A DNA stretch of 64,000 nt, taken from positions 32,192-96,191 of IMG/VR virus record IMGVR_UViG_3300046323_000360; one strand, 5' to 3'. The notes below the pieces were generated by a model. The model was not told the origin of the DNA. It was given only the letters and a program-made list of their open reading frames with translations, and ran no database searches. Both the position numbers and the translations under genes were made by a program. Below are positions 1-64,000 of the stretch, one piece after another. The stretch's first letter is position 1. Every line of letters begins with the position of its first letter. The stretch is from a virus.

Positions 1-760
1 TTATAACGTCCCGATTGTGGGTATCTATTTCTAGGGTTCCAGTAAAATTCTTATTTATACCGGTTATTGTTTCAGTAGTATATCCGGTAGCAGTTTTAGT
101 AATAGTTGCAGTACCAGAAGAGTAAGTACCTGATATTTCAAAGATAATTGGGGTTCTCACATTGCCAGAATTAGTTACAGTTACTCCGCTACTAATCACA
201 TTAGCGGTCTTATAGCCGCCATCGGTAGCTACATACTCGTATTTAATGGGGTCAGCTGCACGAAGTCCGATAGAGAACTCTGTTCTACCTCTAGCAGTGA
301 CAGTTGCAATATCTGGACGACCGTTTAGCCGCACAAAGGTAGTTTTAGGGGTAGATTCATTTACAGTAAGCCAATCACCCTCATATACAAGGCTAGTTGC
401 TGATATAAGTGTATTCCTAGCTGCCTCAACCTTAGACGGGTCAGGTGTTAAAAATACACCACTAAGCGTGATATCACGAGCTGCCCAGCGACCTCTGGCA
501 TCATATGATCCATCACCCCACCCGCGAGCTAGTTCTGGCATCTGAGGGTCTGGATGCTCCCACCAGCCCTGTATGTCTGTACAAACCCATACAACGCCAT
601 TGGCATCCACCGTATTGAGAGTTAAACTACCTAGAGATATGTCAGCATTGAGCTGCATACCGGTAACGTATGGATACGGATACTTAGTAAGAGCAATATT
701 TACTTGCTTATTTTCAGCAGCCTGAGTACCCGGATTAGTAGTTAAGCTTGGATCTACCAT
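1..760 (-). CDS. Dit-like distal tail / minor tail protein (partial)
   Basis: The reading frame is open from ATG at 760 to the window edge, about 253 residues, so the C-terminus is missing. The start overlaps the tape measure stop (TAATG). The stretch with WWEHPDPQMPELARGWGDGS followed by LSGVFLTPDPSKVEAARNTL is the usual look of an actinophage distal tail/minor tail protein, in which a beta-rich N-terminal domain caps the tail tube. Position directly after the tape measure is where Dit normally lies. The function is inferred from position plus weak sequence resemblance. Confidence 0.7.
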   Translation of the reverse strand, partial: MVDPSLTTNPGTQAAENKQVNIALTKYPYPYVTGMQLNADISLGSLTLNTVDANGVVWVCTDIQGWWEHPDPQMPELARGWGDGSYDARGRWAARDITLSGVFLTPDPSKVEAARNTLISATSLVYEGDWLTVNESTPKTTFVRLNGRPDIATVTARGRTEFSIGLRAADPIKYEYVATDGGYKTANVISSGVTVTNSGNVRTPIIFEISGTYSSGTATITKTATGYTTETITGINKNFTGTLEIDTHNRDVI

Positions 761-3700
761 TAGATTGTTCCCTTACGAATCTCGAATGCAATTCTTCTAG
801 ATACCATTTCTGCTAGTGAACGTTCATCCATACCAGGAGATGGATTTATGACCATGTTTATGGTAGGGGCTGTTTTAACTGATTGGTTGTTATTAATTCT
901 ATCTAGTAGCTCCCTATTCTCAGAGGTTGCCCTAGCATTGATTATATATTCACCATTTGAAAGCATCGCTGGTATCGAGTCAGAGCGGGATGTTCCAGCA
1001 CCAGATACATAACCACCAGGAGCTAGACGCTTAACATATCCACCATTGGCAAATCCGACAAATCCACCATCTTTTTTCTTAGGACCTGTAAGCCATCCAA
1101 AGATGTTATCCCAAAAACCAGAACCCTTACCGTAATTCTTTTTTATACTCTCTAGTTTTTCAGTAGCTTTACCAGTATTCGCATCTACAGAAATTTGAAT
1201 ATCTTTAGGGGTACCTAGAAGTGTATCTGCTAAAGTTTTTGCTTTATCTTTTGTTAGTCCCATTTTTTCGGCTGCCTTGACAAGGGATTCTCTACCCTTA
1301 TCCATTGATTTGGTGAGCTCATCGGTATTTCCAGTAGCCTTATAGATAGCAGTAGCTTGGTTAACTGCTGATCTAGCTAGGTCATCAAGTGCTGACTGGT
1401 TACTTCTACCAGCAGCTGTAGTGATATCTAGATTTTTACCATTAGTTTTTACTGACTCAGTTACGCTATCTACTGCAGCTTCAAATCTTCTGACTGCATC
1501 TCTAGTGTCAAGATTGGTCTTACCAAATCCTAAAATCTTGTCAGAAAGCCACTGAACTTTTTTAGATGCATTATCTGCAGCAGTATCGACGCCACCTAAA
1601 CCACTAGCCATAATATTTGAATAATCACCACCGCGCTGCATAGCAATATTTAGAAGCGTAGTATCATCTGTAGCCATTCCTGCATTTCTAGCAGTCTCCG
1701 CCAACTGGGTCTTCAGTTCTGGCATAGCTTCTAAGAATCGACGTGCATCAGCGTCAGTCATCTGGTATGCCTTGGTAAGCTCTAAAAATTTAGAAGAAGC
1801 ATCAGGAATAGAGCTACCAGCAAGCTGAGCCAGTGCAGATCCAGTATTTCCAATAGCGGTCTCAACTTTTGTCCAGTCAGACTCTTTATCAAACCAGTCC
1901 TGAGTACCACCTATACTCTTACCAAATCCAGTATTTTCTTTACTTAGTGCAGCCAATACTAGTTTCATTTTATCGCCACTAGTAGCTAAGTCATCCATAC
2001 TGGTTATATAGGTATTTAGATGTACAATTGGGGTATCTCCAATCATACCGCTTATCTCTCTCTTAACATACATGATGTTTCCACCAGTATCTTTGAGAGC
2101 CTCTTTCATGACATCTACACCAGATTTACCTGATAAAAATGCATTTCTAATTTTTTCGCCTGAAGTTACAGAATCTTTTTTAGCCTGCTCTAGTTGGTCA
2201 TTTAGAGCTATAACTCCAGCAACAACAGCGCCAATAATGCCTACTACACCAAAAGCACCTTTAAGGACCACACCAAACTTACCAACAGCAGTGGTTGCGG
2301 TGGTAAAAGCACCTGGAAGCCCCTTAATCATATTGTAGGGGCCTAGTATGACACCAGCAATAATCTTAAATCCAAAGCTAAATGCTTTGTGTAGAGTACC
2401 AACTGCTAGAGCTACACCTGAAATCTGAGTAACTATATTGACTAAACTCTTGAAAGTCTCATTATTAAGCGCATCCGCTGCAAATTTAGCGACATTTCTA
2501 AGAGTGCCAAAGTATACATTTATTTGCCCACTATCTGCAAAAATAGAAGCAATTTTAGTAATTTGAACTATCAAATCAGCAAGGATAGGTCCTGCTTTGG
2601 CTCCCTCGCGCAACATGCTACCTAGGTAAGGAGCACCTAGAGCTAAGGTATCAAAAGTTTTTTTAATTTCTGGCATATCAGCAAGCTTGCCAATTTCAGA
2701 AACTAAAGAACCAACTGACTGAAGAATAGCTTTAGAGTTTTTAGAGGCACCTAGAAAATAACCCTGAAGGTTTGCTTTGCCCATGTTCTCTGAGAGTTCT
2801 GCCCACTTTTTAGTGGCACCCTTAAGCCAGTTAAGCATATACTGACCACCACCAACAGTACCAAAGTTGGCTTTTATAATGTCACCTAAGAAGTTGAAAC
2901 TATTGCCAAAAACCTTGCCAAAATCAGCAGCTAGTTCTCCAGATCTATTAAAGAACTTTTCCAACTCCCCGGATGCTGCTTTAGTATCTAAGAAGTTACT
3001 GAAGGTTTCGCTTTGCTTCTCTAGATAGCCTACAAAACGACGAGTCAAGGGGTCAGCAGCTTTGATTATTGTTAGTAGACTGCTATAAACATTTCCTGCA
3101 ATATTCCCAAAAGAAGGTAGCAATCTTGCCATATTATCTAGAACATCTTGTAGATTAGCTAGATTCTTTGGAGATAGTAGTTTATCCGTGAAGTTGGCAG
3201 CAGCTAGTCCCATTGCCTGACCTATCCTATAAAATCCAGTCTGTAGGATTTTAGGGAGCGGAGATGCAACAATTCTTTCTAGCTGATCCTGCAAGATAGG
3301 TAGAAATCCTTTAGCAGCTGCTTCTTTTAGATCATCTAGGAGCGGTTTGAGACTAGCTAAATACTGCGCAAACTTTTTTTGACTAGGTGTTAGACCTGCA
3401 TAAGGGTCTGCACCACCACCTGAAGCATCTTTATTAGCATCTTTAGCTGATTTAGCTTTACGAAGTGCTAGTTCTGCTTCATTGTATGCTAGCTGCGCTT
3501 CCCTACGAGCTACGCTATTCCCAGGTAGATCCTGGGTCCTTAGCAGTGCCTCTCTAGCTTTTTCTAAATTAAGTGCAGCCCTGTCAACAGTGAGCGCTGC
3601 CTCTTCTGCATCAAATCCTATTTGCTTTAGTGATTTGCCGTACCCACCGTTGGCTTTAGTAGCAGCTTGCACTGCTTTCATTATACCACCTAGTGCTAGC

Positions 3701-4056
3701 TTTGCAACTCCAAAGCCAACTTTCAAGGTAATCATTGCACTACCTAAAGCTGCTATAGACCCAGCGGCCCCTCCAGCAGCTCCAACTATAGCACCTAGAC
3801 CTCCGACTAGGTCAGATACTCCAGCAGCTAAAGTTCCTACAGCTGTCTGAAGTTTGAAACTTGCTTTAGCTAGAGATGTCCATTTATCTTTAGCTGCCTC
3901 AGCCTCTCTTGCAAAGTCAGACTTAAAAGTCTTAGCTATACTTTGACCAGTTTTTTTAATGGTATCTTCGGCACCATCAAAACCACGCCTAATGTCATCT
4001 TTAACACTAGTAGTTATAGCACGAACGACAATATGAGCCTCGCCTACTACAGCCAT
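760..4056 (-). CDS. Tape measure protein
   Basis: 1098 residues, the longest protein of the tail module. It sets tail length and is ejected with DNA. The N-terminal third is helical, with a Gly/Ala-rich hydrophobic stretch around residues 60-120. A further hydrophobic segment lies around 555-610. The C-terminus has the common tape-measure ending with GGFVGFANGGYVKRLAPGGY and an SIPAMLSNGEYIINARAT motif. It lies just after the two tail-chaperone ORFs and before the Dit-like gene, the canonical order. Confidence 0.93.
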   Translation of the reverse strand: MAVVGEAHIVVRAITTSVKDDIRRGFDGAEDTIKKTGQSIAKTFKSDFAREAEAAKDKWTSLAKASFKLQTAVGTLAAGVSDLVGGLGAIVGAAGGAAGSIAALGSAMITLKVGFGVAKLALGGIMKAVQAATKANGGYGKSLKQIGFDAEEAALTVDRAALNLEKAREALLRTQDLPGNSVARREAQLAYNEAELALRKAKSAKDANKDASGGGADPYAGLTPSQKKFAQYLASLKPLLDDLKEAAAKGFLPILQDQLERIVASPLPKILQTGFYRIGQAMGLAAANFTDKLLSPKNLANLQDVLDNMARLLPSFGNIAGNVYSSLLTIIKAADPLTRRFVGYLEKQSETFSNFLDTKAASGELEKFFNRSGELAADFGKVFGNSFNFLGDIIKANFGTVGGGQYMLNWLKGATKKWAELSENMGKANLQGYFLGASKNSKAILQSVGSLVSEIGKLADMPEIKKTFDTLALGAPYLGSMLREGAKAGPILADLIVQITKIASIFADSGQINVYFGTLRNVAKFAADALNNETFKSLVNIVTQISGVALAVGTLHKAFSFGFKIIAGVILGPYNMIKGLPGAFTTATTAVGKFGVVLKGAFGVVGIIGAVVAGVIALNDQLEQAKKDSVTSGEKIRNAFLSGKSGVDVMKEALKDTGGNIMYVKREISGMIGDTPIVHLNTYITSMDDLATSGDKMKLVLAALSKENTGFGKSIGGTQDWFDKESDWTKVETAIGNTGSALAQLAGSSIPDASSKFLELTKAYQMTDADARRFLEAMPELKTQLAETARNAGMATDDTTLLNIAMQRGGDYSNIMASGLGGVDTAADNASKKVQWLSDKILGFGKTNLDTRDAVRRFEAAVDSVTESVKTNGKNLDITTAAGRSNQSALDDLARSAVNQATAIYKATGNTDELTKSMDKGRESLVKAAEKMGLTKDKAKTLADTLLGTPKDIQISVDANTGKATEKLESIKKNYGKGSGFWDNIFGWLTGPKKKDGGFVGFANGGYVKRLAPGGYVSGAGTSRSDSIPAMLSNGEYIINARATSENRELLDRINNNQSVKTAPTINMVINPSPGMDERSLAEMVSRRIAFEIRKGTI

Positions 4057-4089
4057 TTAACTACTCCTACTCTCTATTAAAGACGGCAA

Positions 4090-4458
4090 CTATCCAATTG
4101 GTGCGTCTAGAACATCTCCAAATGGATTCATAGAATCTGGATTGAATTCCGTTGGTTCTATATATGGTTTTAGTTCAATACCATCTTCTGATTTTGTAGG
4201 TTCAGGTTTCTCTATTACTGCATATGCATAATCTTTTTCATACATTGCTTTATATAGCCTGATTCTACGTCTTTCAGTTATGATGGCATGTTCCTGGGAG
4301 ATAAAACTATTGTCTTCTTCAAAGAAATAATGAATAACATCTAACATGTCTGATGCTTCCATCTGTAGTAGATGTATATCGTTCACTATTGCCTTTCCGT
4401 TAACGTAGTGCCAGAGGTCTATTGCCCAGTCGATTAGTCCTCTGGCTGCTGATTTGGG
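4090..4458 (-). CDS. Tail assembly chaperone, frameshifted C-terminal part (gpT-like)
   Basis: This frame is open from the slippery site at 4458 to the stop at 4090, in the -1 frame relative to the upstream chaperone. An independent GTG at 4386 exists, but sequence upstream of it in the same frame (IDWAIDLWHYVNGKAI) looks like true protein, which argues that it is made as a fusion. Lambda gpGT-type fusions bridge the tail tube protein and the tape measure during assembly. The C-terminal part is acidic and Pro-rich. Confidence 0.82.
   Translation of the reverse strand, partial: PKSAARGLIDWAIDLWHYVNGKAIVNDIHLLQMEASDMLDVIHYFFEEDNSFISQEHAIITERRRIRLYKAMYEKDYAYAVIEKPEPTKSEDGIELKPYIEPTEFNPDSMNPFGDVLDAPIG
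4411..4458 (-). promoter_or_regulatory. Programmed -1 frameshift signal in tail chaperone
   Basis: On the mRNA the heptamer C CCA AAT (plus positions 4452-4458) is in the zero frame. Six nucleotides later a 7-bp stem forms: CCAGAGG (4439-4445) pairs with CCTCTGG (4411-4417). The zero-frame stop at 4434 lies in the loop. This is the classic X XXY YYZ plus spacer plus hairpin arrangement. Confidence 0.88.
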
Positions 4459-4772
4459 CGGTTAGTATACTCTGACATTAGCCACGATACAATCTCGCTT
4501 AGGGTCTCAACAGGAACTACTTTGTCCTTATCTTTAACTAGAGCATCAAAACGCTCGAAGCTCTCATTAATAAGTACATGAGAGAAAAAATCATTGATCA
4601 TGCGCAAAGATCCGACGGAATCACTCTCATCATTTGCAGCCGAGATAAGTTCAATAAGGAATCTGCCTTGAATAGCCTTTACACAAAAAAACTCTTCACC
4701 ATGTATCTTGAAGGAGATAGGCTCTACGTTTTCTTGATCTGGTCCAGAACCAAAGTCTTTGAATCTAGTCAT
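4434..4772 (-). CDS. Tail assembly chaperone (gpG-like)
   Basis: 112 residues ending in NRPNQQPED. The ribosome site is an AAGAAAGAAAAAA-like purine stretch before ATG. Position immediately upstream of the tape measure, size and the slippery site near its 3' end identify it as the gpG-type chaperone. It is made alone or, after -1 frameshifting, as the gpGT fusion with the ORF ending at 4090. No catalytic motif is expected. Confidence 0.85.
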   Translation of the reverse strand: MTRFKDFGSGPDQENVEPISFKIHGEEFFCVKAIQGRFLIELISAANDESDSVGSLRMINDFFSHVLINESFERFDALVKDKDKVVPVETLSEIVSWLMSEYTNRPNQQPED

Positions 4773-4848
4773 TTTTTTCTTTCTTGTTATTTGTATTTGT
4801 ATTTAGGTATTTACCTGATATAAGTTTATCAAAATAAAAAACTGTCTA

Positions 4849-5391
4849 TTAGTACTTAAAGTGTCTAAGTTGACGGCTTAGGTATGGATTAGGTCTAGTT
4901 CCAGGGTGTAAAACTCTCTGACTTCTAATAATTTTAGATCCAGATCTAAATACCAAAACTCCACCTTCATCCTTAGGAGCGATAAAATGAGGTTTAGATC
5001 CGTTATGATGTAGCAGGGCATAACTCAGGTTGGATCCCATTATTACGGTCTGCCCCCTGGAGTCAGCAGTGTGAGTTTTATATAAAGACTTTCTAAGTGC
5101 TCCAGTTCTAACACCAACTTGAGCCTTAGCACCATACATAGCCATAGTGCTACGTCGCTCTAGGTCTTTCCAAAGCCCTCCGGCTGGAGTATGTAGTTCC
5201 AGATTTAGTGCCCATTCGTAGAACTTAATATCCTTATAACTCAGTGTCATAGTTATGTTTGTAGTTCTAAAAGCTACACCAGTTGCTTGTCTAGTTGATC
5301 TTCCAGATCTTCTAGATCTAGTAGATTTTCTAAGTGCCTTACCTACATAGTAGCCACCTATGCTATCTCCGATTAGCCCGTATGCTGGCAT
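4849..5391 (-). CDS. HK97 gp10-like tail completion protein
   Basis: 180 residues. The core has TGALRKSLY, then a glycine/His segment LLHHNGSKPHFIAP and the ending HPGTRPNPYLSRQL, typical of the HK97-gp10/tail-terminator family that joins head completion proteins to the tail tube. The first ~45 residues are Arg/Ser-rich and not typical, so translation could begin further in (MTLSYKDIKFYEW). It abuts the gene at 5393. Confidence 0.75.
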   Translation of the reverse strand: MPAYGLIGDSIGGYYVGKALRKSTRSRRSGRSTRQATGVAFRTTNITMTLSYKDIKFYEWALNLELHTPAGGLWKDLERRSTMAMYGAKAQVGVRTGALRKSLYKTHTADSRGQTVIMGSNLSYALLHHNGSKPHFIAPKDEGGVLVFRSGSKIIRSQRVLHPGTRPNPYLSRQLRHFKY

Positions 5392-5392
5392 T

Positions 5393-5899
5393 TTATGGTA
5401 CCGCCATGGTTATAGTCATATTGGTAGTTTGGAATCCACCCTCGGGACCAGAAGTCTCTAGAGTAGCTATCACACCTATTCCATAACCAGTTTCATCCCA
5501 TTGGTCAAGTAGGTTTATAGATTCCATCAAAATCCAAGAATCTATAGCCACCATCTCAGAGGCTATCTGTATTTTTTCTGGAGAAGGTGGTCTACCATTT
5601 TGACCAACTATGGGAGTTGCTCTAGATATAGAAATATTCAAAGTAGCACTACGAGGGACATGGCAACGCTGTGGCTCATTTACCTGAGCTCCAGGGGTAC
5701 CTAAAAACATCTGAGCAAATGAGACAACCAACTGCTCGCAGTCGATAGCTGGTTGACCCATCGTCCAGTAGCAACGGTTAGGGAGACTAACGTTATAAGA
5801 CTGGAATACTGTCTGGATGCGCTCTAAGACGCCTTCCATCATATCTCTTAGATTTGTGGCGTCTTCTGCAGCACCGCTTATATCAATAGCGGTTGCCAT
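5393..5899 (-). CDS. Head-tail connector protein
   Basis: 168 residues. It lies between the connector at 6124 and the gp10-like gene, the slot of a head closure or tail terminator protein. I see no diagnostic motif. The length, position and alternating beta pattern at the C-terminus (GYGIGVIATLETSGPEG) support a tail terminator-like fold. Role inferred from position. Confidence 0.55.
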   Translation of the reverse strand: MATAIDISGAAEDATNLRDMMEGVLERIQTVFQSYNVSLPNRCYWTMGQPAIDCEQLVVSFAQMFLGTPGAQVNEPQRCHVPRSATLNISISRATPIVGQNGRPPSPEKIQIASEMVAIDSWILMESINLLDQWDETGYGIGVIATLETSGPEGGFQTTNMTITMAVP

Positions 5900-5902
5900 T
5901 TA

Positions 5903-6115
5903 TTAGCCCTCTACTACTGGCTCTTCAGCTGCAACAACTACTTCTTCAATTACGGCAACTACCTCTTCAACTACAGCAACTGGCTCTTCTACAACTGGAG
6001 CAGCCTTAGCAGCTTTGGTACCCTTCAGAGCTGGAGCTGGCTTAGCAACTACTACCTCTGGCTTAGCGGTACCGAGCATGTCTTCCGCACGGAAGTTTGT
6101 CTGGATTCCTGACAT
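5903..6115 (-). CDS. Small acidic repeat protein of the connector region
   Basis: 70 residues. After a short N-terminus comes a Val/Glu/Ala repeat (EEPVAVVEEVVAVIEEVVVAAEEPV), low-complexity and acidic. It sits three bases from the next gene, and its start follows a good ribosome site (TAGGAATAAAAATG). Possibly a capsid- or connector-bound linker; function unknown. Confidence 0.6.
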   Translation of the reverse strand: MSGIQTNFRAEDMLGTAKPEVVVAKPAPALKGTKAAKAAPVVEEPVAVVEEVVAVIEEVVVAAEEPVVEG

Positions 6116-6123
6116 TTTTATTC

Positions 6124-7242
6124 CTAACTATACATCTTGATCTGGAGGTTTCCAGATGCTACTGTTACAATATTTTCCACGCCATCGATTGTTTTGGTGG
6201 CATATAGAGTCCATGTACCCGGATCTATCATACCTAGAGCTGAAACAGCCTTACTGTAAGGTACAGTAAATGAAACTGTATCAGTTCCCTGATCGACAGT
6301 GATGCTACTTGAATCTAAATCAACAGATACAGATTCACCGTAGTTTTGTAGTGTAACTTCTGCAGCCCATCCGTCTTCAGGGAAGAAGTTACTCAAATCT
6401 AGTCCAAGGCCAGTTGATGACCACCCAGCTGAGTCATCACTAGTAGGCTGTACAACTATGTCATAGTCGACACCAGAAGCAAGTTTAAGTGGTTTTGGCG
6501 AGTAGCGACGTGCTCTAGGAGTGTCCACAGAGAATACTTTTGCCTTTTTACGAGCATTATCTGGGTTTACTGTCTTAAGGAAAAGGTCAACAACTAGAAG
6601 ACCAGTACGAAGTTCAGCAATAAATTCTTGATTGTCTAGGATTGTATATGAAACACCCTGACGAGAAACCGAAGTAACACGCTGTGGCAGCTGGCATGTG
6701 TCATCATCTGACCAGAGTTTAATAAATTCTGTAGCTAGAGTTCTGGCAGCCATTTTTCCTGCTACTGGAACAGGAGTACCGTAGGAATAAGTAACTTCGG
6801 TATTACAAGGTGTCCAAGCAGTTCCAGCTTTAACGTGAATAGTTGAGTGATCAACTAGGTAATAGTTACTAGGGTTGATAATCGCACCAACACGGTTGCG
6901 CATCGAGTGAATCTTAGTTACTGGACGCCCGCGCAATTTAATGCGAGAGTCAGGAGACATACCGTCAGCAGTTAGCTCTGAGTATTCATCGTAATCCCCC
7001 GAAGGAATATTGTAGACGTCTCCACCAAAAAGGATTGGGCTGGTGGTCTTTCTAGATGGACCTAATCTATTGTTTCTCAAGGTACATGTGTAACGCTCGG
7101 TTACAGTAGTCTCACCAGTATATTTTCTACCTGACATAGCCCAGAGTAGGTACGAAGCCATCTTAATTGCTTCAGTAGTGAACTCGGTATAGGCGTAGTT
7201 ATCTCCCAGCTCTTCGGCTGTGATCCATAGATTGTTACCCAT
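6124..7242 (-). CDS. Head-tail adaptor with C-terminal Ig-like extension
   Basis: 372 residues. The N-terminus (LWITAEELGDNYAYTEFTTEAIKMASYLLW) resembles head-tail adaptor proteins of the HK97 gp6 type that sit beneath the portal. Residues from about 255 on are beta-rich (VSVDLDSSSITVDQGTDTVSF), suggesting an added Ig-like or decoration domain, which would explain a length about twice that of ordinary adaptors. A terminator separates it from the tail protein gene upstream. Confidence 0.6.
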   Translation of the reverse strand: MGNNLWITAEELGDNYAYTEFTTEAIKMASYLLWAMSGRKYTGETTVTERYTCTLRNNRLGPSRKTTSPILFGGDVYNIPSGDYDEYSELTADGMSPDSRIKLRGRPVTKIHSMRNRVGAIINPSNYYLVDHSTIHVKAGTAWTPCNTEVTYSYGTPVPVAGKMAARTLATEFIKLWSDDDTCQLPQRVTSVSRQGVSYTILDNQEFIAELRTGLLVVDLFLKTVNPDNARKKAKVFSVDTPRARRYSPKPLKLASGVDYDIVVQPTSDDSAGWSSTGLGLDLSNFFPEDGWAAEVTLQNYGESVSVDLDSSSITVDQGTDTVSFTVPYSKAVSALGMIDPGTWTLYATKTIDGVENIVTVASGNLQIKMYS

Positions 7243-7265
7243 AATATACCTCTTATATAAGTTTA

Positions 7266-7307
7266 AACGGGTGACAGACTAGTGATTAGACCAGTCCGCC
7301 ACCCGTT
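7266..7307 (-). terminator. Terminator-like hairpin after tail protein gene
   Basis: An imperfect 16-bp stem beginning AACGGGTG and ending CACCCGTT lies between the stop at 7320 and the next start at 7242, followed by a short T-rich stretch. It would lower expression of connectors relative to capsid and tail tube proteins. Confidence 0.7.
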
Positions 7308-7319
7308 AACTGTTATGAC

Positions 7320-8444
7320 TTACGCGCCGGTTTCGTTACCGATGATGATGCGGTCTACAGTAGCATCAGCGTTGTAGTTGATGTTACCTGGAACGTTATA
7401 TGCACCAGCAGCCACTGGGTCAGTAAGTGTAGTAACTGCAATAGGAGCTGGGTGGCTCTCGGTAGTAGCATTGGTTACAGTTACACGAGCACCAGAGGTT
7501 ACTATGAACGAAGCAACGTTAGCTGTAATCGAGCTGTTAACAAAGTTAACTGTGTTAGCGACAACGTTAGCAACTGTACGAGTACCGTTGAATAGTTCTC
7601 CAACATTCTGAATGTATAGAGTGTCGCCAGCTTCAATTGCAGGAGCAGCACTAAATACAAGGCTAGCAACAGTGTTAGCAAGTGCAGCAGATGCACTGTT
7701 AATCGAAATCGTGTTAGCGACGTAGTTAGTTGCTGTGTTAGCGAGGAATACGACCTGGTCAGTCGAGTTATCGGTCCAGGTGTAGAAGCCCTTAAGACCA
7801 GTAGGTGCCCATGAAGTACGTGCATATGCGTATGGACGCTCTGCAGCAACTGGGAACTCCCAGCGACCATCAATTCCACCCTGGAAGCTAGCATTCCCAA
7901 GACCGAAGCCTTCGAAGGTGTTAGCCATCAGACCGTTTTCAATAACGCGGTCACCAGACTGACGCATCTTCACGTATGGGAATACCCAGTGGTAGTAAGG
8001 AAGAGTGCTTGAGCGCTTTCCATCCTTTACAGCATATGACCAAGCTTCGATTGAAACACCGTTACCAGCAGGGTCATCGCCAACACCAGGAGAAGCCCAA
8101 CCAACAGATTTAGTGTTTGGGTCTTCGGCTGATCCAATGTTCTTGCGAAGAAGGAGACCACCAGAGATTAGAGCTGAAAGCTCAGGATCTGGCTCACAAA
8201 TAGCGAGCTCCATGGTGATTCTCTTAAGAGTGTCCGGGGCTTTGTATGTCACACATACAACACCATTTGCACCCTTTTCAGTGATCTCGTCGCCCTCTTC
8301 ATATTCAGGGGTAAACGAAATACGCATGAAGGCAGAAGTGGTGTACGAGTCACCAGGTCCTGTCAACAGGTTTCCTGCAGCATCCAAGCGGGTGACACGG
8401 ATTGACACACCCTGGATGCTAGCAGCATATTCTTGAGTAGCCAT
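7320..8444 (-). CDS. Major tail (tube) protein
   Basis: 374 residues. The N-terminal ~200 residues contain a tail-tube-like beta domain with the GWASPGVGDDPAGNGVSIEAWSY segment and a PYYHWVFPYVKMRQSGD motif seen in actinophage major tail proteins. The remaining ~170 residues are Ala/Asn/Thr-rich and probably an Ig-like surface domain. A strong AAGGAG ribosome site precedes the ATG. The gene is followed by a terminator, as expected for a highly expressed structural protein. Confidence 0.75.
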   Translation of the reverse strand: MATQEYAASIQGVSIRVTRLDAAGNLLTGPGDSYTTSAFMRISFTPEYEEGDEITEKGANGVVCVTYKAPDTLKRITMELAICEPDPELSALISGGLLLRKNIGSAEDPNTKSVGWASPGVGDDPAGNGVSIEAWSYAVKDGKRSSTLPYYHWVFPYVKMRQSGDRVIENGLMANTFEGFGLGNASFQGGIDGRWEFPVAAERPYAYARTSWAPTGLKGFYTWTDNSTDQVVFLANTATNYVANTISINSASAALANTVASLVFSAAPAIEAGDTLYIQNVGELFNGTRTVANVVANTVNFVNSSITANVASFIVTSGARVTVTNATTESHPAPIAVTTLTDPVAAGAYNVPGNINYNADATVDRIIIGNETGA

Positions 8445-8470
8445 AAGCTATTTCTCCTTGGTTATCTTGT

Positions 8471-9349
8471 TTAAGCTGCGGTCAGGTCGACGCGAACAGC
8501 TAGGTGTATCGAGGTGTCAAAGTAAACCGCAGCTGGGCGGATTGCCTTGAGTCTCATGTCATTCTGGTTTCCTGCGACATCATAGGCTTGACCTAGATTA
8601 TCGTTTACGACATCGACATCTCCGATATACACTCGGACAGTTCCTGTTCCGTAAATCCATTTATTAGATACAGAAGCAGTAGCCCCTGTAGCACCATCAG
8701 GACCAGTTCCTGTATATCCTGATCCGGTCACAACTGGAGTACCGCCCATCGTCTGTAGGTGGTCTTTCTCCTTGTTGTGGAAAAGCATTTGGCTATTACT
8801 TGAAAGAATAGCAACAACATCGCGAGTGGCGTGAATAATTCCTTGCTCACCGGCATGAGAAGCTTCAGCAATTCCCTGCTCTAAAATAGATAAAGCACGT
8901 TTGGCAGAAACAGCAGTTCCACCATTAAGAACTACAACTCCAGTAGAGGTAAGAGCTTTATTAGGGTGACTAGTAGCTTTACGAATAGCTCCATCCCAGA
9001 GCTCTTGCTCGATGGCACGCTGAGTAGTGGCTTCAAGCTGACGCTTAATACGAGCAACCCGGTCAATTCCTCTAAAACCTAGAGCTGAGCGGTCTTCCTG
9101 AACTTCGATGAAGAAAGGTTTGATTTCATCATAATAATTTACTGATCCAGCGCCAGCAATTTGAGTCTCATTAGCATTGGTGTCATCTACGTTGTAGAGA
9201 GCATAAAGGTCGGTTTCCCACTCCTGTGAAAATCCACGTACCCAGTGGTCTTCGTTAGGGTCAGTGACAGCATCTACTACAGCAAGTAGGCCAAAAGCGG
9301 AGGGCACAATCTTTGGTGCCTCTACAACGCCATTCTTTGGGAAAGCCAT
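8471..9349 (-). CDS. Second capsid-like structural protein
   Basis: 292 residues between the major capsid and tail tube genes. The pattern RQLEATTQRAIEQELWDGAI, then SILEQGIAEASHAGEQGIIHATRDVVAIL and a late VRVYIGDVDVV strand resembles the spine-helix/A-domain order of HK97-fold capsid proteins. It could be a minor capsid or vertex protein. An independent decoration protein is the alternative. Confidence 0.55.
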   Translation of the reverse strand: MAFPKNGVVEAPKIVPSAFGLLAVVDAVTDPNEDHWVRGFSQEWETDLYALYNVDDTNANETQIAGAGSVNYYDEIKPFFIEVQEDRSALGFRGIDRVARIKRQLEATTQRAIEQELWDGAIRKATSHPNKALTSTGVVVLNGGTAVSAKRALSILEQGIAEASHAGEQGIIHATRDVVAILSSNSQMLFHNKEKDHLQTMGGTPVVTGSGYTGTGPDGATGATASVSNKWIYGTGTVRVYIGDVDVVNDNLGQAYDVAGNQNDMRLKAIRPAAVYFDTSIHLAVRVDLTAA

Positions 9350-9387
9350 TTCAATCCTTAATATAAATCTGTTTGTGTTTTGTATCG

Positions 9388-9411
9388 GGGGAGCCAGTTT
9401 CCTGGCTCCCC
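9388..9411 (-). terminator. Hairpin after major capsid gene
   Basis: A 10-bp perfect stem GGGGAGCCAG/CTGGCTCCCC with a 4-base loop lies between the capsid stop (9436) and the next start (9349). The T-run is weak, so it may act as a partial terminator or an mRNA 3'-end stabiliser. Confidence 0.7.
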
Positions 9412-9435
9412 TTCAACATTTACTTCAATCGAGTA

Positions 9436-11409
9436 TTAGAGCTCGATGGTTGCAGCAGCGGTGCCACCAGTGGTGTCGCGTAGTGCAGCAGCTACACCGT
9501 TGATGCTGATGGTCGAGGTGATCTTAAGAGCCTCAACACCAACCTTGGCTACGTTCTCGAAGGTTTCAACGAACATCTTGTAGTCGTTAGTACCAACAAG
9601 TGACGAGTCACGGATGATACCAAGGTCAAGAGTTCCACCATCAAGGAACAAGAAGGTTCCTTCAGCAAACAAGAACCAGTCGAAGCTGTCTGGGAACTCA
9701 AGAAGTGCAGCTGAGCCACTCTGAGTACCGAATACAGTTGCATCGAGCGAAGCTACTAGGTCAACGTTAGCGGTTGCTAGGTAGCCATCGATCTCTGACT
9801 TCGATAGTGATAGGGTTCCATCACCAGGCATCGACAAGGTTAGGTCTGCAGCCATAGCGTCATATACCCAAGCTGGGATGATTGCCTTCAGAGTGGTCTG
9901 AGGGTCAATGCGGTGACGTGAACGGTAAGCAGTAGCCGCACGACGGATCTGAACTAGGAAGTCGCGACCAAAACCAATTAGGTTAGTGGTAGTAACAGCA
10001 GTCGAAAGTGATCCGATGTTGGTAAGCAAGTTCTGCTCAGCCTCACGAGCGTGCTGTACAAGAGCAAGCTCGTTGTGACGAGCGATTAGCTCTGGGTAAG
10101 CGCGGCTCATTAGGTTACCAAACTGTAGCTGTAGAGTTACGGCGTCAGTCGAAACAGTGGTTTCGGTTGCAGCTGAAACAGACAAGCTAGTCTTGGTTGC
10201 GGTACCTGGAGAAGCATCTACAGCATTGGTCCATACACCAACAGCATTGGCATAGTCGCCAGTGTGGAAGGTAGGTGGAACGATGAAGCGGATACCGCCA
10301 CGGTCAGCCTGGAAGCGAGGCAATGCATCGCGAACTGGGCGAACTGAGGTAGCTCCCTGAGAGAAGATGTCGTACTTAACCTCGAATGGAGCCGAGTGAC
10401 CACCAGAAGCGGTAATCGCCTCAGGGCCTGAAACAGCCTGAATCTTGGTCCAGTTTGACTCTGCGTCTGTGGTTAGAACGCGCTCTTCTGGGAATGAAGT
10501 GGTTACAGAGGCAACAATGTGCTGCTCTCCATCTCCACCGTTTACACGGCGAAGAGAGTGAATTCTCTTCTCCATTGCCTGAGCTACTTCGCTCATGCTG
10601 TTGATTGTGCTTCCGGCTGTGTAACCAGGGATGTCAGCGCCCGCAGTGATTGCCACTGGAGCTGCTTCCGATACCTCGATTACAGGGAGACGGTCAGCTG
10701 GAGCCTCAAAGGTTCCTTCTGCTGCGGCGGTCACGGTTGCCTGCTCTTCCTGCTCTTCTGGAGCAATAGGTGTTGTTTCTTCTGATGTTGCTGGGGTTTC
10801 ATCTGTTGACGCTTCAGAGCCTTCAACTGCTTCAATAGCAGTGTCAGATACTTCTTCGGTGTCTTCAGGTTCGCTGGTCGAAAGTTCCGATCCATCTTCT
10901 GAGATTGTTGACGCTTCAGAGTCAATGTCAGCAGAAGCCTTTACAGGCTCCTTCTTCTCTTCCTCTTCAGTTTCCTTGGCTTCTTCTTCAGCGGTTCCTT
11001 CTTCAACCTGTCCAGGCTCCTCTTCAGGAGTTGGAGCAGTCTCTGTTGGTTCCTCTGCAGCTGGAGTTTCCTCCACTGGAGCTTCCTCTGCTGGGACTAC
11101 GTCCTCAACTGGGGCATCTTCATTCATAGCCATTTCTTCTCCCGACATCTCTGCCTCTCCCTTAACGCGCGAGGTTGCTTCCGCAGCCTTAGCAGCAAGC
11201 TCTTCAGCCTGTGCCTCTCGGCGAGAAAGCTCACCGCGAACGATGTCAAGTGAGTCAGCAAGTGACGTCATAGCATCAACTATCTCAGGAGTAGGGTCTG
11301 ATCCCTCAACCGATTCAAACTGCGAGACGATCTCACCCTGTAGCTCGGCGACCTGTTCGTCGCTAAGCTCAGCGATGGTGTCTAGCTGAGTTTTAATCTG
11401 GTCGTACAC
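9436..11409 (-). CDS. Major capsid protein with N-terminal acidic scaffold-like domain
   Basis: 657 residues starting at GTG 11409, four bases after AGGAGG. Residues 1-250 begin with a coiled-coil segment and continue as a Glu/Pro/Thr-rich acidic region, resembling a fused scaffold (delta) domain. From about 260 an HK97-fold-like capsid sequence follows (IRFIVPPTFHTGDYANAVGVW; AREAEQNLLTNIGSLSTAV; KAIIPAWVYDAMAADL; FLFAEGTFLFLDGGTLDLG). The adjacent protease (11534) probably removes the scaffold part during maturation. Confidence 0.9.
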   Translation of the reverse strand: MYDQIKTQLDTIAELSDEQVAELQGEIVSQFESVEGSDPTPEIVDAMTSLADSLDIVRGELSRREAQAEELAAKAAEATSRVKGEAEMSGEEMAMNEDAPVEDVVPAEEAPVEETPAAEEPTETAPTPEEEPGQVEEGTAEEEAKETEEEEKKEPVKASADIDSEASTISEDGSELSTSEPEDTEEVSDTAIEAVEGSEASTDETPATSEETTPIAPEEQEEQATVTAAAEGTFEAPADRLPVIEVSEAAPVAITAGADIPGYTAGSTINSMSEVAQAMEKRIHSLRRVNGGDGEQHIVASVTTSFPEERVLTTDAESNWTKIQAVSGPEAITASGGHSAPFEVKYDIFSQGATSVRPVRDALPRFQADRGGIRFIVPPTFHTGDYANAVGVWTNAVDASPGTATKTSLSVSAATETTVSTDAVTLQLQFGNLMSRAYPELIARHNELALVQHAREAEQNLLTNIGSLSTAVTTTNLIGFGRDFLVQIRRAATAYRSRHRIDPQTTLKAIIPAWVYDAMAADLTLSMPGDGTLSLSKSEIDGYLATANVDLVASLDATVFGTQSGSAALLEFPDSFDWFLFAEGTFLFLDGGTLDLGIIRDSSLVGTNDYKMFVETFENVAKVGVEALKITSTISINGVAAALRDTTGGTAAATIEL

Positions 11410-11434
11410 TGTACCTCCTAGGCCAGTTTGTTGG

Positions 11435-11457
11435 ATAACTGTTATTTTGACAGTTAT
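11435..11457. repeat. 8-bp inverted repeat in capsid gene leader
   Basis: ATAACTGT (11435-11442) and ACAGTTAT (11450-11457) form a perfect palindrome with a 7-base loop, about 25 bases upstream of the capsid ribosome site. A TTGACT hexamer lies just upstream on the minus strand, so it may be an operator at a capsid promoter or an mRNA 5' hairpin. Confidence 0.6.
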
Positions 11458-11533
11458 GGTGAACAGTCAAGGCCGAGGGACTCTACGCATGATACGCGAG
11501 GCGCTCTACCTATCACTAATTGTACCTTACTTT

Positions 11534-14500
11534 TTAGGTAAGGAGTCGGAGTAGCGTGCTCATCTCAGACTGAACTTCACCCTGAGAGTACACATCTGCA
11601 CCCGACATATAGGACTTAAGACTTGCAGTTGCAATGTCCGCATCCTTTTTACCGATCTTGTCTTCGACTCGGGAAATCATGCCTTTGATGAGATCCTTAA
11701 GTCCAGCAGGAAGATCGCTAAACCTTAGTTTGTCTGCGTCTTTTCCAAATGGAAGAGGCAGGTTAGAGATAACAGTTCCAAGTTCCTTGGCTGTAGCTCT
11801 TACATTTTCTAGAGATCTAGGGTTGAGAGCCTTAGAGTCAAGACGATCAATCATTTCTAGAAGCTTTCCGCTAGCCTTAGCTGAGTCCACGTAGTTACCA
11901 GCAAACTCTAGATTCTCTGCTGTCTGAACTTTATTCAGTGCATCCTGAAGACCTGCAACACCTAGATCTTGTCTTAGGCGAGCAAGAACCTTACGGTATT
12001 TACCGCGAGCATCACGAGGCTGAGTTACAGGTGTGTACTTAGTACGACCATTCTTATCATAAGCATCCTGAGCAGTAGTCTTACCAGCTTTGATATCTTC
12101 AGCTAGCTTAATCTCGTCTGCGGTCTGCTTATCTGCCTCAGCCTTAGCGTCTGCAAGTTTCTTTAGTTCTTCCTCAGAAATGGTCCCCTTAGCATCAGCA
12201 GAGTTGGCGAATTCACTGATTGATGCAATAATTGCACGCATCTCGTCTAGTGCAGAAGAAGCTTCCATAGATGAAGCAGACTTCCATTCTTCAGGAACTA
12301 GTACAGCAAGCTTTAGTGCACGAGCACGCTTACGTATGTGAGCGCGAACCTTTGCACGATCTTTAGGGTTAGAACGTCCATATGCCTTAATAGCATTCTT
12401 CAAGTCCTTCTCGTTACGGATTGGGTAAGAGCCATCTGGAAGCGCCGCACCTTCCTCGGCAAGAGCTTTACGCTCTTGCTCGGAGATAGTAGCTAGTTCA
12501 GCAATAGCTGATGCAACTAGAGCACGCTCACGAAGAGACTCTACCTGAGCAGATGCAGCAACAGTCTTTGGCTTCTTCCACTCTTCTGGAATTAAGTCAG
12601 CAACTTTGAGGGCACGAGCACGCTTTACAATGTGCTTACGAGCAGCTTCTTTATCCTTTGCACGTCCATAAGCGTGGATTGCAGCCTTTATATCATCCTT
12701 GGTCTTAATAGGGAAAGAACCATCTGGAAGAGCCCAGCCCTTAGAGGCATACTCTTCACGCTTTGCACGTGGGATGTAGCCAAACTCGGCTTCTGCACGC
12801 TGTAGAGCAGCTTCGGTAATTGCACCGAGTTCACTCATTTTCTGAGCCTTTAGAGATAGAGACATAACTGCTTCGCTCTTAAGAACTGCCATATCGTAGG
12901 CACCAGCTGCAACAAGAGCCATAACCTTACCAGAAGCTACCATTGCACGGGCAATCGGGAATCCTGGAACGTTAACCTGGCAAACTGCAACTAGCTCGAG
13001 TGAGCCACCGATTGGACGCCAGTCACCTGAAGGAGCAGATGCACGAAGTGCACGAATCTGAGCCTCAGTTACGTCTGGGCGTAGCGAGCCTGCTACCCAA
13101 ATACCGTAGTCATCTTCACCAGCGTGAACATCAGCAATTGCAGATGCGGTATCGTCGTAGTGCTTTGCTGCCTGCTCGGCTGAAGCGTGTAGGGAAGCGT
13201 GACCACCAGCAAGAGTCAGCTGACCTACTGGAACATCCTTACCTTCTGCAGTACGAACAACACCAGTGTGGAAGTAAGCGTACTTGCTCTTTGAGCGAGG
13301 TGGGCGGGTTGCACGAGGCATACCAATGTGGTTAACGTGCCAAGCAGCAATGTGACCAAAGATGTATCCATTAGTGTCAATGGTTAGCGGGGTAGCCTTG
13401 GTTAAAGCTGGCTTCTGGAACCACTCGCTAGGAGGAGTTACAGGGATTTCTGACTCTAAAAATCCAGAAGCAGTTAGAGCTTCGGCTGCTACGAACGAGT
13501 CAACAGACTCTTCGTAAATTCCATCTTGCGGAATCAATTCTTCCTCCTGATTAGCCGACTCCCCGTCGATAAAAATAGTGCATTCCTGGAATGCAGGCTT
13601 AGCTACAATTGTAGCAGCCATTACACGGGCATGATTTATGATGAGCTTCTGTTTACTGATTTCATCAGACTTTTCAGATGCTTCTGGTTCATATTCTTTG
13701 GCTTCAAACTGATCTAGGTCAGCAGATACTCCACGAATAAACCCGTTTCGTACTAGACGCTCTGCCTCTCGACCGTAAGGTCCAGTATCAAATACACCAT
13801 AAGCATTTCCGATACCATCTTCAGTACGCTCCATGTGGTCAATTCGACCAACAACTACAGAACCATTGTGACCTTCACCAGTTTTGATCTGCCATAGCAG
13901 AGGAAGTGGTAGATCACGAACTTCAATAGCATCCTTCTTGAACTTACGTCCATCCCCAGATTCCATTGTCTCGGGTATTAGAAGAGGAATTTTGAAACTA
14001 GCTCCATTAGAGTTTCCAGATGCTACTATTCCTAGTACACGCTCGCGTGCAAAATCTGCCTTAGCAGTAAGTGCTGCTGCAGCAATCATTGCAGTATCCA
14101 TCTCTTCTTCAGAGTTAAATAGGGAGAAGTATGCTTTGTTATTGTTTTTCCCCGGGTTAAATTTACTACCAGTGTAGACACCAGTAACTTCTTTATGGCG
14201 CAACTGACAATATCCCTTAGCGCGAACTCCCATGTATTTCGTTAGGTGTCGCACGCAACGAGTCCAATCTCCTGGAGTGCCCCAGCGGATCTTTAGTGCG
14301 CCTTCGCCTCTAGTCCAGTAGTGGCGAAGCTCTTCAGCATTACCCTTGTTACGATCTAAACCACCAGCAGCAATGAGTGCAATGAACTCATCATCCGCGC
14401 ACTGAGAGATTTCTTCCATTGCTTCGATAATCTCAAAGTCTGGCTCCCACTCGTTATCGTAGATATCATCGTGCTCTGCTTGAATATCTTCTACAGGAGT

Positions 14501-16708
14501 AAGTAGATGCTTGTCCTCTATGTAGCCAGGAACTCCAGTATCTTCTGCCCATACTTCTTCCATGATGTATTCATCATTAGAGAAGTTACCGCGGTCGCGC
14601 TTTGCGTGAGTAGCAGTGTAGTAGCCGAGAGCATCCTTGTGGCGAAGCTGGCAATATCCCTTGGCACGTGGGCCCATATATTTGGCTAGGTGCTTAACGC
14701 AACGCTTCCAGTCGCCAGGGGTTCCCCAGCGAATCTTAGCAGCTCCCTCTCCACGTACCCAGTAGCGGCGAAGTTTCTCTGCATTTCCACGGTTACGGTC
14801 TAGACCACCGGCAGCTGTTAAAGCTTCGATAGGGTCTACCTCTAGAAATGAAAGGAATACCTGAGCAAACAGACTTGCAGCGATAGGGGTCTTAATTCCA
14901 TCTACCTGCTTCAGTATGTCGTCAAGAATCTCATTAGTAATCATGACTACAGGAGGTGGAGTGGCAGACTGCATATCTCTAGCAATCTGAGGATCCTCTA
15001 CCCATTTCTTATCTTGTCTCTTGAAAGTTGCAGGAGCAGTGCTGGTAGCACTAGCAGGAATAAGAGCGACCAAATCCATAACTGCAGCAGGGTCTTCAGG
15101 AGATACGATAGCAAAATACTTTGGCGGGACATCAGTAGTTTCTGGGGTCAGAGCAGTATCTGACCCGGCAGCAATAATTGAAAAATTACCTTTAAACTTG
15201 GTAATTCCCCAGCGAGAAGTAGCTTTAGCAGCATCGGCGGCACTACTAGGCTTATAAGACTTACGCATGTCTGAAACATACTTAGTCCAGTCGGTAAGCA
15301 TGGTATGAATTTGCTTAGCATCCATCGGAGGAAGAGTTCCAGGAATATGTGCTTTTGGCTGATTAATTGGAGTGCGAGGTTCTCCAATAATTCCAGAAAG
15401 ATCTATAACGTTTGGCTCATTAGACACCTGAGTAGCATTGGGTCTAGATGCATTGGTATTTCCCTCTGGATAAAGAAATTTACCATCAACATTGACTTCA
15501 TTACCAGAATCTAGTTTTACCTTTACGGTCCCATCTGGATTGGTGCCTACTACAGTACCCTTGCCTTTAGTTTGGTCGTTTCCAACAGCAACTCGATCGT
15601 TACTCTTGATCCACCAGCCTTTAGCATTTCTAGACTGCTTCTGTACGTTCTGAGATCTCTCGTCTGGCGTGTAGCCATCAGACGGAGCAGCATTAGGGTC
15701 GGAACCAGTAGAAGTAGGGTTAGCAAACTCGTTTGCCGATGCCATAAGAACTAGGTCTAGGATATCTATATCTTCAGAGATAATCCCCTGAGCCATAAGC
15801 TCGGCTTCATCAGCATCAATGGTGTCGATGCTTACAGCCGAGTAAGGGTCTGAAGCAAGTCTTCCAGCAATGATTACAGCAGATTCAGGGTCAATGATGA
15901 AATAGTCATAATCTATCTGCTGATCTGAGTCAGCATCAAGAGCAGCATCTAGTGACCAGATATTGGAGTCAATGTCACCTAGGTTGTCCCAGGCATTGTC
16001 ATCCCAAAGGGCAACAGCTCCGTTTATGTCTACCTTATATAGTCGATCAATTCGACCATCGTTAAGTCTAACTCTGGCTACAAACTCTGGACCGTAGGTC
16101 TCATCAAGTTCATATGCCTCATCAAATGCTCTAAGTGCATCTATGTTAGGTCCGCTAGCATCGGCAGTTAGTGCGTTCTCACGCTCTACTATCTTCTTAG
16201 CCCAACGCCATCCAGCATCTCCACCCCAAAGTGCCCAAGCGATACGCCCGTTAGATGGGAAGTTATCTTCTCCAGGCTCCCAGCCTTTACCCTTCTTGTC
16301 AACTTCGTGACGAGGGAAATACTTAGCAACATGTCTAAGCTTTTCAATACCAATCTGCCCGCCTTTAGCAAGAGTGCGAGCAGTATTCATACCTACCGGG
16401 GTTCCGCCGCGGTGGTGCTCCTTGTGCCACTCCAAAGCCTTCTTTGCTTCAGCCTGGACGCCACTAGGAATGGTATACATTCTGCTACCAGAAGCAGAAA
16501 TAGGAGTGAGAGCATTGAATGATTTCTCGACTAGCTCCATAGTAGAGGTAGAGAACTCGATTGCAGCCTGAGACCATGTTCTCTTGCTAGAAAGGTGCTC
16601 TAGGTCACCAGTCTCGACTATTAGGTTGAGATTGATGTCTACAACAATCCCCTGACCGTCTAGCCCAAAAAGGGCAAGGTTGCTGGAGTGTCCAGAGTAT
16701 TCAAACAT
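11534..16708 (-). CDS. Modular capsid maturation protease polyprotein
   Basis: 1724 residues. Seen in order: a module around 76-172 (GGTPVGMNTAR, RHEVDKKGKGW, GRIAWALWGGDAGWRWA); two copies of a GGLDRN-GNAE-LR-YW-RGEGA-KIRWGTPGDW module near 630 and 780; a prohead-protease-like domain about 880-1050 with GEGHNGS and GVSADLD carrying candidate catalytic His and Ser; a segment near 1100-1275 (GYIFGHIAAWHVNHIG, GGHASLHAS) common in actinophage proteases; two copies of an ALPDG-(S)-(F/Y)PI--(K/R)-(D/E)(D/K)(I/L)K-AI-AYGR-RARALK module near 1310 and 1410; and a helical C-terminus. Protease role rests on the central domain and position before the capsid gene; the other modules are unassigned. Most prohead proteases are several times shorter. 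Confidence 0.8.
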   Translation of the reverse strand: MFEYSGHSSNLALFGLDGQGIVVDINLNLIVETGDLEHLSSKRTWSQAAIEFSTSTMELVEKSFNALTPISASGSRMYTIPSGVQAEAKKALEWHKEHHRGGTPVGMNTARTLAKGGQIGIEKLRHVAKYFPRHEVDKKGKGWEPGEDNFPSNGRIAWALWGGDAGWRWAKKIVERENALTADASGPNIDALRAFDEAYELDETYGPEFVARVRLNDGRIDRLYKVDINGAVALWDDNAWDNLGDIDSNIWSLDAALDADSDQQIDYDYFIIDPESAVIIAGRLASDPYSAVSIDTIDADEAELMAQGIISEDIDILDLVLMASANEFANPTSTGSDPNAAPSDGYTPDERSQNVQKQSRNAKGWWIKSNDRVAVGNDQTKGKGTVVGTNPDGTVKVKLDSGNEVNVDGKFLYPEGNTNASRPNATQVSNEPNVIDLSGIIGEPRTPINQPKAHIPGTLPPMDAKQIHTMLTDWTKYVSDMRKSYKPSSAADAAKATSRWGITKFKGNFSIIAAGSDTALTPETTDVPPKYFAIVSPEDPAAVMDLVALIPASATSTAPATFKRQDKKWVEDPQIARDMQSATPPPVVMITNEILDDILKQVDGIKTPIAASLFAQVFLSFLEVDPIEALTAAGGLDRNRGNAEKLRRYWVRGEGAAKIRWGTPGDWKRCVKHLAKYMGPRAKGYCQLRHKDALGYYTATHAKRDRGNFSNDEYIMEEVWAEDTGVPGYIEDKHLLTPVEDIQAEHDDIYDNEWEPDFEIIEAMEEISQCADDEFIALIAAGGLDRNKGNAEELRHYWTRGEGALKIRWGTPGDWTRCVRHLTKYMGVRAKGYCQLRHKEVTGVYTGSKFNPGKNNNKAYFSLFNSEEEMDTAMIAAAALTAKADFARERVLGIVASGNSNGASFKIPLLIPETMESGDGRKFKKDAIEVRDLPLPLLWQIKTGEGHNGSVVVGRIDHMERTEDGIGNAYGVFDTGPYGREAERLVRNGFIRGVSADLDQFEAKEYEPEASEKSDEISKQKLIINHARVMAATIVAKPAFQECTIFIDGESANQEEELIPQDGIYEESVDSFVAAEALTASGFLESEIPVTPPSEWFQKPALTKATPLTIDTNGYIFGHIAAWHVNHIGMPRATRPPRSKSKYAYFHTGVVRTAEGKDVPVGQLTLAGGHASLHASAEQAAKHYDDTASAIADVHAGEDDYGIWVAGSLRPDVTEAQIRALRASAPSGDWRPIGGSLELVAVCQVNVPGFPIARAMVASGKVMALVAAGAYDMAVLKSEAVMSLSLKAQKMSELGAITEAALQRAEAEFGYIPRAKREEYASKGWALPDGSFPIKTKDDIKAAIHAYGRAKDKEAARKHIVKRARALKVADLIPEEWKKPKTVAASAQVESLRERALVASAIAELATISEQERKALAEEGAALPDGSYPIRNEKDLKNAIKAYGRSNPKDRAKVRAHIRKRARALKLAVLVPEEWKSASSMEASSALDEMRAIIASISEFANSADAKGTISEEELKKLADAKAEADKQTADEIKLAEDIKAGKTTAQDAYDKNGRTKYTPVTQPRDARGKYRKVLARLRQDLGVAGLQDALNKVQTAENLEFAGNYVDSAKASGKLLEMIDRLDSKALNPRSLENVRATAKELGTVISNLPLPFGKDADKLRFSDLPAGLKDLIKGMISRVEDKIGKKDADIATASLKSYMSGADVYSQGEVQSEMSTLLRLLT

Positions 16709-16716
16709 AAGTGGGG

Positions 16717-17082
16717 TTACTCCTGGGTAGGAACGCTAATGATGTCCTTGTGGTCAATAATCTTGACTGCATACTTCTCTAGCTCACTGACATCTAGCTC
16801 GCCATTGTCGTACATTTTTACAGCAACGTGGTCACCATCAAAATCTTCAGATAGGAGAGAATCATCAACTACACCATTATCCTCGTCCGAGGACCAGTCG
16901 AGCTGATAGATATCATCCTGAGCTAGGTCAGTATCGATACGACTTTCTTCGCGAGTGACAAGATCCCAGGTACCGCCAGTGCGAATGAACATACCCATAG
17001 GAAAGAAGGCAAATAAGCCCTCAATGGAATCATCCTGAGGGTTCACATAGAACCAAACTGTTACTATATCGTCCATTGCCAT
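16717..17082 (-). CDS. Hypothetical acidic protein in head operon
   Basis: 121 residues, acidic (SSDEDNGVVDDSLLSEDFDGD), with an N-terminal beta-rich part (TVWFYVNPQDDSIEGLFAFF). It ends nine bases before the protease start and is clearly in the same operon. No family recognised; it may be a cargo or chaperone for head proteins. Confidence 0.6.
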   Translation of the reverse strand: MAMDDIVTVWFYVNPQDDSIEGLFAFFPMGMFIRTGGTWDLVTREESRIDTDLAQDDIYQLDWSSDEDNGVVDDSLLSEDFDGDHVAVKMYDNGELDVSELEKYAVKIIDHKDIISVPTQE

Positions 17083-17150
17083 TGGCTTAACTCTCTCTGT
17101 TGCTGAGGGAAATATCTCTATACATAGAGTATAGTCTTATTTTACCATCA

Positions 17151-17627
17151 TTATTGATTATTGTTATTATTGACAGTTATATTATTGATATCCCTAAAAA
17201 CAATTTCTTTGGCAGCCTCTGGGACCGTTCCAAGCATTAGTTTTAGATCAGAATCAGATGCTGTCTTTAGATCTAGATATTTCTTTATATGCTTACCAGA
17301 CTCTAAATCATCATATGAATATGAAATCATAGTCTTATAGCTACGAATATTTCGATTAGCTACCCTAGCTTTTAGTCGATCTTCTATTCTAGATATGAAT
17401 TTAATAAACTCGTCTGAAAACTGCAGCTCTTCAGCAGAATTCTTAAATTCTATTTGCTTTGCTTCATCTGTAATTAAGTCTTTAAACTTATCTGATGTGC
17501 CATAGAAGTAGAAATTGTCTGCATGCTTGTCCCAGGTTGCGCCGTCAGAGCTGTAGTAGTCAGACTGGTCAGCATTTAGCAGGGCACTACTGACTCTGGC
17601 TACGCTTATTACTTTTGATGTGCTCAT
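17151..17627 (-). CDS. Hypothetical protein following the effector ORF
   Basis: 158 residues, start ATG one base after the stop of the ART-containing ORF. It is helical and charged with a poly-Asn C-terminus (NNITVNNNNNQ). No recognisable domain. Tight coupling suggests a role with the upstream multidomain protein. Confidence 0.6.
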   Translation of the reverse strand: MSTSKVISVARVSSALLNADQSDYYSSDGATWDKHADNFYFYGTSDKFKDLITDEAKQIEFKNSAEELQFSDEFIKFISRIEDRLKARVANRNIRSYKTMISYSYDDLESGKHIKKYLDLKTASDSDLKLMLGTVPEAAKEIVFRDINNITVNNNNNQ

Positions 17628-17628
17628 G

Positions 17629-20556
17629 TTATAAGATGTCTTTCTTTCTAACTTGAAGAATACCTCTATTTAATACTACAAAATAGCTTACTCCACCGCT
17701 GCCGCCATCTACTTCTATTGCATCGTATCCGGCTAGTGCATAGTAACTAGATGCTTTATTTATAGGTAGATCCGAGACTAACCCTCTAGCTCTGGAAATA
17801 ACATCTGAACTAGCTTCATCCGTGCCTGGATCTAATTCATTAGCGATCAATGATCGCATCATCTGATCTAGGGCATCCCTAAGTACAGATTCATTAGGCA
17901 TATTTGAATCTTTAGAAAACCCTAATCTTCCTCTACCTAGAACTGCGACTTTAGCCTTAGGATCTATTGCCATCTCTAGTATTACGCTTCCGTATCCTCT
18001 AGCTTCTGCAGATGTGCCGGCAGTATAAGTACCATCACCGTACGCAGTGGTAGTCGAGTAGTATGATGGAGTTGATCCAGTTGCAAATGCCCTGTGTAGA
18101 TCTTTCCCGGAATAGTGAGTACCGTCAGTTGTAGCTGCATTTACTCCACGGAATACCGTAGACCATCCTGGAGTAAAATCATCCACTAGCTGAGGCTTAT
18201 TACTACCAAATCCAAGAATTCTTCCGAGCCTTTGAGCTGTTCTAGATCCGAATATAGTGCCTGGTCCATATTTAGTTCTATCCATTTCAGGATAGTTAGC
18301 CGAGTTATTCTCTGCTAGAACTGTGTCTATCAATGACAATGCAGCTTGACCAAAGGCATCCTTGAACTTCTGTCTCCAAGCAGTACTTTTCTTACCCTTA
18401 GCATATCCATAAGACTCTAGTAGATTCTCAAACCAAGCTGCTCCATTTCCGGATGCAACCATCTGAGCAAATAACTCCGCAAAATTCTCTGCAGGGCTAG
18501 CTGCTCCTCTAGTGCTTACATCTGGAACAGGATTATCAGTTGCTGATTTATCACTAGAGGTACTAGCCTTGGCCTGCACCTGATCACCTGTTAGACCGTA
18601 TCTTCCAAGAATATAATCTCTTCTTTTTTGAAGAGTACCCTTTAGAGAACTAGCTACTGTAGGGTCAGTAATTATCGAGTCAACTATTGTAGAGATATCA
18701 GAATCAGCTAGTTTTAGAAGACGCTTAGCACTGTCAGTCTGGTCCTGCTGAGACATCGAGCTAAATAAGCGTACTGCGCCAGAGTTTGTACCGCCGCTAG
18801 TGAATGTACCTAGCTCGGTTACTGAGTCTCCAAAACTACTACCCTTTGCATCTCCCCTAGCTCGGTAGAGTAGTGCTCCTCCAACATCAATTCTAACAGG
18901 GTTTCCATTTGCGTCGGTGACAATATTATTGTTATACGGAGCGTCCCAGTTGCCTAGGAATGCATCTACAGCAAAACCCTCCTGAACTTTCTTCAGGTAG
19001 GCTGCATCATTATTTACCTTGGCATCAAAGTTTTCTTGGACTCCTGCAACATACTCTGCATATGTTGCAGCTCTTCCATTTATATTTGCAGGAAGTATAT
19101 CTGCAGTATCTATACCAAGAAACTTATATAGAGCTGATGCAAGTCTCTCATTTTGACCATGAAGCTCTGTCTTTTGGAATTTTGCATATACTTTAGTTCC
19201 AGTAGTAGGGTCTTGCCATGTTCCACCTGGGTTTGATCCCTGAGCACCTCCAACATTATTCCATGAAGATAGGTCAGTCGGTGTTGACTGGGCAGCCGCT
19301 ATATTATTAGCATCATCACTAGGTCCAGCTGTATTTAGAGTAGAGTCTGCTACAGATGTAGATGAAGATTCTGGTGCAGCATTGTAGAATTTGTGAAGAT
19401 CTGAACCAATCCTCTTTGAATTCTGAGAGCCATAGAGCTTCTCGGATAGTTGATGACCTACCTCGTGAGCTATGAAATGTTTATAAGCCTCTTGCTTATT
19501 GCTAAAGGATGTAGACCAATATCCAGGATGCCCCTTTGCAATTGATATCTGGTCAGATACCTTATCCACATATATGTGAATTGCATCTGCGTTATCGTAG
19601 GTGAATCCAATGGTATTGCCATCTACACCAGAAATTCCAGCAGGTAAGGCGCTACTATTGTCGAGAAGGTGTACTCGTACTTTTTCTTTGTAAAGCCCGC
19701 CTTCTCTTAGAGCGCCAAGAGCAGCAGAGGTGGCAGCAAAGTCTTCATGAGAAGCTTTAGGACTTAGTTTTCCAGTTCCATCTACAGCCATATGAACAAC
19801 AACAATGTTGCCCGTATTTGCATCAGTTACTTCGATGTGAGCCGTTTTTTGGTCTGATACTTTACTCTTAAGGCTATCTATAGTGGTTAGCTGAGCTTTA
19901 TATAAGGCTTCTGGGCGTGATACACCATTATTTGTGAAAGCATCGAATATGTCATTCTTTATGGAATCAGCATGAGCCTTAGCACCCTTAATATCCCATG
20001 ATCCGGAAACTCCAGCATAGAGAGGTCTAAGATCGGGAAGAGCATCTCTGTAGTCTATAATAGCAGCGTCATATGATTGAGATATATTTACTGGGGTAGT
20101 TCCAGTTCTAGCCTTATTACGGAACCTAGCGTTAATCATAGCTACACTCTTAGGATCTAGAAATCCATCTGAAACGTAGTTATGAGGTGTATAAGAATTA
20201 GCTGGATCCAAACTATCTAGCTGGAAATTCATCAAATCAATGATGGCATTCTTATATGCTTCGGTATCGTTATTTTGTCTAGCAAGGCGGGTAGCCTGTA
20301 TTAGTTCACTTAGCTTAGCGCTATCGTGCCCTGCAGGAATATTACTGTATACATTATCTTCTAAATCAGACAAAGATTTCCAAGAAGAATCTAGCTCAAC
20401 TCTAGATGGGGCTGACACAGTAGTTGCACTAGAGCCGTCAGATCCCTTAACCTTGAGCTGACGCAGTCCAGATAAGTCGAACTGTCTTCCAGGTGGCGTG
20501 CTCGGGGCTGGAGACCCTGGGGTAGCCCCAGGACCCGCAGCCCTATTTATTTTGGG
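17629..20556 (-). CDS. Zincin / kinase-like / ADP-ribosyltransferase effector, probably expressed by -1 frameshift
   Basis: From GTG 20418 the ORF is 929 residues, but that GTG has no ribosome site and the frame is open upstream to the slippery site at 20556, giving a Pro/Gly-rich linker. Counting from the GTG: zincin motif HEVGH at 318-322; a kinase-like segment about 390-605 with a Gly-rich loop (GGTWQDPTTGTKVYAKF), FLGNWDAPYNNNIV resembling a catalytic loop and RIDVGG resembling DFG; AENFAELFAQ at 643-652, which could supply the zincin third ligand, so the kinase may be inserted in the peptidase; and an ADP-ribosyltransferase-like region from about 745 (VFRGVN, AYGDGTYTAG). Such polyvalent proteins in other phages are injected with DNA. 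Domain assignments are by motif only. Confidence 0.75.
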   Translation of the reverse strand, partial: PKINRAAGPGATPGSPAPSTPPGRQFDLSGLRQLKVKGSDGSSATTVSAPSRVELDSSWKSLSDLEDNVYSNIPAGHDSAKLSELIQATRLARQNNDTEAYKNAIIDLMNFQLDSLDPANSYTPHNYVSDGFLDPKSVAMINARFRNKARTGTTPVNISQSYDAAIIDYRDALPDLRPLYAGVSGSWDIKGAKAHADSIKNDIFDAFTNNGVSRPEALYKAQLTTIDSLKSKVSDQKTAHIEVTDANTGNIVVVHMAVDGTGKLSPKASHEDFAATSAALGALREGGLYKEKVRVHLLDNSSALPAGISGVDGNTIGFTYDNADAIHIYVDKVSDQISIAKGHPGYWSTSFSNKQEAYKHFIAHEVGHQLSEKLYGSQNSKRIGSDLHKFYNAAPESSSTSVADSTLNTAGPSDDANNIAAAQSTPTDLSSWNNVGGAQGSNPGGTWQDPTTGTKVYAKFQKTELHGQNERLASALYKFLGIDTADILPANINGRAATYAEYVAGVQENFDAKVNNDAAYLKKVQEGFAVDAFLGNWDAPYNNNIVTDANGNPVRIDVGGALLYRARGDAKGSSFGDSVTELGTFTSGGTNSGAVRLFSSMSQQDQTDSAKRLLKLADSDISTIVDSIITDPTVASSLKGTLQKRRDYILGRYGLTGDQVQAKASTSSDKSATDNPVPDVSTRGAASPAENFAELFAQMVASGNGAAWFENLLESYGYAKGKKSTAWRQKFKDAFGQAALSLIDTVLAENNSANYPEMDRTKYGPGTIFGSRTAQRLGRILGFGSNKPQLVDDFTPGWSTVFRGVNAATTDGTHYSGKDLHRAFATGSTPSYYSTTTAYGDGTYTAGTSAEARGYGSVILEMAIDPKAKVAVLGRGRLGFSKDSNMPNESVLRDALDQMMRSLIANELDPGTDEASSDVISRARGLVSDLPINKASSYYALAGYDAIEVDGGSGGVSYFVVLNRGILQVRKKDIL
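20505..20556 (-). promoter_or_regulatory. Programmed -1 frameshift signal joining two head ORFs
   Basis: The mRNA reads AGC CCA AAA TAA: the slippery heptamer C CCA AAA (plus 20550-20556) directly precedes the stop. Six bases later comes a GC-rich stem-loop: outer GGGCTG/CAGCCC (20538-20543 with 20505-20510) and inner CCTGGGG-CTA-CCCCAGG (20516-20532). The -1 frame then stays open without stops to 17629. Slipping would yield a protein of about 1943 residues. Confidence 0.85.
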
Positions 20557-23459
20557 CTGCGGTTCTCGCTCTTCTCTACAACTTCAACCTGCTCATTACC
20601 ATTTTCATCGATATAGAAGACAGCTAATCCAGGGGCTCCACCATCAGCAGCAGGCACCTCTTGAGTCTCAACTACGACTCCTAGGTAGTCTCCATTTGAG
20701 CCATAAAAACTATCATTAGGCTGCAACTGGGTAACGTTTCCATCTACAGGAGCTGCTGGAGTAGCATCTGCAGCAGGAGTATTATCCACTGCTGGAGTAG
20801 CATCTGCAGCAGGGGTACCTGTATTTACTACAGGAGTTGCAGTGCTGCTATCACTAGTCTGAGTGCCACTAGAGTTAGCTGGCTTACCATTGCTTCCAAG
20901 GTATGGCTGGCTAGCATTAGGGTTAGCTGCATTAGGGTCAATAGGAGTGGTATCAGATGGCTTCTGCTCAGCAGGGGTTTCACCAGAACGCTTCTGGTTG
21001 AAGACATCTAGTGCTGGACCTAGCAGTGCTTTTCTTAGGGCTAGCTTCTCGTCCAGTTTTGCATTTGCAGTGTAGTTAGTTAGGTCTGGATTCCCGAACT
21101 CTGAGGTTGGACCAGCAGGGAACATATTACGAGTCTGTAGTAGATCTACAGAAGTACCATCAGCAAACTGCACACGAACTGTGTCGTGATACTGACCATT
21201 CTTACCGCTACCAGCATTGAATGCAATAATCTGACCTACAGAGTGGTCTTTCTCATTAGGGAAGTAGACTACCTTATCGCCAAGCTTGGCAACAGTATTT
21301 CCATCTCCATAGACATACGGGGTTCTGTTCACATCGCGAAGATCAACTTTGTTGCTCTTCATATACATGTCTAGAAGGTTTGCATAGGTGTGGAATCCCT
21401 TAGCATTACTCTGACCAGCAAATCTAGATACAATACCCTTACGTAAGGTGTCAGTCAGAAGTTTACGTGAATCAGGGCTATCTGGCATTCTTCCAAGCAG
21501 CTGAGTAATTCGCCACTTCATATCTTCGTAGTTCTTAGACTCTAGAGCATCCCAGAATGGTGATACCTGACCACGAAGTACGTTACCGAACTGGTAGCGT
21601 GGCTCACCGTCTGGACCAATACCAGTCTGCACCATGCTCATGTTAAGCTTACGGTCTGTTCCTTCTAGGAACTTACTAATATTTTCTTCAGGTGTTAGGA
21701 ATGCCCAACCGAACTTGTCGCTTCCCTTGCGGAAATACTTTAGACGTTGATTTAGGTCTTTATTAGGGCCAAAGTAAGTAGAGATTTCACGAGTAATCTT
21801 AGTTCCAGGTCTAGTCTCACCTAGAAGATGACCGCGCATCGTAAGAAGACCATTTCTCTTAGCAAAGATGCCAGCAAATGAGTCCTTATAGTCAGCTAGT
21901 TGGAAGTCCTTAACTTCACCAGTGGCTGCATCAGTAAATTTGTAGTGCTGTACAAACTGGTTTCCGTAAGTCCTAGATAGTCCCATCTCGAAGGCATACT
22001 TCTTACCAGTTACAGGGTCAGTCCACTCACTGCGCTCAAGGATGATCTTGTTGTTATCTCCCTGAACCTTAGCATCAGGGAACTTCTCTAGAATTGCGTT
22101 TACAATCGCATTAGGATCCTGAATAATCTTCTTAGGGTTATTAGGGTCGCGAACTGGTTTACCGTTCTCGTCTAGTAGGGGGGTGTTTAGTTCTAGGTCG
22201 CGGAGAGCATTATCATCTAGACCATTGGTGTTTAGGGCTACATCTCCACCGTCATCAATGCGACCCTTAGCCTTAGCAATCTCTGCTGCACTCTTCTTCT
22301 CTACTGGAGGGATAGTAGGGGCGGCCTTCTTAGGTGCAACAACAGTAGGGGTCTTCTTAGGGCTAGTTGACTTACCAAAGTGAGCCTTAACCTGGTCAAG
22401 AACTGCCTTAGCGTCATCTGAAGAAACATCTTCACCGTTGTCTAGTCTAGAGACTAGATCATCGAAGCTCTGCTTAACAGCAGGGTCAATGTTAGGGTCA
22501 TTTGCAACCTGGTCAGCAAAGTTGTCAATCTGATCAACCTGAACCTTAGTAACTGACTTGGCTGCAGGAGTTGAAGCTGGAGCAGGAGCAGCCTTCTTAG
22601 GAGCAACATTAAAGTTAGTGTTTGATGCAGCAATAGTCTTTGCTGTTGTACCATCTGCCTTAGTGAAGGTGATCTCAGAGCGACCGTTTCCTGCATCTTT
22701 GCTGGTTACATAAGTAACTATGTTGCCATTCTTGTCAACAATCTGGTCACCAGGATTAAGGTCAATAAGCTTCTTTGTCTTGGCTCCGCCATCGCTCGGC
22801 CCCTGCGCTGCATTGATTACTATATCAACGGTAGGAGTTCCACCGTTCATAGCGTCGTTCCATGCATTGGCTATTGCCTGATCATGGGAGTCACCTGGTG
22901 CAGCTGGTGTAGCTGGTGCAGGAGAACCATTAGCATCTGCAGCATCTCTAGCTTTACCTTCTGCAGAGTCTTTGTACTGAGACATCTCTTTACCCTCAGG
23001 GGTAGCAGTCCCGCCATCAGCTAGGTTTAGGTCACCAGGTGTGATGTCAGCAGTCTCTGTAGTTGCAAGATCCTGAGGCACAAGACCTCCAACATCATTA
23101 CCAAACTTATCTGCATTAGGGTCAATACCCTGAGACTTTAGATATTCAGCCGATAGCTGAGCCTTGATGGATTCCAAGCTATCAGAGTTAACGGCATAGA
23201 CGCCATCTTTGAGATTAGGATTACCCTTAATGAGGATACGAGCCTGGTCTGCGCTACCAGTTGAACCAACAACCTTACCAATCGCGCTGAACTCTTCAAC
23301 GGTTCCATCGGCACGGAGCTTCTTGAATAGAGCACGGGCTTCGGCACCCATCTCCATCCAACGCTTCTTGTGGTCACGAGGCTGGTGACGCCAGAAGCCC
23401 TTGTTAGCACCATCGTTAAATCCGATACCCGCTACGATTGGGTCAAGTTCGTTGGACAT
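20547..23459 (-). CDS. Large head-region protein (970 aa), zero-frame product
   Basis: Start ATG with AGAGGATACAT upstream. The N-terminus (FNDGANKGFWRHQPRDHKKRWMEMG) is followed by a Pro/Ala/Lys-rich region (about 130-420). A more globular part spans roughly 430-800 (GKKYAFEMGLSRTYGNQFVQHYK; DKVVYFPNEKDHSVGQIIAF), and the tail is Pro/Thr/Asp-rich. A short GDQIVDKNGNIVTYV segment looks like a small beta-barrel. No family recognised. Position between Dps and protease genes, and the frameshift into the effector ORF, suggest it anchors the effector in the virion. Confidence 0.7.
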   Translation of the reverse strand: MSNELDPIVAGIGFNDGANKGFWRHQPRDHKKRWMEMGAEARALFKKLRADGTVEEFSAIGKVVGSTGSADQARILIKGNPNLKDGVYAVNSDSLESIKAQLSAEYLKSQGIDPNADKFGNDVGGLVPQDLATTETADITPGDLNLADGGTATPEGKEMSQYKDSAEGKARDAADANGSPAPATPAAPGDSHDQAIANAWNDAMNGGTPTVDIVINAAQGPSDGGAKTKKLIDLNPGDQIVDKNGNIVTYVTSKDAGNGRSEITFTKADGTTAKTIAASNTNFNVAPKKAAPAPASTPAAKSVTKVQVDQIDNFADQVANDPNIDPAVKQSFDDLVSRLDNGEDVSSDDAKAVLDQVKAHFGKSTSPKKTPTVVAPKKAAPTIPPVEKKSAAEIAKAKGRIDDGGDVALNTNGLDDNALRDLELNTPLLDENGKPVRDPNNPKKIIQDPNAIVNAILEKFPDAKVQGDNNKIILERSEWTDPVTGKKYAFEMGLSRTYGNQFVQHYKFTDAATGEVKDFQLADYKDSFAGIFAKRNGLLTMRGHLLGETRPGTKITREISTYFGPNKDLNQRLKYFRKGSDKFGWAFLTPEENISKFLEGTDRKLNMSMVQTGIGPDGEPRYQFGNVLRGQVSPFWDALESKNYEDMKWRITQLLGRMPDSPDSRKLLTDTLRKGIVSRFAGQSNAKGFHTYANLLDMYMKSNKVDLRDVNRTPYVYGDGNTVAKLGDKVVYFPNEKDHSVGQIIAFNAGSGKNGQYHDTVRVQFADGTSVDLLQTRNMFPAGPTSEFGNPDLTNYTANAKLDEKLALRKALLGPALDVFNQKRSGETPAEQKPSDTTPIDPNAANPNASQPYLGSNGKPANSSGTQTSDSSTATPVVNTGTPAADATPAVDNTPAADATPAAPVDGNVTQLQPNDSFYGSNGDYLGVVVETQEVPAADGGAPGLAVFYIDENGNEQVEVVEKSENRSPK

Positions 23460-23555
23460 ATGTATCCTCTACGTGATAATAGTAAATGAGTGCTAATAAA
23501 GCACTATCTCAATTTTATAGAATAATTTGAATGTTGATTTGAGTGAAGCAGAAAA

Positions 23556-23586
23556 AACTGCCCTGCTTGGTGTAAACAGGGCAGTT
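23556..23586 (-). terminator. Terminator after Dps-like gene
   Basis: A 10-bp stem AACTGCCCTG/CAGGGCAGTT with an 11-base loop is followed by a T-run on the minus strand, just after the stop at 23594. Confidence 0.85.
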
Positions 23587-23593
23587 AATTTAA

Positions 23594-24130
23594 CTACTTA
23601 AGACCTAGCGTAGCCTTTAGCTGCCAGTTCCACTTTTGGTGCATGTCGATGCGCTCTGCAAGGAAATTTGCAATACCCTGCTCATTGATTCCGTTAGCTA
23701 CACTGAATGCGCTCTTTGCACAGCCAATTAGGTGACCATTCAGTTCGAATAATGACTCAATCATTTCCTTGGCGTAGCCGTCTTCAATACGTGCAATATC
23801 CTTGATACAGCTTAGAGCTTCAAAATCTCCTAGGAAATATGGAGCGTCATATCCGAGCTTAACTATGTTTTCTGCTAGAGGGTCAATAGCACCGTCCAGG
23901 TCTCCATAGATCTCTGAGAAGAAAGCGTGCATCTCCTTGAAGTCTGGTCCAGTGACATTCCAGTGGTATCCCTGCGCAATGTGGCTGAGGGCTACAGTGT
24001 CAGCCAGTAGGTGCGCAAGACTTTCTGCAAGCTCAGCTTTAGGGCTAACCTCTGGAACAACTGATTCTTCTGTTTCATACTCCTGAATAGCATCTATATC
24101 AAACTCTGGAGCGTTTACTTCTTCATACAT
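23594..24130 (-). CDS. Dps-like ferritin
   Basis: 178 residues. Residues ~35-175 match the Dps/ferritin fold: HIAQGYHWNVTGPDF, MHAFFSEIYGDLDGAIDPLAE with the His/Asp/Glu ferroxidase ligands, and a Trp-containing C-terminal helix (HQKWNWQLKATLG). Dps proteins oxidise and store iron and protect DNA. A 30-residue acidic N-terminus replaces the usual basic DNA-binding tail. It starts directly at the portal stop and is followed by a terminator, so it is co-expressed with head genes and may be packaged. Confidence 0.88.
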   Translation of the reverse strand: MYEEVNAPEFDIDAIQEYETEESVVPEVSPKAELAESLAHLLADTVALSHIAQGYHWNVTGPDFKEMHAFFSEIYGDLDGAIDPLAENIVKLGYDAPYFLGDFEALSCIKDIARIEDGYAKEMIESLFELNGHLIGCAKSAFSVANGINEQGIANFLAERIDMHQKWNWQLKATLGLK

Positions 24131-24131
24131 A

Positions 24132-25901
24132 TTATGCCTTTGGTTCTGCTAGAGCAGGGGCTTGCCCTGCGGGTGGGGTTGTGGATTGTCCTTCTGGAGC
24201 AGCAGCTGGCTGACCTTGTAGAGCCTGTGCAAGCTCTGGTGGAATCGGCGCTACTGAGTTCTGTTGCTGAATACTCTTAGTCATGTCCATAATCTCTGGA
24301 GCCACGGCGCTAAGCATTGCTTCTGTTAGGTCCGGGGTAATTGTCCCCTTATTGATAATCAAACGAAGAGCCAGTTCCTGAGGGGTTGGGGCATCTTGGT
24401 CTGAGAATCCGTGAGCACGTCTCCAGGTCTCGTAACTGACTGCAAGCTTGTCAAATCCAGCATCTGCATCAGCAGCGCGGTCATTACGAGTTGCTACAAG
24501 GCTTGGGTCATACCAGATGTGGAGGCGGTTTACGCTCTCCTCTGGGTATCCGAGAGACTTAAGATATGGACGCAGGTATACAACTGTTAGAGCGTCAACA
24601 ATCAAAAGCATTAGAGGCTCGATGTGAGCCTTGTATAGACTCTCGTCAATCTGCATAGCATTTGAGTACTTAACATTGGCAAGTCCAGTAACGATGTCTT
24701 TTGGAACATCAAGACCCTGCATAATGCGCTCAAGAACTCGATCAGCACGAGCAACTAGGTTCTCATCGAATGAACGCTCGAACTTGAACTGCTTAATCTT
24801 GTCACCAAGTTCTGCAGGTCCACGAATAATAAGTGGAACTACGGCGCTTGCTGAGTCTTCATCCTTAATCGGAGTGGTCATTGCATCGATAAGCTGGTCT
24901 TCAAAGTCATCAGCGGCTTCTTCAGTATTGTAGACCTCGTTGTAATTACCCTCTTCATCGTAAGGGTAGTCAGGGTCAGGAGAAGATGCAACGCTTAGAC
25001 CGTCCGGAAGGTAAAGAGCTCCAGCGTTGAGGCGTGAACGTGCAGTGGCACGGAAGGTGCGGTTAAGTAGAAGTAGTTCAGCGCAGAGGTCTAGTAGACC
25101 GCGTAGCGAGCTGTCAGCCTCCTGGCTGTAGCGTGGGTGCGCCTTCCAGACGCGACCAATAAATGCGTCTTTAGGGAGTCGAATTGATCCAATAGATCCA
25201 CTTCCCAGACCGGAAGTTCCAGAAGATACTTCACGGCGAGGAACAATAACATAGTTACCTTTAGAGTCGATCTGAAGTTCATCAGTTGATCTCATGTCCC
25301 AGGTTTCTGGGAGCTGAGAGCCAATACGCTCTGGAATCTGAACTAGGTAGCATTCACCAGTAACCTGCAGGTTTAGTGCAGCATCCTTAAGAAGACCTGG
25401 CTGACCACCGTAAGCACTGCTAAGACGGTTTAGTGCACGCTCTGCAGCAGCTCCTAGGTCTGAATCAATAACTGTTGACTTATCAACTGGAATAGGTGCT
25501 TCAGCTGAACTCTCTACAACAGCAGTGTAAAGACGAATGCGTGAGACAACGCTGGCAACTAGGTTGAAGGCGTATTTGATTTCACCAATTGCGTCGTAGT
25601 ATTCCCACGCCTCTGACTGCCAGCTAGATGCAGCTGACTGACGACGTGCCTTGAAAAGCTGAGCTTCCTGAGGGTCACCAATTTTAATTTGAACTGCAGC
25701 AGCTGTCAGTGGACGTGGTGCGTTAAAAGCTTGAGGTTCTGCATATACGATTCCGAAAGAATCTACAGATACACCAGGAGCAACCTGAGTGCGGTTAGTT
25801 CCAGCAGATGCAGCACTGGCACGGAGTCTACCGTTTCCGTTAGAAACGTTACGGTTGTTGTTACCGTTTCCGTTATTAGAGTTACGTCTAAAGATACCCA
25901 A
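24132..25901 (-). CDS. Portal protein
   Basis: 589 residues, upstream of Dps and downstream of TerL in transcription order. Typical portal features: AWEYYDAIGEIKYAFNLVASVVSRIRLY near residue 95, the stem-region helices, and DVPKDIVTGLANVKYSNAMQ (about 410), a segment common in actinophage portals. The N-terminus is Asn/Gly-rich (NSNNGNGNNNRN) and the C-terminus Pro/Gln/Ala-rich; both are probably disordered. Confidence 0.9.
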   Translation of the reverse strand: MGIFRRNSNNGNGNNNRNVSNGNGRLRASAASAGTNRTQVAPGVSVDSFGIVYAEPQAFNAPRPLTAAAVQIKIGDPQEAQLFKARRQSAASSWQSEAWEYYDAIGEIKYAFNLVASVVSRIRLYTAVVESSAEAPIPVDKSTVIDSDLGAAAERALNRLSSAYGGQPGLLKDAALNLQVTGECYLVQIPERIGSQLPETWDMRSTDELQIDSKGNYVIVPRREVSSGTSGLGSGSIGSIRLPKDAFIGRVWKAHPRYSQEADSSLRGLLDLCAELLLLNRTFRATARSRLNAGALYLPDGLSVASSPDPDYPYDEEGNYNEVYNTEEAADDFEDQLIDAMTTPIKDEDSASAVVPLIIRGPAELGDKIKQFKFERSFDENLVARADRVLERIMQGLDVPKDIVTGLANVKYSNAMQIDESLYKAHIEPLMLLIVDALTVVYLRPYLKSLGYPEESVNRLHIWYDPSLVATRNDRAADADAGFDKLAVSYETWRRAHGFSDQDAPTPQELALRLIINKGTITPDLTEAMLSAVAPEIMDMTKSIQQQNSVAPIPPELAQALQGQPAAAPEGQSTTPPAGQAPALAEPKA

Positions 25902-25932
25902 GGGTATTCGTTCTCCCTGCTTGCGAGGCGGG

Positions 25933-26226
25933 CTAGTCTAACTTATTAGAAATTAGCCCTATAACCGCTGATATGGACAGTACTAATGATACCACATACA
26001 TTACTGCTGGTACTAAGAAATACCCTACAGCAAACAATATGGATACATACATTCCAAAGCACCAGTTACAGGTAATCAGATAGCCGAGGAAGGTATTTGG
26101 AGGGAACTTAGACCAGATCTTCTGGCGTAGAGGTTCTGTAATAGCGTCGGTTGTTATTAAACGCGTTAGTCTAAACGCCCCTAAGGATAGAAGCAGAAAA
26201 AGAAAAGGGTCTATTACGGGAAGCAT
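25933..26226 (-). CDS. DUF1360-like membrane protein
   Basis: 97 residues. An N-terminal hydrophobic helix (FLFLLLSLGAFRLTRLITTDAI), LRQKIWSKFPPN, then TCNWCFGMYVSILFAVGYF and a further membrane helix match the DUF1360 pattern, which is widespread beside actinophage portal/terminase genes. Its role is unknown. Confidence 0.75.
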   Translation of the reverse strand: MLPVIDPFLFLLLSLGAFRLTRLITTDAITEPLRQKIWSKFPPNTFLGYLITCNWCFGMYVSILFAVGYFLVPAVMYVVSLVLSISAVIGLISNKLD

Positions 26227-26235
26227 CTTTACAGT

Positions 26236-26601
26236 CTACCCCTTTATGGAGGTTACAGTCTTGTATGGATTCCATCCGCGTAGACGTGAACCGCAACCGC
26301 AGTTTTCATCTTTTTTGAAAGCTACCATTTTTCCAGTGTCCGTAATGACTCGGTGGTCATCTGCCTTTGAGACTGGCTGGTAATAGTTCTCTCTTGTGTA
26401 AGTTTCCATGAACGCAATTACTGGACCTTGAGGACTATCGATAGCAATGAAGATATCTGTTTCGGTCATAACAACGCGAGCTGTTTGAACGTAGGTTGCA
26501 CCTTTAGTAGGTGGGTCGGATTTGAGTAGGTCAATAGTCTCTAGTTCTCCGGGAGCAATGATTGCAACGTGTGCAGGGAAAACATCTACAGTGATTCGCA
26601 T
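26236..26601 (-). CDS. Hypothetical protein between TerL and DUF1360
   Basis: 121 residues. The start overlaps the TerL stop. A beta-rich N-terminus (RITVDVFPAHVAIIAPGELETIDLL) and a C-terminal CGCGSRLRGWNP motif with a small Cys cluster. No family recognised. Confidence 0.6.
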   Translation of the reverse strand: MRITVDVFPAHVAIIAPGELETIDLLKSDPPTKGATYVQTARVVMTETDIFIAIDSPQGPVIAFMETYTRENYYQPVSKADDHRVITDTGKMVAFKKDENCGCGSRLRGWNPYKTVTSIKG

Positions 26602-29048
26602 TATCGTACTCGGAAGATTCCGCCACCGCGGTTTGGATTCTGAATTCCAATCTTGCGGTCTGACATAGACTTGGCTCTTATTTTTCCTCCGCTAAATCCG
26701 GCAGGTGGTTTGATGAGCAGAGCTGTGAGTGCGTGAACAAGTGCATCAACTCGGTCAGGAGATTTTCCTTCTCCTGGAACCCAGCTGATCATCTGAGACT
26801 CTAGATCAGCAATGTGTCCAACATGGTGAACGCGTCCCTGCTCGTAGGCAAGAGTGATAGGTTCTGCACGCAGTGCCTTACCTTGCTTTGAGTGGACTTC
26901 AAGAACCTTAATGGTCGGGTCAATAGTGTTGATTGCATTGCGAACCAGGGCTCCACCCTGGTTAACCTCGGCAACAACCGGGCAGCCCCACTTGCGTGCC
27001 ATCTTTACAACCTGCTCTGCCCAGACAGTCGGGGAGCCTAGAATCGACGCGTCTTCTAGCACCCAGGCGTTTCGCTTATATAAGTCGTGCTCTGCGGTAG
27101 ACGCAACTACAACAATTCCGCATTCGTCACGTGGGTTTTCAGCAACCGAAGGGTCAACGCCGATAACTCGTAGAGGTGTGGAGAATGGGTACATAGACTC
27201 TCGTCCAGCTTCAATCATCTCTTCAGTCCAGAGAGCGCCTTCCATGGCTTCAAGCATTTCTCCGTAGAGCTCCTGGCGAGCTAGAGAGGTTCCTTGGTAG
27301 ACACCAAGCATGGTATCCATATAGGCACCAGATAGGTTACCTGCGTTGTCCATCGTAGAACCGCGAGTAATAACAACTCGGTCTGTGCGGGACTCTTCAA
27401 TAAGTTTGTAGAGAAGCGGAGTACGCTTCGGGGTAGTAGTTACCAGAATCTTTGGGTGAGCTCCAAGACGAGTACCAACACGCAAGTTATCAAATGCGGT
27501 CATACCTGCGGCATCAGGGGTCTGACGCCAGGCTGCAATTTCGTCCCCCCATGCGTGGGTGTTAGATGTAGGAATCATACCTTCACCTGCTAAGTATAGG
27601 TGGCTCTCGGAGTCAACGGTGATACAGCGCATAAGAACTGGAGAGATAGGATCAATTGAAATAATCGAGTGCTCAGTCGCTTGATAAGTCCAAGTATATC
27701 TAGCCTTAGCAACCTTACGTGGATTCCTAGCAAGCGGAATAGTAGAATTTACCTGAACATACCAAGACTGCTTATCATCTTGGACTCCACGTCGGCTACG
27801 AGGTTTTCTCTTATAAATCTTAGGAACCAGACCGAGACTTCTAGCTATCTCAGCGTAGCCGTCGATAAGATTTTTATTAGTGTTATAGAACCTAAATGCC
27901 CCGCTAGGCTCGACTCCGCCATCTGAATCTGTCATACCTTGCAGCAATGCAAGTCTTTCTTCTGGTGTTGATTTTAGGTATAAGTCAGGGATGTGCTTAT
28001 TACCGTAGAGTCCCATCTTGCGCCACGCGCCGATAAGCCCTGGTGCCCAGACATGGTCTTTATTCTTATCCTCGCCAGAAATACCAGCGGCTGCTAATTC
28101 AGAGAATAACCACTCTTTATCTTCAGAACTAGTTGCAATATAGCTAGGGGCCTTGCTTGCACCGTCGCCTAGAATGATTCCAAGAACCCAAGGGTCAATT
28201 GGTAGAGGGACGTCATTTGGTGAATATTGAATAGCCCCTGTTGAAGGAATGTAAAGGCGTCTACCTAGATTTGCTAATAGTTGATTTGTATCTTTAACCT
28301 GGTGATTCTTAGACTCTCTACCGAAAGGCTGCGTGGCCCAAGTGTCGGGAATGTTTCCGCCAAAGTGAGTAGTCACATAACGAAGGTCAGTCTGTGTAAG
28401 GACCTTCCAGCGATGCTTGCCATCAGCATCAATGTGAGTCCCATTTGAAAAGTTAAGTCGGTAGCTATCAACTGCAAGGTCAATCTCATGCACCGCTGTT
28501 ACTGTGCAAGGATTTCCAAGTTCATCAAAAACTTTATCGCCAACCTTTAAATCGCCCATGGTAGTCCAACCCGAGGGGGTAGGGATAGGAGTTGCAATAT
28601 CTAAACGAAACTGCGGACCACGGAGCGAGTCTGGCTCGTCAGCAGTGAATAGGGTGGCAGTATTTCCATTAGGCCAGGTTAGACGTCTCTTAGAGGGCTC
28701 GTATAGAGGTTTCTCTGATGGAGGCGTGACATTCATAATGCCAGATTCACCTTCAACGATAACGTCACGGACGTCTGCAGCAGTACGGGCAACAAGTGCG
28801 AAACGGCGTTGGCCCGTATTGGTGTACTTAGCCTGCTCTCTAACCCATTCCGAGGCTAGACGAGTTTTACCAAAACCACGTCCCGCAAGGACGAGCCAGA
28901 TATTCCAGTCGCCTGCAGGAGCTTGCTGCTCTGGACGCCCCCAGATACTCCAGTCCCAGAGTAGATGTTCTGGATCCATTTCAGAAAGAGCAATAGCCCG
29001 CTCCTCCGGTGAGAGAAGAGCGAGTTGCTCCATAATACTTTTTCCCAT
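26601..29048 (-). CDS. terL: Terminase large subunit containing an intein
   Basis: 815 residues. Walker A GRGFGKTR (56-63) and LRGPQF (142-147) before the intein, then HAWGDEIAAWRQ after it. The nuclease motifs follow: GVDPSVAENPRDECG, VVAEVNQGG and DRVDALVHALTAL. Removing the ~349-residue intein leaves about 466 residues, normal for TerL. It packages DNA into the prohead and cuts the concatemer. Ribosome site GAGGTAGAATAGTTAT before ATG. Confidence 0.96.
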   Translation of the reverse strand: MGKSIMEQLALLSPEERAIALSEMDPEHLLWDWSIWGRPEQQAPAGDWNIWLVLAGRGFGKTRLASEWVREQAKYTNTGQRRFALVARTAADVRDVIVEGESGIMNVTPPSEKPLYEPSKRRLTWPNGNTATLFTADEPDSLRGPQFRLDIATPIPTPSGWTTMGDLKVGDKVFDELGNPCTVTAVHEIDLAVDSYRLNFSNGTHIDADGKHRWKVLTQTDLRYVTTHFGGNIPDTWATQPFGRESKNHQVKDTNQLLANLGRRLYIPSTGAIQYSPNDVPLPIDPWVLGIILGDGASKAPSYIATSSEDKEWLFSELAAAGISGEDKNKDHVWAPGLIGAWRKMGLYGNKHIPDLYLKSTPEERLALLQGMTDSDGGVEPSGAFRFYNTNKNLIDGYAEIARSLGLVPKIYKRKPRSRRGVQDDKQSWYVQVNSTIPLARNPRKVAKARYTWTYQATEHSIISIDPISPVLMRCITVDSESHLYLAGEGMIPTSNTHAWGDEIAAWRQTPDAAGMTAFDNLRVGTRLGAHPKILVTTTPKRTPLLYKLIEESRTDRVVITRGSTMDNAGNLSGAYMDTMLGVYQGTSLARQELYGEMLEAMEGALWTEEMIEAGRESMYPFSTPLRVIGVDPSVAENPRDECGIVVVASTAEHDLYKRNAWVLEDASILGSPTVWAEQVVKMARKWGCPVVAEVNQGGALVRNAINTIDPTIKVLEVHSKQGKALRAEPITLAYEQGRVHHVGHIADLESQMISWVPGEGKSPDRVDALVHALTALLIKPPAGFSGGKIRAKSMSDRKIGIQNPNRGGGIFRVR
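27561..28607 (-). mobile_element. Class 3-like intein with LAGLIDADG homing endonuclease in TerL
   Basis: Protein residues about 148-496. It begins without Cys or Ser (RLDIATPIPTPSGWTTMGDLKVGD) and ends GMIPTSN before Thr. Class 3 inteins lack the N-terminal nucleophile and use a Trp-Cys-Thr triad: Trp in DGKHRW (block B), Cys in MRCITVDS (block F) and Thr in PTSN (block G) all fit. The two endonuclease motifs are LGIILGDGAS (289-298) and LLQGMTDSDGG (368-378). The N-junction is an estimate (F147/R148). Confidence 0.88.
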
Positions 29049-29057
29049 ATAACTATT

Positions 29058-29237
29058 CTACCTCTTGCTCTTGGAGAGCTCATAAATTTTGGTTCCCGCG
29101 TAGAGGTCTATGGTAGTGGTGCCGTTTGCTTTATTATTCAGCACCACTCCATATCGACTCATACCTTGAAAACTGGATATACGTCCGTAGGGGAACTTAA
29201 CTAGCGTGATCCCTACGCAACGTAATAAACGCCGCAT
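29058..29237 (-). CDS. Small basic protein upstream of TerL
   Basis: 59 residues (MRRLLRCVGITLVKFPYGRI...KSKR). The ATG overlaps the stop of the HTH gene (TAATG) and its stop lies 10 bases before TerL, so it is translationally coupled. Arg/Lys-rich at both ends. No family recognised. Confidence 0.65.
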   Translation of the reverse strand: MRRLLRCVGITLVKFPYGRISSFQGMSRYGVVLNNKANGTTTIDLYAGTKIYELSKSKR

Positions 29238-29791
29238 TATTTAGTGGCGCGGTTCTCTGGGTTGATAGGTGTGTAAACCTTCGAGGTTGCAGTTAGAGGT
29301 TGCTTGTAGCCGTAGCGTACAAGACGGAAGCGTAGTGCTCCGTGGGTAACGCCAAGGCGCTTTGCTAAACGGTAAAGCGTGACGCCTTCAACAACGTGAG
29401 CGTGATTTAGCAGTGCTGTATATTCTTCCGCCTCTTCGCGGTACTTGGCTCCGTTTGAACGCACCTGCTGAGCATAAGGCTGAAGTTCCAGTAGACGTGC
29501 AAGGGTTTCTGGAGTTGGCTCGATATAAGAAGGAGCAGCCTTTACTGGCTTTAGAGGTGGGCTTGGAAGTTCAACCTTGATTTCGATTGGAAACGGAGCT
29601 TCCTTAAGTGAAATTTGACGGACGCGCTCGCGGGTTAGATCTGTAGCCGAGGCAATGGACTCTAGCGTCCAGCCATTGGTACGGAGCTGACGAATGAGCT
29701 GGTCTCGAATCTCTGAATCAACAATGTGATCGAACTCGTCTTTGATGTATTCGGGAAGCTGCTGGTTCTTTTTGATGTAATCGGTTGGCAT
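29237..29791 (-). CDS. HTH protein, possible small terminase subunit
   Basis: 184 residues from ATG 29791 (AGGAGAACAGAA upstream), preferred over the in-frame GTG at 29821 that lies before this ribosome site. Two helix-turn-helix-like stretches: TLESIASATDLTRERVRQIS (residues ~42-62) and TLYRLAKRLGVTHGALRFRL near 150. Location just upstream of TerL is typical of TerS, but the double HTH could also mean a regulator. A second TerS candidate is at 58691. Confidence 0.6.
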   Translation of the reverse strand: MPTDYIKKNQQLPEYIKDEFDHIVDSEIRDQLIRQLRTNGWTLESIASATDLTRERVRQISLKEAPFPIEIKVELPSPPLKPVKAAPSYIEPTPETLARLLELQPYAQQVRSNGAKYREEAEEYTALLNHAHVVEGVTLYRLAKRLGVTHGALRFRLVRYGYKQPLTATSKVYTPINPENRATK

Positions 29792-29854
29792 TTCTGTTCT
29801 CCTGTTTTCTGTATGCGTCACTTTGTTACGGTACTACGTTGTGTTGTAAGTTTA

Positions 29855-30118
29855 CTACTTTACTCGGCCTTCTGCAACCTGCAGAGGAACATCTTCAATC
29901 TTAACATGAAAGAAGGAGATGTCAATAATGAATGTAACCGTGATGTTGGTTACGTTAATAATCGAGTTGATCATCGTAATCATTTTTTCGATATCAGCTT
30001 CATCTGCATCGCCTGGAGCATCAATCTGAACTTTACAATCTGTCATTTCAAAGACGCCTGATTGTGGAAGTGCATCTCGTAATTCGTCTGGACTACTTAC
30101 CTGCAGTTTTACGCTCAT
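29855..30118 (-). CDS. Hypothetical protein
   Basis: 87 residues; ribosome site GAGGAGAACCACCTAA before ATG. N-terminal QVSSPDELRDALPQSGVFEMTDCKVQID, C-terminal beta-rich (TNITVTFIIDISFFHVKI). Overlaps the preceding membrane gene by 26 bases. Function unknown. Confidence 0.6.
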   Translation of the reverse strand: MSVKLQVSSPDELRDALPQSGVFEMTDCKVQIDAPGDADEADIEKMITMINSIINVTNITVTFIIDISFFHVKIEDVPLQVAEGRVK

Positions 30119-30275
30119 TTAGGTGGTTCTCCTCTTCTGGCTCGAAATAGTAATCGAGTCGGTCTGGTGCATTTAGCACAATAGTAATGAAAGTGTAAGC
30201 GATTAGCAAAAACGCCCCTATTGATAGCAACAGAAGAAACGCCGCTATGGCTAGAAAGATTACTAGAGGTGTCAT
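30093..30275 (-). CDS. Small membrane protein (possible lysis accessory)
   Basis: 60 residues with one long hydrophobic segment (VIFLAIAAFLLLLSIGAFLL) and a charged C-terminus. Adjacent to another membrane protein and an NlpC/P60 protein, so a holin or spanin-like role is possible but not shown. Confidence 0.6.
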   Translation of the reverse strand: MTPLVIFLAIAAFLLLLSIGAFLLIAYTFITIVLNAPDRLDYYFEPEEENHLNERKTAGK

Positions 30276-30458
30276 CTATCCGAGCTTTGAGTTGATGGAG
30301 AGGACTGCAAGGGTAATTGAGGCGGTAGAGAGGGAGAGAATGGTTGGGAGCCCTTCTAGACCCGTAAAGATAGAGAGAATGGTCGCTGCAAGGGCAGTAA
30401 GGACTGCAAATACCGGCGTCCACGCAATTTGACTGAGAAACAGTAGGAAGTTGGTCAT
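30276..30458 (-). CDS. Small membrane protein, holin candidate
   Basis: 60 residues from ATG 30458 (AGAAAGACACAATA upstream). A longer form from ATG 30524 is possible: a TACTAT box lies six bases before that ATG, as in leaderless genes. Two hydrophobic segments (FLLFLSQIAWTPVFAVLTALAATIL and a second near the C-terminus). It lies next to the cell-wall hydrolase, the usual holin position. Confidence 0.6.
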   Translation of the reverse strand: MTNFLLFLSQIAWTPVFAVLTALAATILSIFTGLEGLPTILSLSTASITLAVLSINSKLG

Positions 30459-30549
30459 TATTGTGTCTTTCTGGGTGGGTGGTTGTACAACTCCGAGTAG
30501 GGGAGCTGGGGATTTCTTTGTCATGTTGCTATAGTAGCACAGAAAAAAT

Positions 30550-30584
30550 TAAATGGAGCAGTTTTTAGTCATGCTCCAGGACTT
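30550..30584 (-). terminator. Terminator after NlpC/P60 gene
   Basis: Stem TGGAGCA/TGCTCCA with an 11-base loop followed by TTTAATTTTTT on the minus strand. Confidence 0.85.
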
Positions 30585-30595
30585 GTTTTTGTAAC

Positions 30596-31237
30596 TTATT
30601 GGGTAAGAACCCGAGTGTATGTTACTTTACTGTATTTTCCGCCAAACTTACTGATGGAAACAATCGAGGTTTGGAATCCTCGTCGATTTCCAGCATGAAT
30701 CATTTTGTCGGGGCCAAGGTAAATCCCAACATGATATGCCGAGTTAGTACCTTTGTAGGTAAAAGCAACAATGTCTCCTAGTTTTGGGTTCTTAACTAGA
30801 ATTCCTGAATGCTTTTGAATAGACGCCCTGTGCTCAAGGGTGACGCCCATTTGCTCGTAGGCCCAGCGAACTAGACCTGAGCAGTCCCAGCCTGAGGGGC
30901 TGGCACCAGAAAATACGTACCAAGTGTGGTTCACATATTTCTTGAGCGTGTGAACCGTGGTGTGGATTTTCTTTGTATTGCTTAATTTCAGTTTAACAAG
31001 GGCATCGTGCTTCGCAATAGTTGCCGGACTGGCAACTCCTGGACGCATTAGCTTACTTGTTACGTCTGTATGTGTCTCACTCTGGATAGTAAGGGCGTCT
31101 ACTACTTTTAGTTGAGCCTTAGCTGGTCCAGCATATACAAACTGTGCAGATCCTGCTGCGTTAGCCTCAGAGGATGTGATGCATCCAGTGATTCCTAGCA
31201 ACGTTACTGCAGTGACTATTCCAATTAGCCATTTCAT
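30596..31237 (-). CDS. NlpC/P60 peptidase with lipoprotein-type signal
   Basis: 213 residues. A signal sequence ends in a lipobox-like ITGC (Cys19). The NlpC/P60 core occupies the C-terminal half: WDCSGLVRWAYEQMG (Cys119), YHVGIYLG (His169) and MIHAGN (His181). This family cleaves peptide bonds in cell-wall peptides. A lipid-anchored export signal is uncommon for a phage endolysin and suggests Sec-dependent delivery or a membrane-held hydrolase. Confidence 0.88.
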   Translation of the reverse strand: MKWLIGIVTAVTLLGITGCITSSEANAAGSAQFVYAGPAKAQLKVVDALTIQSETHTDVTSKLMRPGVASPATIAKHDALVKLKLSNTKKIHTTVHTLKKYVNHTWYVFSGASPSGWDCSGLVRWAYEQMGVTLEHRASIQKHSGILVKNPKLGDIVAFTYKGTNSAYHVGIYLGPDKMIHAGNRRGFQTSIVSISKFGGKYSKVTYTRVLTQ

Positions 31238-31509
31238 TTAGCGACCTACCTTTCTATGGGTTAGTTCAGTCGTTTATTGTCTTGGGGTTTTAGACATTAT
31301 CCTTTTCAGTTGTATTGTTTCTTTGGTGCCGAGTGTACAAAAGAGCACTCCCTACTTTTATTGTAAGAAGCGCTCTCCGTACATCAATATTATCACTGCA
31401 TGAAGCGGGGGATGTCAAATCGGGAAATAGGGGCGTCTATTTGAACGTATTTTTTGAAAATTTGTGGAGCGGGATTTTAAAAAGAGGGGGTCAAAAGGTA
31501 CAGAAGTTT
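31238..31509. other. Non-coding leader and spacer
   Basis: Holds the leader of the NlpC/P60 gene (AAAGGTAGGTCGCTAA before its ATG). The remainder, with AT-rich runs near 31440-31480, shows no gene or clear hairpin to me. Confidence 0.5.
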
Positions 31510-31537
31510 TTGACGAATTGGACGAATACCGTATACT
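31510..31537 (+). promoter_or_regulatory. Rightward promoter
   Basis: TTGACG (31510-31515), 16 bases, TATACT (31532-31537). A near-consensus sigma-70-type promoter and the only clear plus-strand one in the left half of the window. The only ORF right after it is the tiny one at 31543. Confidence 0.7.
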
Positions 31538-31542
31538 AGACG

Positions 31543-31629
31543 ATGAACTGCTTTTGGGATGCGAGAGGGCAGTTGTTGTTTTTCGGGCAATTCAAAATCG
31601 TTTCCGGGCGGGTCGGGATTGACCAGTAA
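31543..31629 (+). CDS. Possible leaderless 28-aa peptide
   Basis: ATG lies five bases after TATACT, the spacing of leaderless actinobacterial mRNAs. It encodes MNCFWDARGQLLFFGQFKIV... and stops at 31629. An AACTGC/GCAGTT stem overlaps its start, so the transcript may instead be a small RNA. Weak evidence for translation. Confidence 0.35.
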   Translation: MNCFWDARGQLLFFGQFKIVSGRVGIDQ

Positions 31630-31944
31630 AGCCCCCCTTTACAGGCATAGTGCCCTCATTATTTTTCTGATGAGTCAGGTGATAACACTTGTTCAAAAGT
31701 ATTTTGAAAATCTATAAGAAAATCTCTGAAGCCTATTTAATTGTGCCTAGAACCCGTCAAACCCCGCCTAGCGAGTTATTGCCTATAGAGCTATAGAAAG
31801 CGTCAAAATAAAGGGTCTAATACTTCATACACAAACTAAATGATGAGCGATAGATCGTCAGCTAGTCGGTAGGCGTAGTAAGTATGTAGAGCAACACTAT
31901 GCAGACACTAGCTAAGCTATAGTCACTTAGGGGTAGCCACCTAT
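31630..31944. other. Non-coding junction between virion module and array
   Basis: About 315 bases without a convincing gene on either strand. Contains CTAG/GCTAT-rich short palindromes (for example AGCTATAG near 31910). It could hold an origin or packaging site, but nothing diagnostic is visible. Confidence 0.4.
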
Positions 31945-32178
31945 CTAGCTCTGGCGATTGTTAGAAGGATAGTCACTATCAAGCTCTGAATCAATCTCAT
32001 CGAGAATAGCCAAGACCCTAGCAAAGATTAATGAAGCTAGTCCAAGTAAGCCTAGGACTACAGTCGGCAATAAATCAGGCACGGCATAGCCTAGTAAGTT
32101 AGCCACGGCACAACCACAGAGGGCTATGCCTAGTCCACGGCATACTATCCGCAAGCCTTCGGCGTCAGACTTACTCAT
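31945..32178 (-). CDS. Small two-helix membrane protein
   Basis: 77 residues; hydrophobic segments IALCGCAVANLLGYAV and LLPTVVLGLLGLASLIFARVLAIL, then an acidic tail. Overlaps the upstream gene by eight bases. Function unknown. Confidence 0.6.
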   Translation of the reverse strand: MSKSDAEGLRIVCRGLGIALCGCAVANLLGYAVPDLLPTVVLGLLGLASLIFARVLAILDEIDSELDSDYPSNNRQS

Positions 32179-32338
32179 TGCGGTAGACCTTATTGACGGT
32201 CAAGACACTAGTGTCGGGGTTATAGGTTGCGTCAATCAAGTAGTCGGTATTGTTCTCCAACTTATGTAGTCGGTTCTTGACTGACTTGCGCCCAGCAATG
32301 AACGCGCAGACCATAGCAACGGCAATGAAAAGTTCCAT
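32171..32338 (-). CDS. Small membrane-anchored protein, probably leaderless
   Basis: 55 residues from ATG 32338: one N-terminal membrane helix (LFIAVAMVCAFIAG), then a charged segment. TATGGT lies six bases before this ATG, so the mRNA may be leaderless. The inverted copy of the 17-bp array element lies 28 bases upstream. Confidence 0.6.
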   Translation of the reverse strand: MELFIAVAMVCAFIAGRKSVKNRLHKLENNTDYLIDATYNPDTSVLTVNKVYRNE

Positions 32339-32365
32339 ACCTACACCATACACCAACTGGCTCTA

Positions 32366-32382
32366 AGTATTTATTTTTTCTG
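32366..32382 (-). repeat. Inverted left-end copy of the array element
   Basis: AGTATTTATTTTTTCTG on the plus strand, opposite to all internal copies. It marks the left limit of the array, 28 bases before the start of the gene at 32338. Confidence 0.85.
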
Positions 32383-32389
32383 AGCAGGT

Positions 32390-32690
32390 CGGCAGGGCAA
32401 GTCGGCGAGCGCCAGACTCAATGCTAGGCAGGGTTACGGCAGGGGCTAGGGTTTAGGGCTTCTAGGGGCTAGTCGGCAAAGGGCTAGGGGCTAGGCAGGG
32501 CTAGGCAGAGTCTTCTAGGGGCTAGGCAGGGCTAGGCGAGTAAATACCTAGTCTGAGCCGTGTAGGGCTTCTAGGGGCTTCTAGGGGCTTCTACGGCAAT
32601 AACCCTAGTGAATGGCTATTGGCAGGGCTAGGCAGGGCTAGGCAGGGTAAAAGAAAACCGCCTAACCCCAAAGGGCTAGGCGGTCTCGAG
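32390..32690. repeat. G-rich low-complexity repeat block
   Basis: About 300 bases made of short direct repeats: GGCTAGGCAG recurs about six times and CTTCTAGGGG about five times, interspersed with CTAGGGCTAGG variants. Strong G over C skew on the plus strand. No ORF. A terminator-like stem (ACCGCCTA/TAGGCGGT) closes it near 32662-32692. Candidate origin, recombination site or slippage-amplified sequence. Confidence 0.8.
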
Positions 32691-32702
32691 AGCCGTGTAG
32701 GG

Positions 32703-32969
32703 CTAGCAGTCCAAGTCTTGAAGACTTGCCAACTTCATACCAATAAGGTCTAGGAAGTCCGCATACTTCGCAGTGTGTGGGGCTTGACGAACAGCGTCAG
32801 CACGGTCACGCAGAGCGTAGCGGATAGCCGAAACTTCATCATCGCTGAAGTGGTTCAGCAAGTCTGAAGTCGCATCGGCAACAACCATAACGGTTCCGAA
32901 GTCATTAGTAACAACTGGAATAGGCACGATAAATCCCCTTTCAGGATTATGAAGTCCGATTGACTTCAT
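32703..32969 (-). CDS. Hypothetical array protein, leaderless
   Basis: 88 residues from ATG 32969, chosen because a full promoter (TTGCGA-N17-TATGAT) ends six bases before it; the in-frame ATG at 32987 lies upstream of the -10. NDFGTVMVVADATSDLLNHFSDDEVSAIRYALRDRADAVRQ looks like a compact helical domain. No family recognised. Confidence 0.65.
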   Translation of the reverse strand: MKSIGLHNPERGFIVPIPVVTNDFGTVMVVADATSDLLNHFSDDEVSAIRYALRDRADAVRQAPHTAKYADFLDLIGMKLASLQDLDC

Positions 32970-32975
32970 ACCTAA

Positions 32976-33004
32976 ATCATACAGCAACTAATCAGCAATC
33001 GCAA
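32976..33004 (-). promoter_or_regulatory. Array promoter of a leaderless unit
   Basis: TTGCGA (32999-33004), 17 bases, TATGAT (32976-32981); ATG six bases downstream. The array element starts 29 bases upstream (33034). Confidence 0.75.
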
Positions 33005-33160
33005 ATCGAGCGAATAGGGTCAGGGCCATTTGCCAGAAAAAATAAATACATCAACCGGCGAGCGCCGGCAAGCGCACAAACTTGAGCCGTGTGCCAGTCC
33101 ACGCCAGCGGAAACGCAAAAAGCCCCCTGCCTTTCGGCAAGGGGCTTCGGGGGTTTGTGT

Positions 33161-33502
33161 CTAGCGGAACAAGTTCACAATCACCGAAAAGCGAGTGCGC
33201 TTCTTGCTCTGGTCAATCAGCGGAACAATCGCCGACACAAGGTCAGGGTAGGTTGCGGTTAGGGCTTCAACGAAATCGGCTTCGTTGAATGTGGCACGCT
33301 CACGCCAGTCACGGCGAGCAACTTCAACATTGTGGTGAACCAGCAAATCGCTGTCACCAAAAGCCGTGTTGATGGCCTTGTCCAACTGCTTCTTTTCGGC
33401 TTCAAGGTCAGCAATCTGCTTCTTGACTTCGGCGAAACGCTTGACGGTTTCGACAATCTCACGGCTTGCCTTGCTTGCTACTGCGGTTGTTACTGCGGTC
33501 AT
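33161..33502 (-). CDS. Array paralogue family member 1
   Basis: 113 residues from ATG 33502 (AAAGGGG eight bases before), rather than the in-frame GTG at 33511. N-terminal Ala/Thr-rich stretch, a helical coil (ETVKRFAEVKKQIADLEAEKKQLDKAI), then LLVHHNVEVARRDWRERATFNEADFVEAL, TYPDLVSAIV. The same layout recurs in the products at 38410, 45800 and 48886. The C-terminal (H)(H)xxEVxR...D...L...(Y/H)P motif resembles small proteins found beside YqaJ-type exonucleases in other phages; no exonuclease is in view. Confidence 0.75.
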   Translation of the reverse strand: MTAVTTAVASKASREIVETVKRFAEVKKQIADLEAEKKQLDKAINTAFGDSDLLVHHNVEVARRDWRERATFNEADFVEALTATYPDLVSAIVPLIDQSKKRTRFSVIVNLFR

Positions 33503-33540
33503 TGTGACCACCCCTTTCGGGCTACTTATGTTTCACCCTT

Positions 33541-33582
33541 GCTTGATACTTCAAGCATACAGGGTTTCAACCAGAAGCGCAA
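33541..33582 (-). promoter_or_regulatory. Array promoter with palindrome
   Basis: TTGCGC (33577-33582), 17 bases, TATGCT (33554-33559). The palindrome GCTTGA-N4-TCAAGC (33541-33556) begins inside the -10 and extends over the expected start point. Confidence 0.75.
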
Positions 33583-33722
33583 ATCGAAATGCCACGCAGG
33601 GGAAACTTCCAGAAAAAATAAATACATCAGCCCTGCCCGCCAACTCGCCTGCGAGAAGTGAGCCGTGTAGGGTAAAAGAAAACCCCCTAGCCTTTCGGCT
33701 AAGGGGTTACTGGGGGCTACAC

Positions 33723-33911
33723 CTATTCGGCGTAGTTGAAGCGCTTGTCCAGCAACTCTGGAGCAAACGCCTCAAGAATGTTGGCAATCTCGCTAATGCG
33801 AGTTAGGCGAGCGTCAGGGCGCTCGTCATCGCTAGAGCCGTTGAAGCCTTCGGCTTCGACAGCGTCCATTAGCGTCGAACACTCGACGGCTAGAGCCTTT
33901 AGGTTAGACAT
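33723..33911 (-). CDS. Hypothetical array protein
   Basis: 62 residues, helical and acidic (SNLKALAVECSTLMDAVEAEG, RISEIANILEAFAPELLDKRF). Ribosome site GAAAGGGGTTTCAA. Own promoter, with palindrome GCTTGA/TCAAGC at 33941-33956, and own terminator. No family recognised. Confidence 0.65.
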   Translation of the reverse strand: MSNLKALAVECSTLMDAVEAEGFNGSSDDERPDARLTRISEIANILEAFAPELLDKRFNYAE

Positions 33912-34126
33912 TTGAAACCCCTTTCGCCAGAACCTTTCTGGCTTGATAAATCAAGCATAGCACTATCGGCAAACTCTCGCAACACGCACGCACCGACGCG
34001 GATCGTTTTTCAGAAAAAATAAATACATCATCTTCCCCGAACTTTGAAGTTGTTCAGAAGTGAGCCGTGTTACGCAGAGCAAAGAAAAACCCCCAGCCTA
34101 ACGGCTAGGGGTCAAACTTTCTTGGG

Positions 34127-34306
34127 CTAGAACTCTACGCCCTCAGCGCCATAACGAACACGATAGGCGTGGATAGTCTCAGCGTTACGGCGAGCCTGAG
34201 CCTTGAACTCTTTAGCCTCTTGGAACTTATAGACGGCAATCAAGATACCAAAGGCTAGAACATTAGCCCCCACGATAAAGGCGATAACGGATACAAAAGT
34301 TAGCAT
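34127..34306 (-). CDS. Small membrane-anchored protein
   Basis: 59 residues: LTFVSVIAFIVGANVLAFGILIAVYKF is one membrane helix, then a basic tail QEAKEFKAQARRNAETIHAYRVRYG. ATG overlaps the preceding stop (TAATG), so it is coupled to the membrane protein at 34306. Confidence 0.65.
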   Translation of the reverse strand: MLTFVSVIAFIVGANVLAFGILIAVYKFQEAKEFKAQARRNAETIHAYRVRYGAEGVEF

Positions 34307-34503
34307 TACTTTTCACCCCCATTGCCATAGGCAAATAAGCCAACTAGAAAACCAACAAAACCTAATGACGCAAAGAACGCAGGAACAAATAGCAACTCGA
34401 AAGTCTGCACTGAGCCGTGTTTGATTGCGTCACCTAGCCAGATAAGTATTGCCCCAAAAAACATTACGGCTACGAAGTTCGCAACCTTTACCTTGAAGTT
34501 CAT
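34306..34503 (-). CDS. Two-helix membrane protein
   Basis: 65 residues from ATG 34503 (GAGGGAAAGGGAGTA upstream). Two membrane helices (VANFVAVMFFGAILIWLGDAI; FELLFVPAFFASLGFVGFLVGLF). Forms a two-gene unit with 34127. Confidence 0.65.
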   Translation of the reverse strand: MNFKVKVANFVAVMFFGAILIWLGDAIKHGSVQTFELLFVPAFFASLGFVGFLVGLFAYGNGGEK

Positions 34504-34697
34504 TACTCCCTTTCCCTCAAGCAACTCTTGCTTGATACATCTAGCATACACCTTGCCTACGACAAAAGCAAACTCTGAAGTAAGCCGTGTATAGGGTTTT
34601 ACATAAAAAATAAATACACTCGGGCGACCTGCGATTTCGCCAAACTCGGCAAACAAAAAACCCGCCACTAGGGCGGGTTAGTTGTTGAGTTGTTGGG

Positions 34698-34904
34698 TTA
34701 GAAAAGTTTGCCTTTTCCAGTGAAGAAAGTGAATACGACTGCGCCAGCGATACCGAAAGTGAATCCATTATTCCACGCTTCGGCAATACCGAAACTAGCA
34801 CCAGCACCAAGTCCGATTAGCAATGCACAAAGAACTACATAAGCAAGAGCAATGGCAGGAACTAGAACAATACTTGCTACTGCTCGGCGGATTACATACT
34901 TCAT
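34698..34904 (-). CDS. Small membrane protein
   Basis: 68 residues from ATG 34904 with GAAAAGAGGGAAAAA upstream. VIRRAVASIVLVPAIALAYVVLCALLIGLGAGASFG is hydrophobic, and a second helix lies near the C-terminus (FGIAGAVVFTFFTG). Function unknown. Confidence 0.65.
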   Translation of the reverse strand: MKYVIRRAVASIVLVPAIALAYVVLCALLIGLGAGASFGIAEAWNNGFTFGIAGAVVFTFFTGKGKLF

Positions 34905-35121
34905 TTTTTCCCTCTTTTCAGTTGGAACTTTTCCAACTAACTCAATGCTACACCAACTGAAAAACTTTCGCAACTTCAAGTGAGCCGTGTAGTAGTAGTT
35001 GGCGGAAAAAATAAATACACGAACAACAAAAGAAAAAACTGAAGTCACTCGCGGCGACTCCAGCCCAGACAAAAGAAAAGAGGGCTAATCAGTTTCCTGA
35101 CTAACCCTCTCGCCTCACGAA

Positions 35122-35352
35122 CTAGTGGCTCTTGCTGAACCCTAGGCAATCCTCGTTACCGCACTCGCACTGCTCGACTCCGTGTAACTGCTCTGAGCAA
35201 CCCTCGGCAGAACATACCTGCCCGAAGTCCAACTCTACGCACCCATACCAGCCTGCGTAACTTGCGTGGCTCTTTGCGTGAAAGTCTGAACAAAAGTATT
35301 CAGCCTCGACTACATCGCCCTTAGTGTCCTCGATAAGAACTGCGTTAGCCAT
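35122..35352 (-). CDS. Cys/His-rich array protein
   Basis: 76 residues from ATG 35352 (GAGGGGAG ten bases before). FCSDFHAKSHASYAGWYGC and CSAEGCSEQLHGVEQCECGNEDC give nine Cys/His pairs suited to two zinc sites. No family name recognised; similar miniproteins are common in actinophages. Confidence 0.7.
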   Translation of the reverse strand: MANAVLIEDTKGDVVEAEYFCSDFHAKSHASYAGWYGCVELDFGQVCSAEGCSEQLHGVEQCECGNEDCLGFSKSH

Positions 35353-35566
35353 AATGACCAACTCCCCTCTATTTAGTTTCCAACTCAAGCCCCTCGGCTT
35401 GATACATCTAGCCTAACACGACCCTCTGACTTTTCGCTTGACTCTCGCCGTGTCCTAGTCCAACTTGCAGAAAAAATAAATACAGCCGCCGGCGACAACT
35501 TTGAAATAAAAATAAGAAAAAGAAAACCCCCGCCTTTCGACGGGGGTTCGCTGGTTTATTTGTTTG

Positions 35567-35836
35567 TTAGCGGTTTAGGTTTGAGAGGTTGAAGTGTTCA
35601 ACCATAGAGAGTTCATACTCTGCCCATTCTTTGGCTTCGGCTTCGGCTTGCTCGATAGTTGTCACGCCATACACCGTGCGAATGTCCACTACATCAAAGA
35701 AGATACCTGCGTAGTGCGCTGGCTTGAACCACTGAAAAGTTGCTGACCCGTTCCAAGTAATGAAAAACTCGTTCTCGCTGTCTGCGTAAATAATCGCCCC
35801 GTTGTCCTTGACGATGTCATAAATCTTATTGCTCAC
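35567..35836 (-). CDS. Hypothetical array protein
   Basis: 89 residues, alternating beta/aromatic pattern (AIIYADSENEFFITWNGSATFQWFKP) then a helix rich in Glu/Ala. Own promoter with palindrome GGCTAT/ATAGCC (35864-35879) and terminator. Unknown. Confidence 0.65.
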   Translation of the reverse strand: MSNKIYDIVKDNGAIIYADSENEFFITWNGSATFQWFKPAHYAGIFFDVVDIRTVYGVTTIEQAEAEAKEWAEYELSMVEHFNLSNLNR

Positions 35837-36021
35837 TTGTTGCCCCTTTCAACCAGACTTTCTGGCTATGTCTATAGCCTACCCTACTCCCACGACATTT
35901 GCCACCCCACCCCGGCGCGGTTACCAGAAAAAATAAATACACTAACCACCATCAAGAAAAACCAAACAAGCAAAAAGAAACCCCGTGTTTCCACGGGGTA
36001 TCTCCGAATACTTTTTAGTTG

Positions 36022-36279
36022 TTAGAAAACCAACTCTGGCAACTCAAACACTTCACGCAACTTTGCTTCCAACTTGTTTAGGTTGCTCTCGGCTTTCTCG
36101 AATGAACCCCAAACATAGTTTGTAGTTAGACGCTGGATTTCTGCGTTGCGAGCGCACTCTGCCCAAACCATAGCGATAGTCATTTCACTCTGGTAATAGG
36201 CTTTCAAGTCGCCACCAACCAACTTGCGAACGATAGCAAACGCCGTGTCTTGGTTTTGCTTGATAGTCAAATCAGTCAT
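36022..36279 (-). CDS. Hypothetical array protein
   Basis: 85 residues, helical: TIKQNQDTAFAIVRKLVGGDLKAYYQSEMT, KAESNLNKLEAKLREVFELP. Palindrome GCTTGA/TCAAGC at 36306-36321 in its promoter. Unknown. Confidence 0.65.
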   Translation of the reverse strand: MTDLTIKQNQDTAFAIVRKLVGGDLKAYYQSEMTIAMVWAECARNAEIQRLTTNYVWGSFEKAESNLNKLEAKLREVFELPELVF

Positions 36280-36472
36280 TTGTCTTTCCCTTTCTCAAGC
36301 CCCTTGCTTGATAGTTCAAGCATACACCACCCCTTCGACAAAACAAGTATTCTTATTGCGTTGTTGCGTCACCTGGCAGAAAAAATAAATACAGATAGAC
36401 ACAACAAAAAAGCAAAGATAAACGGGCAAAGAAAAAACCCCGTGTTATCCACGGGGCTTCAACTTCAAACTA

Positions 36473-36640
36473 TTAGCGAATAGTCAATACGCCCTTGCTA
36501 TCAAGTTCAACTTCCAAGTCAAAGTGCGTTGCGTTTTCAACGACCTTGATTTGGTTGCCAACTGATAAGCGACCTACCAAGATACCTGCTCCCAAAATAC
36601 CGAAACAAATAATGGCAAAAGCCAATCCTGCGTAATCCAT
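36473..36640 (-). CDS. Small membrane-anchored protein
   Basis: 55 residues: MDYAGLAFAIICFGILGAGILVG forms an N-terminal helix, followed by a short beta-rich tail. ATG overlaps the stop of the 36640 gene (TAATG). Confidence 0.65.
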   Translation of the reverse strand: MDYAGLAFAIICFGILGAGILVGRLSVGNQIKVVENATHFDLEVELDSKGVLTIR

Positions 36641-36807
36641 TATGCCCACTCCCTTAGTGCGTTAGTCTTGCGAGCCAATCGAGTATTGGCACGCTTTGTT
36701 GCTTTGTTGCCGTGAACGCCACTTGCGTTCGAGCGTGAACGCTCACGCAAGATTACGGCGAGCGCCTTGCTCTCTGCCTTGCGTCTTGCTTCGTTAGCCT
36801 TGTTCAT
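36640..36807 (-). CDS. Small highly basic protein
   Basis: 55 residues, Arg/Lys/Ala-rich (NEARRKAESKALAVILRERS; KATKRANTRLARKTNALREW). Probably nucleic-acid binding. Upstream member of a two-gene unit. Confidence 0.65.
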   Translation of the reverse strand: MNKANEARRKAESKALAVILRERSRSNASGVHGNKATKRANTRLARKTNALREWA

Positions 36808-36977
36808 CTTGAACCCCTTTCATCTGGCTTATTCCAAGCCTACCACACCCCTACGACAAAGCAACTTATGACTGCACCGTGTGTAGGGTTATTGACAGAA
36901 AAAATAAATACACCAAACCCCTACAACTTTCGGGCAAAAGAAAACCCCCGCCGAAGCGGGGGCTTGCTTGCTGGGGG

Positions 36978-37145
36978 CTAGAGCCGAGGGTCGTGTTCGC
37001 TCATCTCTGACGGCTTTGGATAATAACCCTCGGTAACCTCCCAAGGGAAGTCTGGCGTTGGGTCGTAGCAGCTCTCGCAAACGCTATCGCTTTCGCTAAT
37101 CTCGGCTTTGCAGTATCGGCAAATCTCTGTTTCGTTGTTTGACAT
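36978..37145 (-). CDS. Zn-ribbon miniprotein
   Basis: 55 residues. CRYCKAEI...CESCYDP gives a CxxC-CxxC zinc ribbon; an acidic C-terminus follows. GAAAGGTAGGGAA precedes ATG. Confidence 0.7.
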   Translation of the reverse strand: MSNNETEICRYCKAEISESDSVCESCYDPTPDFPWEVTEGYYPKPSEMSEHDPRL

Positions 37146-37289
37146 TTCCCTACCTTTCTTTCTTGGTTACTACCAAGTTACACCATCTGACCAACAAAGT
37201 CAAATCGAAGTTCCGTGTTGGGGTTTATTGGCAGAAAAAATAAATACATACAGGGGTCGAGAAAAAAGGCGGGTTTCCCCGCCCTTTCC

Positions 37290-37652
37290 CTAGTTGCTTG
37301 CGTAAGCCAACACTGCTTGCTCTGTCGCCTTGAGAAACGCTTCAACATCAGACTCGCTGAGTGGAAGTTCATTGCCCTCGTCATCTGTCTTGTTCGATAC
37401 CAAAACAACATCGCCCAAGATAACATCTGTCTTGCCGTATGACGCTTCCCAAATAGCGGTGGCAATGTCGTTGAATGGGAGTCCAATCAACTTGCCCTCG
37501 TCGTGAATGTAAAGTGCCAAGCCCTTAAACGCTCCACGCAACGCAATGTGCTGGATAGTTCCGCCTACTGCTTCACGAATGTCCTTGTAAGCAATCTCTG
37601 GCATCTCTACCAAGTCCAAGTCCGTTGTGATACGAACACCTGCTACAGCCAT
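37290..37652 (-). CDS. DUF3846-like protein
   Basis: 120 residues. EAVGGTIQHIALRG, LALYIHDEGKLIGLPFNDIATAIW and GDVVLVS match the conserved blocks of DUF3846, small proteins widespread in phages and plasmids with no known function. Own promoter with palindrome GACTAC/GTAGTC (37691-37706). Confidence 0.7.
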   Translation of the reverse strand: MAVAGVRITTDLDLVEMPEIAYKDIREAVGGTIQHIALRGAFKGLALYIHDEGKLIGLPFNDIATAIWEASYGKTDVILGDVVLVSNKTDDEGNELPLSESDVEAFLKATEQAVLAYASN

Positions 37653-37850
37653 TTCTGACCCCTCTCGTAGCCCTCCGCAACTTGCTTCCTGACTACATAA
37701 GTAGTCTACTCAATCCCTACGACTTTCGCTTGACTCGACTACCCGTGTGTGCGTTAGTTACATAAAAAATAAATACATAAGATAGCCCGTAACTTTCAGA
37801 CAAAAAGAAACGCCCTGCCTTTCGGCAGAGCGTCCTTTGGTGGTTGAGGT

Positions 37851-38216
37851 TTATTCGTCCTCGTCCTCGTCGTCGTCGTCGTTACAGACACCAGCGCAAC
37901 CAGCCTCACCGCAGTCCTCGCACTCGTCCTCGTCAAACTGTCCGATTAGAGTGGTGAAGCCGTCGTTAGGGTCAGCCAAGTTTGTAGCCACGGCACTCAC
38001 GAAACGAAGTGAGCAAGACTGGTCAAACCATTTCTTGACAGTTTCAAGCATTTCGATCGACGACATCTCACTAGCCGTGATGATTGGGTCATACTCATAC
38101 TTACGCATAAGTTCAACTTGCTCGTCATCCATAAGAACATAAATCTTGTGGCAAGTGTCCCAGGTGATTGCCTTAGCGTCCTCTAGGTATTCCTCTACCT
38201 TGTCGAAGTTAGCCAT
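37851..38216 (-). CDS. Hypothetical protein with Cys cluster and poly-acidic tail
   Basis: 121 residues from ATG 38216 (AAAGGGAAATGAA before). Helical N-terminus (FDKVEEYLEDAKAITWDTCHKIYVLMDDEQ) and a C-terminal CEDCGEAGCAGVC cluster followed by DDDDEDEDE. Possibly DNA-mimicking tail; function unknown. Confidence 0.65.
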   Translation of the reverse strand: MANFDKVEEYLEDAKAITWDTCHKIYVLMDDEQVELMRKYEYDPIITASEMSSIEMLETVKKWFDQSCSLRFVSAVATNLADPNDGFTTLIGQFDEDECEDCGEAGCAGVCNDDDDEDEDE

Positions 38217-38409
38217 TTCATTTCCCTTTCCTTGTATCAACTTTTGTTGATAACTCAATCTTACTCGTCTGCTATGACTTTCGCAAATCGTCGCCAACTG
38301 AGAGCCGTGTTTACAGAAAAAATAAATACACCTCCGGCACGCAACTTTTTTCATTTCCGGCAAACGCAAAAAACCCCGCCAACTTAGGCGGGGTATCTGC
38401 GACTAACTC

Positions 38410-38805
38410 TTACTTGTAGAGAGTTGTCAAGGTTGTGTAGATAGTCTGGCTCTGGGCTTCGGCAGTTGCCTCGGCAAGCATAGTGTCTAGGCTATCTGCC
38501 AACTCTGGGTGAGTGGCAACAACTAGGTTGGTGAACGCTACCTTGAAAGCGTCAAGGTTGAAGTTGGTGCGACTACGCCAATCCAAGCGAGCGACCTCGA
38601 TGTTGTGATGAATAAGAGTGTCGAACGCTGAAGTCTTAGCCGTGTCGTCTTTCTCAAACTCTTTCTCCAAGACAGCAACAACTTTCTTAGCCTGACCCTC
38701 TAGAGCCTTGACCTCGGCACGAATGTTTACAAGTTCCTTAACTTGCTCAACAACTACCTTGCTGACTTTCTTAGTGCGAACCTCGGTTGCGGTTGCGATA
38801 GACAT
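38410..38805 (-). CDS. Array paralogue family member 2
   Basis: 131 residues from ATG 38805. Thr/Ala-rich start, coil VKELVNIRAEVKALEGQAKKVVAVLEKEF, then TLIHHNIEVARLDWRSRTNFNLDAFKVAF and THPELADSL, strikingly like the product at 33161. Palindrome GACTAC/GTAGTC at 38840-38855 in its promoter. Confidence 0.75.
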   Translation of the reverse strand: MSIATATEVRTKKVSKVVVEQVKELVNIRAEVKALEGQAKKVVAVLEKEFEKDDTAKTSAFDTLIHHNIEVARLDWRSRTNFNLDAFKVAFTNLVVATHPELADSLDTMLAEATAEAQSQTIYTTLTTLYK

Positions 38806-39017
38806 TTGTTCCCTTTCTATAATCTCTGGCATTTCCTTCGACTACCTAAGTAGTCTATACCCTATTTACGACATTTGCCAAACTCTGAGCCGTGTCGAGG
38901 GTAATACGCAGAAAAAATAAATACACTAACCGGCTGCCACCTTCAGCAAACTTTTGAATAAGAAAAAACCGCCTTAGTCGAAACTAAGACGGATTATCTT
39001 TTTGCTTGTGAGTTTGG

Positions 39018-39296
39018 TTACTGCCAGCGAACAACACGCTTACGGCTATTGCTAGGCGTAATGTGCCAAATAGCCTGCCTTGCCCAATGACCATTCGCAT
39101 AACGCATAGCGGTTGCGAAGTTGTCATAAGTCTTAGACGAACGCCCATTATCCCAAGCGAGTGTCAAGACAAACTTTCCCTTGACCTCACCCGTGTATGA
39201 ACGAACATCAACAATGTTTCCGCTGTAATCTTTTTCTTCGATTACTAATGCGCCCTCGACCTCACCTTTGGTGAAGTAATCTTTGTTGTAAATCAT
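39018..39296 (-). CDS. Hypothetical array protein
   Basis: 92 residues from ATG 39296. VKGKFVLTLAWDNGRSSKTYDNFATAMRYANGHWARQAIWHI is well-ordered alpha/beta sequence. Palindrome GGCTTA/TAAGCC at 39325-39341. Unknown function. Confidence 0.65.
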   Translation of the reverse strand: MIYNKDYFTKGEVEGALVIEEKDYSGNIVDVRSYTGEVKGKFVLTLAWDNGRSSKTYDNFATAMRYANGHWARQAIWHITPSNSRKRVVRWQ

Positions 39297-39480
39297 TTGT
39301 TTCCCTTTCTTATTGTCCCTTTCGGGCTTACCTAATAAGCCTAACATACTCTACGGCAAAGTCAAGTTCAGCCAGAGATAGTGGCAAAACTAGCAGAAAA
39401 AATAAATACACGCAGGTCGAAATAAAAAAATCAGCAAAAGAAAAACCCCTGCCAAAAGGCAGGGGCTTGTCCGTGTCTGA

Positions 39481-39669
39481 TTACCAGACACGAACTCCGT
39501 GAACGCTACCGCACTTACAGTGTGCCTGAGCGATACCGCCGTCAATCATCGCTGGGTCAATCTCTACATCAGCAGAGCAGACTGGGCAGGTGAAGAACTC
39601 TACAGTCTCGACTACACCGCCTAGGTAAGTTACCTCGCGAGTGCTTACTACTACATTTAGAAGTGCCAT
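39481..39669 (-). CDS. Zn-ribbon miniprotein
   Basis: 62 residues. FTCPVCSADVEID...AHCKCGS supplies four Cys for a zinc ribbon. Palindrome GCTTAT/ATAAGC at 39688-39702. The array element upstream runs straight into a 25-A homopolymer. Confidence 0.7.
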   Translation of the reverse strand: MALLNVVVSTREVTYLGGVVETVEFFTCPVCSADVEIDPAMIDGGIAQAHCKCGSVHGVRVW

Positions 39670-39771
39670 TTCTTTTCCCTTTCGTTGGCTTATGTAATAA
39701 GCATAGCATTGTTTTAGACTTTTTCAACTTTTATTATTTTCTTCTTTTTGATTAGCAGAAAAAATAAATAC

Positions 39772-39796
39772 AAAAAAAAAAAAAAAAAAAAAAAAA
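39772..39796 (+). repeat. 25-base poly-A run
   Basis: Twenty-five consecutive A (T on the transcribed strand) directly after the array element at 39756, in the place where a short spacer is found in other units. Confidence 0.9.
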
Positions 39797-39841
39797 GGCA
39801 AAAGAAAAACCTCGGGTTTCCCCGAGGCTTCCTTTCTGCCC

Positions 39842-40060
39842 TTAGGCTACTGACTTCTCCGTGTCAGCAATGGCTTCCTTTAGCCAAGCCAATGCTTCCT
39901 GACGACCCTTGACTCCGCGACCAAAAGTCTTATAAGCGTCAATACCCATTAGACGACCTAGTGACTTCATTGCTGGCTCGCGGGTCATTTGAAACTTACC
40001 CTCCGACTTAATCTCGGCTTCTAGTCCAATGACTAGCAACTTCGCCTGTAGTAGGTTCAC
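39842..40060 (-). CDS. Hypothetical array protein, GTG start
   Basis: 72 residues from GTG 40060 (AAAGGGGTAGGTC before). LLVIGLEAEIKSEGKFQMTREPAMKSLGRLMGIDAYKTFGRG: compact helical. Palindrome GTTGGT/ACCAAC at 40090-40106. Confidence 0.65.
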   Translation of the reverse strand: MNLLQAKLLVIGLEAEIKSEGKFQMTREPAMKSLGRLMGIDAYKTFGRGVKGRQEALAWLKEAIADTEKSVA

Positions 40061-40253
40061 GACCTACCCCTTTCACTTTTGTAACCCTGGTTGGTTACAT
40101 ACCAACTATACACCTTTCCAAAGACTTTTTCAACTTCTTTTATTTTTTCTTTGGCCACCATAAAAAATAAATACAGCTCAGCCGTGTTAGTTATTTCGGG
40201 CAAAAAGAAAACCGGCTGAACATTTCTGTTCAACCGGCTGACTTCGGATTAGG

Positions 40254-40457
40254 CTACTTGACAGTAACCCAAGCCATCGCAGTTTGTAGCAAGTGGTTGT
40301 AGTCGCCACTCATTGAGTCTTTTAGGTAAGCGTCAATCTCTTCTTTTGAAACGCCGTGTTTCTTGAGCGCTGACTTGACAGCCCCCATAATCGCAAAAGC
40401 ATTTCCGTCTTGACCAACTAACTTGACCTTGATTGCTGGATACTTTACATCTGACAT
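40254..40457 (-). CDS. Hypothetical array protein
   Basis: 67 residues from ATG 40457 (AAAAAGGGGAAACAA before). IKVKLVGQDGNAFAIMGAVKSALKKHGVSKEEIDAYLKDSM is a recurrent small phage domain whose role I do not know. The array element is unusually far, 168 bases from the start. Confidence 0.65.
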   Translation of the reverse strand: MSDVKYPAIKVKLVGQDGNAFAIMGAVKSALKKHGVSKEEIDAYLKDSMSGDYNHLLQTAMAWVTVK

Positions 40458-40711
40458 TTGTTTCCCCTTTTTGGTGGGCTTCCAAGTCGGTGGTTGGGAA
40501 GAACTCTCCATTGCCACTCTTATCTAGTCCTAGGCTGGAAGCGTTAGGTTTTTTACCTAACACTCTTATAGTAGCACTTCGCACAGACAAAATGTGATTA
40601 CTATTTTGAAGTTGCTCCCGCCGCCAGAAAAAATAAATACACGCAAACAAAAGCAAAAACAAAAAAAAAAACCAGCCAACCTTTCGGCTGACTGGCTCTT
40701 TATTTTTTCGG

Positions 40712-40942
40712 CTATTCGGCAGAAACCGCAGCGAAATCTGCGCCACTGGCAAAGGTATCCGAAATGTATTCGATAGCGATACCTACAGGGTCGTCGCAAT
40801 CAGACTCCATACACTTCAACTGATAATCCAAAACTACTCCCGTGAGAGAGTCCGTGTAACGAACAATCTCAACTTTGTGTCCATAGTGAGCAGACAACTG
40901 CTCATTGAACCACTGCTCGCCCTTTACGAGTTTTTTACTCAT
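40712..40942 (-). CDS. Hypothetical array protein
   Basis: 76 residues. YGHKVEIVRYTDSLTGVVLDYQLKCMESDCDDPVGIAIEYI; two Cys, acidic. Strong AGAAAGGGGAAACAA ribosome site. Unknown. Confidence 0.65.
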   Translation of the reverse strand: MSKKLVKGEQWFNEQLSAHYGHKVEIVRYTDSLTGVVLDYQLKCMESDCDDPVGIAIEYISDTFASGADFAAVSAE

Positions 40943-41086
40943 TTGTTTCCCCTTTCTAGGTATCTATAGACTACAGCACACCTACGACAAAAACTCTGAA
41001 CATTATTTAGAACTTACCACGCAGCCATAAAAAATAAATACACTTTACGATTCGAAGAAAGTGAAAACATTTGGGCAAAGAAAAAG

Positions 41087-41187
41087 GGCTAGAGAGTTGG
41101 GGGGAACTCTCTAGCCCGTGTTGCCTAGTGAAAGGGGGATAAAACTAGGCAACCTTTTACCTAGCGAGGGGGGTGCTAGGTAAGTCT
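41087..41187 (-). terminator. Three tandem hairpins with C-rich (anti-Shine-Dalgarno-like) loops
   Basis: On plus: GGGCTAGAGAGTT/AACTCTCTAGCCC with loop GGGG(GG); TTGCCTAGT/ACTAGGCAA with loop GAAAGGGGGATAAA; TTACCTAGC/GCTAGGTAA with loop GAGGGGGGT. Transcribed from the minus strand, the loops read CCCCCC, TTTATCCCCCTTTC and ACCCCCCTC, complementary to AAAGGGG ribosome sites. They follow the stop at 41193. Confidence 0.8.
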
Positions 41188-41192
41188 AAAAA

Positions 41193-41345
41193 CTAACTAC
41201 GCCAATACTCGTGCCAAAAGTTTTTCTTGCCTTTTAGCATACGAATAAGACTTGGCTTCCAAAAACAATACCACCTATTGCGTAACCAAAACATCTCACG
41301 CTTGAGTTGTGTCCTGATGTCACGCTTCTCTTTGTGCTTTGCCAT
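41193..41345 (-). CDS. Small basic protein
   Basis: 50 residues, Lys/Arg/Trp-rich (KHKEKRDIRTQLKREMFWLRNRWYCFWKP). ATG after GAAAGGGAGAAAGAA. Probably binds nucleic acid or membrane; unknown. Confidence 0.6.
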   Translation of the reverse strand: MAKHKEKRDIRTQLKREMFWLRNRWYCFWKPSLIRMLKGKKNFWHEYWRS

Positions 41346-41523
41346 TTCTTTCTCCCTTTCTCTGGCAACAAGATAACTCTACTACAACTGAGCCGTGTTC
41401 GCAACAACAACACGACGCGACTTCAAACTAACAGAAAAAATAAATACAGCTTCCGGATAACAAACAAATAAGCAAGGCAATAAAAAAGCCCCGCCTTTCG
41501 GCAGGGCTTTCTTGTTTTGTTGT

Positions 41524-41682
41524 TTAGTAGTTTTCGTTCACAAACTCTAGGGCTTGCTCTTGCGAAACACTTGCGTCACGAAGCAAAGTAATCAACTGCT
41601 CGTCTTCTGACAACAACTGAACTGGAACTGTGCTTTCGCCCGAAAGCATTAGCAACTTCTCGAATAGGCTTGGGGTTGTCAT
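41524..41682 (-). CDS. Small acidic helical protein
   Basis: 52 residues (TTPSLFEKLLMLSGESTVPVQLLSEDEQLI...). ATG after AGAAAGAGGGACAA; own element at 41777 and a terminator with CTTTCGG loop. Unknown. Confidence 0.65.
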   Translation of the reverse strand: MTTPSLFEKLLMLSGESTVPVQLLSEDEQLITLLRDASVSQEQALEFVNENY

Positions 41683-41881
41683 TTGTCCCTCTTTCTAGTT
41701 GGTTTTCCAACTAATCCAATACTACACCTTTGATACGACATTTTCAACTCCCGTGTTTAGCCCGCGTGCTATTTCGCAGAAAAAATAAATACACCTATCT
41801 TCGGCAGCGCTACCACGCAACTTCTAAATAAGGTAAAAAGAAAACCTGCCCGAAGGCAGGTTTCCCGTGAGAGCCTAAGCC

Positions 41882-42322
41882 CTAGAAACGCTTGGCACAG
41901 ACTGGACCAATGCCATTAGCCACGCTCTTAGCGTCAGTAAGAAACGCGCCACAGACACAGCACAAACCTGTTTCAACGCCAAACGCCTTAGCCTCGTCAA
42001 GGGTCATCTTGTCCGTGTGACGCAACTTGCGGATAGCACCAGACTCATAGTCAAAACCGCCCTGAATGTTTAGGCGCTTGGCGTAAAGGTTGCCTGTTTC
42101 ACGCGAAGCCTGAACGCGGTAAATCGCGTAGTCAGCGGTGCGATACATACCAACCTCAACGGCAGGTGCGGAAGTGATTGGCATTTTTAGCAAATCACCA
42201 ATGAGGCGACTAGCCTCGCTAACGCCTAGAGTGGCGTAGTCAATCGGCTGAGCGTAGTTGCGCTCGCCAGTGAGCGACTTGATAAAAGCAACTTGCTTTT
42301 CGGTCGCGCGTAGTGTGGTCAT
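41882..42322 (-). CDS. DUF6011-like Zn protein
   Basis: 146 residues. N-terminal TEKQVAFIKSLTGERN helix, central beta segment (GMYRTADYAIYRVQASRETGNLYAKRL) and C-terminal CCVCGAFLTDAKSVANGIGPVCAKRF, the zinc motif of DUF6011 proteins that are common in actinophages. Palindrome GCTGGA/TCCAGC at 42347-42362. Confidence 0.78.
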   Translation of the reverse strand: MTTLRATEKQVAFIKSLTGERNYAQPIDYATLGVSEASRLIGDLLKMPITSAPAVEVGMYRTADYAIYRVQASRETGNLYAKRLNIQGGFDYESGAIRKLRHTDKMTLDEAKAFGVETGLCCVCGAFLTDAKSVANGIGPVCAKRF

Positions 42323-42470
42323 TTTTCCCTCCTCTGCCAGCCCCTTGCTGGACTATTCCAGCATACACCTATCTACGGACATTCGCAAAACGAAATACCA
42401 CCGGCTACGGCGAGCGCCAGAAAAAATAAATACGCTACTCGCCAATGGAAAATCTCGGGCAAAGAAAAAA

Positions 42471-42563
42471 CTAGGCAGATAGCGAGGGGGGTGCTATCTG
42501 CCTAGTCCGTGTCCGAAGTGTTTGTCTGTTCAGTTAGAAAGGGGGGTTTTTACTGAATGAAAT
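42471..42563 (-). terminator. Two hairpins with anti-Shine-Dalgarno-like loops
   Basis: On plus: a 14-bp perfect stem ACTAGGCAGATAGC/GCTATCTGCCTAGT with loop GAGGGGGGT, and TTCAGT/ACTGAA with loop TAGAAAGGGGGGTTTTT. Transcribed loops are C-rich (CCCCCCTTTCT). They follow the stop at 42580. Confidence 0.8.
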
Positions 42564-42579
42564 ACACTCCGAAGTCTAT

Positions 42580-42801
42580 TTAGTCTGTGCCAAACTTTTG
42601 GTCAAAAGCCGCACGATAACGCTCTGACATACGATAAGCCATTACGACTTTCTCCCGATAGTCAAGCATTTCTTGCTCCGTGTCAAAGGTCATAGCAAGA
42701 CCCTCGCTGTCACGAAGTTCCCACTCGCCATTTACACGAGGCCAGTTCTTTACCCAGTAGCCACCAAGAAAAGTTTCTTCTTGAAGAAGTGAGCCTGCCA
42801 T
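42580..42801 (-). CDS. Hypothetical array protein
   Basis: 73 residues. YWVKNWPRVNGEWELRDSEGLAMTFDTEQEMLDYREKV, Trp-rich beta then helix. GAAAGGGAAACAAA before ATG. Unknown. Confidence 0.65.
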   Translation of the reverse strand: MAGSLLQEETFLGGYWVKNWPRVNGEWELRDSEGLAMTFDTEQEMLDYREKVVMAYRMSERYRAAFDQKFGTD

Positions 42802-42990
42802 TTTGTTTCCCTTTCGTTTTGTTGATAGTTCTATCTTATAGCCTGTCTATGACATTTCGCAAATCTTGTTTCGAAGTTTGTGCCGTGTCCCAGAAAAAAT
42901 AAATACAGCCACTTCTCGCAGGGTAAAAGAAAATCCCCAATCCAAACTCTCGGCTTGGTTTATTGGGGATTATCTTTTTTGGCTAGGCTA

Positions 42991-43509
42991 CTAGCAAATC
43001 TCGAAGCCACCACAGTTCTCTAGAAAGTCGGCAAACTCTGCCAAAACCTCTAGGTCAAAGTTATAGTTGGTTTCCCAAGCGTCTACCTTGCCCTCGCCAG
43101 AGCAACCATTACACCAGCCGTGTGTCCTGCCAGTAATCGAAGCAATCTCTGGTGAGAGTTCCTTAGTGGTCATTCCGTGTTCTACACCGATAGCGTCAGA
43201 GCGGATACCAGTTCCCTCGCAATGCTTACACGCAGGGCGTTCCAACTCTGCCAGCATAGCGTTACGCTCACTTGCGTATTGAGTTGCCACGCCATTAGCG
43301 ATAGTGCCACGAATAGCCATAGCCAGTTTTAGGCTATCCCGACCATTCAAGCCATCGCCATCGTTAGAGTGTCCGTGCTTGACCTTGCCAGCCAACTCTG
43401 GAAAGTTTACCTCGCAGTATTCCCAGAGCGGATGCCAATACCAAACATTCGAACGAAAGTATTCGCCCACCTCACTAGACGGATTCTTTCCGTATACATC
43501 CATTCCCAT
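42991..43509 (-). CDS. Phage Zn protein of the 'MDVYGKNP' type
   Basis: 172 residues from ATG 43509 (AGAAAGGTGATTCAA before). Opens MGMDVYGKNPSSEVGEYFRSNVWYWHPLW, a recurrent phage opening. CKHCEGTG...CNGCSGEG forms a DnaJ-like CxxCxGxG pair of zinc motifs. C-terminus helical (FDLEVLAEFADFLENCGGF). Family recognised; function unknown. Confidence 0.75.
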   Translation of the reverse strand: MGMDVYGKNPSSEVGEYFRSNVWYWHPLWEYCEVNFPELAGKVKHGHSNDGDGLNGRDSLKLAMAIRGTIANGVATQYASERNAMLAELERPACKHCEGTGIRSDAIGVEHGMTTKELSPEIASITGRTHGWCNGCSGEGKVDAWETNYNFDLEVLAEFADFLENCGGFEIC

Positions 43510-43702
43510 TTGAATCACCTTTCTTTTGGACACTTCTAACTTACACCAGCCCAGCGACATTCGCAACTCTTTCGCCGGCGTGCGAGGGGTAGCAGAAAAA
43601 ATAAATACAACCCCTGAAAGTTTGGCGAGCCAGTTTAGCGACTTGGCTCTAGGTCGGGCTGACTAAAGACAGCGAGGTCGCCAATCCTCGCTTGCCTATT
43701 CT

Positions 43703-44086
43703 TTAGTCGTCTGTGTCTGACCTGACTAAAACATTGCGAGTAAAAGTTGCGCTACCCCACGACAAGTCGTGTCCAATAGCCTTAGCCTCAACCTCGACTG
43801 AAGTTCCTGAACGCTCTCCATTATCCCAGTCACGAACGCGCAGAGTTCCATAGAGAAAAATGCGGTCGCCTTTATTTACAGACGAAGCCGTGTTCACGGC
43901 GAGGTCGCGGAATGAGGTAATGGTATACCAGTTGGTTTCACCATCTACCCACTTGCTACTTGACCTATCGAACCTACGCTGACTTGAAGCCAAACGGAAT
44001 GAAGTGATAGGCAAGCCATCCTGCGTGACTAGGTGACGTGGGTTTGTTGCTACTAAACCAGTAATAGTGATGTTTTCGGTAATCAT
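43703..44086 (-). CDS. ssb: Single-stranded DNA-binding protein
   Basis: 127 residues. OB-fold pattern of bacterial SSB: ITITGLVATNPRHLVTQDGLPITSFRLASSQRRFD, then NWYTITSFRDLAVNTASSVNKGDRIFLYGTLRVRDWDNGERSGTSVEVEAKAIGHDL. The acidic end RSDTDD is shorter than the host-type SSB tail. Coats ssDNA in replication and recombination. It stands alone in its cassette. Confidence 0.9.
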   Translation of the reverse strand: MITENITITGLVATNPRHLVTQDGLPITSFRLASSQRRFDRSSSKWVDGETNWYTITSFRDLAVNTASSVNKGDRIFLYGTLRVRDWDNGERSGTSVEVEAKAIGHDLSWGSATFTRNVLVRSDTDD

Positions 44087-44252
44087 TTTTCCCTTTCTTG
44101 TTACCTCTACTCTACCCTATCTATACGACAAATCGCAACTATCCCGTGTTCACCACAGAAAAAATAAATACAGATCGACTGATGAGCCAACTTTCAAATA
44201 AGGCAAAAGAAAAACCGCCACCTTTCGGTGACGGCTTGTCTTGAAGTTTTGG

Positions 44253-44657
44253 TTACTCGCCCTCGTAAACCTCGCCCTTGCTAAAGGTGAACAATGCACC
44301 AAACTCATCGTGACTTGAACGCACGCAAGTCAAGTCTTTGCCATCCAACTTGTAACGAAGTGTAAAGTCGCCATTCAAGGTTAGACAATCAACAACTTGA
44401 TTAGCGTAAATGTTTGTCCAGCCAGCAACTTGATTCCAGTTCATGTTGCCACTGAAAACATAAACCAGAGATTCCGTGTTCCAGCCATTAGCCTCAAGCC
44501 ACGGATTCAAAACCTCATACTTGAAGTTGTCTTTATCTTCTTCGAAGCAACCAAAACATTCGTTGCTAGGCGTTGAAGTATCGGTATCTTCGTCATAAGC
44601 CTCGCACGAACAATCGCTTGATAACTCAAACTCGATAACTGTCTTTGTGTCGCTCAT
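44253..44657 (-). CDS. Hypothetical acidic protein
   Basis: 134 residues with an N-terminal CSCEAYDED...NECFGCFEED Cys cluster and a central NWNQVAGWTNIYANQVVDCLTLNGDFTLRYKL beta region. Own promoter and terminator. Function unknown. Confidence 0.65.
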   Translation of the reverse strand: MSDTKTVIEFELSSDCSCEAYDEDTDTSTPSNECFGCFEEDKDNFKYEVLNPWLEANGWNTESLVYVFSGNMNWNQVAGWTNIYANQVVDCLTLNGDFTLRYKLDGKDLTCVRSSHDEFGALFTFSKGEVYEGE

Positions 44658-44842
44658 CGTATTCCCTTTCGTTGTTTGACTTGCTTGCTATTAGTTTACC
44701 CTAATGCCACGACAAAAACCAAACACTAATGCGAAGTTGTAGCCCCCTTCAGAAAAAATAAATACAACGCGGCGAGCGCAACTTTCCAGACAAAGAAATA
44801 AGGGTTGAACCGAAGTCCAACCCTTACAAAGTTTCCGTGTTG

Positions 44843-45091
44843 CTAGTCCATTTGACTTTCACGCCAAGCGTCATAGTCAGCGTCCTCGTCACGCTCGTCA
44901 CGACTAGGCAACTCAATCTCAAGTTGCTGTCCACACTTAGGGCAATCAGCATAAGCGTTGCTCTGCCAATCGTCAGTTGAGCCGTCCAACTCAAACTCGT
45001 CCTCGCAAGTGTCGCAGTAGAAAACTCCCGTGTAGTCCTGAGCGTAGATACCAGAGCCACGCATTGAACCCTCTGGATAGTTGCTTGACAT
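44843..45091 (-). CDS. Zn-ribbon acidic protein
   Basis: 82 residues from ATG 45091 (AGAAAGGAAAGAA before). FYCDTCEDEFEL...ADCPKCGQQLEIEL is a two-knuckle zinc ribbon; the tail is Asp/Glu-rich. Palindrome GGCTAT/ATAGCC at 45118-45133. Confidence 0.7.
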   Translation of the reverse strand: MSSNYPEGSMRGSGIYAQDYTGVFYCDTCEDEFELDGSTDDWQSNAYADCPKCGQQLEIELPSRDERDEDADYDAWRESQMD

Positions 45092-45289
45092 TTCTTTCCT
45101 TTCTAGCCAGCCCCTCTGGCTATGTAAATAGCCTATACCCAACCAACGACATTTCGCTAGTGAGTTTTCCGTGTTAGTTCCGTGCAGCAGAAAAAATAAA
45201 TACACTAATGCGAAGTTGCGAAAAGTATAATCTTCCAGACAAAAAGAAAACCCCGAACCTAAGTTCGGGGCTTCCGTGTTTGGTGCTTG

Positions 45290-45607
45290 CTAGTAGTAAA
45301 GCCTAGCCATACGCTCAATGCGCTTTTTGTCATAGTGGCTAGACTTAGCCATTAGGTCGAACACTACGCTTTTAGGTAAAGCACGAATGATACGCCCTAG
45401 CAAGGTGCTAGTGGTTTGTGAAATGTAACCAAGTGCTAGTGAGTCAATGGTTTGTGTTTCAATGTTGTAGTCCAGAATAACCGTGTTCCAGTGGACAACT
45501 GAATAACGCTCGCCCGAACGAATGGCGTGGATACTGCTGTTGTAGTTTTCAAAACTTTCCCAGTTGGCAAGTTTCTCGTCAATCTTGTGGTTCGCGATGC
45601 GTGCCAT
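45290..45607 (-). CDS. Hypothetical array protein
   Basis: 105 residues. SFENYNSSIHAIRSGERYSVVHWNTVILDYNIETQTIDSL has an SH3-like beta pattern; the C-terminal half is helical and basic. Unknown. Confidence 0.65.
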   Translation of the reverse strand: MARIANHKIDEKLANWESFENYNSSIHAIRSGERYSVVHWNTVILDYNIETQTIDSLALGYISQTTSTLLGRIIRALPKSVVFDLMAKSSHYDKKRIERMARLYY

Positions 45608-45799
45608 TAGATACCCTTTCTATTTCTATCTGTTGTTTTCCAGATACTCCAACTATACCCTAACCACTAGACTTTTTGCCCCGTGTTATTTGGAAGTTGC
45701 AGAAAAAATAAATACAAGCCGGGAGCAAAAAAAAATCGCCAAATACGGCGAGCGCGGAAACGGGCTGAACCGAAGTCCAGCCCGTTCGCGGTGTGCCGC

Positions 45800-46141
45800 C
45801 TAGCGCGGGATAATGTCCACTACGCGACTAACGCCGTGCTTGACAACCAGCGCGTGAATCTCTGGAAACTCGGTGGCGAGTTTCTTGCTGTCCACGCGAG
45901 TGGTGTCGCGCAAGGCGATACGAACAACATCTAGCCCGTGGTGAACTAGGGTGGTGGCGGTTCCAGCCTCAACTAGAATCTCCTCGCGCAAAGCGTCAGC
46001 CTCAGCCTCAGCCTCGCGAATGAGCGCACGCAAGTCTGCCAAGCGTTGCGCCTTAGCGACCATTACCTTGGAAATCTTCTTGACTTCCGTGGTAGTGGTG
46101 GTGGTTGCCTTAGCAACCGAAGCGGTGGTGGCGGTAGCCAT
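45800..46141 (-). CDS. Array paralogue family member 3
   Basis: 113 residues. Ala/Thr start, coil RLADLRALIREAEAEADALREEILVEAG, then TLVHHGLDVVRIALRDTTRVDSKKLATEFPEIHALVV. The last stretch (TRVDSKKLxxEFPEI) is the motif seen in proteins neighbouring YqaJ-type exonucleases in other phages. Confidence 0.75.
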   Translation of the reverse strand: MATATTASVAKATTTTTTEVKKISKVMVAKAQRLADLRALIREAEAEADALREEILVEAGTATTLVHHGLDVVRIALRDTTRVDSKKLATEFPEIHALVVKHGVSRVVDIIPR

Positions 46142-46176
46142 CTCTGCCCCTCTCTATAAGTCTTACTTCTGTTTCT

Positions 46177-46220
46177 GACTTATGTAGTAAGTCTATACCC
46201 TAACTACGACTTTTGCGCAA
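46177..46220 (-). promoter_or_regulatory. Array promoter with palindrome
   Basis: TTGCGC (46215-46220), 17 bases containing AGTCGTAG, TATAGA (46192-46197). GACTTA-N5-TAAGTC palindrome 46177-46193. Element 28 bases upstream. Confidence 0.75.
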
Positions 46221-46332
46221 ATCGTTTGCTGAAAAATCCCGTGTCGTCAGAAAAAATAAATACACTCCCGGGTTGAAAAAATCGGGCAAGAAAAAACCCT
46301 CTCTTGCGAGAGGGCATTTCCCGTGTCGCTCG

Positions 46333-46539
46333 CTAGTTGCGAACATCAAGTCCACGGCGACGCAAGTCTTGAAGTATGTTTTTCAAGGCTCGATTGTCGC
46401 TTGGGGTGCTTGCTGAAAAGAAGAAGTCCCGTGCGTTAGGTGCTATCCACTTGTAGTGTCCACCCTTAGTGAGTTCGACTCTCCAGCCAGCCTTGATAGC
46501 GAGTTTTATCAAGTTGCCTAGTTCCTTTTTGTTAGCCAT
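46333..46539 (-). CDS. HicA-like protein without visible HicB
   Basis: 68 residues: LIKLAIKAGWRVELTKGGHYKWIAPNARDFFFSASTPSDNRALKNILQDLRRRGL follows the HicA fold (GGHYKW His, then S-TPSD). HicA toxins are mRNA interferases normally paired with HicB. No HicB-like ORF is adjacent. Palindrome GGCTAT/ATAGCC at 46559-46574. Confidence 0.7.
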   Translation of the reverse strand: MANKKELGNLIKLAIKAGWRVELTKGGHYKWIAPNARDFFFSASTPSDNRALKNILQDLRRRGLDVRN

Positions 46540-46664
46540 TTGTGTTTCCCCTTTCTTTGGCTATACTCATAGCCTACACCTTGCCAGCGACATTTGCACA
46601 AAAAACTTTTTGTTTGGCGTGTCAAGTTCAGAAAAAATAAATACACTTGCCCCCGTGACAAAAA

Positions 46665-46768
46665 AAAAAAGAGAGCCACAACCGAAAGGGGGTAAGGTTG
46701 TGACTCTCTAGGCGGAGTAATCTCACGCCTTTGTTGGCAGGGGAAAGGGGGGTTTACCCTGCCAAGTT
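46665..46768 (-). terminator. Tandem hairpins with anti-Shine-Dalgarno-like loops
   Basis: On plus: AGAGAGcCACAACC/GGTTGTGaCTCTCT with loop GAAAGGGGGTAA; a small middle hairpin (AGGCG/CGCCT); TTGGCAGGG/CCCTGCCAA with loop GAAAGGGGGGTTTA. Follows the stop at 46774, whose own ribosome site is GAAAGGG. Confidence 0.8.
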
Positions 46769-46773
46769 TGTGC

Positions 46774-47109
46774 CTAGACTTTTGTCTTGGCAAACTCCGT
46801 GATAGTTTCGCCCTCGTATTCGTATTCACCCGTGTCGGCGTTTACGATTACAGTTGGGTTATCCATCCAAACATCGTCATTGTCTGCGTAGTTGTCAATC
46901 CCGAAACTCAACTCGCCATCGTAGTTGCCTAGTTTGGCGAACTCAAAGAATAGTTGAGCCGTGAGATAGGTAACATCTCCAATGCGCCCCGTGCGAGCCA
47001 AAACATTACGCACGGCAGTTAGGTTGTCGTCACCTGACCAGTGACCATAAAAAGTTATCGGTGTTGGAAAAGCCTCTGCCTTTACAACAATCATACTGCG
47101 GTCGCCCAT
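46774..47109 (-). CDS. Phage protein of the 'MGDRSMIVVK' type
   Basis: 111 residues. MGDRSMIVVKAEAFPTPITFYGHWSGDDNLTAVRNVL then DVTYLTAQLFFEFAKL and SFGIDNY: a recurrent small phage family of unknown role. Ribosome site GAAAGGGATTTGAA. Confidence 0.7.
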   Translation of the reverse strand: MGDRSMIVVKAEAFPTPITFYGHWSGDDNLTAVRNVLARTGRIGDVTYLTAQLFFEFAKLGNYDGELSFGIDNYADNDDVWMDNPTVIVNADTGEYEYEGETITEFAKTKV

Positions 47110-47274
47110 TTCAAATCCCTTTCATCTGGCTACTGCGCTTCACCTGATACTTCAACATTACCAGCATTTACACTCCAGCGCAACATCTGGCAAATCCCGT
47201 GTCTAGTGTCAGAAAAAATAAATACAAATCCCGTATAAGAAAAAACGCTGGCGACTTCTCACCAGCGTTATTCC

Positions 47275-47568
47275 TTAGTTGATTAGGTTGTCAATGTCGA
47301 AGTGAAACTTTTCTGGCAGGTTCTCTTTTGTCCAAGCAGAAAACTCTTTGTATTCTGCCAAGATTGCGTGTCCCTTTGCCATAATGTCTGACATTTCGGT
47401 AATGATGTAGCCAATAATCTCTGGCGTTAGTTCAATGTCCTTATGTCCAATGTATGCCTGTAGCCCCTCAATGCGAGCGTCAAGACCCATTTTGCGTTTG
47501 CTGATAATGTCGCCTGTAATCTTGGCGACCTGTAAGTTCAGCATTAGGTTTTTTTCGTTTTTACTCAT
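47275..47568 (-). CDS. Hypothetical helical protein, leaderless
   Basis: 97 residues from ATG 47568. TAGAGT (47575-47580) is six bases before the ATG, so the mRNA is probably leaderless. Helical sequence LMLNLQVAKITGDIISKRKMGLDARIEGLQ. Unknown. Confidence 0.65.
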   Translation of the reverse strand: MSKNEKNLMLNLQVAKITGDIISKRKMGLDARIEGLQAYIGHKDIELTPEIIGYIITEMSDIMAKGHAILAEYKEFSAWTKENLPEKFHFDIDNLIN

Positions 47569-47678
47569 ACTCAAACTCTATCCCAACCCTGTGACATTTT
47601 GCTAGAACCTTTTGGCAAGTGTCAGAAAAAATAAATACAACCTCGGCAAAAAAGAAAAAGTGCCTTTCGGCACTTTCA

Positions 47679-47912
47679 CTACTTGCGGTTTAGCAACTCC
47701 GCTTTTTCGTTGTGGTTGCGAACGAATACAGACTCCACCGCTACGGCTTCGTGTCCGCGCAACTGCTGAACCTGACCAGCCGTCAAAAAGTAGAACCTGC
47801 GAACGAGTCCGTCTTTGTATTCGGCGAGCGCGGTTGTCGCAAGCGTTTGAGTGCGAAAGGTAGCAACTAGGCTATCCGCGCCGTCATACAGAGCGTAGGC
47901 TTTAGGCTTCAT
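47679..47912 (-). CDS. Hypothetical protein, last gene of four-gene cassette
   Basis: 77 residues from ATG 47912, overlapping the upstream gene by 11 bases. YALYDGADSLVATFRTQTLATTALAEYKDGLVRRFYFL is a small alpha/beta domain. Unknown. Confidence 0.6.
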   Translation of the reverse strand: MKPKAYALYDGADSLVATFRTQTLATTALAEYKDGLVRRFYFLTAGQVQQLRGHEAVAVESVFVRNHNEKAELLNRK

Positions 47913-48267
47913 CGTCCTCGCCGTCCTCGTCAATGAACACAATCTCAAGTTTGGTAACGCGCTCGCCCCAGCCGTCAATCTCGCGCAAGGTAGCATACAC
48001 AGGATAGTATCCGTCACCCAAGCCTGTCCGTGAAACTACACCCGCGCCTGCCGTTCCACCGTCAAACTCCAACTGACCGATAGGGTGCTTGTGCTCCGCT
48101 AATGTAGTAGCGCACGCCCCGCCGTATGAGTAGTGTCCAATGTAACCCTCGCCGTAGCCCTCTTTGCCCCAGCCGTCGAGGTAGCCAGGGTCGGTAATCA
48201 AAATCTGTCCGCTATCAACCGCGCAATAGCCGATACAAACTGTCCGTTCCGTGTATGTGTTAGCCAC
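47902..48267 (-). CDS. Hypothetical Gly/Tyr-rich protein, GTG start
   Basis: 121 residues from GTG 48267 after AAGGAAAGGCGTAGGC. CIGYCAVDSGQILITDPGYLDGWGKEGYGEGYIGHYSYGGACATTL, then GLGDGYYPVYATLREIDG...KLEIVFIDED. Resembles small phage DUF4241-like proteins (dsGqi.itDP-yl); weak match. Confidence 0.65.
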   Translation of the reverse strand: MANTYTERTVCIGYCAVDSGQILITDPGYLDGWGKEGYGEGYIGHYSYGGACATTLAEHKHPIGQLEFDGGTAGAGVVSRTGLGDGYYPVYATLREIDGWGERVTKLEIVFIDEDGEDDEA

Positions 48268-48269
48268 GC

Positions 48270-48401
48270 CTACGCCTTTCCTTGTAGTGCTAGTGCGAAC
48301 CAATCTTCGAACGCCGTGTCGCAATCCTCGCATAAAGGGTGAACCGCGCCGACAGGTGCTTCAATCTCCGTGTCGCACTTATAGCAAGTTGTCTGTTCCA
48401 T
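48270..48401 (-). CDS. Zn-ribbon miniprotein
   Basis: 43 residues: CYKCDTEIEAP...CEDCDTAFEDW, two CxxC pairs. Lies between the XRE gene and the GTG gene in one transcription unit. Confidence 0.65.
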   Translation of the reverse strand: MEQTTCYKCDTEIEAPVGAVHPLCEDCDTAFEDWFALALQGKA

Positions 48402-48405
48402 AGTT

Positions 48406-48690
48406 CTAACTTACCACTAAGTCGGCGTATTCGTCAAGTGCTTCTGGCGTGTCTGGAATGGTGTGTCCAGCCATACGAAATCCAGCCTCGATGATTAGGC
48501 TGTGTGGTTCAAAACCTAAGGCGTGTGCCACAATCTCAAGAAACTCTGACGAGATTTCCTTTTTGCCACGCTCAACTTCTGACAGATAGCCAAGAGCAAT
48601 AAAGCCTTTGTCTGACAAGTCGCGCAACACCATTCCACGACTTAGGCGTGTTTCGCGTAGCACTTCGCCAAGAGCGTCTTTGAATAGCAT
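48406..48690 (-). CDS. XRE-family HTH regulator
   Basis: 94 residues. HTH_3 domain about residues 8-66: VLRETRLSRGMVLRDLSDKGFIALGYLSEVERGKKEISSEFLEIVAHALG, like actinobacterial ClgR-type regulators. First gene of a four-gene cassette behind the element at 48783. The only clear classical DNA-binding regulator inside the array, so a candidate for controlling it. Confidence 0.82.
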   Translation of the reverse strand: MLFKDALGEVLRETRLSRGMVLRDLSDKGFIALGYLSEVERGKKEISSEFLEIVAHALGFEPHSLIIEAGFRMAGHTIPDTPEALDEYADLVVS

Positions 48691-48824
48691 TTAGTGTTCC
48701 TCTCCTTTTCGTGTTTCGTATCAAAACTCTACCAGCAACCTATGACATTCTCCAACTTCGTATTAGCGTGTTCAAAAGTTAGCAGAAAAAATAAATACAT
48801 TCGTGTTCCCCTGAAAATAGAGAA

Positions 48825-48863
48825 GTCGCCAACGAACCCGAGGGGGGGGGTTCGCTGACGACC
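48825..48863 (-). terminator. Hairpin with G-run loop on plus / C-run on transcript
   Basis: Plus GTCGcCAaCGAACCC / GGGTTCGcTGaCGAC with loop GAGGGG-type; the transcript loop is C-rich. It follows the stop at 48886. Confidence 0.7.
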
Positions 48864-48885
48864 TCGTGTGTCTGACCTCTGGGGG

Positions 48886-49275
48886 TTAGATAGTCAGAAC
48901 CTTAGGTGACACCTTGCTTGGTGGTAGCAAGAATGTAGCAAGCATTTCTGGGTGGTTCTTGGTGATGAAGTCCAGCATAGCCTTAGCGTCATACTTAGGC
49001 GTGTCAGAGGGCTTATCGTAACGAACCTTGACAAGACGCTTGCCCCTTGCGTCTGTGCCAATGACAGTAACGCCAAAGTCAAGTTCGCCCAGAACAATCT
49101 CACGAGCAGACTTGATGTTAGCGTCAATCTCTTTTTCGAGTAGGTGTGCCTGTGCCAAAGCCTTTACAGCCTTTTGCGCCTTAGGCGTGATTACGACCAG
49201 AGTTTCCTCGGTGGTCGCAGTGAGGTCGCTAGTAGCAACCTTAGCGGTGGTGCTTGGTTTTGTTTTAGTAGCCAT
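48886..49275 (-). CDS. Array paralogue family member 4, leaderless
   Basis: 129 residues from ATG 49275. TTGCGA (49306-49311), N17, TAAGGT (49283-49288) end seven bases before ATG, so upstream in-frame ATGs are excluded. Thr/Ala-rich start, coil (KAVKALAQAHLLEKEIDANIKSAREIVL), GTDARGKRLVKVRYDKPSDTPKYDAKAMLDFITKNHPEML: same plan as 33161, 38410 and 45800 but more diverged. Confidence 0.7.
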   Translation of the reverse strand: MATKTKPSTTAKVATSDLTATTEETLVVITPKAQKAVKALAQAHLLEKEIDANIKSAREIVLGELDFGVTVIGTDARGKRLVKVRYDKPSDTPKYDAKAMLDFITKNHPEMLATFLLPPSKVSPKVLTI

Positions 49276-49388
49276 ACCTAAAACCTTAGCAGGTTGTTTC
49301 GACATTCGCAACTCCTCGCAGAAAAAAGTCAGAAAAAATAAATACACGCTGGGGGAAAAGAAAACCCAGACTTTCGTCTGGGCGTTTC

Positions 49389-49601
49389 TTACCAGAAAAC
49401 TGGAATAGGTTTTTTCTCTGTGTCAATGGATAGGACTTTCCAAGAGTCCACTCCCCAGAGCAATCCGAGTTCTGAACCGTTGTCCCACTTGACGCGTAGA
49501 ACGCGTCCCCAAATGTCATTGGTTTCGCTGACAACAGTTCCCAAATCACCGGGCTTCAAATCCGTGTGCTTGTCCGTTGTGTGTAGTAGTTGGATACGCA
49601 T
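49389..49601 (-). CDS. DUF4314-like protein
   Basis: 70 residues: IQLLHTTDKHTDLKPGDLGTVVSETNDIWGRVLRVKWDNGSELGLLWGVDSWKVL, the SH3-like DUF4314 pattern (pGdlGtV...V.WDNGs.L.l). ATG after GAGGAGTAGAGCA. Last of four coupled genes. Confidence 0.72.
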   Translation of the reverse strand: MRIQLLHTTDKHTDLKPGDLGTVVSETNDIWGRVLRVKWDNGSELGLLWGVDSWKVLSIDTEKKPIPVFW

Positions 49602-49605
49602 TGCT

Positions 49606-49869
49606 CTACTCCTCTTCGTCTGTGTAGTGTGCGTCAATCTCTGTAAGCGAGCCGAGTTCATAACTGTCGCAGTAGTAGCACTCGCCGTCACTATCCGCTG
49701 GCATTGGGTGGTTGTTATCTACGAACCACGCCGCCCACTCTGATAGGTCATACTCACGCACCGATTCAATGTATTCATCAAAGTGGTCGTCCAAGCCAGC
49801 CGTGTCAATAATGGTAATACCCTCGGCACTGCCCCACGAGCCGTCCTCGGCAAAAAACATCTTAGCCAT
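49606..49869 (-). CDS. Hypothetical acidic protein
   Basis: 87 residues from ATG 49869, which overlaps the previous stop (TAATG). Acidic, with CYYCDSYE. AKMFFAEDGSWGSAEGITIIDTAGLDDHFDEYI. Unknown. Confidence 0.6.
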   Translation of the reverse strand: MAKMFFAEDGSWGSAEGITIIDTAGLDDHFDEYIESVREYDLSEWAAWFVDNNHPMPADSDGECYYCDSYELGSLTEIDAHYTDEEE

Positions 49870-49979
49870 TAGTGGTTCTCCTCCGCATCGCAACCTTGGT
49901 CAAAGCACTCTTCGCAATAGCCGTTTCCCAGCAAGCCGTCCGTAACCGAACAGGCTTGGCACTTACATTCTTTTTCCAT
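49869..49979 (-). CDS. 36-aa Zn miniprotein
   Basis: ECKCQACSVTDGLLGNGYCEECFDQGC: seven Cys in 36 residues. ATG overlaps the stop of the 49979 gene (TAATG) and its stop overlaps the next ATG, so all are translationally coupled. Confidence 0.6.
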   Translation of the reverse strand: MEKECKCQACSVTDGLLGNGYCEECFDQGCDAEENH

Positions 49980-50203
49980 TAGAAAACCATTTCTCCTAGA
50001 ACCTTGCCGATACGAATGCGAGCCTCGTTGAGAATGGCATACTCGTCACTGTCCTCGCCAATGATGTCAGCGACAATCGGCATAGCCTGTTCAATCGCAT
50101 ACTCGGCTGTTTCAGTTGGCACTTCTAGGTCTGACTCGGCTTCAGCAATCTTGGCAATCAAGCCAGACAGAAGCAAAACATCTTCTTTCAAATCCCGTTC
50201 CAT
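49979..50203 (-). CDS. Hypothetical helical protein
   Basis: 74 residues, first of a four-gene cassette behind the element at 50277. Helical and acidic (KEDVLLLSGLIAKIAEAESDLEVPTETAEYAIEQAMPIV). AGAAAGGACACAA before ATG. Confidence 0.6.
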   Translation of the reverse strand: MERDLKEDVLLLSGLIAKIAEAESDLEVPTETAEYAIEQAMPIVADIIGEDSDEYAILNEARIRIGKVLGEMVF

Positions 50204-50304
50204 TTGTGTCCTTTCTTTGGGGTCTTATCAAGTTAGCAGTTTATTGAGTTGTTGTCAAATCATTAGTCATAATCATCATAAAAAATAAATACATAGTCAT
50301 AAGG

Positions 50305-50383
50305 TGGAAAAGCCACAGGGAAGTTTTCTGGTTAGCGTTCGCGCTTTGGACAAGTCCAGTCGGCTACTGACATTCAGGTTATC
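50305..50383 (-). ncRNA. Candidate structured RNA downstream of the Api92-like gene
   Basis: On the transcribed strand an 11-bp closing stem AGCCACAGGGA/TCCCTGTGGCT encloses CAGT-AGCCG-ACTG, GGA-CTTG-TCC (a UUCG-class-like CUUG tetraloop) and AGCG-CGAA-CGCT hairpins, followed by TTTT. No ORF lies in the 340-base gap. It may be a stand-alone RNA or a 3' UTR product. Confidence 0.5.
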
Positions 50384-50544
50384 CCTGTGGCTGTTCCGTG
50401 TTTAGCGACACTGCTGTCGGTTTTCCTAGCAAAATGGTCAGTTTCTAAGCATAGTAGCGGAGTCTAGAACACTCCTACACCGCAACTGATTTACAGCGTC
50501 CCTCGGGGCAATCCGTGCTAGGGAAGTCTTTATTTAGTTCTAGG
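50384..50544. other. Non-coding 3' region of Api92-like gene
   Basis: About 160 bases with GGAGT-N7-ACTCC and CCCT...AGGG pairing potential but no ORF. A tRNA was considered and not supported. Confidence 0.45.
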
Positions 50545-51537
50545 TTACACGCTTGCCGTTTCTGTGTCAAGTGGCTTCTCCTCATTACAGAATACGCAGG
50601 AGAACCCGACCTGCTGGGTCGTGCCGTCCACTAGTTTGCTTAGAGGCACAAACTTGTGTTCGCAGACTTTGACTTTAGGCTCGCCGTCATTCAGCGTAGG
50701 GAACAAACGCTCGCCGTTTTCATTGGTAACAAAAATCGCCGTGTTGTCCTCTTGTAGTTCCATTTGCTCGTCAGGGTCATTGTCCTGTGCGAGTTCCCAA
50801 GCGTTCTCTGCCGTGTTGGTGCGAACCTTGTAGGTCTTGGTGACAACTACATAGAAGTCCTGCTCTGGGCGTGGGCAGTCCTCATACCAGTCGTCTTGGT
50901 CGTCAGAGTGTTCGCAGGGACACTCGCGGTCACGCGCAACATAGTCGGCGTGGCAATCAGGAATGTCCCACTCCTCCGTGGTAATCAGAGAACGCTCGCC
51001 CTCGTCGCCGTCAGACGAAGTAAACTTCACGCCCCAGCCCTGTTCCTCCTCGCACTCAAAGTCGAAGTCCAGAGTCGGGTGCTGTTCGACCATAGCCACG
51101 AAGACAGGTTCAGGAACAGACCACGCAGTTTCAAAAGTAATGTTGGCAGAGGCGTTGCCCTTGTCGTCCTTACTGATTTCGACATTCGGGCTACCAGCGT
51201 CCCACTTAGTTCCCCACTCACGAATGTTCCAGTCATACCAGCCATTGCCAGTAAACTTCAGGTCAAACGCAAACTGCTCCTCTTTAGTCCAGCCCTCGTA
51301 TTCATCTGGCTTCTTGCCGTGTGCGTCTGCGAAGTAGGCTTCCTTGTCCTCTGGCTCAATGAAGTTCCAGAATGAGAATGGGCTTTCGTTCATAGCGTCC
51401 TTGGTTTCATTCTCCTTGGTTTCGGAGTTCCAAGTGGTGTGCTTGGTTGGGTATTGCTTCCCAGCCTTTTCCACGAACGCAGTAATGTCTGCTTCTGTTC
51501 CAGACACTCCTACATAGTTGTAAACCCAGTTTGGCAT
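50545..51537 (-). CDS. Api92/YubB-like ferredoxin-fold protein (DUF1281-like)
   Basis: 330 residues. MPNWVYNYVGVSGTEADITAFVEKAG and FWNFIEPEDKEAYFAD...GNGWYDWNIREWGTKWDAG...ANITFETAWSVPEPVFVAM are the hallmarks of Api92-like/DUF1281 proteins, common on plasmids and phages, function unknown. The C-terminal ~130 residues add CEHSDDQDDWYEDCPRPE and CEHKF...CVFCNEEK Cys motifs. Confidence 0.8.
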   Translation of the reverse strand: MPNWVYNYVGVSGTEADITAFVEKAGKQYPTKHTTWNSETKENETKDAMNESPFSFWNFIEPEDKEAYFADAHGKKPDEYEGWTKEEQFAFDLKFTGNGWYDWNIREWGTKWDAGSPNVEISKDDKGNASANITFETAWSVPEPVFVAMVEQHPTLDFDFECEEEQGWGVKFTSSDGDEGERSLITTEEWDIPDCHADYVARDRECPCEHSDDQDDWYEDCPRPEQDFYVVVTKTYKVRTNTAENAWELAQDNDPDEQMELQEDNTAIFVTNENGERLFPTLNDGEPKVKVCEHKFVPLSKLVDGTTQQVGFSCVFCNEEKPLDTETASV

Positions 51538-51670
51538 TTGATTTCCTTTCGTTGCCTTAGTTCAGGATAGCATACCTTCAATCAACAAGCAACTACTAAT
51601 CAAAAGTTTTCTCTTTCTTTTTTTCAGAAAAAATAAATACTCCCCTCGAAAATACCGGGCGAAGCGAAAC

Positions 51671-51782
51671 CCCCGACCAGTGAAAGGAGTTGGTCAGGGG
51701 TTTCTAATCTGGTGGTCAGTAGCACTTCATTGGGCTATGCGCGGAGAAAGGAACGGAACAACACCGCGCCCTGACCACCAGA
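51671..51782 (-). terminator. Two 3' hairpins; one loop is a 13-nt complement of the VWA gene ribosome site
   Basis: Plus: CCCCGACCA/TGGTCAGGGG-type stem with loop GTGAAAGGAGT; then CTGGTGGTCAG/CTGACCACCAG (11 bp) enclosing GCGCGG/CCGCGC with loop AGAAAGGAACGGAACAACA. GAAAGGAACGGAA in that loop (51746-51758) is identical to the VWA gene ribosome site as read on the mRNA (complement of 53660-53672), so the mRNA's 3' loop can pair with its own 5' ribosome site over 13 bases. Confidence 0.8.
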
Positions 51783-51796
51783 CTTCTTGGGGCTAG

Positions 51797-53659
51797 TTAG
51801 AAACCAGCCGTTGCTTTTTCCAGAGCCTCGCTCGCTGACTTTCCAATCAGGGTCGCAATGTTGCTTGGCTCTAGTCCGTCAAGCAGAACCGCGTGAGTTC
51901 CCTTGATAATCTCACGAGCGTTCCAACGCTCGCCGTGAACCTTGTCTGGGCTAATCCAGAGAACAGCCACGCCGTTCTTTTCGCAAGCCTTGACAGCCTG
52001 ACGCGCGTTCTCGGTTTCAACATCTGTATAACAGCCGTCCGATACGACAACCAACATACGCGCACCGCGTCCGTAGAGCAGGTCAAGTGTGCCGTCCAGA
52101 GCCGAGAAACCCTTGCCAAACTTTTCTGTGCCGTCCGTTGCCGAATAGACGCGAACCTCGTCCAACTTCTGTCCGACCTTTAGAGTGGCGAACACATCAT
52201 TGCCGTAATAGACCATAGCGGTCTTGGCTTGAATACGCTTGCCAGCCTCACCAAGAACCCACGCCGTAGTTGCCATAGGGTTCATAGCCGAACCCATAGA
52301 ACCGCTAATGTCCACCATTACGCCGATAGACAGAGTTGGCTCGTCCGTGTGCTTGCGAACCTTGTGTTCCCACGCAGGGTTCTTGCTCATAATGCCCTTG
52401 CTCTCTAATGCCTTGTTCTGAACAAGAGCGCGAGAACGCAGACGACCTGCTGGCAGTTCCGAGCGAATAATCGTCAAGTCGCGCTCGCGGTATTTTGCCT
52501 TGTCCAACATCTGCGCGACTTTGACAGAGGCAATGCGCTCTGCCGAAGTTGGCTTGCGAACCTCGACCAAGCGAGAGCCAGAGCGAGAGGAGGGCATAGT
52601 GGTCGTGCCTTTGCTATCGCCATTGCTCTGCTCAAAAACTTCTTGGGCAGTTGCCTTGTTAGAACGAATAATCTTTTGGGTCTTGGCGCGTTCTTTGGTT
52701 TCCTTATCCCAATCCTCTTGGGTCTGCTGGTCGCCCAGAGCGTTGCCAGTTGCGATAGCAGTTTCCATTGCGTCCTCTGCCAGAGCCTCAATGAGTTCGA
52801 CAATAAAGTTGCCCTCGCCCTCGCCCTCGCCCTCGCCAGAACCAGAGCCAGCGATAACAAAGCCACCCTCGCCCTCGCCAGTTTCCTCGCCCTGTTCCTC
52901 GGCGCGTTCCTTTAGCAGTTCGACCCACTTGGTAGCCAGCGCAATGCCAGCCTCTAGGTCGCCTGTCTTGTGGCAAACGAGAGCCTGAAAGTCAATCCAG
53001 ATTTCGCGCAACTTGGCAACTAGGTCTGGGCTAAGAACCTCAAGAACCTTTTGCTCAACAAGCAGAATGTCGCTTGTTTCAAGAACGCCAGCGTCCACGC
53101 GAGCCAAAGACAATCCTGCTAGGTGAGCAGTTGCGAAAGTCTTGGTCATTTTTTCAAGGTCGCCCTCGCTAAGGTCGCCCAGAGCAAGTTGTAGAGCAGA
53201 GGCGCGTAGGAACAACTTGTTCTCTGGCATACCCTTTGCCCCTAGACCCTCAATGCGACTTTCCTCCAAGAGCATAAAAGCGTCAATGACCTGCTTGTCT
53301 TGAGTCAGAGTTTCAAGATACTCAATGTTCCAAGTGGTGTGCTTGGCGTGTAGTGCCTCGTGATAGATAACCCCTGTTGCTTGTGGAAACTCAAACTGCT
53401 GGTCGCGCTCGCGGAGGTCGCCAACCATTGTTGGCGTAGTTGCCTTGCCAAAGGCAATAGGCAAGTTGATTTCGATTTCGGCGGTATCGCGGTAAAATGC
53501 GGCGAGTGCCTCTCCATTTACAGCGTCAATGCCAGCGTAAACAACTAGGTCAGTTCGACCTGCCCAATCGTTTGCGACCTGTCCAATCTGGGCGCAGGTG
53601 TGTAACCATTCGCGCGGAGTTTCGCTTTTGCGTTCCGCAATCCTTGAGTAGTGAGCCAT
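51797..53659 (-). CDS. VWA-domain protein (CobT/MoxR-partner type)
   Basis: 620 residues. N-terminal half contains GVIYHEALHAKHTTW, a HExxH-like zinc-peptidase motif, and helical sequence. An acidic Gly/Glu-rich linker (GSGEGEGEGEGNF) is followed by the C-terminal VWA domain with MIDAS VDISGSMGSAMN (about 449), ATDGTEKFG and VVSDGCYTD. Such proteins work with MoxR/CobS-type AAA+ ATPases to insert metals or remodel complexes; the ATPase gene is directly upstream. Promoter TTGACA-N17-TTTACT at 53702-53730. Confidence 0.85.
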   Translation of the reverse strand: MAHYSRIAERKSETPREWLHTCAQIGQVANDWAGRTDLVVYAGIDAVNGEALAAFYRDTAEIEINLPIAFGKATTPTMVGDLRERDQQFEFPQATGVIYHEALHAKHTTWNIEYLETLTQDKQVIDAFMLLEESRIEGLGAKGMPENKLFLRASALQLALGDLSEGDLEKMTKTFATAHLAGLSLARVDAGVLETSDILLVEQKVLEVLSPDLVAKLREIWIDFQALVCHKTGDLEAGIALATKWVELLKERAEEQGEETGEGEGGFVIAGSGSGEGEGEGEGNFIVELIEALAEDAMETAIATGNALGDQQTQEDWDKETKERAKTQKIIRSNKATAQEVFEQSNGDSKGTTTMPSSRSGSRLVEVRKPTSAERIASVKVAQMLDKAKYRERDLTIIRSELPAGRLRSRALVQNKALESKGIMSKNPAWEHKVRKHTDEPTLSIGVMVDISGSMGSAMNPMATTAWVLGEAGKRIQAKTAMVYYGNDVFATLKVGQKLDEVRVYSATDGTEKFGKGFSALDGTLDLLYGRGARMLVVVSDGCYTDVETENARQAVKACEKNGVAVLWISPDKVHGERWNAREIIKGTHAVLLDGLEPSNIATLIGKSASEALEKATAGF

Positions 53660-53701
53660 TTCCGTTCCTTTCGTTTATGGCTTGTATTTTGTTGTAGTCC
53701 T

Positions 53702-53765
53702 AGTAAAGCAGTTTTTGGAGAGCGTGTCAAGTTGATTTTGAAAAAAGTTTTTTGACACGCTCTCC
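53702..53765 (-). promoter_or_regulatory. Promoter and 14-bp inverted repeat before VWA gene
   Basis: TTGACA (53725-53730), 17 bases, TTTACT (53702-53707). The -35 lies at the edge of a perfect 14-bp inverted repeat GGAGAGCGTGTCAA / TTGACACGCTCTCC (53717-53730, 53752-53765). The other arm carries a rightward TTGACA. Likely operator. Confidence 0.7.
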
Positions 53766-53770
53766 CTGCT

Positions 53771-53795
53771 TTAGCGAAAGGACGAGAAACGCTAA
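53771..53795 (-). terminator. Hairpin overlapping AAA+ gene stop, loop matches its ribosome site
   Basis: Plus TTAGCG/CGCTAA with loop AAAGGACGAGAAA. AAGGACGA is also the ribosome site of the same gene (CTAAGGACGAAAACAAA before ATG 54808), so the transcript loop complements it over eight bases. Confidence 0.65.
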
Positions 53796-54808
53796 ATCTT
53801 TGCTGGCTTGACTTCCTCACCAAAGACGCGAGTGAAAACATCTGCCACTACTGGGCGGTCATTTTCAGGCGCACCTGCGAGCAAGTTAGCAACAGCCCAC
53901 TTAGTTCCAAAGGTCTTGGAAAGGTCGCGGAAAGCAAGTAGTTCGCGCATTTGTGGCGACCAAGAAACCTCACCCGAAACCTGCTTCTTAGACAAGTTCT
54001 GGCTGGCAGTAATCATTGGGGCAGATACACCCAACTTCTTAGCCAATCCCCAATCAGTAGTCATTTCGACCTGAATGGTGAAACGCGATAGCAGAGCCTC
54101 TGACAAGCGAACCCCAGGTGCGTTTGGGTTAGTTGCGCCAACAACATAAAAGCCCTCTTTGGCTTTGATAGTTCCGCGCTCTGGGTTCTGGGTAATGGTC
54201 AGTTCACCGCGTCCGTCCATAAGACCATAGACAGCAGACATAACCTTTGGGTCAATCAGACCAACCTCGTCAATCAAGAGAGGACGACCCTGCTCAACAG
54301 CGCGAACCAATGCGCCGTCAATCCACTCAAAGCCACCAGACGGAGTTTGAACATAGCCACCAATGAAGTCTGAAAGTTCGGTGTCGCCAGAGCCAATAAT
54401 GGTTTCTAGTTCGTCACCAAAAGCACCCTCAACGAGAGCAGTTTTTCCACAGCCCGGTGCGCCATAGAGCAAAACAAACTGGTGAGCCTCACGCGCTTTG
54501 CGTAGAACCTCAATGTCGGTGTGTTCGCCCCAACCACGCGAGTAGTAGTCGTGACCATTCGGGCGAGCATACTTCTCTGCGCCCTTGAGTGCGTCTGTTT
54601 CCACTTTTGCCTTGTCTGCTTGTTTGTGGGTCGTTGGCTCTCCACCCCTATTACGAAGTGTAGCACGACCAGCAGTAGGCATAAGGCTGTCAAGTCCAGC
54701 AGGAACAGCAGTAGGGTCAAGTTGCTGAATAGCAACTCCATAGACCAGAGCCGAAAGGTCTGGGTAGAGAGCGTCAATGTCGTTCTCGACAGGGGCAATA
54801 CTTGTCAT
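53792..54808 (-). CDS. MoxR/CobS-type AAA+ ATPase
   Basis: 338 residues. Walker A GAPGCGKT (116-123), Walker B RPLLIDE (175-181), VVGATNPNAPG (222-232), LLSRFTIQVEM with Arg finger (~242). N-terminal ~85 residues are variable. MoxR/CobS ATPases partner with VWA proteins such as the next gene; cyanophages and other phages carry cobS-like genes. Confidence 0.9.
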   Translation of the reverse strand: MTSIAPVENDIDALYPDLSALVYGVAIQQLDPTAVPAGLDSLMPTAGRATLRNRGGEPTTHKQADKAKVETDALKGAEKYARPNGHDYYSRGWGEHTDIEVLRKAREAHQFVLLYGAPGCGKTALVEGAFGDELETIIGSGDTELSDFIGGYVQTPSGGFEWIDGALVRAVEQGRPLLIDEVGLIDPKVMSAVYGLMDGRGELTITQNPERGTIKAKEGFYVVGATNPNAPGVRLSEALLSRFTIQVEMTTDWGLAKKLGVSAPMITASQNLSKKQVSGEVSWSPQMRELLAFRDLSKTFGTKWAVANLLAGAPENDRPVVADVFTRVFGEEVKPAKI

Positions 54809-54850
54809 TTTGTTTTCGTCCTTAGTTAGTTGGTTTGTTGCTATAAGTGA

Positions 54851-55312
54851 TTATAGCACTTTTTCTGGAAAGTTCAAAGCGACACGCGCTTTCTGGATAC
54901 GGCGTAGCAGAGCAGACGGAGTTTTCCAATCCTTGACTTCTGCTAGGTCAATGGTGCTTACCTCGGCAACAATAGGTGTCTTGCGAAGTTCCATTTCGTA
55001 GGCAATCTGACGCTTGATAACGCTCTCAATCTGGGCAACCATTTCGACAGCCTTTTCCTGTGCTGTGGTCTGCGCGATAGGCGTTCCAAAAAGTTCCTTG
55101 TTGTTCACGCGAGAAAGCGAGATACGCCATTGCTTACGAGGCGACCAATCGCTCACGGTGCGAGAGTGAACAGCCATTGGAACATAGTTGGCACTCTCGT
55201 CAAAACCCTCTGGTGTTACGAGGATTTGGGTAACAACATTCTGACCTGCCTCTTTGGTGGTCTTTGGCACTAACTCAATGTAGATAGCCTTGCCAACAAT
55301 CTTGTCTGTCAT
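54851..55312 (-). CDS. Hypothetical protein upstream of AAA+ gene
   Basis: 153 residues, beta-rich N-terminus (GKAIYIELVPKTTKEAGQNVVTQILVTPEGFDES) and helical C-terminus. Ribosome site AAGGACGAAAAGAA shares AAGGACGA with the AAA+ gene. Likely in the same functional group; unknown. Confidence 0.6.
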   Translation of the reverse strand: MTDKIVGKAIYIELVPKTTKEAGQNVVTQILVTPEGFDESANYVPMAVHSRTVSDWSPRKQWRISLSRVNNKELFGTPIAQTTAQEKAVEMVAQIESVIKRQIAYEMELRKTPIVAEVSTIDLAEVKDWKTPSALLRRIQKARVALNFPEKVL

Positions 55313-55433
55313 TTCTTTTCGTCCTTAGTTCGATTTGTTTGTTTTGGTATTCAGTTGTAGTTATGACTTTACTCGCTTATTTTGAAGTTGTCAAGTCTTA
55401 TTACGAAGTTTTTTATAACGAAATGGTAACGCT

Positions 55434-55964
55434 CTAATAGTGTAGGTCTACGGGAATGAGATACTGCTTTGCTGGGTTGGTCTTTACACGCTCAACGAAA
55501 GAGCGTAGGTTCGCTGTCCAATCAGTTAGGTCATAGATAGCAGTATCTGGTGTCCACTCATCATCAAGTAGTTGTGCCAACTTCTTAGTTCCATACAAGT
55601 CCATGTCCCAAGTTTTCGTGTATGGGTCATAGGCGTATGTAGATAGGTCAATCGCTTTTGACTTGTAGTTGCGAATCTCATCTAGGCGTTGCTGGAGAAA
55701 CTTCTCAATAACAAGTTCGGCGAGCGCAGGCTCGTCTGCGTAGCAGAGGTGGTTAGCAATCTCTGCGTCTGGGTCTGGCTCGCCATTTTTGTTAGGAGTA
55801 AAGAACACAGCGTTAGACCAGCGACCTGCAAAGTCTTTCGTGTGTGCGCCAGAGGCTTCGTGCCAATCTGACCAACTAGGGCTTTCAGACAGTGCGCCCT
55901 CTACTGCGTCAAATGCTTCCTCTGGGCTATCTGCCTCAACGAGCATAATCTGACATACGTGCAT
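55434..55964 (-). CDS. Hypothetical protein, first gene after right array boundary
   Basis: 176 residues. MHVCQIMLVEADSPEEAFDAVEGALSES is a ferredoxin-like beta-alpha start; FAGRWSNAVFFTPN and WTPDTAIYDLTDW follow. The direct element at 56045 lies 81 bases upstream of its ATG. Unknown. Confidence 0.6.
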   Translation of the reverse strand: MHVCQIMLVEADSPEEAFDAVEGALSESPSWSDWHEASGAHTKDFAGRWSNAVFFTPNKNGEPDPDAEIANHLCYADEPALAELVIEKFLQQRLDEIRNYKSKAIDLSTYAYDPYTKTWDMDLYGTKKLAQLLDDEWTPDTAIYDLTDWTANLRSFVERVKTNPAKQYLIPVDLHY

Positions 55965-56044
55965 TTGGGTCGTCCTTTCGTATTTGGATACAACAAGAAC
56001 ATTACCCTATTTAGTTGTTCAATGCAACTCGTGTTGCGGTGTGT

Positions 56045-56087
56045 CAGAAAAAATAAATACAGTATTGGCTCGTATTTATTTTTTCAG
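56045..56087. repeat. Right-end inverted pair of array elements
   Basis: CAGAAAAAATAAATACA (56045-56061) and GTATTTATTTTTTCAG (56072-56087) face each other, a 14-bp perfect inverted repeat with a short loop. The inverted copy ends two bases inside the next gene's stop region. Confidence 0.9.
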
Positions 56088-56323
56088 AGTTCATCAACCT
56101 CAGGTTCGATGACTGGAGCTGAGCATTCAATACATACTGAATACCCGTCGTCCTTATAGGTAAGTGTGATTACGTAAGGCTCGAATGTTCCATCTTCGAG
56201 TGCTCCTATAGCTTCCCAGCAATTGGCGCATTCGTAAGTGTCGATACCATCCGTTAATCCAGCAAGGTCCGCTAGTTCGATGTCGGACTCAGTCTCGATG
56301 AGGTGTACTTCATAACTCTTCAT
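56084..56323 (-). CDS. Zn-ribbon protein
   Basis: 79 residues; CANCWEAIGALEDGTFEPYVITLTYKDDGYSVCIECS has two CxxC pairs on a beta scaffold. First gene right of the array. Confidence 0.65.
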   Translation of the reverse strand: MKSYEVHLIETESDIELADLAGLTDGIDTYECANCWEAIGALEDGTFEPYVITLTYKDDGYSVCIECSAPVIEPEVDEL

Positions 56324-56459
56324 AGCAGTAGCTTACCCGTTACACAAACTAGTGATTTGTGGGGTACCCGCTAAGCGCTTGCCGCTAGTTCCTTCGCAAC
56401 TTCGCACTAAGGTAAAGCGCTCGCCGCGGATGAGCTGGCCGGTTAAGCACGCCGTCTTC

Positions 56460-56756
56460 TTATTTAGAAGTTGCCATCCGCTGCTGAAGGCGGGCCGACT
56501 GCGGATAGATACCGTGATTGATTGGAGCATCCGTGAAGTCATCCGCGGTTAACCTATCTCCGAGCCGCGCCTCGAGGCATCCGATGCATAGCATGCCGTC
56601 CCCGCCGAAGTCTTCAGTGGCAACTTCCCACACACCGTCATTAACCATGTAGTACTCATCGGTGTGTAGCGTATTTACATTACAGTCCCAGCAATTGAAT
56701 CCGTAGCAGTACTCGCCGTTGCATTCAGTGTCATTGCACTTGTTATGTGTAGTCAT
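56460..56756 (-). CDS. Cys-rich Zn protein
   Basis: 98 residues. CNDTECNGEYCYGFNCWDCN at the start and MLCIGCLEARLGDRLTADDFTDAPIN later, a recurrent actinophage Zn protein with CIGCLE-RLGR-L motif. Function unknown. Confidence 0.7.
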   Translation of the reverse strand: MTTHNKCNDTECNGEYCYGFNCWDCNVNTLHTDEYYMVNDGVWEVATEDFGGDGMLCIGCLEARLGDRLTADDFTDAPINHGIYPQSARLQQRMATSK

Positions 56757-56923
56757 GAGTCCAGGTTACTGCAGCACCGTTAATTTGTCAAGCTACGCGG
56801 CGGGCCAGCTTTTAATTAGTAATTATTTGTAGCTCCGGATCGGAAGACCTTCTGATGCATTCCGTTAACTTCTTATTTAGAAGTTCAAGCTGCGGGCCCT
56901 GGATCTGATCTAGCAACTAACCG

Positions 56924-57196
56924 TTAATGTGAAGTTGGTAGCTGCAGCTCAGATCCGGATCCGTAACGTCGCACTAACTTGAGCAGGCCCGTTACTAGTA
57001 GGACATCGTCGAGCTGGCCTAGTACAGGAATGAAATCCGGGATGAGGTCGATGGGGCTCAGTAGGTACAGCAGGCCGACCGTTACTAAAACCTTCACGTA
57101 CCATGGCGCATGCCGCAGTCCGTCGCGAATCTCGCGAGCCGTCTCCTTAAGCTTGCCGCTACTTTTCCCAGACACTGTGGTCACCCGTAAACCCAT
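56924..57196 (-). CDS. DUF1232 (YkvA-like) membrane protein
   Basis: 90 residues if starting at 57196; a GTG at 57175 would reduce the 38-base overlap with the upstream gene. YLLSPIDLIPDFIPVLGQLDDVLLVTGLLKLV is the signature of DUF1232. Function unknown. Confidence 0.8.
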   Translation of the reverse strand: MGLRVTTVSGKSSGKLKETAREIRDGLRHAPWYVKVLVTVGLLYLLSPIDLIPDFIPVLGQLDDVLLVTGLLKLVRRYGSGSELQLPTSH

Positions 57197-57353
57197 CCGA
57201 CTCTAAGTCGTAATCGCGTGCCGCTTCTTCCTCAGGAGTCATTCCGTCACGTAGTAGTTGGTACCCCGTCTCCAGGGCTTCTTCCTCGCTTGCCGCCTCA
57301 ACAACAAATGTGTGGAAGAACCGTTCATCAATCTTTACCAGGTATTCAGTCAT
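57159..57353 (-). CDS. Hypothetical small protein
   Basis: 64 residues. EYLVKIDERFFHTFVVEAASEEEALETGYQLL is a beta-beta-alpha pattern common in small phage proteins; acidic. Overlaps the DUF1232 gene. Confidence 0.6.
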   Translation of the reverse strand: MTEYLVKIDERFFHTFVVEAASEEEALETGYQLLRDGMTPEEEAARDYDLESDGFTGDHSVWEK

Positions 57354-57554
57354 AGATCTACTGTAACACTCCGTGCCGTTATTTGCAAGCTTACCTGGGA
57401 CGGGCCGCTGCGTACAACTTCATATTAATGATGTCCGCTGCAGATCGATGAGCTCGCCGCCGGTTAACTTTTAATTAGTTGTTTGAAGACCAGGCCGCGG
57501 TCTTCCGGCTACCTTCGCTGCGCACTTCTTATTTGGAAGTTTGAACCGGTCGAG

Positions 57555-58412
57555 CTATTCAGTTACCTGGAAGAGTCCAGTGTCTGAAGCTAGCCGCTTT
57601 AAAGTTGGAAGATCTGGATCTGAAGCTGAAGCTGCACTTCCCACTATTCCGATGTTGCGTCGGAACCTGGCGAATGCAGCTGCAGTCTGTCCGTCCCACT
57701 TCCCACGTTCAACATCTTTGATGTCCGTTACCTGGGACAGTGCAAGCTGCACCGTTGCTATTTGCTTGTTGCGAGTGTTAGCACGCAGTGCACGTAGGCT
57801 CACCGTTTCTTGGATGCGGGCCGCTTTTTGAATCTCCTGGAGCTCTAGCTTATCCGGGCCGGATCCGGTTAACTTCTTAACAAGCTTAATCAGAAGATGA
57901 GGAATGCGGGCCGCCGCTGAACTTTTCGCGACCGGGCGGCAGAACAAAACAACATCCGTTAAATGTCGACTCTTAGGATGCACGCCGTCAAATTGCTTAT
58001 ACTGGCCCGTGCCTGCTACATTTCCTTCGATCGTCATGAAGACACCCGTCGTGTTGACGTACCTGGTATCCGTAACAATTGCACAGTGGGGTGATGAGAA
58101 GGCGCTCGCCGCTGGTCCGCTATTTGATGCGAAGTTGAAGATGGCAATATCTCCTGGCTGAGGGGTCCGTGAGATCTTACCCTGGCGAATGAATTCCGCG
58201 AGCGCCGCTGGAGTATAAGTAAAAGATGGAAGATGCAAGCCGCTCTCTCGGGCGACGACGTCAATAAATGCTCCAGCCCATGGGGCGGTTAGATATCCAA
58301 CGCGCTCGCCGAAGATGTTGCGACCCAGGTTTTCGGACTGGTACCCGACGTACTTGTTAGCTGTCTCGATGAACTTCTTAATTTGTTCTGCAGCTGCTGA
58401 GCTCTTCTTCAT
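57555..58412 (-). CDS. CHAP-like cell-wall protein lacking the catalytic Cys
   Basis: 285 residues. Residues ~10-160 follow a CHAP/NlpC-type amidase: TAPWAGAFIDVVARESGL, SPHCAIVTDTR (His109) and TIEGN (Asn131). Where active enzymes read WCxAF there is WAGAF (Ala46). Residues ~210-275 resemble a peptidoglycan-binding repeat (VQLALSQVTDIKDVERGKWDGQTAAAFARFRRNIG). Either an inactive binder or a divergent enzyme. No N-terminal signal. Confidence 0.75.
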   Translation of the reverse strand: MKKSSAAAEQIKKFIETANKYVGYQSENLGRNIFGERVGYLTAPWAGAFIDVVARESGLHLPSFTYTPAALAEFIRQGKISRTPQPGDIAIFNFASNSGPAASAFSSPHCAIVTDTRYVNTTGVFMTIEGNVAGTGQYKQFDGVHPKSRHLTDVVLFCRPVAKSSAAARIPHLLIKLVKKLTGSGPDKLELQEIQKAARIQETVSLRALRANTRNKQIATVQLALSQVTDIKDVERGKWDGQTAAAFARFRRNIGIVGSAASASDPDLPTLKRLASDTGLFQVTE

Positions 58413-58506
58413 GATTTTGATCTTATCACATTATGTCAAGTTACGTAGGTAGTACTAGTTCCAGGCCGCTGCGTGCAGCTAGCTGTACGTACAAAACAAT
58501 TAACTC

Positions 58507-58698
58507 TTATTTAGAAGTTGATGCGGATCCGTCTTCCGGGATGTTCAAGATCTCAATAACTAGATTCTCCGCTTGTTGAGCTAGAGCTGTGAGTCTGACA
58601 TGTTCAAATCTAGTTGTTGCATTGTTGATGTCCGATTGAAGGTTTCTAAACAATGCAGTAGCTGCATCCGTTAACTTTGACTTAGCATCTTTATTCAT
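58507..58698 (-). CDS. Hypothetical small helical protein
   Basis: 63 residues, helical (SKLTDAATALFRNLQSDINNATTRFEHVRLTALAQQAENLVIEIL). Start overlaps the stop of the upstream gene. Unknown. Confidence 0.6.
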   Translation of the reverse strand: MNKDAKSKLTDAATALFRNLQSDINNATTRFEHVRLTALAQQAENLVIEILNIPEDGSASTSK

Positions 58699-59656
58699 TT
58701 GATGAGCTCTCTTCTAGATCTGGGCCGTTACCGTTATCTTCATCACTAACTATAACTGCATCTTCGATCTGATCCGGGCCGTTATTAACATGTAGTCCCG
58801 CTTCAGCTAAGCGGGCCGCAGTCTGAATTGCACCTTGGGCTAGACGCTCTAGACGCTCCGCGATTACTTGAGCAGCAGGCCGCGCATCAATATTAACCGT
58901 TGTATCAATCTCAACACCACCGCGAATACCGGCGCGGTCCAAGATCTCAGTAGCGGCTTTTAGCTTAACCGGTTCTGACTCCGCGTTCTCCATCAAGTTC
59001 TCAAGCATGTCTACCGCATATGGTGCAGCTTGAGTTAGTTTAGCGCGGGCCCGTTCGATGTCATCCGACGTCTTGTGTTTAGTTGAACGTAAGTGGATCC
59101 GGCAGAGTCCGTCATCATGTGGACGTCCACTGGACCATAGCATACAACGAATACCGTCATCTTTGATTTGATTACAACGATGAGGTAAGGCAAGCGGTTG
59201 ACGTTTTTCACTGCGCGGGCCGCCCGCTTCTTGTTCCTTAATCCAAAGTCGAGTAGCACCGATCACCCACGGCGGAACTAAATAGTCGGAAGCTTCCTCC
59301 GCTATCAGATCCAGGCCGGTTAAGAAATCTGAGTTCCGGTTATTAGGTTCTACTAGTAGCGGCTTCTTCTCCGCAAGAGAGAGGATCCGTCTTTCAATAG
59401 TTGTTTGTTTGGAGCGGGCCTTAATCAAACCTGTAGGCACGCCGTTAGTTGAATAAACAGGATCCCAGTTGAGATGCGCTCGCCGCAAGATTTGGCGGTT
59501 CTCGTATGTGTCTTCGCAGACGCCCTTATCGACTTCTTCTATTCCGATCTCTGTTAGATCGGGCCGGAGGTCGAGTGCTTCGTCTATTTGATATTCGGCA
59601 ACATCGTCTTTGGGTGCGTCGAATAAAGATGATGGGAGTTTATTTAGATCCGTCAA
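58691..59656 (-). CDS. Possible small terminase / Zn-containing DNA-binding protein
   Basis: 321 residues. A CNQIKDDGIRC...GLCRIHL Cys/His motif near 160-190 and AAPYAVDMLENLMENAESEPVKLKAATEILDRAGI near 215-250, the latter a motif of actinophage small-terminase-like proteins. Followed by a helical region and acidic tail. It lies far from TerL here, but could be near it if the genome is circular or permuted. Confidence 0.55.
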   Translation of the reverse strand: MTDLNKLPSSLFDAPKDDVAEYQIDEALDLRPDLTEIGIEEVDKGVCEDTYENRQILRRAHLNWDPVYSTNGVPTGLIKARSKQTTIERRILSLAEKKPLLVEPNNRNSDFLTGLDLIAEEASDYLVPPWVIGATRLWIKEQEAGGPRSEKRQPLALPHRCNQIKDDGIRCMLWSSGRPHDDGLCRIHLRSTKHKTSDDIERARAKLTQAAPYAVDMLENLMENAESEPVKLKAATEILDRAGIRGGVEIDTTVNIDARPAAQVIAERLERLAQGAIQTAARLAEAGLHVNNGPDQIEDAVIVSDEDNGNGPDLEESSSNE

Positions 59657-59669
59657 CTTTGTACCAACT

Positions 59670-59943
59670 TCTTAATAAGCCTGTGTATAACTTCTTAATA
59701 AGGAACTTATAAGTTTTATTATAGTTTCTTATTTAATAAATTTTATTAAGACGTCGGCCTACCTGGTAGGGGAGAGGACTTGCAAGTAGACCGACGCCGT
59801 TATTAATTTTATCCGAAGTCAAGCTGTTCGATTATTGTCGGACGAATTTTTTGCGCGTGGATGGGGAGAGAGTTACTTTTTCGCCCCTCATAAACAACTT
59901 TTTATCTAGAGTCGTGCTTGCCGCTTTTTAAAAATATGGTAAG
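59670..59943. other. Non-coding spacer with hairpins
   Basis: Two direct copies of AACTTCTTAATAAG (59668-59702), an AT-rich stretch, then GTCGGcCTAC.../...GTAGaCCGAC stem (about 59754-59796) whose plus loop has GGGGAGAGGA, and GGGGAGAGAG near 59862. Both resemble the ribosome site AAGGAGAGATT of the gene at 60195. No ORF. Confidence 0.5.
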
Positions 59944-60195
59944 TTACCGAACGGTTTTATCATCAAGGAACACAAAACGCCCTCGTTCATCTCGTGGAAT
60001 GTTTAGCAGTCTCATCTGTGACGAGGCTACTTTCTGATGCTCAGCTATCGCTTTTGCTTTCTTAGCAGCAGATAGCATTACATAGCCAGGAGAGGTAGTA
60101 GCTAGTAACTCATTAGCTATCCAGTTATAGATAGTCTTTGGAGTTACATCAAGTTTCTCAGCAGCGAGTGCAATCTTGATTGGTGTCTCTTTCAT
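59944..60195 (-). CDS. MerR/excisionase-like HTH protein
   Basis: 83 residues from ATG 60195 (AAGGAGAGATT before). KIALAAEKLDVTPKTIYNWIANELLATTSPGYVMLS is a winged HTH of the excisionase/MerR kind; a basic C-terminus. A regulator near the control region at 62 kb. Confidence 0.7.
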   Translation of the reverse strand: MKETPIKIALAAEKLDVTPKTIYNWIANELLATTSPGYVMLSAAKKAKAIAEHQKVASSQMRLLNIPRDERGRFVFLDDKTVR

Positions 60196-60281
60196 AATCT
60201 CTCCTTCAAAGCCTAAGACCATAGTAACAGAAAACGAGCCGTTAGCCAACGCTAACGACCCGTTCTCTTTTTAACTAAAAA

Positions 60282-60605
60282 TTACTTCTTAGTAGTTGGT
60301 GGTGTCTTCTTAGCAGCTGGCTTTGCAGCTGGCTTTGGCTTTGCAACGCGAGCAGCTTTGGCCTCATCGATAAGGATATCAATTGCCTTTTCGGTGAGAG
60401 ACTTTTCCTCAGCAAACTCAGGAAGTTCTACAGAATCTTCCAGAGTAATCTCGCCGTTGTTTAGTCCGATGCGAAGAACCAAAGTTCCACCATCACGAGC
60501 AACCTTTTCGAGGTTACTCAATACATCATCTAGCTTCAGTACGAATACCGAAGATAGCTTGCTCTTGGCCGAGAGCAACTTAATAAGAACGCTAATTAGC
60601 TTCAT
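60282..60605 (-). CDS. Protein with Lys/Pro/Ala-rich histone-like tail
   Basis: 107 residues. N-terminal alpha/beta domain (FVLKLDDVLSNLEKVARDGGTLVLRIGLNNGEITLEDSVEL) and C-terminal AKPKPAAKPAAKKTPPTTKK, like histone H1 tails. Probably binds DNA; unknown family. Confidence 0.65.
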   Translation of the reverse strand: MKLISVLIKLLSAKSKLSSVFVLKLDDVLSNLEKVARDGGTLVLRIGLNNGEITLEDSVELPEFAEEKSLTEKAIDILIDEAKAARVAKPKPAAKPAAKKTPPTTKK

Positions 60606-60642
60606 GTTCTACTTTCTTCTTTTTATTTTTTATTCTCTCAAG

Positions 60643-60792
60643 TCAATCTACTCGACTTGAAACCTTATTGACGCAACAACCTTCACCACAGCACGCTTCA
60701 TTTTGCTTTAGCAGAATGCGTGGTCCGTGCTCATTAGGAAGTGCCTTCCCTTTGCGCAGCCAGCGACGAAACTTATTCAGAATCTTCTTCAT
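60643..60792 (-). CDS. Small basic Cys-containing protein
   Basis: 49 residues from ATG 60792, overlapping the upstream stop by 20 bases. Basic N-terminus (KKILNKFRRWLRKGKA) and CCGEGCC cluster. Unknown. Confidence 0.55.
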   Translation of the reverse strand: MKKILNKFRRWLRKGKALPNEHGPRILLKQNEACCGEGCCVNKVSSRVD

Positions 60793-60997
60793 CTTCAGAA
60801 TCCTCTTCTTCCACACTATCCAAGTTATGTACAAGATGTAGCCAAGACTTATCTACATCAATAATCGGATCGATCTCTCCGATGATACTCCAAACATACT
60901 CGGTGAGAGTATCCGCTACTTGAGCATCTAGTACATCATAGTCTACCAAAACTTGCAGGTGCTCTTCAATCTTTCGAGCAGCTTCTTCTTTCATCAT
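60773..60997 (-). CDS. Acidic helical protein
   Basis: 74 residues; helical, ending EEEDSEDEEDSE. Start MM at 60997 (second ATG 60994). Unknown. Confidence 0.6.
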   Translation of the reverse strand: MMKEEAARKIEEHLQVLVDYDVLDAQVADTLTEYVWSIIGEIDPIIDVDKSWLHLVHNLDSVEEEDSEDEEDSE

Positions 60998-61020
60998 TCT
61001 GTAGAACCGCTTTCTTCTGA

Positions 61021-61170
61021 TTATTCCGATTTTTCTGATTCCTTAGACTTAACATTACAGGAACACTTGCAAATCCACAACTTATCAAAGTACTGGATTT
61101 CTTTTCGACATCCGTCATGATGACCAGACATACACCAGCCACATAACATTCCGCCAGCTTCTTTACTCAT
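61021..61170 (-). CDS. Zn miniprotein
   Basis: 49 residues: MLCGWCMSGHHDGCRKEIQYFDKLWICKCSC, six Cys and two His. ATG overlaps the stop region of the next gene upstream (61167). Confidence 0.6.
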   Translation of the reverse strand: MSKEAGGMLCGWCMSGHHDGCRKEIQYFDKLWICKCSCNVKSKESEKSE

Positions 61171-61436
61171 AAAACTTCCTCGTCATCGATATTAAACTCT
61201 GAAATCATTTGCTCCAACAACCTACCAAATTCGTCTACTGTAAGTTCTTTAATGAATTCAGCATCTTCAGGATTAACCAAACAACACTGAAAAATATAGA
61301 ACGCCTGGTTAGCGACACTAGAACTTAATCCTAAGTACTCGTAATTTTCAACTTGCTCTACAGTCATTGACCTTGGATTACGAACTTCTAAGAAGTGACC
61401 ATCATCAGTTATTAAAGTGGTTTTCTCTTTAAACAC
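61167..61436 (-). CDS. Hypothetical acidic protein
   Basis: 89 residues if started at GTG 61436, which overlaps the preceding stop (TAGTG); ATG 61457 or 61466 are alternatives with larger overlap. KTTLITDDGHFLEVRNPRSMTVEQVENYEYLGL, acidic C-terminus. Unknown. Confidence 0.55.
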   Translation of the reverse strand: MFKEKTTLITDDGHFLEVRNPRSMTVEQVENYEYLGLSSSVANQAFYIFQCCLVNPEDAEFIKELTVDEFGRLLEQMISEFNIDDEEVL

Positions 61437-61894
61437 TATGAACGATTCTCTCGACATTCCATACAAAGCAACTTGTCATAGCCAGTTGCCTCACTAACGA
61501 TAACCCCACGCTGAGTAACTGGAACTGGACTTAACTGTTTTGTCTTTTCACACAGGTCACATTTTTGCGCAATCAACCATTCAATCTTCTGTCCATCTTT
61601 ATGAGCAGCCAACAATCCTTGGCTCAAAGCGTGCAAGGCTCCTCCACCTTTTGTCCTACGCAAAAAAATACGTGCGTTTTCAACTTTGACTACTGCACGA
61701 ACATTCTTACAAGGGCAAGTAGATTTTCCTGCACTACACATTACCAATCCAGAAACATTGTCATGCCTTCCAACAGGATGTCCACAAATGCAAATCACTC
61801 CACGAACATCCTCTTTCAACTCGACCTCTGCAATCTGCTTCTCCGCTTCACTTACCGTAAAATCAAAAAAGCCAAAAGCGTCTTTGTCTTCCAT
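61436..61894 (-). CDS. Multi-Zn-site protein
   Basis: 152 residues from ATG 61894 with a perfect GGAGGAAATA ribosome site. CICGHPVGRHD, CSAGKSTCPC, and CDLCEK...CMEC give up to three zinc sites. First gene of the leftward operon that ends near 59944. Extended -10 TGATACCAT lies about 40 bases upstream. Confidence 0.65.
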   Translation of the reverse strand: MEDKDAFGFFDFTVSEAEKQIAEVELKEDVRGVICICGHPVGRHDNVSGLVMCSAGKSTCPCKNVRAVVKVENARIFLRRTKGGGALHALSQGLLAAHKDGQKIEWLIAQKCDLCEKTKQLSPVPVTQRGVIVSEATGYDKLLCMECRENRS

Positions 61895-61959
61895 TATTTC
61901 CTCCAGTCTAATTCCAATTCCAATTTTTCCTGACTTCAATATGGTATCACATAAATCCA

Positions 61960-62006
61960 CTTAAACATACTTAAATCATTCTTAAATACTCTTAACAATA
62001 TTAAAC
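61960..62006. promoter_or_regulatory. Phased CTTAA repeats
   Basis: CTTAA starts at 61960, 61970, 61981 and 61991, with ATTAAAC at 62000: spacing of 10-11 bases, one per helical turn. Suggests cooperative protein binding or DNA bending. Confidence 0.65.
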
Positions 62007-62093
62007 GATCAAACTCGCTTTACTTTCGGCTAGCCCGGATACTAAGAATATACGCGCGTAGTAAATTTAAAGCTAGTTTGATCATTTAACTAG
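62006..62093. repeat. Long imperfect inverted repeat
   Basis: GATCAAACT...AGTTTGATC outer arms and TTTACT...AGTAAA inner arms around an asymmetric centre that includes ATACGCGCGTAG. Candidate origin, attachment or regulator site. Confidence 0.6.
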
Positions 62094-62106
62094 TTTAAGT
62101 TATATC

Positions 62107-62277
62107 TATTAGCAGAAAAATAAAGTACAACACATTCATTTCTTGCTAATATCTACCCCTACTTATTAGCAAAAAACAAAAGTACTACCATTTCATTTTC
62201 TGCTAATACTAAGGGCGTCTATTCCATCCCACTAAAACGTATTAGCAAAAAATTACCGCTCTTTTTTCTTGCTAATA
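62107..62277. repeat. Three inverted repeats TATTAGCA...TGCTAATA
   Basis: Copies at 62107-62151, 62164-62208 and 62240-62277. Each has TATTAGCA followed by an A-rich run, and a T-rich run followed by TGCTAATA; total 45, 45 and 38 bases. They lie between divergent transcription units and upstream of the gene at 62343. Confidence 0.85.
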
Positions 62278-62330
62278 CACCCCTCTAAAACTCCGCCAGC
62301 ACCACCCAACTACCCCTCCAAAGACCCCCT

Positions 62331-62336
62331 TATACT
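62331..62336 (+). promoter_or_regulatory. -10 box of a leaderless rightward gene
   Basis: TATACT six bases before ATG 62343. No convincing -35; the upstream stretch is C-rich. Confidence 0.6.
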
Positions 62337-62342
62337 ATTTTT

Positions 62343-62600
62343 ATGGCATACGAAGCACCTAAATATATCTCTCCGCCGAAGGATAGAGATTCACTTAAAC
62401 GCGCTCTAGATAGACTTCAGCTATGCTCCTTTACTATCCAAGAAGCACACTATGAAATCGAAGCTCCGGCAAATCCAGAGCATAAAGCAGACCTACTACT
62501 CGCTGCAGAGAACCTCGCTTACGAGGCAGTAGACCTACTAAACACAGTCAAGTTATACGTGTGGGGGCCAGAACCCGAAGAAGACCCCGAAGACGATTAG
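62343..62600 (+). CDS. Hypothetical acidic protein, first rightward gene
   Basis: 85 residues. KYISPPKDRDSLKRALDRLQLCSFTIQEAHYEIEAPANPEHKADLLLAAENLAYEAVDLLN is helical; tail PEPEEDPEDD. Leaderless start. Unknown function. Confidence 0.65.
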   Translation: MAYEAPKYISPPKDRDSLKRALDRLQLCSFTIQEAHYEIEAPANPEHKADLLLAAENLAYEAVDLLNTVKLYVWGPEPEEDPEDD

Positions 62601-62652
62601 CCTTATAATTATATAAGGGAGAGATACACCTACCAACCAGGAAGTATCTCAA

Positions 62653-64000
62653 GTGAAAAACCAATACCAATACACAAACAAAAATAAAAAAGGGTCACAT
62701 CCTGCTGTAAAAGCAGTTGCAACCCTTTTAATAGCGTACCCTACGTCGCTAGTTGTATTTACCTCCGCTTACGCGTTTTCAGGCTCTGGAAAATACCTAC
62801 CACCAACACAATCACAACAGGTACAAATAGCCCTAATACAAAGCTACCTAAGTCAAACAATTCAAACGATACAGTCATATCTAGCTACAACTCCTTCAAG
62901 TCTTACAGCATATACATTAGATACTATAGATTCTATACTACTAAACCTACAGAGTCAAGGCTATCTCAATACCAACATAGCAGCCAAGCAAGTAGCCTAC
63001 CTACGTACTCAGCTTAGTGATCTCCAGACTCTATACTCAAATAAGAGCCAAGCTTCCGCAACGCTTAGCCAGTATGACGCACAGCTACAAGCAGTCCAAG
63101 ATGCTTTAACGATTTTAAACTCTGCTGATGCATCGATGCTTAATCAAACTCAAATCACAGACCAATCACTCTTAACATTAACTGCAAACCAAGATGCTCT
63201 CAGCACAGCAACATCAAATTATGATGCAGCTCTTCTTTTATTTAACAGCTACTCAGACCCAGCAGGTTCTCCACAACTACTTCCCATCTCCGTTCAACTA
63301 GAGACTGGTGAAGGTGGCGTTATTACAGCAGTAACCCCAGACGGTTACAAAGTCAATGCAGTCATGTTTGCATCATACGGAACCCCAAACAACTATCAAA
63401 TAGATATCACCTGCCATGCAGATAGTTCCTACCAGATAGTCCAGAACGCATTCATTCAGAACCCAGATTCAGTAACTATCTACACAAACAACTCAGTGTT
63501 TGGCGACCCCTGTGTTGGAACATACAAAAGACTTCAGATAGTTATTAGCTATGACCCACTGACAACCGTAACCCCAACCGCTAACCCATATACACAGCAA
63601 CTAGACCAAGCAAAGCAAGATCTAACTACTGCAACTTCTAATTACAATGCAGCAGTAGATTTATATAATACTGAACTCGCTACCTTAGAAGCCCTTAAGG
63701 CTGAATACCAGTTAGCACTAAGTTCTTATGAAGGTATTAAATTAACTGCGCCAACTTCTGAACAGTATTCACTAGTTGCTAATAATATAACTACACTTAC
63801 TTCAGACATCTCGACTCAAGAGTCCAGCATGACTACAACAATGTCAGACATATCTAATTCATTGTCTAGCATTTATCTTCCTACACCCCCTCCAACCCCA
63901 ACCCCCACTCCAACACCAACTCCGACACCTATACCTACAACCACACCAACTGTTGTTCCGACCCCCACTCCGACAATAACCCTAACCCCAGAACCAACCC
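62653..64000 (+). CDS. Secreted protein with SUEL/galactose-binding-lectin-like domain (partial)
   Basis: GTG 62653 after AGGAAG, open for 449 residues to the window edge. Residues 1-41 form a Sec signal (basic N-terminus, AVATLLIAYPTSLVVFTSAYA). Helical repeats with ATSNY(D/N)AA occur near 185 and 325. Residues about 215-302 match a galactose-binding lectin: MFASYGTP, CHADSSYQIVQNAF and FGDPCVGTYKRL. After a coiled segment a Pro-Thr repeat begins. A signal peptide argues for export from the cell rather than a classical tail fibre. Confidence 0.75.
   Translation, partial: MKNQYQYTNKNKKGSHPAVKAVATLLIAYPTSLVVFTSAYAFSGSGKYLPPTQSQQVQIALIQSYLSQTIQTIQSYLATTPSSLTAYTLDTIDSILLNLQSQGYLNTNIAAKQVAYLRTQLSDLQTLYSNKSQASATLSQYDAQLQAVQDALTILNSADASMLNQTQITDQSLLTLTANQDALSTATSNYDAALLLFNSYSDPAGSPQLLPISVQLETGEGGVITAVTPDGYKVNAVMFASYGTPNNYQIDITCHADSSYQIVQNAFIQNPDSVTIYTNNSVFGDPCVGTYKRLQIVISYDPLTTVTPTANPYTQQLDQAKQDLTTATSNYNAAVDLYNTELATLEALKAEYQLALSSYEGIKLTAPTSEQYSLVANNITTLTSDISTQESSMTTTMSDISNSLSSIYLPTPPPTPTPTPTPTPTPIPTTTPTVVPTPTPTITLTPEPT

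Follow-up and report, generated by a model that had tools for sequence, protein, structure and literature searches.

Several described systems resemble in part the cassette array analyzed here; no earlier description of this type of array was found in the open-licence literature. The promoter early stem-loops (PeSLs) of T4-type phages (Arbiol et al. 2010; Comeau et al. 2014, as cited in PMC4503421) are, as far as that source describes them, repeated composites of a terminator stem-loop and a promoter between small genes of a plastic region, where recombination at the repeats swaps genes. In Cluster A mycobacteriophages, the stoperators are repressor-binding sites that need not stand in any fixed relation to a promoter; they are numerous, short and asymmetric, in one orientation and with a lineage-specific sequence. 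In Cluster K mycobacteriophages, the SAS and ESAS, whose function is unknown, are repeated one-orientation sequences heading small non-structural genes, with a subcluster-specific ESAS consensus; the SAS abuts the start codon, and the ESAS is an inverted repeat (PMC3203893). Class I activator sites, with CRP of E. coli as the type case, are positioned in one-turn steps at -61.5, -71.5, -82.5 and -92.5 (PMC11894529). Finally, the RecA-NDp (PafBC, P1-type) promoters of actinobacteria carry TGTCR 16 bp upstream of TANNNT.

The window, that is, the whole 64,000-nucleotide stretch of viral DNA that we analyzed, contains a run of about 36 small gene cassettes, every one of them with a promoter of its own. 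The array (32367-56087, minus strand) consists of 36 same-oriented units together with two inverted copies of a short element at or near the array ends. The element lies after the terminator of the preceding gene and before the next promoter. A terminator-like hairpin was detected within 110 bp upstream of the element in 28 of the 36 units, compared with 13% of random array segments and 3% on the opposite strand. Downstream of the element, a promoter was predicted in all units, some of the calls being weak, and in 31 of the 36 units a Shine-Dalgarno sequence and a start codon follow within 110 bp of the -10 box. Most units (27) hold one open reading frame and the others two to seven, as counted by a crude caller with the end segments included. 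A single-strand DNA-binding protein (43703-44086, minus strand; Pfam SSB, 3.5e-17) is the sole gene of its unit.

The exact core AAAAAATAAATAC occurs 38 times in the array (36 times on the plus strand and twice on the minus strand), against 0.01 expected from shuffled sequences, which bears out the count and the common orientation given in the earlier note. All copies fall within 32.4-56.1 kb of the window, and an exact search of the other 32 kb of the 96-kb record returned none. Because the array genes are on the minus strand, the element is to be read as GTATTTATTTTTTCTG; its minus-strand form is (T)GTATTTATTTTTT(C/A)TG. It is a 16-bp, asymmetric, very A+T-rich sequence with a T6 tract, in which all 13 core positions, including the terminal G, are invariant across the 38 copies, whereas the flanks are near random on both sides, with no second conserved box at a fixed spacing. 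Allowing up to three mismatches to GTATTTATTTTTTCTG recovered the same 38 sites and three strays with three mismatches each, none of them in array orientation inside the array, so that there are no decayed copies of the element. Use of the element by host genomes was considered and rejected: among the matches listed, all are single copies, mostly in unrelated genomes.

The 36 oriented copies, all on the minus strand, are given here by the distance from the first base of the element to the predicted -10 box. This distance is 56 bp for 56045-56060 (GTATTTATTTTTTCTG); 57 bp for 50277-50292, 49330-49345 and 44156-44171; 58 bp for 47623-47638 and 45700-45715; and 59 bp for 35925-35940. It is 61 bp by the position weight matrix (PWM) and 66 bp by a -35/-10 search for 39394-39409, 64 bp for 40159-40174, and 65 bp for 47210-47225 (weak promoter call) and 43593-43608. 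A distance of 66 bp was obtained for 51625-51640 (71 bp by the -35/-10 search), 41432-41447, 39756-39771 (weak promoter call), 38314-38329 and 33610-33625, and one of 67 bp for 48783-48798, 44750-44765, 40625-40640 (weak promoter call), 38909-38924, 37232-37247 and 34011-34026. The distance is 68 bp for 46629-46644, 46248-46263, 45188-45203, 42891-42906, 42418-42433, 41777-41792, 41026-41041, 37761-37776, 36377-36392, 35468-35483, 35003-35018 and 33034-33049; 36896-36911 and 34602-34617 are at 69 bp. The copies starting at 34602, 37761, 40159, 41026 and 50277 end in ATG (the T-for-G variant), and the one at 35003 ends in CCG. The five T copies are real variants, but the functional subclass proposed for them is not supported: they have the same phasing as the other copies, with no distinct spacing or context, and the tail positions vary freely in relatives.

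Across 115 deduplicated promoters from 10 phages, with -10 boxes that are predicted and a few weak calls among them, the distance between the element and the -10 box is helically phased (about 57, 67, 77 and 88 bp; best period 10.5 bp; p<5e-5). Motif discovery in the small per-phage sets drifted to Shine-Dalgarno sites, and we therefore worked with a pooled PWM, followed by an exact pattern; the phasing was reproduced with -10 boxes found by the latter. Four control distances showed no phasing. When the main cluster was left out, the phase signal fell to R 0.41 and the best-fitting period was no longer 10.5 bp, and some small single-phage sets were not significant on their own. The phased element centers lie near -61.5, -72, -82 and -92, upstream of the -35 box and at the positions of class I CRP sites; unlike those sites, the element is asymmetric and present in dozens of copies in one virus. 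The suggestion of the earlier note that the element is a class I activator site thus gains strong independent support from the steps of about 10.5 bp at class I positions in this virus and its relatives, with unphased controls, and activation through the element in class I geometry appears likely. The placement of the element 26-31 bp upstream of the -35 box, also from the earlier note, holds for most copies, but 7-8 copies are one helical turn closer, at about 17-18 bp; similarly, a center near -70 describes the main class, but other phased classes exist.

Downstream of the element, the core promoters conform, in this virus and in several relatives, to the RecA-NDp/PafBC (DNA-damage) consensus of actinobacteria, tTGTCRgtg-N8-TAnnnT, with TGTCR beginning 16 bp ahead of the -10 box. 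The pattern TGTCR-N11-TANNNT occurs 16 times on the array coding strand compared to 0.3 in shuffled sequences; the GTG part of the consensus is matched only in part (columns 0.17, 0.39 and 0.58), and the motif is weak or absent in the relatives G008 and G009. What sets these promoters apart from the known RecA-NDp promoters is their place in a phage array and the element upstream of them, and the match is known from sequence. No WYL/PafBC protein was found in the phages examined. One array gene (48406-48690, minus strand), in the unit downstream of the element at 48783-48798, encodes a 94-aa ClgR-like XRE-family DNA-binding protein (HTH_3, 3.5e-6; PDB 3f51 ClgR, 2e-15), which matches the ClgR equivalog model NF041677 with 5e-21 and 74.9 bits, below the cut-off of 170, and is by sequence a ClgR homologue that we do not class as ClgR. 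It is a candidate regulator of the core promoters; its presence correlates weakly with the density of the P1 motif (p 0.01), and the ClgR box CGCYNANRGCG has two matches in the window, about chance level. As the binder of the 16-mer, the ClgR-like protein is not supported, given that the recognition helix of the protein stays the same as the element changes.

The portal, terminase and ATPase of this virus match those of actinobacteriophages, and, judging from its relatives, it most likely infects actinobacteria. The same exact core is common to four viruses (this one, G001, G002 and G003), among which shared units appear in different order. Six further relatives have their own versions of the element (GTATTCATTTTTTCAC, GTATTCGTTTTTTCC, GTATCCACTTTTTTAC and others), each uniform within its genome and located upstream of partly homologous genes; this virus and G005 have 18 array genes in common, yet their element versions differ. 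Scans for relatives by neighboring proteins added little, and no DNA-level match was found in named phages. The element is absent from DSL-LC01, the nearest named phage, where the syntenic region contains a different repeated motif, GATTCTAAAGATGTTATAAT. Between the near-identical relatives G008 and G009, there are two whole-unit indels with a junction inside the element, and about two of six array breakpoints are at the element. The earlier note's alternative, a recombination boundary, is thereby supported for such arrays, on the evidence of these two relatives; it and the activator-site reading are not mutually exclusive.

We consider it probable that the array is a phage regulon under class I activation in which the promoter-terminator units serve at the same time as recombination modules. 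Under this scenario, the array would comprise about 36 interchangeable units, most with one small gene, and each unit would have an actinobacterial sigma-A type promoter with the element upstream of it on the proper face of the helix. The element would be bound by a sequence-specific protein, most likely phage-encoded, which would recruit RNA polymerase via the C-terminal domain of the alpha subunit, switching on all the units together; protein binding, activation and the timing of expression are what we infer from the sequence features. Among the phage proteins compared, none was shown to vary in parallel with the element. Given that the core promoters match the PafBC consensus, host PafBC or the phage ClgR-like protein may provide a second input. 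No sequence shared by neighboring units is longer than the element, and recombination at it could therefore insert, delete or relocate entire units, leaving regulation undisturbed. Co-evolution of the element with its binding protein would be expected to produce what is observed between lineages, where the element differs in all copies together.

Several other explanations have to be weighed against class I activation. The element might be an operator of a phage repressor, blocking initiation or elongation across the array as the stoperators of Cluster A mycobacteriophages do; those sites, too, are short and asymmetric, number up to about 30 per genome, mostly share one orientation and differ in sequence between related phages (PMC6550527; PMC9283540). 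We regard this as unlikely: the element heads every unit 26-50 bp upstream of the -35 box, outside transcribed regions and in fixed phase with the -10 box, an arrangement that suits contact with the polymerase better than a block, and no integrase or immunity repressor was recognized among the proteins scanned in this incomplete record. The high A+T content, the T6 tract and the phasing with the promoter would also fit a distal UP-like element or curved A-tract contacted by the alpha C-terminal domain or a host nucleoid protein, with no dedicated activator. General A-tract contacts, however, tolerate sequence variation. The invariance of the core down to its terminal G, the existence of less A+T-rich versions that are uniform within a genome (such as GTATCCACTTTTTTAC) and the failure to find a phage Lsr2 make this explanation rather improbable.

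The indels in G008 and G009 and the reordered units of the four viruses with the same core are what would be expected if the element were purely a recombination boundary, kept identical by recombination itself and devoid of any regulatory role; however, helical phase with a -10 box would not be expected of a recombination site, and the fraction of G008/G009 breakpoints at the element is small, so that we give this possibility little credence. Least plausible of all is a tandem arrangement with the sigma-A promoter in which the element serves as all or part of an additional promoter, read by a different sigma factor or by a phage polymerase: although such promoters do take the form of a conserved, asymmetric box ahead of genes, the near-random flanks contain no partner box at a fixed spacing, and tandem promoters need no helical phasing.

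As in the PeSL regions, stem-loops and promoters are densely interspersed between the genes of the array, and gene exchange with junctions at the repeat is apparent in G008 and G009, this virus itself being without a near-identical relative. The PeSLs, as presented in PMC4503421, belong to T4-type phages with early sigma-70 promoters, whereas the array is not of T4 type and has, in addition, the invariant 16-bp element, its fixed helical phase and its lineage specificity; with structural and packaging genes resembling those of actinobacteriophages, we therefore take the array to work like PeSLs and do not file it as one. It differs from the stoperators in that the element heads a promoter in helical phase, and from the SAS and ESAS in that its element, positioned upstream of the -35 box, forms no repeat pair.

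In large phages, small genes without a known function form long runs, the regulation and exchange of which are largely open questions; in the array, one short sequence appears to serve both. From the helical phasing follows a sharp prediction that is cheap to test. The different but internally uniform elements amount to a natural experiment in the joint change of a regulator and its dozens of binding sites, one which also bears on whether a cassette, once acquired, can be expressed only if it brings or gains the right element. More tentatively, and with considerable doubt, one can envisage a family of large actinobacterial phages in which dozens of single-gene cassettes are wired to a host DNA-damage (PafBC, ssDNA-sensing) promoter type and a phage-specific class I site, with the activator and its sites re-specified together as lineages diverge and the sites serving as joints for cassette exchange. 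If true, this would be a plug-in regulon with a lineage-specific address code.

The two inverted copies of the element are both on the plus strand. One, an intact GTATTTATTTTTTCTG, is at the downstream array end (32367-32382); the other, GTATTTATTTTTTCAG (56072-56087), is 11 bp from the copy at 56045-56060 and overlaps the stop codon of the previous gene. G002 likewise has an inverted copy of the element at its array end.

The genes of the array (window 32367-56087) lie on the minus strand, where each unit follows the same order: the terminator hairpin of the previous gene, 18-70 bp, the 16-bp element GTATTTATTTTTTCTG, a promoter, a Shine-Dalgarno sequence and the gene. The hairpin precedes the element in 28 of the 36 units, compared to 13% of random array segments and 3% on the opposite strand; a Shine-Dalgarno sequence with a start codon is found at most 110 bp downstream of 31 of the 36 promoters, and 27 units contain a single ORF according to a simple ORF caller. 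The earlier note reported 36 same-oriented copies with an identical core, and this count holds: the window has 38 exact matches to the 13-bp core AAAAAATAAATAC, of which 36 share a strand and 2 lie on the opposite one (0.01 in shuffled sequence). The window covers bases 32192-96191 of the 96,191-bp record of this virus (G000), and no copy was detected in the remaining 32 kb. With up to 3 mismatches to the 16-mer allowed, just three stray matches were gained, and inside the array none of them has the array orientation, so the element is found intact or not at all. Base -1 of the element is T in 34 of 36 copies, and the tail is CTG in 30, ATG in 5 and CCG in one. At 56045-56087, a direct and an inverted copy are oriented toward each other with 11 bp between them. 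Together they make a 13-bp inverted repeat, and the preceding gene's stop codon overlaps it; at the matching position in the related phage G001, the inverted copy is absent. Additionally, a run of ~25 T on the coding strand (39772-39796) is located immediately upstream of the element at 39756-39771.

The element and the predicted -10 box are in helical phase. Distances were counted from the first base of the element to the first base of the predicted -10 box, using a promoter model, TTTGnnAATGTC...G.GTA...T, learned without a position prior. They cluster at ~57 and 67-68 in G000 and at 68, 78 and 88 in G001, with similar steps in the relatives. Across 143 promoters from ten phages, 10.5 bp is the period that fits best (R 0.56). 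Removing similar promoters left 115, and for these the observed phasing value was not reached by any of 20,000 samples drawn from a smoothed form of the same distribution. Leaving out the main cluster lowers the signal to R 0.41 and moves the best period away from 10.5, and in some small single-phage sets, phasing is not significant alone. When the -10 boxes were instead predicted from 59 promoters matching TGTCR-N11-TANNNT exactly, clusters appeared at 53-59, 62-69, 74-80 and 86-90; the significance was unchanged, and the best period was 10.9 (R 0.62, and 0.61 at 10.5). Four control distances showed no significant phasing (p 0.07-0.23). With the first base of the -10 set as -12, the element is centered near -61.5, -72, -82 and -92, the positions of class I CRP sites (PMC11894529).

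The identical core occupies the same place in three IMG/VR contigs, G001 (153.7 kb, 15 copies), G002 (42.9 kb, 21 copies and one inverted) and G003 (66.7 kb, 10 copies); the genomes compared are metagenome assemblies, partly incomplete. In six other relatives, the element is related to this one but not the same, with little or no variation inside each genome: GTATTCATTTTTTCAC in G004 (23 counted) and GTATTCATTTTTTATC in G006 (22), where, given overlapping stretches, a copy may be counted twice, GTATTCGTTTTTTCC in G005 (16), GTATCCACTTTTT in G007 (15), and GTATC(C/T)ACTTTTTTAC in G008 and G009 (18 and 16). G000 and G005 have 18 array genes in common (37-87% amino-acid identity), and therefore, homologous genes bear the element of their own genome. 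Further-removed relatives that share the ATPase show other repeated motifs at the array locus, such as TGATATAATAG and TTCTAAAGATGTTATAAT around the -10. Quite different repeats were observed in the same region of the ATPase-linked records L184, L195/L200, L203, L213 and L198: GGGTAAAAAT, ACGGCAAGCC, TGCTATCAAGGG, the near-palindrome GGAAATTATAATTT, and TGATATAATAG.

The order and sets of shared units vary across G000-G003. The arrays of G008 and G009 are near-identical, and two whole units set them apart. At the first difference, the 40-bp flanks of the single G009 element agree at 100% with those of two G008 elements: on its left side with the left one, and on its right side with the right one. 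The wrong sides agree at 20-25%, which puts the junction inside the 16 bp. The second difference follows the same pattern; its right flank is conserved less well (55% ungapped). Such junctions account for about 2 of the 6 array breakpoints between these two phages, and many of the junctions in TGATATAATAG-type phages also lie at most 25 bp from the repeated promoter motif. Judging from these alignments, the element also serves in relatives as a joint at which units are exchanged, the setting in which the junctions were seen, G000 having no near-identical relative in the collections searched.

A pure recombination site is one of the main rival explanations of the element and the hardest to reconcile with its helical phase with the -10. 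The other main rivals are the site of a repressor and a sequence contacted directly by the alpha C-terminal domain of RNA polymerase or by a nucleoid protein. The exact conservation of the element, its restriction to the array and the helical phase point to a candidate protein that would bind the element and touch RNA polymerase. Because the element is asymmetric and switches lineage-wide, this putative binder would be a dedicated, co-evolving and probably phage-encoded protein. Given that the element doubles as a unit-exchange joint in relatives, the arrangement works like the promoter early stem-loops (PeSLs) of T4-type phages, as cited in PMC4503421; compared with these, G000 is not a T4-type phage and its array has an extra phased element.

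Recognizable array products include SSB (43703-44086, minus strand), a ClgR-like DNA-binding protein (48406-48690, minus strand) and a DUF6011 protein; weak matches suggest zinc-ribbon-like and HicA-like products. On one side of the array is an AAA ATPase/VWA-like pair (51797-54808, with a weak VWA match); NlpC/P60, terminase and structural genes lie on the other. A second word, ACACGG, is likewise oriented and array-restricted: in window 32000-56500, the coding strand has 58 occurrences and the other strand none (~5.5 expected on each), both within and between genes, with no enrichment elsewhere in the window; the bias is weaker in G001 (16 vs 1). The downstream end of the array (32400-32700) is dense in degenerate GCCTAGCCC/CCCCTAGAAG repeats. 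By its terminase, portal and ATPase sequences, G000 belongs with the large actinobacteriophages. Of the named records, Actinomycetia phage DSL-LC01 (portal 70%, ATPase 75%) and Microbacterium phage Pumpernickel and its relatives come nearest, and no DNA-level match was found in the phage collection. The syntenic small-gene region of DSL-LC01 (L143, OQ999401.1, 30000-44000) contains ~17-23 copies of a repeated promoter motif, GATTCTAAAGATGTTATAAT; the published paper on this lake phage does not mention promoters or repeats.

The array coding strand has 16 occurrences of TGTCR with TANNNT 16 bp on, compared to 0.3 in shuffles, 2 on the other strand and 0-1 in other genome parts; the motif occurs 10 times in G001 and is weak or absent in G008 and G009. 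The array core promoter fits the mycobacterial consensus of RecA-independent DNA-damage promoters, tTGTCRgtg-8 nt-TAnnnT (PMC5656591). Promoters of this type depend on PafBC, a factor that responds to ssDNA and adapts sigma A to a -26 motif (PMC11804915). These phage records yielded no WYL-domain protein, so any PafBC acting here would come from the host. ClgR has been reported to recognize the same promoter type in M. smegmatis (PMC5656591). The ClgR homologue of the array matches PDB 3f51 (E 2e-15) but scores below the ClgR equivalog cut-off. Each of the ten phages in this element family has it, and across relatives its presence is only weakly correlated with the TGTCR/TANNNT motif. The links of PafBC and ClgR to the array promoters are suggestive only. 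Another candidate regulator is a WhiB-family protein encoded in G000 to the left of the window (L141, 15808-16254), also present in G001, G003, G008, G009 and DSL-LC01. Finally, a 184-aa protein (window 29237-29791) that adjoins the large terminase has a sigma-70 region 4-like helix-turn-helix; it is probably the small terminase and possibly a regulator.
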